Shown here: positions 1 to 20,366 of the stretch, piece after piece
Position numbering within the stretch: the stretch's first letter is position 1
Layout of the letters: each line of letters begins with the position of its first letter
Virus record (IMG/VR): IMGVR_UViG_3300017779_000226
Span: 1 to 20,366 of that record
Length of the DNA stretch: 20,366 nucleotides
Reading direction: 5' to 3' (one strand)
DNA from: a virus
Position numbers and translations under genes: made by a program
The notes under the pieces: generated by a model
What the model was told of the DNA's origin: nothing
Database searches by the model: none
The model's input: only the letters and a program-made list of their open reading frames with translations

Positions 1-570
1 ACAGACGAAGAAGCATTTGCTGAATCAAAAGAAATGTTTCCTGATATAGAATATACAAGAACAATAAAGTTTGACGCAGGTAGATTTAAAAAAACATGGA
101 TAAATAATTGTATTGCAGTAGGTTTATCTTCTGGTTTTACTGAACCACTTGAAGCAACATCTATCTGGATGGCAACTGAACAATTAAAATTACTTGAAAC
201 GTTTATTGACGTTATGTTTACAAATGATGAAGATACTAAAAAAGATTATAACGAAGTAATTGCAAATAATAACGATATGGTTATGGAGTTTTTACACTAT
301 CACTATATGACTAAAAGAGACGATAGTCCTTTTTGGAAAGAGTTTAGAAAGAAAAATGTTTTAGCTAAGTTTAATGCTAAGTTAGAACAAATACAAAAAG
401 GTAATCTAAGATGGTATCATACAACAGGCGGAAAACTTACATCAACATTTAATCTTATGTCATGGTTACATGTAGGCGAAGGTCAAGGTCTTATTAAAGA
501 TATAAGTATTGAAGGATATGAAAACTTAAACCCAACAGTAGAAGAATATGGCAGACACTTACCTAGGTAA
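1..570 (+). CDS. Flavin-dependent (tryptophan-type) halogenase, C-terminal part, cut by window start
   Basis: The reading frame is open from base 1, so the gene begins outside the window and only about the last 189 residues are seen. The stretch AVGLSSGFTEPLEAT (from about base 115) matches the conserved GFxEPLExT segment of flavin-dependent tryptophan halogenases. In that family a glutamate there helps bind and activate the hypohalous intermediate. A second landmark, HYHYMTKRDDSPFWKE, aligns with AMHYALSLRDDTPYWQD in the complete halogenase at 15911-17401, so the two are homologous but clearly diverged. The flavin-binding GxGxxG and the WxWxIP motif would lie upstream and cannot be checked. 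Its last 23 bases overlap the terminase start, which suggests shared transcription and coupled translation. The substrate is unknown; 'tryptophan' is only the family name. Marine phage halogenases are established (the cyanophage enzyme VirX1 accepts varied substrates). Confidence 0.85.
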   Translation, partial: TDEEAFAESKEMFPDIEYTRTIKFDAGRFKKTWINNCIAVGLSSGFTEPLEATSIWMATEQLKLLETFIDVMFTNDEDTKKDYNEVIANNNDMVMEFLHYHYMTKRDDSPFWKEFRKKNVLAKFNAKLEQIQKGNLRWYHTTGGKLTSTFNLMSWLHVGEGQGLIKDISIEGYENLNPTVEEYGRHLPR

Positions 571-2185
571 TCCTAATTTAAAAGCGGCTAATCAAAAGAT
601 ACGTTTTACAAAAAAACAAGTAAGAGAGTTTCTTGCTTGTCAGGAGAATCCTGTTTACTTTATAGAAAACTACATTAAAATTGTTACACTAGACCACGGT
701 CTACAACAATTCAAAATGTATAACTTTCAAAAAGAAATGGTAGATACTTTCCATGATAATCGTTTTAGTATTTGTAAACTACCAAGACAGACTGGTAAGT
801 CAACAACAATTATATCTTATCTATTACATTATGCTATCTTTAACGCAAACACAAATATTGCCATACTTGCAAACAAAGCTGCGATTGCAAGAGACCTATT
901 AGGTCGTTTACAACTTGCATATGAGAATTTACCTAAGTGGTTACAACAAGGTGTTATAAACTGGAACAAAGGTAGTTTAGAATTAGAAAATGGTAGTAGA
1001 ATACTTGCAGCTGCTACATCATCAAGTGCCGTACGGGGTGGTTCTTATAATGTAATATTCTTAGATGAGTTTGCTTATGTACCAAATAATATTGCAGAAC
1101 AATTTTTTAGTTCAGTTTATCCTACAATATCTTCTGGTAAAAGTTCTAAAGTAATGATTGTATCTACACCACATGGTATGAATATGTTTTATAAAATGTG
1201 GAATGACGCAACAAACAAACGAAATAGTTATGTACCTATTGAAGTGCATTGGTCAGAGGTACCTGGTAGAGACGAAAAGTGGAAAGATGAAACAATAAAG
1301 AACACAAGTGAACAACAGTTTAGAACGGAGTTTGAATGTGAGTTTTTAGGTAGTGTAGATACATTAATTAATAGTGCTAAGTTAAGAACGTTATCACATA
1401 ACACACCAATACAGTCTAACGCAGGTTTAGATATACACGAAATGCCTATTAATGGTCATAGATATGTTGTTACAGTTGATGTTGCAAGAGGTACAGTCAA
1501 TGACTATTCTGCCTTTATAGTTACAGACGCAAGTCAAATACCTTACAAAGTAGTTGCGAAGTATAAGAACAATGAAATTAAACCTTTAATCTTTCCTCAA
1601 GTAATTCATAAGATTGCAAAGTCATATAACAATGCAGAAATATTAGTTGAAGTAAATGATATTGGTGGTCAAGTTGCAGACACTTTACAGTTTGATTTAG
1701 AATACGACAATCTTATTATGGTTAATCAAAGAGGTCGTTCTGGTCAGATTGCAGGTACAGGATTTAGTGGTAAGAAATCACAACTAGGATTGCGTACAAC
1801 TAAGGCGACAAAGAAAATAGGTTGTTCAAATTTAAAAGCAATGATAGAATTAGATAAGTATATAATCCAAGATTTTGATGTAATCGCAGAATTATCAACT
1901 TATGTATTAAAAGGTAAAGAAAAATACGAAGCAGAGGAAGGTAGTTCAGACGACTTAGTGACTTGCCTTGTTATGTTTGCCTGGTTGTCAAACCAAATGT
2001 ATTTTAAAGAGTTAACAGACCAAGATATACGAGCAAGACTTGTAGATGAACAACAAAATCAAATGGACCAAGACATGGCACCATTTGGATTTGTAGATGA
2101 CGGAATAGAAAGTCCTGAAGGAGAAACATATAAGGACCCACATGGGACTAGTTGGAGTCCTGTCAAATACAAGAGAGGTTGGTAA
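548..2185 (+). CDS. 17: Terminase large subunit (gp17-like DNA packaging ATPase/nuclease)
   Basis: This motor protein pumps DNA into the prohead through the portal and cuts the concatemer. The 545 residues compare with about 610 in T4 gp17. The ATPase domain has a Walker A motif PRQTGKST at residues 79-86, a Walker B plus catalytic glutamate VIFLDEF at 169-175, and a coupling motif STPHG at 206-210. The C-terminal RNase H-fold nuclease shows VTVDVARG with D311, a VEVND segment with E368, and SSDDLVTCLVMFAWL near residue 475. Together these match the three metal-binding acidic residues of T4 gp17. The ATG at 548 lies inside the end of the halogenase gene, with only a weak purine run before it, so coupling to upstream translation is likely. 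No small terminase subunit is visible in the window. Confidence 0.97.
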   Translation: MADTYLGNPNLKAANQKIRFTKKQVREFLACQENPVYFIENYIKIVTLDHGLQQFKMYNFQKEMVDTFHDNRFSICKLPRQTGKSTTIISYLLHYAIFNANTNIAILANKAAIARDLLGRLQLAYENLPKWLQQGVINWNKGSLELENGSRILAAATSSSAVRGGSYNVIFLDEFAYVPNNIAEQFFSSVYPTISSGKSSKVMIVSTPHGMNMFYKMWNDATNKRNSYVPIEVHWSEVPGRDEKWKDETIKNTSEQQFRTEFECEFLGSVDTLINSAKLRTLSHNTPIQSNAGLDIHEMPINGHRYVVTVDVARGTVNDYSAFIVTDASQIPYKVVAKYKNNEIKPLIFPQVIHKIAKSYNNAEILVEVNDIGGQVADTLQFDLEYDNLIMVNQRGRSGQIAGTGFSGKKSQLGLRTTKATKKIGCSNLKAMIELDKYIIQDFDVIAELSTYVLKGKEKYEAEEGSSDDLVTCLVMFAWLSNQMYFKELTDQDIRARLVDEQQNQMDQDMAPFGFVDDGIESPEGETYKDPHGTSWSPVKYKRGW

Positions 2186-2196
2186 ATCTTGCATAT

Positions 2197-2204
2197 TATA
2201 AATA
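2197..2204 (+). promoter_or_regulatory. T4-type late promoter upstream of tail sheath gene
   Basis: The exact T4 late consensus TATAAATA followed by G lies in the 81-base gap between terminase and sheath genes. It is read in T4 by gp55-bound RNA polymerase, and a gp55 gene is present at 15357-15914. Transcription would begin about 6 bases downstream, near 2210, right at a stem-loop. Confidence 0.8.
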
Positions 2205-2210
2205 GTTTCT

Positions 2211-2246
2211 GTAATTAACAATAATTACAAATTAATATATTAATTT
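2211..2246 (+). promoter_or_regulatory. Two back-to-back 18-base dyads in the sheath mRNA leader
   Basis: The first dyad (2211-2228) has 7-base arms GTAATTA/TAATTAC around the loop ACAA. The second (2229-2246) is a perfect 18-base palindrome with half-site AAATTAATA. They start where the late transcript should begin and end 20 bases before the sheath ATG, just upstream of the AAGAGGAG ribosome site. A role in 5' mRNA stability or translation control is inference; the second stem is all A/T and weak as RNA. Confidence 0.5.
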
Positions 2247-2266
2247 AATTAAGAGGAGAAAACAAG

Positions 2267-4252
2267 ATGGCTTTTTTAGTTTCACCTGGTGTTCTCGTAA
2301 CAGAAAAAGACCTTACTAACGTAGTACCAGCTGTATCATCATCTATTGGTGGTTTAGTTGTAGTTAGTGAGAAAGGTCCAATGGATGAGATTACTTTAAT
2401 CTCAAGCGAAGATGAATACGTTAGTACGTTTGGTAAACCAGACGCTAACACTTTTGAATATTTTTTTACGGCAGCCAACTTTTTACAATACGGAAATGCC
2501 CTAAGGGTAGTAAGAGCAGTCACTGGTAATCTGAACGCAGGTTCAAGTTCAGGTTTACAAGTTAAAAATACGACTGACTACTTAGACAATTATAGCGACG
2601 GTTCTGCTTCAGTAGGCTCATGGCTTGCAAGAGAAGCAGGAACTCAAGGTAACAACCTAAAAGTATCTATGTGTACAAATAGCAATGCATATGCAAGTGC
2701 TGGCGGTGCCTCAAACTTAGTTAATGACGCAAGTGCGGCTATTGGCGATACTACTATCACAATTGATGATGGTGGTGGAGACAAGATCCAAACAGGCGAC
2801 ATTGTTGAGTTTGGAGATATCTCTGGTAACTTCAATGCAGCTCCTTCTGGTCAATACTACAAAGTAACAGGCACTTCAGGTGCAGTTCTAACCATTGCAA
2901 GATTTAATCCTGCTTCTGGTAAAACTGAAACTGGCGGACTAAGACACGCTGTTGCTGATAACGCATACTTTAGAAGATTTTGGGAATTTTATTTCAATTT
3001 CTCAGCTGCACCAACATCAACAGATGATGTTGTTAACGCAGGTGGTTCTAATGATGAGTTACATATCGTAGTTGCAGACGAGGATGGCGGCATTTCGGGC
3101 ACAGCAGGTACTATATTAGAAACACACGAAGGATTATCACAAGCTTCAGACGCTAAAGACGCTCAAGGTGATTCCAATTATTATGTTGACGCTCTATACA
3201 ATAGAAGTCAATTTATATACTGGATGGACCATGAGAGTACATTAGCAAATGCAGGTAGTTCAAAAGTAGGTCAAGCATTTGATAATACTGGTACTCAAGG
3301 CATAACAGTCTTTAGTTCTAGTCTTACAGGTGGTACAGACGATAACGCACCAACTAACGGTGAATTAGCATTAGGTTATGATAAATTTGCTGATAGTGCA
3401 AGCGTTGACGTTAACTTACTTATGACTGGTCCTTCACATACAGGTGCTGACGCAACTGGAGATACCAAAGCAACTAAAGTTATTGACATAGTTGAAGCAA
3501 GAAAAGATTGTGTAGCATTTATTTCGCCTGCTAGAGCAGACGTTGTAAACGTAAGCGATCCTATTGCACAAACTGTTAATGTTAAAGCTTTTGCAGACGG
3601 TCTTGCTTCAAGTTCATATGCAGTTATTGATAGTGGATACAAATACATGTACGACAAATACAACGGCGTATATAGATATGTTCCATTAAACGGTGACATT
3701 GCTGGACTTTGTGCTAGAACAGACGCAGTTGCTGATAGTTGGTTCTCACCGGCTGGGTTTACAAGAGGTCAGATTAGAGGTGCAGTTAAACTTGCCTTTG
3801 ATCCTAACCAAGCGCAAAGAGACGACTTATACAAAGCAAGAGTAAATCCTGTGGTAACATTCCCAGGACAAGGTACTGTATTGTTTGGTGATAAGACAGC
3901 TCAAGCGAAACCTAGTGCTTTTGACAGAATAAATGTTAGAAGATTGTTCATAACTATGGAAAAGGCAATATCAACTGCTGCTAAATTCCAACTCTTTGAG
4001 TTCAATGATGAATTTACAAGAGCGAATTTCAGAAACTTGATAGAACCATTCCTTAGAGACGTACAAGGTAGACGTGGTATCACAGACTTTAAAGTAGTGT
4101 GTGATGAAACAAACAATGTAAGTGCAGTTATAGATAGAAACGAATTTGTTGCAGACATATTTGTCAAACCAAATCGTTCTATTAACTTCATCAAACTTAA
4201 CTTCGTAGCTACAAGAACAGGCGTTGCCTTTTCTGAAGTAGCAGGCGCATAG
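2267..4252 (+). CDS. 18: Tail sheath protein (gp18-like)
   Basis: This is the contractile sheath subunit that polymerises around the tail tube and shortens at infection. The 661 residues are close to T4 gp18 (659). The N-terminus (FLVSPGVLVTEKDL) and the segment TFGKPDANTFEYFFTAANFLQYGNALRVVRAV (residues about 54-85) closely follow T4 gp18, where the same block reads TFGQPTAETADYFMSAMNFLQYGNDLRVVRAV. The C-terminal block (DRINVRRLFITMEKAISTAAKFQLFEFNDEFTRANFRNLIEPFLRDVQGRRGI) is the conserved sheath core. The middle third is Ser/Thr/Gly/Asp-rich, as expected for exposed insertion domains. A strong ribosome site (AAGAGGAG) precedes the ATG. It is transcribed from its own late promoter and followed after 14 bases by the tube gene. 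Confidence 0.96.
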   Translation: MAFLVSPGVLVTEKDLTNVVPAVSSSIGGLVVVSEKGPMDEITLISSEDEYVSTFGKPDANTFEYFFTAANFLQYGNALRVVRAVTGNLNAGSSSGLQVKNTTDYLDNYSDGSASVGSWLAREAGTQGNNLKVSMCTNSNAYASAGGASNLVNDASAAIGDTTITIDDGGGDKIQTGDIVEFGDISGNFNAAPSGQYYKVTGTSGAVLTIARFNPASGKTETGGLRHAVADNAYFRRFWEFYFNFSAAPTSTDDVVNAGGSNDELHIVVADEDGGISGTAGTILETHEGLSQASDAKDAQGDSNYYVDALYNRSQFIYWMDHESTLANAGSSKVGQAFDNTGTQGITVFSSSLTGGTDDNAPTNGELALGYDKFADSASVDVNLLMTGPSHTGADATGDTKATKVIDIVEARKDCVAFISPARADVVNVSDPIAQTVNVKAFADGLASSSYAVIDSGYKYMYDKYNGVYRYVPLNGDIAGLCARTDAVADSWFSPAGFTRGQIRGAVKLAFDPNQAQRDDLYKARVNPVVTFPGQGTVLFGDKTAQAKPSAFDRINVRRLFITMEKAISTAAKFQLFEFNDEFTRANFRNLIEPFLRDVQGRRGITDFKVVCDETNNVSAVIDRNEFVADIFVKPNRSINFIKLNFVATRTGVAFSEVAGA

Positions 4253-4266
4253 AGAGGAAATAAAAA

Positions 4267-4794
4267 ATGGCAAACGTATCAGACTTTATCTCCAAACTTA
4301 AAGGCGGCGGAGCTAGACAAAATCAGTTTAAGGTTACAATGCCTTTCCCTGGTTTTGCTGCTGTTGGTGGCGAAACTGAGAACATGTCGTTCTTATGTTC
4401 TGCTACTCAACTTCCAAGTTCTGAGTTAGGAGAATTAACTGTAAACTTTAGAGGTAGACCAATACATATGGCTGGTGATAGAACATTCCAAACTTGGAGT
4501 ACAACTATTATCAACGATACTTCTTTTGATATCAGAAATGCTATTGAAAGATGGTCAAATGGTATTAACAACCATAGTGACAACGAAGGTTTAAACAACC
4601 CTACTGATTATCAAGTGGACGCATTTATCGACCACTTAGATAGAAATGGTAATACAATCAAATCGTACACATTTAGAGGATTATTTCCTTTAACAATAGG
4701 TACAGTTGATTTGAACTATGATCCAGTAAGTGCGTTAGAGACTTTTGAATGTACATGGAGATACCAATACTGGGAAAGTAACACTACAACGTAA
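4267..4794 (+). CDS. 19: Tail tube protein (gp19-like)
   Basis: This is the inner tube subunit through which DNA passes into the host. The length, 175 residues, fits T4 gp19 (163) and its marine relatives. The start (MANVSDFISKLKGGGARQNQFKVTMPFPG) and the block LTVNFRGRPIHMAGDRTFQTWSTTIINDTSFDIRNAIERW are characteristic of the tube family. That block carries the beta-hairpin and helix of the tube fold. It ends with an aromatic ECTWRYQYW strand. It sits 14 bases after the sheath gene, with the sequence AGAGG in the gap as ribosome site, so sheath and tube share one late transcript. A stem-loop and new late promoter follow its stop codon. Confidence 0.95.
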   Translation: MANVSDFISKLKGGGARQNQFKVTMPFPGFAAVGGETENMSFLCSATQLPSSELGELTVNFRGRPIHMAGDRTFQTWSTTIINDTSFDIRNAIERWSNGINNHSDNEGLNNPTDYQVDAFIDHLDRNGNTIKSYTFRGLFPLTIGTVDLNYDPVSALETFECTWRYQYWESNTTT

Positions 4795-4802
4795 TGTTGT
4801 GA

Positions 4803-4832
4803 ATTTATAGCGGTCTCCGGGCCGCTATAAAT
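4803..4832 (+). repeat. Perfect 11-bp inverted repeat whose right arm holds the portal late promoter
   Basis: The left arm ATTTATAGCGG (4803-4813) and right arm CCGCTATAAAT (4822-4832) are perfect complements around the 8-base loop TCTCCGGG. The GC-rich core is striking in this AT-rich DNA. The gap between tube and portal genes is only 69 bases. No T-run follows, so it is not a standard intrinsic terminator. It could slow or end read-through from gp19, protect the mRNA 3' end, or act as a DNA site at the promoter. Confidence 0.75.
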
Positions 4833-4833
4833 A
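4826..4833 (+). promoter_or_regulatory. T4-type late promoter upstream of portal gene
   Basis: Exact TATAAATA followed by G, lying 30 bases before the portal GTG. Seven of its eight bases belong to the right arm of the 4803-4832 inverted repeat, so hairpin formation and promoter use could compete. Confidence 0.75.
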
Positions 4834-4863
4834 GAAATAAAAGATAATGAAAAGGAGAATGTA

Positions 4864-6393
4864 GTGGCAGAATTTTTTGGCTTTGAAATCAAAAGAGCAA
4901 GCACCAAAACAACTAGTCAAACGTTTACAGCACCATCAGCTGATGATGGCGTTCAAACGATTATGGGTGGTGGACATTATGGTACTTACTTAGATATTGA
5001 AGGAAAAGTAAACAACGAAGCAGATTTAATTAGAAGGTATAGAGAGGTTGCTATGCAACCTGAGTGTGACCAAGCGATTGAAGATGTTATCAATGAAGGT
5101 ATAGTAATTGATGACAATAGAGAAACAATCAGACTGAACATGCATACAGTACCTTTCTCAACAGGTATAAAAAAGAAGATAGAAGAAGAATTTAATAATA
5201 TTATTTCGTTATTGGAATTTGAACAAAAAGGACATGACATATTTCGTAGATGGTATGTTGATGGTAGAATAGTATATCATAAGATAATAGACCCTAAAAA
5301 TATAAAAGGTGGTATTACTGAATTAAGATATATTGATCCTAGAAAAATTAAGAAAGTTCGTAAACCTAAGAAGACTGAGGGCGAACAAAGTTTTAAACCT
5401 AAAGACCAAAACGCACCACCAGTTGTAGATTTTGAAGAATTTTATATTTACAATGAGAAAGGTGTACAACCGGGAGCAAGTTCAACACAAGGTTTAGCAA
5501 TTAGTAAAGATAGTATTGCTTTCTGTCCGTCAGGAATGATTGACCAACAAAGAAACATGATACTATCACATTTACATAAGGCAATTAAACCTGTCAATCA
5601 ATTAAGAATGATTGAAGATAGTATTGTTATATACAGAATATCCAGAGCGCCTGAAAGAAGAATATTTTACATTGATGTAGGTAACTTACCAAAAGCAAAA
5701 GCAGAGCAATATCTAAAAGATGTAATGAACAGATATAGAAACAAACTTGTCTATGACGCAAGTACAGGTGAAATAAGAGACGATAGACAATACATGTCTA
5801 TGTTAGAAGACTTTTGGTTACCAAGACGAGAAGGTGGTAGAGGTACAGAAATTACTACACTACCAGGTGGTTCTAACTTAGGTGAAGTAGAAGATATCAA
5901 ATACTTTCAAAAGAAACTTTACAAGTCATTAAACGTTCCTGTATCCAGATTAGAAGCTGAAGGTAGTTTTAATATGGGTAGAGCAACTGAGATTAATAGA
6001 GACGAGTTAAAGTTTAGTAAATTTGTTGATAGACTAAGAACAAGATTTAATGCTTTGTTCCATGATTTATTGAAAACACAATTAATACTAAAAGGTATTA
6101 TATCAATAGAAGATTGGGAAAACAGTTTAGCAAGAACAATCAGATACAACTATGTAAATGACGGTTACTATGCTGAAATAAAAGAAGCAGAAATGTTAAA
6201 AGAAAGAATGGAAATTTATCGTAACTTGAAAGATAGTGAATTGATAGGTAACGTTTATTCTAAAGAGTGGGCAATGAAGAATGTTTTAAAAATGACTGAC
6301 ATTGACATTGACGAAGAAAAATCTAAAATAGAAAAAGAAAAGGAGGCGGAAGCGCCACCAGAAGGAGAAGATGATGACACAGGACAATTCTAA
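4864..6393 (+). CDS. 20: Portal vertex protein (gp20-like), GTG start
   Basis: This forms the twelve-subunit ring at the unique head vertex, initiates prohead assembly and docks the packaging motor and neck. The 509 residues match the T4 gp20 length (524). Recognisable family blocks include REVAMQPECDQAIEDVINEGIV near residue 60, the long IDPRKIKKVRKPKK region, LHKAIKPVNQLRMIEDSIVIYRISRAPERRIFYIDVGNLPKAKAEQYLKDVMNRYRNKLVYDASTGEI (about 239-306), and the LYKSLNVPVSRLEAE helix-loop. The start is a GTG placed 6 bases after AAGGAG. No in-frame ATG gives a full N-terminus. An ATG at 4859 overlaps this start but is followed at once by TAG. The acidic C-terminal tail (KEKEAEAPPEGEDDD) overlaps the next gene by 23 bases. 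Confidence 0.96.
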   Translation: MAEFFGFEIKRASTKTTSQTFTAPSADDGVQTIMGGGHYGTYLDIEGKVNNEADLIRRYREVAMQPECDQAIEDVINEGIVIDDNRETIRLNMHTVPFSTGIKKKIEEEFNNIISLLEFEQKGHDIFRRWYVDGRIVYHKIIDPKNIKGGITELRYIDPRKIKKVRKPKKTEGEQSFKPKDQNAPPVVDFEEFYIYNEKGVQPGASSTQGLAISKDSIAFCPSGMIDQQRNMILSHLHKAIKPVNQLRMIEDSIVIYRISRAPERRIFYIDVGNLPKAKAEQYLKDVMNRYRNKLVYDASTGEIRDDRQYMSMLEDFWLPRREGGRGTEITTLPGGSNLGEVEDIKYFQKKLYKSLNVPVSRLEAEGSFNMGRATEINRDELKFSKFVDRLRTRFNALFHDLLKTQLILKGIISIEDWENSLARTIRYNYVNDGYYAEIKEAEMLKERMEIYRNLKDSELIGNVYSKEWAMKNVLKMTDIDIDEEKSKIEKEKEAEAPPEGEDDDTGQF

Positions 6394-6589
6394 CCCAACA
6401 AGAGATATGATTGACGCTTTGCAAAAAGGCGATAACTTAGGTGCTGAAACGGCATTTAAATCTGCTTTATCAAATAAAGTAGGTACTGAGTTAGATGACA
6501 AACGTAAAGACGTTGCGTCAACAATTATGGCAAAAGAACCGGAAACAAACAATGATAACGCTGAACAATCTACGGAAATTGACGACTGA
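6371..6589 (+). CDS. 67: Prohead core protein (gp67-like)
   Basis: This is a 72-residue acidic protein located directly after the portal gene, as gene 67 is in T4. Residues 13-50 (MIDALQKGDNLGAETAFKSALSNKVGTELDDKRKDVASTIM) resemble the start of T4 gp67 (LIEAIKSNDLVAARKLFAEAMAARTIDLIKEEKIAIARNFL) in pattern and spacing. The tail is rich in Glu/Asp/Asn. T4 gp67 is a minor internal scaffold protein needed for correct head shape and is largely degraded by gp21. The ATG lies in the last codons of the portal gene, with GAAGGAGAAG as an internal ribosome site. The identification rests on position and weak similarity. Confidence 0.7.
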   Translation: MMTQDNSNPTRDMIDALQKGDNLGAETAFKSALSNKVGTELDDKRKDVASTIMAKEPETNNDNAEQSTEIDD

Positions 6590-6800
6590 AAAAAACGAAC
6601 ATAAACGTTCACTAGTCTATAAGAAATTAGCGCCAAAATCAAAAGAGGCGGTAGATGACGTATATACTCAGCTTGAAAAGAAACCGGGACAAGTGTTAAT
6701 GAATTTTAGTAAAGTTATGAATGACGTTACTAAGAAGTATAAAGTACAAAGAAAAGATATCGAAGCCTATTTTAAAAAAGAAACTGGCATAACCATATAA
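6552..6800 (+). CDS. 68: Prohead core protein (gp68-like), start uncertain
   Basis: This is a small, very basic, Lys-rich protein in the place of T4 gene 68, between gene 67 and the protease gene. The conserved-looking part is residues from KRSLVYKKLAPKSKEAVDDVYTQLEKKPGQVLMNFSKVMNDVTKKYKVQRKDIEAYFKKETG. It reads as two or three helices. T4 gp68 is an internal core protein that affects head length. The frame is open from an ATG at 6495, but that would put most of the extra N-terminus opposite the gp67 frame. I chose the ATG at 6552 (82 codons); a TTG at 6579 is also possible. None has a good ribosome site, so coupling to gp67 translation is likely. The symbol is by synteny more than by clear similarity. 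Confidence 0.6.
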   Translation: MITLNNLRKLTTEKNEHKRSLVYKKLAPKSKEAVDDVYTQLEKKPGQVLMNFSKVMNDVTKKYKVQRKDIEAYFKKETGITI

Positions 6801-6816
6801 ACAAAAAGGAGTAGAA

Positions 6817-7221
6817 ATGGCGGTAGTAAACAAAAGAACATTAGTGGATAGTGGTACTAGACATGTAGTAATGTTTGAAATTAACAATGCAACAAATGAC
6901 GCAGTACAAGTAATTGACGCTTCAGCATTGACAGGACATGTTTCAAACCCTACACTAGACATTAGTTCTATTAAATGGAATACAACAGCTGCGACAAGCG
7001 ACGTTGCAATAGAATTTGACGCAGGCACAGATAGTCATGCTATATCACTACATGGTAGTGGCGAGTATGGGTATCATGGTAAACAACCAAACATATCAAA
7101 CCCAGAAGCAACAGGTGTAACTGGTGATATTGTTATTACAAATGCGAGTGCTGTAACAGGTACTTTTATTTTAGAAGTTAAAAAGACTAAAGGTTATACT
7201 GCCTCAGGACAGACTAGATAA
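6817..7221 (+). CDS. Small virion-region protein, first of two tandem paralogues
   Basis: I do not recognise this 134-residue protein as a named T4 protein. It is Thr/Ala/Ser/Gly-rich with alternating hydrophobic residues and few charged ones, like a beta-sandwich. It has no signal peptide or membrane segment. It aligns along its length with its neighbour at 7221-7607. Matching blocks are HVVMFEINN with TVMKFTNK, NTTAATSDVAIEFDAG with NTTDPKGSVEILFEG, and TGDIVITN...TFILEVKK with TGDILFST...YSIILEVRK. It has a good ribosome site (AAAGGAG). Its stop codon shares a base with the next ATG (TAATG). The position between prohead core and protease genes suggests a head component such as a decoration protein; that is inference. 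Confidence 0.85.
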   Translation: MAVVNKRTLVDSGTRHVVMFEINNATNDAVQVIDASALTGHVSNPTLDISSIKWNTTAATSDVAIEFDAGTDSHAISLHGSGEYGYHGKQPNISNPEATGVTGDIVITNASAVTGTFILEVKKTKGYTASGQTR

Positions 7222-7607
7222 TGGCTGATACAGTATCAACTCAAACTATAACAGACGTTGCAGGTTCTAAAACTGTAATGAAGTTTACGAACAAATCTGA
7301 TGGTACAGGAGAGAGTTTAGTAGAGAAGATGACGAGTGCAAATTTAAATCACTTGTCAACTTCTACTAAAATTGCTAGAGTGATTTATAGTGTAAACACT
7401 ACGGACCCTAAGGGGTCCGTAGAAATCCTATTTGAAGGAACTACTAACGCAACGGCGCTGTTTTTATCTGGTCAAGGCACGATAGATTTACAGACGCCGG
7501 CAATACAAATAGCTAACAATGCAGGTACTCCTACAGGTGATATTCTGTTCTCTACGCACAATTTCGTAAACGGAGACAGTTATTCTATCATTTTAGAGGT
7601 ACGATAA
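7221..7607 (+). CDS. Small virion-region protein, second of two tandem paralogues
   Basis: This is a 128-residue, Ser/Thr/Gly-rich protein of probable beta structure, related to the preceding gene and most likely produced by an old tandem duplication. It starts on the last base of the previous stop codon, so the two are probably made in a fixed ratio through coupled translation. Its codons for NTTDPKGSV contain a perfect 10-base-pair hairpin (7399-7422). This coincides with the only part of the alignment where the two proteins differ in character (DPKG against AATS). The function is unknown. A capsid decoration or prohead role is inferred from the location. The protease gene follows after a late-promoter-like box. 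Confidence 0.85.
   Translation: MADTVSTQTITDVAGSKTVMKFTNKSDGTGESLVEKMTSANLNHLSTSTKIARVIYSVNTTDPKGSVEILFEGTTNATALFLSGQGTIDLQTPAIQIANNAGTPTGDILFSTHNFVNGDSYSIILEVR
7399..7422 (+). repeat. Perfect 10-bp intragenic hairpin
   Basis: Arms CTACGGACCC (7399-7408) and GGGTCCGTAG (7413-7422) pair without mismatch around the 4-base loop TAAG. The stem has 6-7 G/C pairs, making it one of the strongest RNA hairpins visible in the window, inside a coding region. There is no T-run after it. Confidence 0.8.
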
Positions 7608-7615
7608 CATAAATA
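7608..7615 (+). promoter_or_regulatory. Late-promoter-like box upstream of protease gene
   Basis: CATAAATA followed by G: seven of eight matches to the T4 late consensus, located immediately after the stop of the preceding gene and 19 bases before the gp21 ATG. It shares the ATAAATAG core with the gp18, gp20 and gp22 leaders. Confidence 0.6.
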
Positions 7616-7634
7616 GGACTAAAGGAATAAACAT

Positions 7635-8291
7635 ATGAAACTAATTACAGAGGAACTTACTGACGTTAAATTGCTTGCAGAAGCAGATGAAAACGGCAAA
7701 AAGTCACACAAAATAAAGGGGATATTCATGCAGGCGAATATTAAGAACCGTAATGGTCGTGTTTATCCTATGGAAGTTTTAGAAAACGAAGTAAACAGAT
7801 ATAGAAAAGAATTTATCAATAAAAAGAGAGCATTTGGTGAGTTAGGACATCCTGACGGACCAACTGTAAACTTAGAGAGAGTGTCACACTTAATTACATC
7901 ATTAGAAGGCGACGGCAAAGGTAACTACATTGGCGAAGCAAAAGTGACTGATACACCTTATGGTAAGATTGTGAAGTCTTTGATAGACGAAGGCGCACAA
8001 CTAGGAGTTTCATCAAGGGGCATGGGTTCTTTGGAGAATAAAGGCGGTACTAACTATGTAAAATCAGACTTTTACTTAGCAACTGCTGCCGACATTGTAG
8101 CAGACCCATCTGCTCCATCAGCATTTGTACAAGGTGTTATGGAAGGTAAAGAGTGGGTATGGGACAATGGTATCGTTAAAGAAAAAGATATTTCTGAGAT
8201 ACAACAAGAGATTGAAGCTGCTCGTAGTTTTGAGTTAGCTGAAAAACAAACTGCTGCTTTTGAAAAATTTATGCGAAAAGTTGCAAAATAA
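7635..8291 (+). CDS. 21: Prohead core protein protease (gp21-like)
   Basis: This serine protease is housed inside the prohead and cleaves scaffold, core and capsid proteins before DNA packaging. The 218 residues match T4 gp21 (212). The family signature is present: NIKNRNGRVYPMEVLENEV (about 35-53), AFGELGHPDGPTVNLERVSHLI (66-87) containing candidate catalytic histidines H72 and H85, and QLGVSSRGMGS (122-132) with candidate nucleophile S126 or S127. ADIVADPSAPSAFV follows near 153. A His-Ser arrangement like this is known for the T4 gp21/herpesvirus assemblin-like fold. The ribosome site is AAAGGA. It lies between the core proteins and their main substrate, the gp22 scaffold. Confidence 0.93.
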   Translation: MKLITEELTDVKLLAEADENGKKSHKIKGIFMQANIKNRNGRVYPMEVLENEVNRYRKEFINKKRAFGELGHPDGPTVNLERVSHLITSLEGDGKGNYIGEAKVTDTPYGKIVKSLIDEGAQLGVSSRGMGSLENKGGTNYVKSDFYLATAADIVADPSAPSAFVQGVMEGKEWVWDNGIVKEKDISEIQQEIEAARSFELAEKQTAAFEKFMRKVAK

Positions 8292-8297
8292 TAAATA
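8290..8297 (+). promoter_or_regulatory. Late-promoter-like box upstream of scaffold gene
   Basis: AATAAATA followed by G overlaps the gp21 stop codon and lies 48 bases before the scaffold ATG. It has seven of eight consensus matches. The high demand for scaffold and capsid protein makes a promoter here plausible, and the next intrinsic terminator is after gp23. Confidence 0.6.
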
Positions 8298-8306
8298 GTA
8301 GTACGC

Positions 8307-8324
8307 AAATTAATTAATTAATTT
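8307..8324 (+). repeat. 18-bp A/T-only palindrome in the scaffold leader
   Basis: Half-site AAATTAATT followed by its exact complement. It ends 21 bases before the gp22 ATG and just before the ribosome site ATAGGAGAG. That is almost the same spacing as the similar palindrome 2229-2246 before gp18. It is built of TTAA repeats, so chance in AT-rich DNA cannot be excluded. Confidence 0.55.
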
Positions 8325-8345
8325 TGACTTATAGGAGAGTTAAAA

Positions 8346-9620
8346 ATGGAAGAAAATAAAACAATCGTTTCTGAAGCTCCTAAGGGTGCAGACGCTCCAA
8401 AAGCAGGCGCAGGTAAAGCTGAGCCAATGCAGAAAATGGGTGATTTTGAAGATGGCGGAAAAGCAGTGACTTCTCCAACAGACACAAGTTCAACTGACCA
8501 TGCAAAAAAAGCTAAAAAAGATACGTCCGCTCCTACGAAAGGCGCAGCTACAGCAGAACCAATGCAAAAATTGAATGCTGAAGATGAAAAAGAAAACGAT
8601 AAAGTAAAAAAAGAAGCGGCACATGATGACGCTGATGAAAAAGAAGACGATAAAGAAAAAGAAATGTCTGAAATGCCGAAAACAAAAGCTGGTATAATTC
8701 AAGCTATGTATGACGCAATGGGCAAAAAGAAAAAATCAGACTTAGCCGCTTCATACGGAAAAATGATGGCAGCTATGAATGGCGACGAAGATGAAAAAGA
8801 CATGGACGAAGCTAAACATTCTGATGAAGAAGATAAAGAGAAAAAAGAAAAAATGGAAAAAAGAGTTAAAGACATTGACGTAAAAGAAGATGTTGCTGCT
8901 CTAGTTTCTGGTGATGACACTTTATCTGAAACTTTTAAAGACAAAGCTGCTACTATCTTTGAAGCTGCTGTTAAATCAAAAGTGAAAACTGAGATTAGCA
9001 GATTAGAAGATGAGTATTCTGCTGAGTTATCTGAAGCAACTGAAACATTCAAAAACGATTTAACAAACAAAGTTGACAATTACTTAAACTATGTTGTTGA
9101 ACAATGGATGTCAGAAAACGAACTTGCTATTGAAAAAGGTATCAAGGGAGAAATTGCTGAAGACTTTATTGGTGGTTTAAAACAATTATTTGAAGACCAT
9201 TACATTGATATACCAGATGAAAAGTATGACGTACTTGAAGCTAAAGAAAACGAAGTTGAAGAGCTGAAAGCTAAGTTAAACGAAACAACTGAGAAATCAA
9301 TGGAAATGAAAAAACAAATTAACGAATTTTCAAAAGATGAAATTTTAGACGAAGTAACTTCAGGTCTTGCAGACACGGAAGTTGAGAAACTAAAATCATT
9401 AATTGAAGATGTTAGTTACGACGGTGCAGACGAGTATAAGAAAAAGTTAACTACTATTAAAGAAAGTTACTTTGGAAATGCTAAATCAGCACCTGCTGAA
9501 ACGGTAAACGTTGACGCACAATCTAACTCCGAAGATGGTAACACAGTAACAGATATGTCTGATAGCATGTCTCGTTATACGGATGCAATCAGTAGGGTAA
9601 AAAGTAGAGATATCTACTAA
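8346..9620 (+). CDS. 22: Major prohead scaffold protein (gp22-like) with long charged N-terminus
   Basis: This protein forms the internal core on which the gp23 shell assembles and is then digested by gp21. At 424 residues it is much longer than T4 gp22 (269). The C-terminal part from about residue 180 (DVAALVSGDDTLSETFKDKAATIFEAAVKSKVKTEISRLEDEY) is the recognisable gp22 region, followed by long heptad-like helices to about residue 370. The first 175 residues are low-complexity and full of Lys/Glu/Asp, with a duplicated motif AEPMQK at residues 25-30 and 70-75. The tail (DSMSRYTDAISRVKSR) is conserved-looking. It has a strong ribosome site (AGGAGAG) and its own late-promoter-like box. The capsid gene follows 26 bases later. 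Confidence 0.92.
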   Translation: MEENKTIVSEAPKGADAPKAGAGKAEPMQKMGDFEDGGKAVTSPTDTSSTDHAKKAKKDTSAPTKGAATAEPMQKLNAEDEKENDKVKKEAAHDDADEKEDDKEKEMSEMPKTKAGIIQAMYDAMGKKKKSDLAASYGKMMAAMNGDEDEKDMDEAKHSDEEDKEKKEKMEKRVKDIDVKEDVAALVSGDDTLSETFKDKAATIFEAAVKSKVKTEISRLEDEYSAELSEATETFKNDLTNKVDNYLNYVVEQWMSENELAIEKGIKGEIAEDFIGGLKQLFEDHYIDIPDEKYDVLEAKENEVEELKAKLNETTEKSMEMKKQINEFSKDEILDEVTSGLADTEVEKLKSLIEDVSYDGADEYKKKLTTIKESYFGNAKSAPAETVNVDAQSNSEDGNTVTDMSDSMSRYTDAISRVKSRDIY

Positions 9621-9646
9621 CAATTAAAAACTAAGGAGAGACTTAA

Positions 9647-10909
9647 ATGTTTAATTCGCAAAACTTACAAGAGAAATGGTCTCCAGTTCTTAATCATGCG
9701 GACTTGCCAAAAATTGACAATCCGTACAAAAGAGCTGTGACATCAGTAATCTTGGAAAACCAAGAAAAAGCGGCGAAAGAAGACAAAGCATTCTTAGGTG
9801 AAATTGCAAACGTAACAGGTAGCGCAGTTGCTAACTGGGACCCTATTTTGATTTCACTTGTAAGAAGAGCAATGCCAAATCTTATTGCCTACGACATCTG
9901 TGGTGTACAACCAATGACTGGTCCAACTGGTCTTATCTTCGCTATGAAGAGCAGATTTACTTCTAACTCAGGAACTGAAGCTTTATTTAATGAAGCGGAT
10001 TCAGATTTCTCTGGAACTGGAACACATTCAGCAACATTGAATCCTGGTTTAATGAACGACACAACAACATCCGTTACTGCTGGTACTGGTATTGCAACAG
10101 CGACTGCTGAAGCTTCATCATCATTTGCAGAAATGGCATTCTCAATTGAGAAATCAACTGTAACAGCTAAGACTAGACAGTTAAAAGCTGAGTACACAAT
10201 GGAACTTGCACAAGACCTTAAAGCAATTCACGGCTTAGACGCTGAAACTGAACTTGCTAACATTCTTTCTGCTGAGATCCTTGCTGAAATCAATAGAGAA
10301 GTTGTGAGAACAATTTACGAAAAAGCTAAAAAAGGTGCTAACACTAATACAACTACATCTGGTACTTTTGATTTAGATACGGACTCTAACGGTAGATGGT
10401 CTGTTGAAAAATTCAAAGGACTAATGTTCCAAGTTGAAAGAGACGCTAACGTAATTGCACAAGAAACGAGAAGAGGAAGAGGTAACATTGTTATTTGTTC
10501 TTCAGACGTTGCTTCTGCTTTACAAATGGCGGGTATCTTAGATTACGCTCCTGCGTTAAACAACAGTTTAAATGTTGATGACACAGGTAACACTTTTGCT
10601 GGTACTCTAAACGGTAGATACAAAGTGTACATTGACCCTTATGCGTCAAACAACACAGCGGCACAATACTACACAGTAGGTTATAAAGGTACTTCACCTT
10701 ATGACGCTGGTATGTTCTATTGTCCGTATGTACCTCTACAAATGGTTAGAGCAGTTGGTGAGAACACTTTCCAACCAAAAATTGGTTTCAAAACAAGATA
10801 CGGTCTTGTAAGAAATCCATTTGCGGAAGCAAGTGCTCAAGCTTCTGACACAGGTACTGACCAAGCAAACATCTATTACAGAATGGTTAAAGTTACTAAC
10901 CTAATGTAA
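9647..10909 (+). CDS. 23: Major capsid protein (gp23-like)
   Basis: This is the HK97-fold shell protein. The 420 residues compare with 521 in T4 gp23. The conserved block VRRAMPNLIAYDICGVQPMTGPTGLIFAMKSRF (about residues 73-105) closely matches T4 (VRRAIPQLIAFDIAGVQPLNGPT). AKTRQLKAEYTMELAQDLKAIHGLDAETELANILSAEILAEINREVV is the E-loop/spine helix region. IGFKTRYGLVRNPFAEA near the C-terminus is also typical. A likely gp21 cleavage site is LGE (50-52), which fits the L/I-X-E rule and would release a propeptide of about 52 residues, shorter than the 65 in T4. The ribosome site AAGGAGAG is one of the strongest here, and a clear terminator follows. These suit the most abundant virion protein. Confidence 0.98.
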   Translation: MFNSQNLQEKWSPVLNHADLPKIDNPYKRAVTSVILENQEKAAKEDKAFLGEIANVTGSAVANWDPILISLVRRAMPNLIAYDICGVQPMTGPTGLIFAMKSRFTSNSGTEALFNEADSDFSGTGTHSATLNPGLMNDTTTSVTAGTGIATATAEASSSFAEMAFSIEKSTVTAKTRQLKAEYTMELAQDLKAIHGLDAETELANILSAEILAEINREVVRTIYEKAKKGANTNTTTSGTFDLDTDSNGRWSVEKFKGLMFQVERDANVIAQETRRGRGNIVICSSDVASALQMAGILDYAPALNNSLNVDDTGNTFAGTLNGRYKVYIDPYASNNTAAQYYTVGYKGTSPYDAGMFYCPYVPLQMVRAVGENTFQPKIGFKTRYGLVRNPFAEASAQASDTGTDQANIYYRMVKVTNLM

Positions 10910-10937
10910 TATTACCTTTGCGGTGTAAATTATAAAG

Positions 10938-10970
10938 AGAGGGGAATTAATTTTCCCCTCTTTTTTTTTG
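10938..10970 (+). terminator. Rho-independent terminator after the capsid gene
   Basis: The 9-bp perfect stem AGAGGGGAA (10938-10946) / TTCCCCTCT (10953-10961) has a 6-base loop and runs into nine T residues (10961-10969). The stem can be extended by A-T pairs into the T-run. It lies 28 bases after the gp23 stop and closes the head-gene transcript. It is the only classical intrinsic terminator I see in the window. Confidence 0.93.
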
Positions 10971-10971
10971 G

Positions 10972-10979
10972 AATAAATA
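10972..10979 (+). promoter_or_regulatory. Possible late promoter after the capsid terminator
   Basis: AATAAATA directly follows the terminator T-run and lies 5 bases before the next ATG. A restart of transcription is needed here because the terminator ends the capsid transcript. If it works like a T4 late promoter the mRNA would begin at or next to the ATG, giving a leaderless message. It lacks the G that follows the other late boxes. Confidence 0.4.
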
Positions 10980-10984
10980 ATCAT

Positions 10985-11242
10985 ATGAAAATACTAATAC
11001 AATATCTCTGGATAACAATCATATCGCTTATCATATTAGTGTGTGCTATGATGATACCTACATCTAAGGATCCTTTACCTTTAGAAGAAAAAATGGATGA
11101 GATAAGAGAAAAAGAAAAAGTATTAACAGATACAGAAAAAGAATTAAAGAAATTATCAGACGATAAAGCGTGGGAAGAGGTAGATGAGACAACAACTATC
11201 ATAACACCACTACCTAAACCAGGGACAGACATTAGGGGTTAG
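10985..11242 (+). CDS. Small membrane-anchored protein with coiled coil, function unknown
   Basis: I do not recognise this 85-residue protein. Residues about 4-25 (ILIQYLWITIISLIILVCAMMI) form one hydrophobic membrane segment. They are followed by a charged helix with heptad-like pattern (LEEKMDEIREKEKVLTDTEKELKKLSDDKAWEEV) and a Pro/Thr-rich tail (TTIITPLPKPGTDIRG). A cysteine sits late in the hydrophobic segment, but the residues before it (LV) do not make a good lipobox. This layout recalls small inner-membrane spanin-like or superinfection proteins, but nothing specific supports either. It has no Shine-Dalgarno sequence. It lies between the gp23 terminator and the gp3-like tail gene. Confidence 0.65.
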   Translation: MKILIQYLWITIISLIILVCAMMIPTSKDPLPLEEKMDEIREKEKVLTDTEKELKKLSDDKAWEEVDETTTIITPLPKPGTDIRG

Positions 11243-11255
11243 ACTAAATAGTAAT

Positions 11256-11858
11256 ATGACAGATAGTACAATAACTACTAAACAACCAAGTGGTGCAGGT
11301 TTAGATTACGCTGATCCTACTAAGTTTAAATTTCAGATGGTAAAATTACCACTTGTAGAGTTTAATACAGTAGCAGCTCAAATACCAGATGTATCATTAT
11401 CAGAATTAAATCAACCTACTCGTTTACAACAACTGAAAATACCAGGTAATGATATGACGTTTAGTGATTTAACAATTACTTTCTTAGTTGATGAAGAATT
11501 ACAAAACTATAGAAAAGTACATGAGTGGATGGCAGCTTTAGCACAAGTTGATAGTGATGAGAAATTTCAAGCACTATTAGCAGAAGGACAAGATAGAATG
11601 CCAAACTCTCAAACAAGAGGCATACAAAGTGAACCAGGTAAATCTGGTTTAGCAACACCTGATGGTGCAATATACTCAGACGCAAAACTAGTACACTTAA
11701 CAAATAGAAACATACCTAAAGTAGAGATATCATTTATAGATTGTTATCCTAAAGCTTTAAGTGCAATAGAATATAATCAAAACAATACAGACGTTGAATA
11801 TATTACAGCACAGGTAACATTTGGTTATAAGTACCACGAGTATTCTACACCATTTTAA
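11256..11858 (+). CDS. 3: Tail completion / tube-fold protein, probably gp3-like
   Basis: In marine T4-like phages the tail completion and sheath stabiliser gene 3 lies between gene 23 and uvsY, exactly this place. The 200-residue length fits (T4 gp3 is about 176). The sequence has tail-tube-like features: KFKFQMVKLPLVEFNTVAAQIPDVSLSELNQPT near the N-terminus resembles the opening strand and 'QLPSSELGE' segment of the tube protein here. DLTITFLVDEELQNYRKVHEWM (about 70-91) resembles its helix-entry region. The C-terminal strands are VEISFIDCYPKAL and VEYITAQVTFGYKYHEY. gp3 caps the end of tube and sheath. The assignment is mostly by synteny and fold-like pattern; another tube-fold tail protein is possible. 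It has no good ribosome site, and a TAAATAG sequence ends 5 bases before the ATG. Confidence 0.6.
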   Translation: MTDSTITTKQPSGAGLDYADPTKFKFQMVKLPLVEFNTVAAQIPDVSLSELNQPTRLQQLKIPGNDMTFSDLTITFLVDEELQNYRKVHEWMAALAQVDSDEKFQALLAEGQDRMPNSQTRGIQSEPGKSGLATPDGAIYSDAKLVHLTNRNIPKVEISFIDCYPKALSAIEYNQNNTDVEYITAQVTFGYKYHEYSTPF

Positions 11859-11866
11859 TTAAAAAC

Positions 11867-11881
11867 TTGCCAAATTGGCAA
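11867..11881 (+). promoter_or_regulatory. Operator-like palindrome covering the -35 of the uvsY promoter
   Basis: TTGCCAAATTGGCAA is a perfect dyad with 7-base arms around a central A. Its left half is the -35 box itself. This is the classic placement for a repressor or activator site. No T-run follows on the + strand, so it is unlikely to be a terminator for the preceding gene. Confidence 0.55.
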
Positions 11882-11895
11882 AAACGTGATATAAT
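11867..11895 (+). promoter_or_regulatory. Strong sigma70-type promoter for the uvsY-uvsW operon
   Basis: The -35 TTGCCA (11867-11872), a 17-base spacer, and a perfect -10 TATAAT (11890-11895) preceded by TG (extended -10, TGATATAAT) are present. The 11-base string GTGATATAATA is shared exactly with the gp55 promoter at 15319-15329. Transcription should begin near 11902, just at the start of the 36-codon gene, so that leader would be extremely short. Confidence 0.85.
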
Positions 11896-11898
11896 ATT

Positions 11899-12009
11899 AT
11901 GATGAAATATATAAATGAATTGAGATTTAAACTAGAAATATTGTGGATTGACCACCCACATAAAATTATGTTTAGTTTAGGTTTTATTATTGGAGCAATT
12001 TTACTATGA
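11899..12009 (+). CDS. 36-residue membrane peptide, coupled to uvsY
   Basis: This short gene reads MMKYINELRFKLEILWIDHP and then a C-terminal hydrophobic segment (KIMFSLGFIIGAILL, about residues 22-36), giving one probable membrane span with a charged N-terminal helix. Its stop TGA overlaps the uvsY ATG in an ATGA junction, the same kind of coupling used by uvsW, gp55 and the oxygenase here, which argues that it is translated. It begins only a few bases after the predicted transcription start, at either of two adjacent ATGs (11899 or 11902), with no room for a ribosome site. It could therefore be leaderless or a leader peptide. I do not recognise a family. Confidence 0.5.
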   Translation: MMKYINELRFKLEILWIDHPHKIMFSLGFIIGAILL

Positions 12010-12434
12010 ACTTAGAAGAACTACAAACACAAGCAGAAAAAGATTTAAAGATAGACGATACTGAACTAGATAGAGAAAGTTTAGCAACACCAATCTTACA
12101 CGCCAAATACCTTAAACACTTTTCCACATACTCACTTATGTTAACAAAAGCAAAAAGTGAATACTCACAACTATACAAAAGCAAATGGTTGTTTTACTTA
12201 GGTAAAGCAGAACCAGAGGCATACAAAGATAATAACTTTGAATTAAAAGTATTACGACAAGATGTAGGTACATTTATTGACGCTGATACTGATATTATTA
12301 AACAGAAACAAAAAGTAGATTACTTAAACGTAGTAAACAGTTACCTAGAGAATATACTTAAACAAATATCTAATCGTGGTTTTCAGATAAAGAACGCAAT
12401 AGATTGGAAAAAATTTACGGAAGGCGGAATATAA
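12006..12434 (+). CDS. uvsY: Recombination mediator UvsY
   Basis: UvsY loads the UvsX recombinase onto ssDNA coated with gp32 and so starts strand exchange and recombination-dependent replication. The 142 residues match T4 UvsY (137). The N-terminus MNLEELQTQAEKDLKIDDTEL follows T4 MRLEDLQEELKKDVFIDSTKL, and the C-terminus ISNRGFQIKNAIDWKKFTEGG follows T4 IKSRGFAIKHIQDMRAFEAG. The middle is Lys-rich, consistent with DNA binding. It is downstream of the 11867 promoter and translationally coupled to the 36-residue peptide. UvsX and gp32 are not in the window. Confidence 0.9.
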   Translation: MNLEELQTQAEKDLKIDDTELDRESLATPILHAKYLKHFSTYSLMLTKAKSEYSQLYKSKWLFYLGKAEPEAYKDNNFELKVLRQDVGTFIDADTDIIKQKQKVDYLNVVNSYLENILKQISNRGFQIKNAIDWKKFTEGGI

Positions 12435-12435
12435 T

Positions 12436-13266
12436 ATGATTTTTTGCATTGGTAATGGCGAAAGTCGTAAAGACTTTGATTTAGAAACATTAAGACCACA
12501 TGGTAAAATATATGGTGCTAACGGACTGTATAGAGATTTTACACCTGATATATTACTTGCAATGGATTATAATATATGCCATGAGATATATCGTAGTGGT
12601 TACGCATTTGAAAATATATGTTATCTAAGACAATGGTCAAAGAACCCAGCAACTGTATATGAAAACTTGTTTAAGAGAGAAACAGTTGATAAGTTTATAG
12701 GTAAAGATATTGCAGAACCTAAATTAACTCATTTAGATGAACACGAATGGGAAGGTGAAAAGAAGAAATTTTTTGTTTGTTGGGCAAACAATAGAGACTT
12801 AATGGCAAAACTAAGAGAAGATAGAATAAAGAATGGTTGGAATGAAGATGATTTAAAACTATATCTATCTAAAGACCAAGAAGGTTATCTAATTACATGG
12901 ACAAAGAGAAAAGACAAAGTACAAGGTCTTGGTAAGTATTACTATGAAAAGACTAATGCAGGTACTTTGATTGCTTTGATGGCGTCTGATAAAGATAGTA
13001 AGATATATCTAATAGGTTATGATTATTATAGTGAGACTGAACAAGTCAATAACATATACAAAGGTACAAAAGGTTATGTAGGTAAGAGTGCAAGTGCAAT
13101 CAAACCTAAGAACTGGTTAGACCATACTGAAAAATTATGTAAGAAATATCCTCAACATGAATATGTACATGTAGGTAAACCTATTGATAAATTCAAAGAC
13201 ATACCAAACTTGACTAATATCTCATATGCAGAATTAAATGAGCGAATTAAAAATAACAAAGTTTAA
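12436..13266 (+). CDS. Uncharacterised 276-residue protein with GNGxS-type N-terminus
   Basis: I do not know this protein. Its start, MIFCIGNGESRKDFDLETLRPHGKIYGANGLYRDFTPDILLAMD, has the layout of proteins with a Rossmann-like domain in which a GNGxS loop is followed by an 'I-ANG' strand and a 'PD-LL--D' strand. That layout is seen in DUF115/MptE-like enzymes and some sialyltransferase-fold glycosyltransferases. A second strand-like block is KIYLIGYDYYSE near residue 195. It has many Tyr, Lys and Trp residues, no signal peptide and no membrane segment. It begins one base after the uvsY stop with AAGGCGGAAT as ribosome site and overlaps uvsW by 29 bases, so it is made with the recombination proteins. 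A transferase acting on sugars or nucleotides is a guess from the motif only. Confidence 0.85.
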   Translation: MIFCIGNGESRKDFDLETLRPHGKIYGANGLYRDFTPDILLAMDYNICHEIYRSGYAFENICYLRQWSKNPATVYENLFKRETVDKFIGKDIAEPKLTHLDEHEWEGEKKKFFVCWANNRDLMAKLREDRIKNGWNEDDLKLYLSKDQEGYLITWTKRKDKVQGLGKYYYEKTNAGTLIALMASDKDSKIYLIGYDYYSETEQVNNIYKGTKGYVGKSASAIKPKNWLDHTEKLCKKYPQHEYVHVGKPIDKFKDIPNLTNISYAELNERIKNNKV

Positions 13267-14701
13267 CGAATCCTATATTAAGTGTACAAGTGAAGATTTA
13301 GGACTGTTACAGTCTTTATCTGATTTTTTTACATTTCAAGTACCAGGTGCCAGCTTTATGCCGTCTGTAAGAGCAAGACGTTGGGACGGTAAAATAAGAA
13401 TGTTTAGTAAAGCAACTGGTAAAATTTACTATGGGTTACTACCGTATATAAACGAATTTTGTCGCCGGAACGCACATACAATCACACACGAAGCACCTGA
13501 AACCATTGGTGTGAACCATCCTACCAATCTTTTTTCCAAGTATATTGATGGTTTATCTATACCTAACATCAAACCAAGAGAATATCAAATAGGAGCGGTT
13601 CAACATGCAATCAATAATAAACGTGCTGTATTAGTATCGCCAACTGCTTCAGGTAAGTCTCTAATCATCTATTGTATTATACGAATGATAAGAGAAAGTG
13701 ATGGAAAGATATTATTAGTAGTACCAACTACATCACTAGTAGAACAAATGTATAAAGACTTTATATCATATGGGTATGACGCAGAAACAAATGTACAAAG
13801 AAAGTATTATGGTTATGAGATAGATGAAGATAAGAAGATAGTTGTATCTACATGGCAATCTCTGGCAACATTTGATAAGAAATACTTTGAACAGTTTGAT
13901 TGTGTAATAGGTGATGAAGCACACTTATATAAATCAAAAGAATTACAAAAGATTATGGCAGCTTGCATTAATGCCAAGTTTAGAATAGGTACAACTGGTA
14001 CACTAGATGATAGTAAAGTACACAAGTTAGTATTAGAAGGTCTCTTTGGACCTGTTCACTATGTTACAACTACAAAAGAATTAATAGATAAGAAACAATT
14101 AGCGGATTTAAAAATAGAATGTATTGTCTTAAAATATCCAAAAGAAGAATGTATGCAAATAAAAAATGCTAAGTTCCAAGACGAGATTGACTATATAGTA
14201 ACACACGAAAGAAGAAATAAGTTTTTAACTAATCTGGCAATCGACCAAAAAGGTAATACTCTAGTTCTATTTCAGTATGTAGAAAAACATGGAAAACCTT
14301 TACATGACCAAATAAAGGCAAAAGCAAAAGACCGTAAAGTATTTTTTGTTTACGGCGGAACAGAAACAAATGATAGAGAAAGAATTAGAGCAATCACAGA
14401 AAAGTTGGACAACACGATTATTGTCGCTTCTTACGGGACGTTTAGCACTGGTATCAATATTCGTAACTTACACAACATTATTTTTAGTAGCCCTACTAAA
14501 TCACCTATAAGAGTTTTACAATCTATAGGTCGTGGTTTAAGATTAGGTGAGCAGAAAGATACTGCTAAAGTGTATGATATATCTGACGATTTTACTTATA
14601 AAGAAAAGAAGAACTTTACAATCCAGCACTTTTTGGAAAGGATAAATATTTACAATGAACAACAGTTTGATTATGATATACACACGGTGGACTTGATATG
14701 A
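13238..14701 (+). CDS. uvsW: RNA-DNA / DNA helicase UvsW
   Basis: UvsW is an SF2 helicase that unwinds R-loops and Holliday-like branched DNA, switching T4 from origin to recombination-dependent replication. The 487 residues match T4 UvsW (about 500). A Q-type motif (REYQIGA) lies near 114-120, Walker A SPTASGKS at 134-141, motif II DEAH at 226-229, motif III TGTLDD at 253-258, motif V SYGTFSTGINI near 398-408, and motif VI QSIGRGLRLG at 428-437. The N-terminal 100 residues include a WDGKIRMF segment typical of the UvsW DNA-binding domain. The ATG lies inside the previous gene and the stop overlaps the next ATG (ATGA), so it is in the middle of a coupled operon. Confidence 0.96.
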   Translation: MSELKITKFNESYIKCTSEDLGLLQSLSDFFTFQVPGASFMPSVRARRWDGKIRMFSKATGKIYYGLLPYINEFCRRNAHTITHEAPETIGVNHPTNLFSKYIDGLSIPNIKPREYQIGAVQHAINNKRAVLVSPTASGKSLIIYCIIRMIRESDGKILLVVPTTSLVEQMYKDFISYGYDAETNVQRKYYGYEIDEDKKIVVSTWQSLATFDKKYFEQFDCVIGDEAHLYKSKELQKIMAACINAKFRIGTTGTLDDSKVHKLVLEGLFGPVHYVTTTKELIDKKQLADLKIECIVLKYPKEECMQIKNAKFQDEIDYIVTHERRNKFLTNLAIDQKGNTLVLFQYVEKHGKPLHDQIKAKAKDRKVFFVYGGTETNDRERIRAITEKLDNTIIVASYGTFSTGINIRNLHNIIFSSPTKSPIRVLQSIGRGLRLGEQKDTAKVYDISDDFTYKEKKNFTIQHFLERINIYNEQQFDYDIHTVDLI

Positions 14702-15171
14702 GAACTCCAAAGAAAGGAAGTAAAGTGACTACTAACCCTAAAGAGACTATTAAGAAGATACCAACACCTAGAATAGTAAAGTTAAATTCAGGTGAACAAC
14801 TTGTTGCCATAGTAATGGTACAAGATAACTCAGATTTTATAAGATTAGAAGAACCTTACATTATACAGTTACACCCACATGACTTTTTGGGAGACTATAT
14901 GATGGAAGAAAAGATGACAATTAAACCTTGGTTATTCAAGTCTAAAGATAAAGTAATATCTATACATAAAAATAATATTTTATGTTTTGCAGTTCCTACA
15001 GATGATATTTCTGAGTATTATATGAATATTCGTAGTGGAAAACTAAGACAATCGCCTGAAGAAATAAAGAAACACAGAGCCGCTGCTTTTGGTAAATTGT
15101 TAGACCAATTGGGCGATGTTGAGTATGACGAGACACAAGACTACTTAATGGGTAAGAAGACAGTACACTAA
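14698..15171 (+). CDS. Small Sm-like-fold candidate protein between uvsW and gp55, function unknown
   Basis: I do not recognise a named T4 homologue for this 157-residue protein. After a basic N-terminus (RTPKKGSKVTTNPKETIKKIPTPR), residues 24-58 (IVKLNSGEQLVAIVMVQDNSDFIRLEEPYIIQL) have the strand pattern of an Sm/Lsm-like barrel (LxSGEExxAxVxxxDxxxIxLxxP). ISIHKNNILCFAVPTDDISEYYMN near the middle would be the closing strands. The C-terminus is charged. If the fold guess is right, an RNA-binding or regulatory role would fit, but nothing proves it. Its ATG overlaps the uvsW stop (ATGA). It ends at the gp55 control region, and a consensus promoter on the opposite strand fires toward it. Confidence 0.8.
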   Translation: MRTPKKGSKVTTNPKETIKKIPTPRIVKLNSGEQLVAIVMVQDNSDFIRLEEPYIIQLHPHDFLGDYMMEEKMTIKPWLFKSKDKVISIHKNNILCFAVPTDDISEYYMNIRSGKLRQSPEEIKKHRAAAFGKLLDQLGDVEYDETQDYLMGKKTVH

Positions 15172-15187
15172 GGTAACTCTAAGGTAA
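15168..15187 (+). repeat. Tandem CTAAGGTAA repeat, 11-base period
   Basis: CTAAGGTAA occurs at 15168-15176 and 15179-15187. The first copy includes the stop codon of the preceding gene. A one-helical-turn period is what a protein bound to one face of DNA would use. It lies just downstream of the minus-strand promoter's predicted start. Two copies only, so chance is possible. Confidence 0.4.
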
Positions 15188-15213
15188 TCTATCTCTGAAG
15201 GAGGCACATGCCT

Positions 15214-15242
15214 ATTATATACCATTTTGTTCAAATTGTCAA
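15214..15242 (-). promoter_or_regulatory. Full-consensus sigma70 promoter pointing left
   Basis: On the minus strand the -35 is TTGACA (15242-15237), the spacer is 17 bases, and the -10 is TATAAT (15219-15214): all twelve consensus bases. Transcription would start near 15207 and run antisense into the 14698-15171 gene and then uvsW. No convincing minus-strand gene lies there. A regulatory antisense RNA is one reading; an unused chance match is the other. Confidence 0.65.
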
Positions 15243-15283
15243 GCGCTTAAACCAAAAAAAATGAAAATAATTTATTACTACAA

Positions 15284-15318
15284 AATCTAGTATAACAGCT
15301 TGACTTTTTTACTAGATT
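15284..15318 (+). repeat. 9-bp inverted repeat around the gp55 -35 box
   Basis: AATCTAGTA (15284-15292) and TACTAGATT (15310-15318) are exact complements separated by 17 bases that contain the -35 TTGACT. The right arm sits in the promoter spacer. This is the layout of a two-half-site operator. Confidence 0.55.
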
Positions 15319-15328
15319 GTGATATAAT
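15300..15328 (+). promoter_or_regulatory. Strong sigma70-type promoter for gp55
   Basis: The -35 is TTGACT (15300-15305), the spacer is 17 bases and the -10 is TATAAT (15323-15328) with an upstream TG (extended -10). It shares GTGATATAATA with the uvsY promoter. Start of transcription is expected near 15335, about 22 bases before the gp55 ATG, leaving room for the ribosome site AAAAAGGAA. Confidence 0.87.
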
Positions 15329-15356
15329 AGGGTAATATTTTAAAAAGGAATATAAT

Positions 15357-15914
15357 ATGAAAAATACACAACCAATCAAGGTTCCTAAAAAGAAAGAGCA
15401 TTATGTCTCTAATAAAGAATTTTTAGTTGCCATGAAAGAATATAAATTAAAGTGTATAGCGGCAGAAAAGAAAAAGAAACCTAGACCACCAATAACTGAT
15501 TACATTGGTGAGTGTTTTCTAAAGATTGCTAATCATTTATCATATAGACCAAACTTCATTAATTACACTTATAAAGAAGATATGATATCTGATGGTATAG
15601 AAAATTGTTTACAATATGTTTCTAACTTTGATCCAACAAAATCAAATAATCCATTTGCTTACTTTACACAAATAATATACTACGCATTTATAAGAAGAAT
15701 CCAAAAAGAAAAGAAACAAACAATTATTAAACAGAAACTAATAATGAAGTCTGGTTTAGATGAGTTAGTTTCACAAGAAGCAGATAATACAGAATATCAA
15801 AACGCATATGCTGACTTTTTAAGAAAGAATATGGTAGAGATAGCACCTGATAAACCAAAAGAAAAGAAACCAAGGAAGAAAAAAGTATCTAAACTAGAAT
15901 ACTTTATGCAATGA
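15357..15914 (+). CDS. 55: Late-transcription sigma factor gp55
   Basis: gp55 replaces sigma70 on host RNA polymerase and recognises the TATAAATA box of late promoters, working with gp33 and the gp45 sliding clamp. The length, 185 residues, equals that of T4 gp55. The block INYTYKEDMISDGIENCLQYVSNFDPTKSNNPFAYFTQIIYYAFIRRIQKEKK (about 74-126) corresponds to T4 [56 protein letters not shown], the sigma region 2-like part that holds polymerase and reads the -10. The C-terminal region (KPKEKKPRKKKVSKLEYFMQ) is very basic before a short hydrophobic end, as is usual for the clamp-binding tail. It is driven by its own sigma70 promoter and coupled to the next gene by ATGA. Confidence 0.93.
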   Translation: MKNTQPIKVPKKKEHYVSNKEFLVAMKEYKLKCIAAEKKKKPRPPITDYIGECFLKIANHLSYRPNFINYTYKEDMISDGIENCLQYVSNFDPTKSNNPFAYFTQIIYYAFIRRIQKEKKQTIIKQKLIMKSGLDELVSQEADNTEYQNAYADFLRKNMVEIAPDKPKEKKPRKKKVSKLEYFMQ

Positions 15915-17401
15915 AAAATATTATAGTTGTGGGTGGTGGTAGTGCAGGCTGGATGTCAGCAGCTACACTCATTCGTACCTTTCCTGATAAAAATATAACT
16001 GTAATAGAAAGTCCAGATGTATCTACAGTTGGTGTAGGTGAAAGTACATTAGGTCATATCAATGGTTGGTTAAATTATCTCAACATTGAAGACAAAGACT
16101 TTATGCCTTACTGTGACGCTAGTTATAAGTTATCAATTAAATTTACAGACTTCTATAAAAAAGGTGCAGGTTCATTTCATTACCCATTTGGCAGACCATA
16201 TTATTGGGACGATAAAGAAAGAAACAAATGGTACTTTAGAAAACAATTATTAAATTTACCTAATAGTGATTATGCTGAGTGCATGTCACCCAATGTATTA
16301 ATTTCTAATGCTAATAAAATAAGTGATATTAATGATATTTTACCTAACTACAATTTTAAAACAGATACCGCTTATCATTTTGACGCCACTAAATTTGGTT
16401 TATGGTTAAAAGAACATTATTGTTTACCAAGAGGTGTGAAACATGTATTAGAAAATGTAAATCTTGTACAACAAAATGATAATGGTGTATCACATATCAA
16501 TTCACATGAATGTGATTTAGTCATAGACTGTACAGGTTTTAAATCTATGATATTAAATAAAGTTGGTGGTGATTTTATATCTTACAATGATATATTACCT
16601 AATGATAGTGCATGGGCAACAAGAATGCCATACACAAACAAAGAACAACAACTAGAACCATATACAAATTGTACGGCGATAGATAATGGTTGGGTGTGGA
16701 ATATACCTAGTTGGGAAAGAATTGGTACTGGTTATGTTTATTCAAGTAAATATATCAATGATGATGACGCATTAATACAATTTAAACAATACTTAGGTAG
16801 AGACGATTTAGAATTTAAAAACATCCGTATGAGAGTTGGCAGACAAAAAGAAATGTGGATAAAAAATGTATGTTCAATTGGTTTATCTGCCGGATTTATA
16901 GAACCATTAGAGAGCACAGGTCTTTTACAAACACATACGTTTATAATGAAACTAGTATCTAATTTAGAACGAGGTGATTTTTCACAATGGGATAGAGACA
17001 CACACAACTTAGAGTGTAATAGTATTTTTGATGAGTATGTTACATTTGTTGCCATGCATTATGCCTTATCATTAAGAGACGATACACCATATTGGCAAGA
17101 TGTAAGAAAAAGAAGTTTGGTACATTTAAAAGAAGTACAATCTTTAATGAATGCCAAAATGCAAGATTACTATTTTAACCCATTAGGTGGTATGCATTAT
17201 ATAGCAACAGGTTTAAATTGGCAGGCAGTATCATTATTAGATGTAGAACAATTATTGTATGACCCGGATACAAAAGAGATAAACGAAGAATGGACAAATC
17301 ATTTAGAACAAAACAAACAAGATTGGCAAAAAATAGTAAATACTATGCCATCTTTATATCAATATTTAAAAGACAACATATATGAAAATCGCCCTAGTTA
17401 A
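15911..17401 (+). CDS. Flavin-dependent halogenase (tryptophan halogenase family), complete
   Basis: These enzymes use FADH2, oxygen and halide to form HOX, which travels through a tunnel and is held by an active-site lysine to halogenate an organic substrate. The 496 residues are near the usual 500-540. The FAD-binding GGGSAGW is at residues 8-14, TVGVGEST at 39-46, YKLSIKF at 72-78 with K73 in the position of the catalytic lysine (K79 of PrnA), the signature WVWNIP at 261-266, and GFIEPLEST at 328-336 with the catalytic glutamate region. All key motifs are intact, so activity is likely. The substrate cannot be told from sequence, and no flavin reductase is seen nearby. The ATG overlaps the gp55 stop (ATGA) and the end overlaps gp47 by 20 bases, so it is part of the replication/transcription operon. 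Confidence 0.93.
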   Translation: MKNIIVVGGGSAGWMSAATLIRTFPDKNITVIESPDVSTVGVGESTLGHINGWLNYLNIEDKDFMPYCDASYKLSIKFTDFYKKGAGSFHYPFGRPYYWDDKERNKWYFRKQLLNLPNSDYAECMSPNVLISNANKISDINDILPNYNFKTDTAYHFDATKFGLWLKEHYCLPRGVKHVLENVNLVQQNDNGVSHINSHECDLVIDCTGFKSMILNKVGGDFISYNDILPNDSAWATRMPYTNKEQQLEPYTNCTAIDNGWVWNIPSWERIGTGYVYSSKYINDDDALIQFKQYLGRDDLEFKNIRMRVGRQKEMWIKNVCSIGLSAGFIEPLESTGLLQTHTFIMKLVSNLERGDFSQWDRDTHNLECNSIFDEYVTFVAMHYALSLRDDTPYWQDVRKRSLVHLKEVQSLMNAKMQDYYFNPLGGMHYIATGLNWQAVSLLDVEQLLYDPDTKEINEEWTNHLEQNKQDWQKIVNTMPSLYQYLKDNIYENRPS

Positions 17402-18425
17402 CGACACACATTTTGGATGTCGTAATGACAATCCAAATTACCATGAATACATGTATAAGTTTTGGCAAAAACAATTCTTTCCATACTTAGAACAAAACGA
17501 TATCAAAACAATTATTCATTTAGGTGATATATTAGATAGACGTAAGTATGTAAACTTTAAAACACTTACTGATTTTAATAATAAGATAGTAAGTCAATTT
17601 AAGAAATATGATACACACTTTATAGTAGGTAACCATGATACCTATTACAAGAACACAAATGAAGTAAACGCACCTAAAGAATTGTTAAGTCAGTTTAAAG
17701 TTTATTCAGACCCACAAAAGATTACAATTGCAGGACATGATATATTGATTATACCATGGGTAACACCTGAAAACTACGATAGAACTAAAATGATGTTAGA
17801 ACAAGAAACAGCAGACATTGTTATGGGTCATTTAGAGATTAAAGGTTTTGAAATGCATACTGGACATCATTCAGATGTAGGTGTAGAAAAAGAAATGTTT
17901 AAAAGATTTGAAACAGTATTATCTGGTCACTTTCATAAGAAATCAGATGATGGTCATATATTTTACCTTGGTTGTCAATATGAAATGACTTGGTCAGATT
18001 ATAAATGTCCTAAACACTTTCACATTTACGATACAGAAACAAGAGAACTTAAAGCAATACGAAACCCTTTAACAATACATCATAAAATATATTACAATGA
18101 TGAAACTACAGATTATAAGAACTTTGATTTTAATGAATGTAATAACAAATACATTAAACTTATAGTAGAAAAGAAATCAGACTACTTTATGTTTGATAAA
18201 TTTGTTGATGATATTTACCAAAAGTCTAATGTATATGATTTAAAAATTATAGAAGATTATTCAGACTTAGACGCTTCAACAGTAAATGATGATATAGTTG
18301 AAAAGACGGAAGATACACCAACTTTACTTGATACCTATATAGAACAAACAGATACGAATTTAAATAAAGATAGATTAAAAACCTTAATGAAAAGTTTATA
18401 TACGGAGGCATTTGACTATGAGTAA
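17382..18425 (+). CDS. 47: Recombination endonuclease subunit gp47 (Mre11/SbcD-like)
   Basis: This is the nuclease partner of gp46. The complex resects DNA ends to give 3' ssDNA for UvsX/UvsY and degrades host DNA. The 347 residues match T4 gp47 (339). The calcineurin-like phosphoesterase motifs are all present: DTH at 8-10 (D8, H10), GDILDRR at 48-54, GNHD at 83-86, GH at 149-150 and SGHFHK at 181-186, which supply the two-metal centre. The rest is the capping domain and a helical tail that should contact gp46. It starts within the halogenase gene. In T4, genes 47 and 46 are also neighbours, separated by small genes; here an oxygenase gene fills that place. Confidence 0.95.
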   Translation: MKIALVNDTHFGCRNDNPNYHEYMYKFWQKQFFPYLEQNDIKTIIHLGDILDRRKYVNFKTLTDFNNKIVSQFKKYDTHFIVGNHDTYYKNTNEVNAPKELLSQFKVYSDPQKITIAGHDILIIPWVTPENYDRTKMMLEQETADIVMGHLEIKGFEMHTGHHSDVGVEKEMFKRFETVLSGHFHKKSDDGHIFYLGCQYEMTWSDYKCPKHFHIYDTETRELKAIRNPLTIHHKIYYNDETTDYKNFDFNECNNKYIKLIVEKKSDYFMFDKFVDDIYQKSNVYDLKIIEDYSDLDASTVNDDIVEKTEDTPTLLDTYIEQTDTNLNKDRLKTLMKSLYTEAFDYE

Positions 18426-19131
18426 TTACGACCACAAATATGAATATAAAAATATGTACTTTGGTCCTTACATCTATCATTGTAAATTAGACCCACAATT
18501 TTGTAAAGATTTATTAGAACAAGGTGATAAAACTACAGATAGATATTTACAAGAAGACGGTACATATACTAATCAAATTATTAAAGATAGTTTAGCAGGT
18601 GATTTAAAAACAGGACATGAAAGACAATTTGATGGCAAACAACAAAGATGGTTTAATAAAAGTTTAAAAGATGTGTTTACACATTATACAAAAGAACGTA
18701 TGAACTTTCATAACTATATTTTTGTACCAGATTATGTAATAGAGAACGTATGGATTAATTATCAACATGCCAATGAATATCAACCTGAACATACACATTC
18801 TGGTGACTTTAGTTGGGTAATCTATTTACAGATACCAGAGGGCATGAAAGCAGAAAGAGAAAATTATAAAAAGAAAGGTCCTGGTCCTGGTTGTATTGCA
18901 TTTAGTTATGGCGAGACAAGTGGCAATCCAGATGTAACTTTTCCTTGGGTAACAAATATTCACATGGGAGTACCTGAAGCAAATGAAATGTATATCTTTC
19001 CGTCTCAGTTAAAACATGCTGTGCCACCATTTAAGTGTGATGGTGTAAGAATATCAGTAAGTGGTAATGGTGCGTTTCAAAGACCAGATAGTAAACTATA
19101 TGTTATGGGAGAAAAAAGATACGAAGTATGA
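18418..19131 (+). CDS. Putative 2OG-Fe(II) oxygenase
   Basis: Members of this double-stranded beta-helix family use 2-oxoglutarate, O2 and Fe(II) to hydroxylate proteins, nucleic acids or small molecules. The 237 residues end in a recognisable core: WINYQHANEYQPEHTHSGDFSWVIYLQIPEG (112-142) and MYIFPSQLKHAVPPFKCDGVRISVSGN (191-217). Candidate metal ligands are H125 or H127 with D130 and the distal H200; R211 is the likely 2OG-binding arginine. This matches the pattern of the phage/cyanobacterial 2OG-FeII_Oxy_5-type family. I chose the ATG at 18418, 9 bases after GGAGG; a TTG at 18412 is too close to that site. It overlaps gp47 by 8 bases and its stop overlaps the gp46 ATG (ATGA). The target is unknown. 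Confidence 0.8.
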   Translation: MSNYDHKYEYKNMYFGPYIYHCKLDPQFCKDLLEQGDKTTDRYLQEDGTYTNQIIKDSLAGDLKTGHERQFDGKQQRWFNKSLKDVFTHYTKERMNFHNYIFVPDYVIENVWINYQHANEYQPEHTHSGDFSWVIYLQIPEGMKAERENYKKKGPGPGCIAFSYGETSGNPDVTFPWVTNIHMGVPEANEMYIFPSQLKHAVPPFKCDGVRISVSGNGAFQRPDSKLYVMGEKRYEV

Positions 19132-20366
19132 TAGTATTTGAAAAGATTAAATGGAAGAACTTTCTTTCAACAGGACAACAAGGTATAGAAATAGATTTAA
19201 ACAAAGACGAAACAACACTTATTATAGGTCATAACGGTGCAGGTAAGTCAACTATACTTGACGCATTGTGTTTTGCTTTATTTAATAAAGCTTTTAGAGA
19301 TATAAAGAAAGAACAATTAATTAACAGTATTAACTTAGGTGGTACTGAGATAGAAGTAAACTTTACCATTGCACAAAACAAGTATAGAGTAGTACGAGGT
19401 ATTAAACCTAATATATTTCAGATATACTTAAATGGTGAAATGATAAACCAAGAAGCAACTATAGCTGACCAACAAAAACATTTAGAGAATAATATACTTA
19501 AATTTAACTATAGAAGTTTTACTCAGGTAGTAATCTTAGGTAGTAGTACATTTGTTCCTTTTATGGAATTGAAGTCACCACATAGACGAGAGGTAGTAGA
19601 AGACATTTTAGATATTAAGATATTTTCAGTAATGAATATGTTAGTTAAAATGCAAATCAAAGAAGTTACTGAACAGATAAGAGATATTGATAGAGATATA
19701 CAAATAACAAAGAGTAAGGTAGAAACTCAACAACAATATTTACAAGATACAGGTAAGCAGAATACAAAAGTTATAGATGATTATAATTCTAAGATAGAAG
19801 ATAATAAACAAGCAATAGACAAGTATTCAACACATGTTGATGGTATCAATAAACAGATAACAAATATTAAAACAACAATACTAGATGAAGATAAGGTAAG
19901 ACAACAAGTTAAGAAACTGAATAGTTTTGAAACACAATTTGAAAGTAAAGTAAATCAATGTACAAAACATAAGAAGTTTTATGAACTCAATGATAACTGT
20001 CCTACTTGTCAACAAAGTATTGACCCACAATTTAAATCAGAAAAGATTGCTGATGAAAACAAATCACTTATTAAATTTAATCAGGCATTAGCAGATGTTG
20101 CCAAAGAGATTACAACTAAACAAAATAGATTACAAGCAATTGCTAGTGTACATGAAGAAATAAAAGTATTAGAGATTGATAGTGTTAAGTATGAACAATC
20201 AAAAAATGAGTTACACAATATTAACACAAAACTGGCACATAACATTGAACAGTTATCACAACAAAGTGAAGACACAGGTAAAGCAAAAGGTAAGTTAGAA
20301 GAATTAGAAAATCAATTACAAGAATATGAAAATTCAATAAGAACTAAAAAAGAAGAAACTGATTAC
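19128..20366 (+). CDS. 46: Recombination endonuclease subunit gp46 (Rad50/SbcC-like), cut by window end
   Basis: The frame is open from the ATG at 19128 to the last base (413 codons seen of perhaps 560-580). gp46 is the ABC-type ATPase that works with gp47. Walker A GHNGAGKST is at residues 34-42 after the opening MIVFEKIKWKNFLSTG. A Q-loop-like segment (FTQVVILGSSTFVPFMEL) follows near 130-145. Long charged coiled-coil helices rich in Gln/Lys/Asp run from about 175. The zinc hook CPTC is at 291-294, which joins two molecules at the coiled-coil tip, and the returning coil continues to the edge. The ABC signature, Walker B and H-loop lie beyond the window. The start overlaps the oxygenase stop (ATGA). 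Confidence 0.95.
   Translation, partial: MIVFEKIKWKNFLSTGQQGIEIDLNKDETTLIIGHNGAGKSTILDALCFALFNKAFRDIKKEQLINSINLGGTEIEVNFTIAQNKYRVVRGIKPNIFQIYLNGEMINQEATIADQQKHLENNILKFNYRSFTQVVILGSSTFVPFMELKSPHRREVVEDILDIKIFSVMNMLVKMQIKEVTEQIRDIDRDIQITKSKVETQQQYLQDTGKQNTKVIDDYNSKIEDNKQAIDKYSTHVDGINKQITNIKTTILDEDKVRQQVKKLNSFETQFESKVNQCTKHKKFYELNDNCPTCQQSIDPQFKSEKIADENKSLIKFNQALADVAKEITTKQNRLQAIASVHEEIKVLEIDSVKYEQSKNELHNINTKLAHNIEQLSQQSEDTGKAKGKLEELENQLQEYENSIRTKKEETDY

What the first reader, a model, noticed from the sequence alone, without database searches (positions are those of the whole stretch)
1..20366. Near-total absence of the pentamer GATGC/GCATC
Reading every line, I find GATGC once (9582-9586) and GCATC never on the + strand, so one site in both orientations. 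With about one third G+C, a simple composition model predicts roughly ten of each (hand estimate). The near relatives serve as internal controls: AATGC, TATGC and CATGC, and GCATT, GCATA and GCATG, are all common. The effect shows in codon choice: about thirty Asp-Ala pairs are coded GAC-GCN and only one (the gp22 Thr-Asp-Ala at 9580) GAT-GCN, though GAT is freely used for Asp before other residues. Ala-Ser pairs likewise use GCT/GCC/GCG before TCN, never GCA-TC. Phages are known to lose sites for restriction systems of their hosts; GCATC is the SfaNI-type recognition sequence. The reason here is inference.
Basis: partly seen in the sequence, partly recalled or inferred. Interest (0 to 1): 0.72.

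Follow-up and report, generated by a model that had tools for sequence, protein, structure and literature searches.

The report
Phage restriction-site loss spares GGA contexts
A virus of the ocean's most abundant bacteria has lost nearly all copies of several DNA words that bacterial defence enzymes cut, but keeps those preceded by an extra G, which suggests that the virus chemically marks GGA in its own DNA as a shield.

Summary
The window (a relative of Pelagibacter phage HTVC008M) has one GATGC and no GCATC, against 25 to 30 expected when protein sequence and codon usage are kept. It is one item of a larger pattern: GATC, GANTC, TCNNGA, TCGA and CASTG are depleted too. One rule governs most survivors: the site's GA is preceded by G. 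In HTVC008M 267 of 267 surviving GATC, GANTC and TCNNGA sites carry GGA on at least one strand. GGATGC is at its expected number while HGATGC is 9 against 174. Two podoviruses of the same host lack GATC and GANTC in GG contexts as well, so the exemption looks like a property of the phage and not of the restriction enzymes. Best reading: the phage modifies 5'-GGA-3'. Candidate enzymes are two DruA/DUF4338 proteins (gp106, gp122). In relatives the same slots hold C5-, SPPY/DPPY- or MT-A70-type DNA methylase genes. Two SAR11 genomes, from a group said to lack restriction, hold complete AlwI-family (SfaNI-like) systems. The modification, its maker and every enzyme specificity are inferred, not measured.

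The parts
9582..9586 (+). the only GATGC site; its context is GGATGC, the spared form
1..20366 (.). the stretch over which GATGC/GCATC is depleted; HGATGC 0 in the window
   Evidence: 0 in 22 CDS against 24.3, 0 of 400 shuffles as low
2785..15633 (.). all 9 GATC sites (2785, 3557, 3800, 4720, 5335, 10276, 11069, 11313, 15630): each GGATC on at least one strand
   Evidence: HGATCD 0 against 19.5
646..15701 (.). 8 of the 9 GANTC sites (646, 2155, 3170, 9998, 10039, 10382, 13268, 15697): each GGANTC on at least one strand
   Evidence: HGANTCD 0 against 25.7 in CDS
22..26 (.). the one exception: an unprotected TGAATCA in the first 33 bases of the contig, outside the CDS set
39..18932 (.). all 15 TCNNGA sites (first 39, last 18927): each TCNGGA on one strand
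   Evidence: TCDHGA 0 against 27.5
8346..9620 (+). prohead scaffold (gp22-like) ORF that holds the one GATGC
9647..10909 (+). major capsid ORF (gp23-like), used to fetch relatives
19128..20366 (+). gp46 (SbcC-like) ORF, open to the contig end; in HTVC008M the DruA-like gene gp106 begins about 1.6 kb past the end of this gene, so that slot is outside the window
   Evidence: open frame of 413 residues; place by alignment with HTVC008M

Best explanation
Two layers. (1) The phage population meets SAR11 cells with many type II restriction enzymes (among them GATC-, GANTC-, TCGA-, TCNNGA- and GCATC-type), so unprotected sites are costly and were purged by synonymous change. (2) The phage puts a base modification at 5'-GGA-3' in its own DNA (5'-HGGA-3' in HTVC008M), on the adenine or on its G/C neighbours. 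That mark sits inside any GA-containing site preceded by G, the enzymes cannot cut it, and such sites are free to stay. In HTVC008M the enzyme is most likely one or both of two DruA/DUF4338 proteins, gp106 (between gp46 and the peptidase) and gp122 (after DNA polymerase). Shown: the purge, the GGA exemption, its absence in podoviruses of the same host, and the genes in the slots. Inferred: that restriction caused the purge, that the exemption is a chemical mark, which base it is on, and which enzyme makes it.
For: Window (obs/exp): HGATGC 0/24.3, HGATCD 0/19.5, HGANTCD 0/25.7, TCDHGA 0/27.5, against GGATGC 1/1.1, GGATCN 10/11.5, GGANTC 9/6.5, TCNGGA 15/14.9; 33 of 34 surviving sites of the four families have GGA. 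Whole HTVC008M: 83 of 83 GATC, 43 of 43 GANTC and 141 of 141 TCNNGA sites carry GGA. Two more families agree: GAGATG after G 8/7.8, after other bases 2/38.7; GAAGAG 11/8.5 and 10/55.6. It is not a generic GA rule: the other unprotected GA/TC spacings tested are near normal (about 0.8-1.1). Control with the same host: HTVC011P and HTVC019P have GATC 0 and 0, GANTC 1 and 6, with GGATCN 0/21.1 and 0/21.3 and GGANTC 0/15.2 and 0/15.6. DruA is in HTVC008M (2 copies) and Mosig (1) and in none of the three podoviruses; HTVC008M has no match to the Pfam DNA-methylase models PF00145, PF01555, PF02086 or PF05063. The exempt context differs by phage, as for phage-encoded enzymes: in HTVC008M GGGA alone never protects (GGGATC, TCGGGA and GGGATGC absent; both GGGANTC sites have GGA on the other strand; 0 against about 14.5 expected over five forms), but in Mosig GGGATCC is kept (6/0.9); loci with a C5-methylase module keep GGAATC 49/38.5 and GGATTC 48/39.9 but not GGACTC 0/14.8. 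Slot genes: DruA; C5-MTase, PP-loop and SAM-MTase; SPPY/DPPY MTases; MT-A70 fragment in Mosig beside DNA polymerase. A DruA homologue in S-SCSM2R is annotated 'methylcarbamoylase mom'. 43 of the 50 listed structural matches of the gp106 model are named acetyltransferase or GNAT, Z 5.5-6.8.
Against: No modification was measured. The GGA exemption also occurs in G400 (36 kb of a 177 kb record, L022 and L510: HGATCD 0/35.6, GGATCD 17/20.4), which has no DruA match but has methylases, so DruA is not the only possible maker. In Mosig one-sided GGATC is not spared (0/62.8), only GGATCC (19/3.3), which needs a second kind of GATC enzyme. In HTVC008M one-sided GGATCD is itself somewhat low (HGGATCD 54/83, mostly GGATCT 13/38.6) and GGAGTC is not spared (0/8.1). 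With the plain codon shuffle GGATCN (108/136.8) and GGANTC (48/65.7) are below all 60 shuffles, though far from the zeros of the unprotected forms. GCGATG is spared without GGA. Four DruA-bearing cyanophages (50 kb of each) show neither purge nor exemption. The structural matches are below Z 8 and Foldseek gave no match at E 0.001. In the window only 2 of 6 GAAGAG sites follow G. 9 unprotected HGATGC remain in HTVC008M.
Confidence: 0.75

Rival explanations
1. Plain restriction-site avoidance: the phage lost GATGC because its hosts carry SfaNI-type enzymes, with no phage DNA modification; the G-flank effect is a by-product.
For: Depletion of known type II sites on both strands and under codon nulls; AlwI-family systems in SAR11.
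Against: Does not explain 267 of 267 surviving sites in HTVC008M having GGA, nor the same rule in six motif families.
Confidence: 0.08
2. The restricting enzymes themselves refuse sites preceded by G (true recognition HGATC, HGANTC, TCDHGA, HGATGC).
For: Gives the same counts in HTVC008M taken alone; all 31 GANTC avoiders among the profiled loci keep GG-flanked sites.
Against: Podoviruses of the same host lack GGATC and GGANTC as well; several unrelated enzymes would need the same odd flank rule; the flank rule differs between phages. It is not excluded that the podoviruses met other enzymes that cut GG-flanked forms.
Confidence: 0.07
3. The GGA mark is made by a host enzyme and not by the phage.
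For: HTVC008M has no match to four Pfam DNA-methylase families.
Against: Podoviruses grown on the same host are not exempt; the exempt context varies by phage lineage and module.
Confidence: 0.05
4. The GGA mark exists but is made by an enzyme other than gp106 or gp122 (for example a G- or C-modifying pathway with the phage's oxygenases, carbamoyltransferases or the weakly glucosyltransferase-like gp104).
For: TCC is the complement of GGA; the phage is annotated with many 2OG-Fe(II) oxygenases and two Nol-like carbamoyltransferases; weak beta-glucosyltransferase match for gp104 (E 1.4e-4).
Against: No C5-methylase model match in HTVC008M; DruA genes occupy the slots that hold DNA methylases in relatives.
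Confidence: 0.3
5. A mutational or repair bias removes these words without selection by nucleases.
For: None found here beyond the depletion itself.
Against: Words one base away are normal, other GA spacings are near normal, both strands are affected, and relatives differ sharply in which words are missing.
Confidence: 0.02

Closest known systems
Restriction-site avoidance in phage genomes (concept recalled; a reference to Qian and Kussell 2012 seen in the list of PMC4176335)
   Same: Counter-selection of type II sites beyond codon nulls.
   Different: Here survivors share one flank (GGA) across six motif families, which plain avoidance does not predict.
GANTC depletion in pelagiphages (PMC9516812; passages and section 12 read)
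   Same: Same phage group, one of the same motifs, same puzzle that SAR11 was thought to lack restriction.
   Different: It treats GANTC density; the passages and section read mention no G-flank exemption, and GATGC/GCATC do not occur in its text.
SfaNI-like R-M systems of Caldicellulosiruptor (PMC9799307) and Staphylococcus xylosus (PMC10030836), passages read
   Same: Recognise GCATC/GATGC; AlwI-family nuclease; adenine methylation of both strands. The SAR11 D12 methylase is about 50% identical to the N-half of fused staphylococcal and enterococcal methylases that sit beside AlwI-family nuclease genes.
   Different: SAR11 system has a separate D12 and an N6_N4 methylase; its nuclease is diverged (23.8% identity over 85% of its length to the best-covered plasmid hit); specificity untested.
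Phage Mu Mom (adenine acylation; GNAT superfamily; PMC7824862, passages read)
   Same: Phage-encoded GNAT enzyme that modifies adenine and protects the DNA; a homologue of gp106 carries the name mom in PQ898602.
   Different: Membership is not shown: the Pfam match of gp106 is DruA; Mu Mom context (recalled) differs from GGA.
Druantia DruA (PF14236)
   Same: gp106, gp122 and Mosig_00022 match the family above its cut-off.
   Different: Here it is a phage gene among replication genes; no Druantia operon is annotated around it.

Membership tests
Type II restriction-site avoidance | Site count below a null that keeps protein and codon usage | tested here: met
   Window 1 against 25.4, 0 of 400; HTVC008M 23 against 184
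Type II restriction-site avoidance | Both orientations of an asymmetric site depleted | tested here: met
   GATGC 14/118, GCATC 9/68 on coding strands
Type II restriction-site avoidance | Depletion independent of flanking base | tested here: not met
   GGATGC 14/13.0, HGATGC 9/174
SfaNI-like (AlwI-family) R-M in SAR11 | AlwI-family nuclease beside adenine methylases for both strands | tested here: met
   L243 11991-15414 and L244 7279-10705: PF02086, PF09491, PF01555 matches; RE_AlwI over cut-off in 5 of 397 genomes
SfaNI-like (AlwI-family) R-M in SAR11 | Recognition of GCATC | not testable with these tools
   Only homology to fused methylases of the architecture reported for GCATC systems
Mom family (GNAT DNA-modifying enzymes) | GNAT fold | tested here: inconclusive
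   43 of 50 listed matches named acetyltransferase or GNAT, Z 5.5-6.8; Foldseek best E 0.045
Mom family (GNAT DNA-modifying enzymes) | Modified adenine in phage DNA | not testable with these tools
   Needs virion DNA
DruA (PF14236) | Score above Pfam gathering cut-off | tested here: met
   gp122 40.9, Mosig_00022 80.3, gp106 65.6 bits against 27

The most novel reading that the evidence does not exclude
DruA/DUF4338 proteins of pelagimyophages are sequence-specific DNA-base modifiers that mark 5'-GGA-3' and so shield GA-containing restriction sites in that context; the sequence specificity of an unseen phage DNA mark can be read from which restriction sites a genome has failed to lose, and SAR11, thought nearly free of restriction, exerts pressure with many type II specificities.
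Probability: 0.45. Interest if true: 0.88.

Novelty: new variant of a known kind. Interest (0 to 1): 0.78.

Why it matters
If true, it gives (a) the sequence context of an unknown DNA modification in a widespread group of marine viruses, deduced from sequence alone and open to a simple digest or nanopore test; (b) a function for phage DruA/DUF4338 proteins; (c) evidence that SAR11 populations, usually described as lacking restriction, carry enough of it to purge hundreds of sites from their phages; (d) a general method: the contexts in which restriction sites survive reveal what the phage protects.

Tried and rejected
Generic rule on pairs of GA on opposite strands: rejected, only the spacings of GATC, GANTC, TCGA and TCNNGA are strongly hit. 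H-flank as part of enzyme recognition: made unlikely by the podovirus control. A standard phage DNA methylase in HTVC008M: none by motif scan (which shows one NPPY in a 153-aa ORF; that ORF is DUF6433 in Pfam) or by four Pfam models. DruA as the sole maker in the whole group: rejected by G400, which has the exemption without a DruA match. Testing the rule in DruA-bearing cyanophages S-SCSM2R, S-SSM7, S-CAM9 and S-SM2: uninformative, they avoid none of GATC, GANTC, TCNNGA or GATGC. Host word counts from 80 Pelagibacteraceae loci (GATGC 0.79, GANTC 0.60 of expected) were not used, because the loci centre on rRNA and ORF calls there are unreliable; in 94 kb around SAR11 R-M loci HGATGC is normal (101/94.1) and HGANTCD somewhat low (97/130.9). 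Of 23 SAR11 genomes with a D12 match over cut-off only the 12 full-length ones were looked at, and not all of these to the same depth. A sequence comparison with SfaNI itself was not possible (no named sequence to hand). Searches for print; the listed titles and starts of abstracts report no GGA-dependent pattern, but only passages of the papers cited here were read.
Full report
Origin. The window is a 20,366-base IMG/VR virus record, 95.1% identical over 93% to Pelagibacter phage HTVC008M positions 64588-84077, a Kyanoviridae phage with T4-like genes listed with host Candidatus Pelagibacter ubique HTCC1062. The second named relative is Mosig EXVC030M, same host.

Observation. GATGC occurs once (9582), GCATC never. 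Expectations: 17.6 (Markov), 20.0 (composition), 30.3 and 25.4 under two codon nulls, with 0 of 1000 and 0 of 400 shuffles as low. Asp-Ala and Ala-Ser codon claims are right. HTVC008M has 23 sites against 136 (Markov) and Mosig 33 against 150. HTVC010P, HTVC011P, HTVC019P (podoviruses, same host) and cyanophages P-SSM4 and S-H38 (50 kb each) have normal HGATGC counts. Among 74 T4-like sequences with 6 or more expected (window included), 18 have O/E under 0.5, so the trait is patchy.

Not alone. Of 475 REBASE recognition sequences with 8 or more expected in HTVC008M, 34 have O/E under 0.25; 31 of 479 in Mosig (many are nested versions of one another). In HTVC008M these include GANTC, GATGC, CASTG, TCGA and AGTACT; GATC, ACGT, AGCT and TCNNGA are at 0.31-0.45 overall. 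In Mosig ACGT is 0 against 205 and GATC 19 against 194.

The GGA rule in HTVC008M. GACTC after G 15/11.4, after other bases 0/80; GATGC after G 14/13.0, otherwise 9/174. HGATCD 0/165 and HGANTCD 0/201, TCDHGA 0/192, against GGATCD 54/88 and TCDGGA 137/105.7 and GGANTC 48/58.8. GAGATG and GAAGAG show the same trend. Over the whole genome, coding or not, 83 of 83 GATC, 43 of 43 GANTC and 141 of 141 TCNNGA carry GGA on one strand or both; of 23 GATGC 14 follow G. In the window 9 of 9 GATC, 8 of 9 GANTC, 15 of 15 TCNNGA and 1 of 1 GATGC do; the exception lies 22 bases from the contig end. With the plain synonymous shuffle GGATCN (108/136.8) and GGANTC (48/65.7) are mildly low, while HGATCD and HGANTCD stay at 0 against 214 each. 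Within the one-sided GATC forms, GGATCT is low (13/38.6), GGATCA 35/39.3 and GGATCG 6/5.5; GGAGTC with the other strand unprotected is 0/8.1. Only the spacings of known type II sites are strongly hit.

Independent phages. In 14 other loci chosen for low GATGC, GGATGC is 21/19.5. Of 309 loci fetched by capsid, gp46 or DruA, 255 with 5 kb or more of ORFs were profiled (contigs overlap, so they are not independent). With avoiders set at O/E under 0.2, 8 or more unprotected and 2 or more protected sites expected: all 31 GANTC avoiders and 35 of 36 TCNNGA avoiders keep GG-flanked sites above half of expectation; of 57 GATC avoiders 28 do so one-sidedly and 15 are under 0.2, some of these keeping GGATCC as in Mosig; of 8 GATGC avoiders 6 are above half and 1 under 0.2. 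GATC avoiders are 39 of 76 loci with DruA and 18 of 160 in which DruA was not seen. Loci with neither DruA nor the C5 module (125, pooled) show no purge of GATC, GAATC, GATTC or TCNNGA (0.83-1.16), with GACTC at 0.51-0.81; single loci in which DruA was not seen do avoid, and partial contigs cannot show absence.

Why it looks like the phage. HTVC011P and HTVC019P infect the same strain and lack GATC and nearly all GANTC in both contexts: GGATCN 0/21.1 and 0/21.3, GGANTC 0/15.2 and 0/15.6. The exempt context also differs between phages. In HTVC008M it is HGGA: GGGATC, TCGGGA and GGGATGC do not occur, and both GGGANTC sites have GGA on the other strand. In Mosig GGGATCC is kept (6/0.9). In 17 loci with the C5 gene GGAATC and GGATTC are kept but GGACTC is 0/14.8 and GGATGC is 9/22.5.

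Genes. HTVC008M gp106 (86116-87258) and gp122 (99535-100659) and Mosig_00022 match Pfam DruA above cut-off and phrog_19197; the three podoviruses have none. Relatives are in 31 of 50,697 phage records, 25 of them named Synechococcus phages, one gene annotated 'methylcarbamoylase mom'. In the four cyanophages fetched the gene lies between the clamp-loader genes gp44 and gp62, where S-H38 has Dam. The slot after gp46 holds DruA in HTVC008M and Mosig, a C5-methylase with a PP-loop protein and a SAM methylase in a sister group (C5 gene in 17 loci, none with DruA), and an SPPY methylase-like protein in G400, which also has SPPY and DPPY methylases after DNA polymerase and shows the exemption without a DruA match. 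Beside DNA polymerase Mosig has an MT-A70 fragment. HTVC008M has no match to PF00145, PF01555, PF02086 or PF05063. L010, whose capsid protein is 94% identical to the window's, has the C5 gene and near-normal HGATCD (36/43.2) and TCDHGA (39/44.0). The gp106 model (mean pLDDT 75.5) resembles GNAT acetyltransferases weakly. Mom of phage Mu is a GNAT that acylates adenine (PMC7824862, passages).

Hosts. The literature says SAR11 nearly lacks restriction: one of more than 100 genomes (PMC7029224, passages) or none in the eight Pelagibacterales genomes of PMC9516812 (passages), which reported GANTC depletion in about half of 33 pelagiphages (section 12). In 397 Pelagibacterales genomes drawn here, D12 methylases pass the cut-off in 23 (12 full-length), RE_AlwI in 5, C5 methylases in 71 (methylases alone are not proof of restriction). 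Two genomes (G394, G364) have D12 methylase, AlwI-family nuclease and N6_N4 methylase in a row; in G052 the pieces lie on two contigs. Their D12 methylase is about 50% identical to the N-half of fused 700-710 aa methylases beside AlwI-family nuclease genes in S. aureus and E. faecium plasmids, the architecture reported for the GCATC system of S. xylosus (PMC10030836, passages). HTVC011P is annotated with an antirestriction protein.

Conclusion. The GATGC gap is real and most likely due to restriction, but its pattern of survivors points to a DNA modification at GGA. Confidence is about 0.75 for the modification and lower, about 0.45, for DruA as its maker in HTVC008M.

Noticed in passing
window 15911-17401: A tryptophan halogenase gene (PF04820, E 1e-98) sits between gp55-like and gp47-like genes, where HTVC008M has only a 42-aa ORF; the window also begins inside a second halogenase (34-570).
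   Followed up: partly
window 11858-12006: HTVC008M has an annotated DNA endonuclease V gene (76476-76958) between its tail-completion and uvsY-like genes; by coordinates the window has no room for it.
   Followed up: no
HTVC008M (L001-L003), CGATG/CGACG/CCGA sites: Survivors of CGATG are mostly GCGATG (12 against 15.8; other bases 5 against 59), with a like trend for CGACG and CCGA; a GGA mark does not explain this, so there may be a second protected context.
   Followed up: partly
HTVC010P, HTVC011P, HTVC019P (L088, L482, L483): Each podovirus has its own list of absent or rare words (among them CTAAG and CTCAG, CCAGG, GGACC, CATCC, GCAGC, GCGC), as if each had met a different set of restriction enzymes.
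   Followed up: partly
L009 and L010: Two contigs with capsid proteins 95% and 94% identical to the window's have quite different avoided sites (L009 AGCT 1 against 35 at 40% GC; L010 keeps GATC).
   Followed up: partly
L246 6635-11891: A SAR11 genome (G200) carries a C5 methylase, an N6_N4-type methylase and a ResIII/SNF2 helicase in a row, resembling a defence operon.
   Followed up: no
Mosig record ends (L005 1-232, L007 41033-41461): The annotated adenine methyltransferase at the record start matches MT-A70, but its frame does not continue across the joined record ends.
   Followed up: partly
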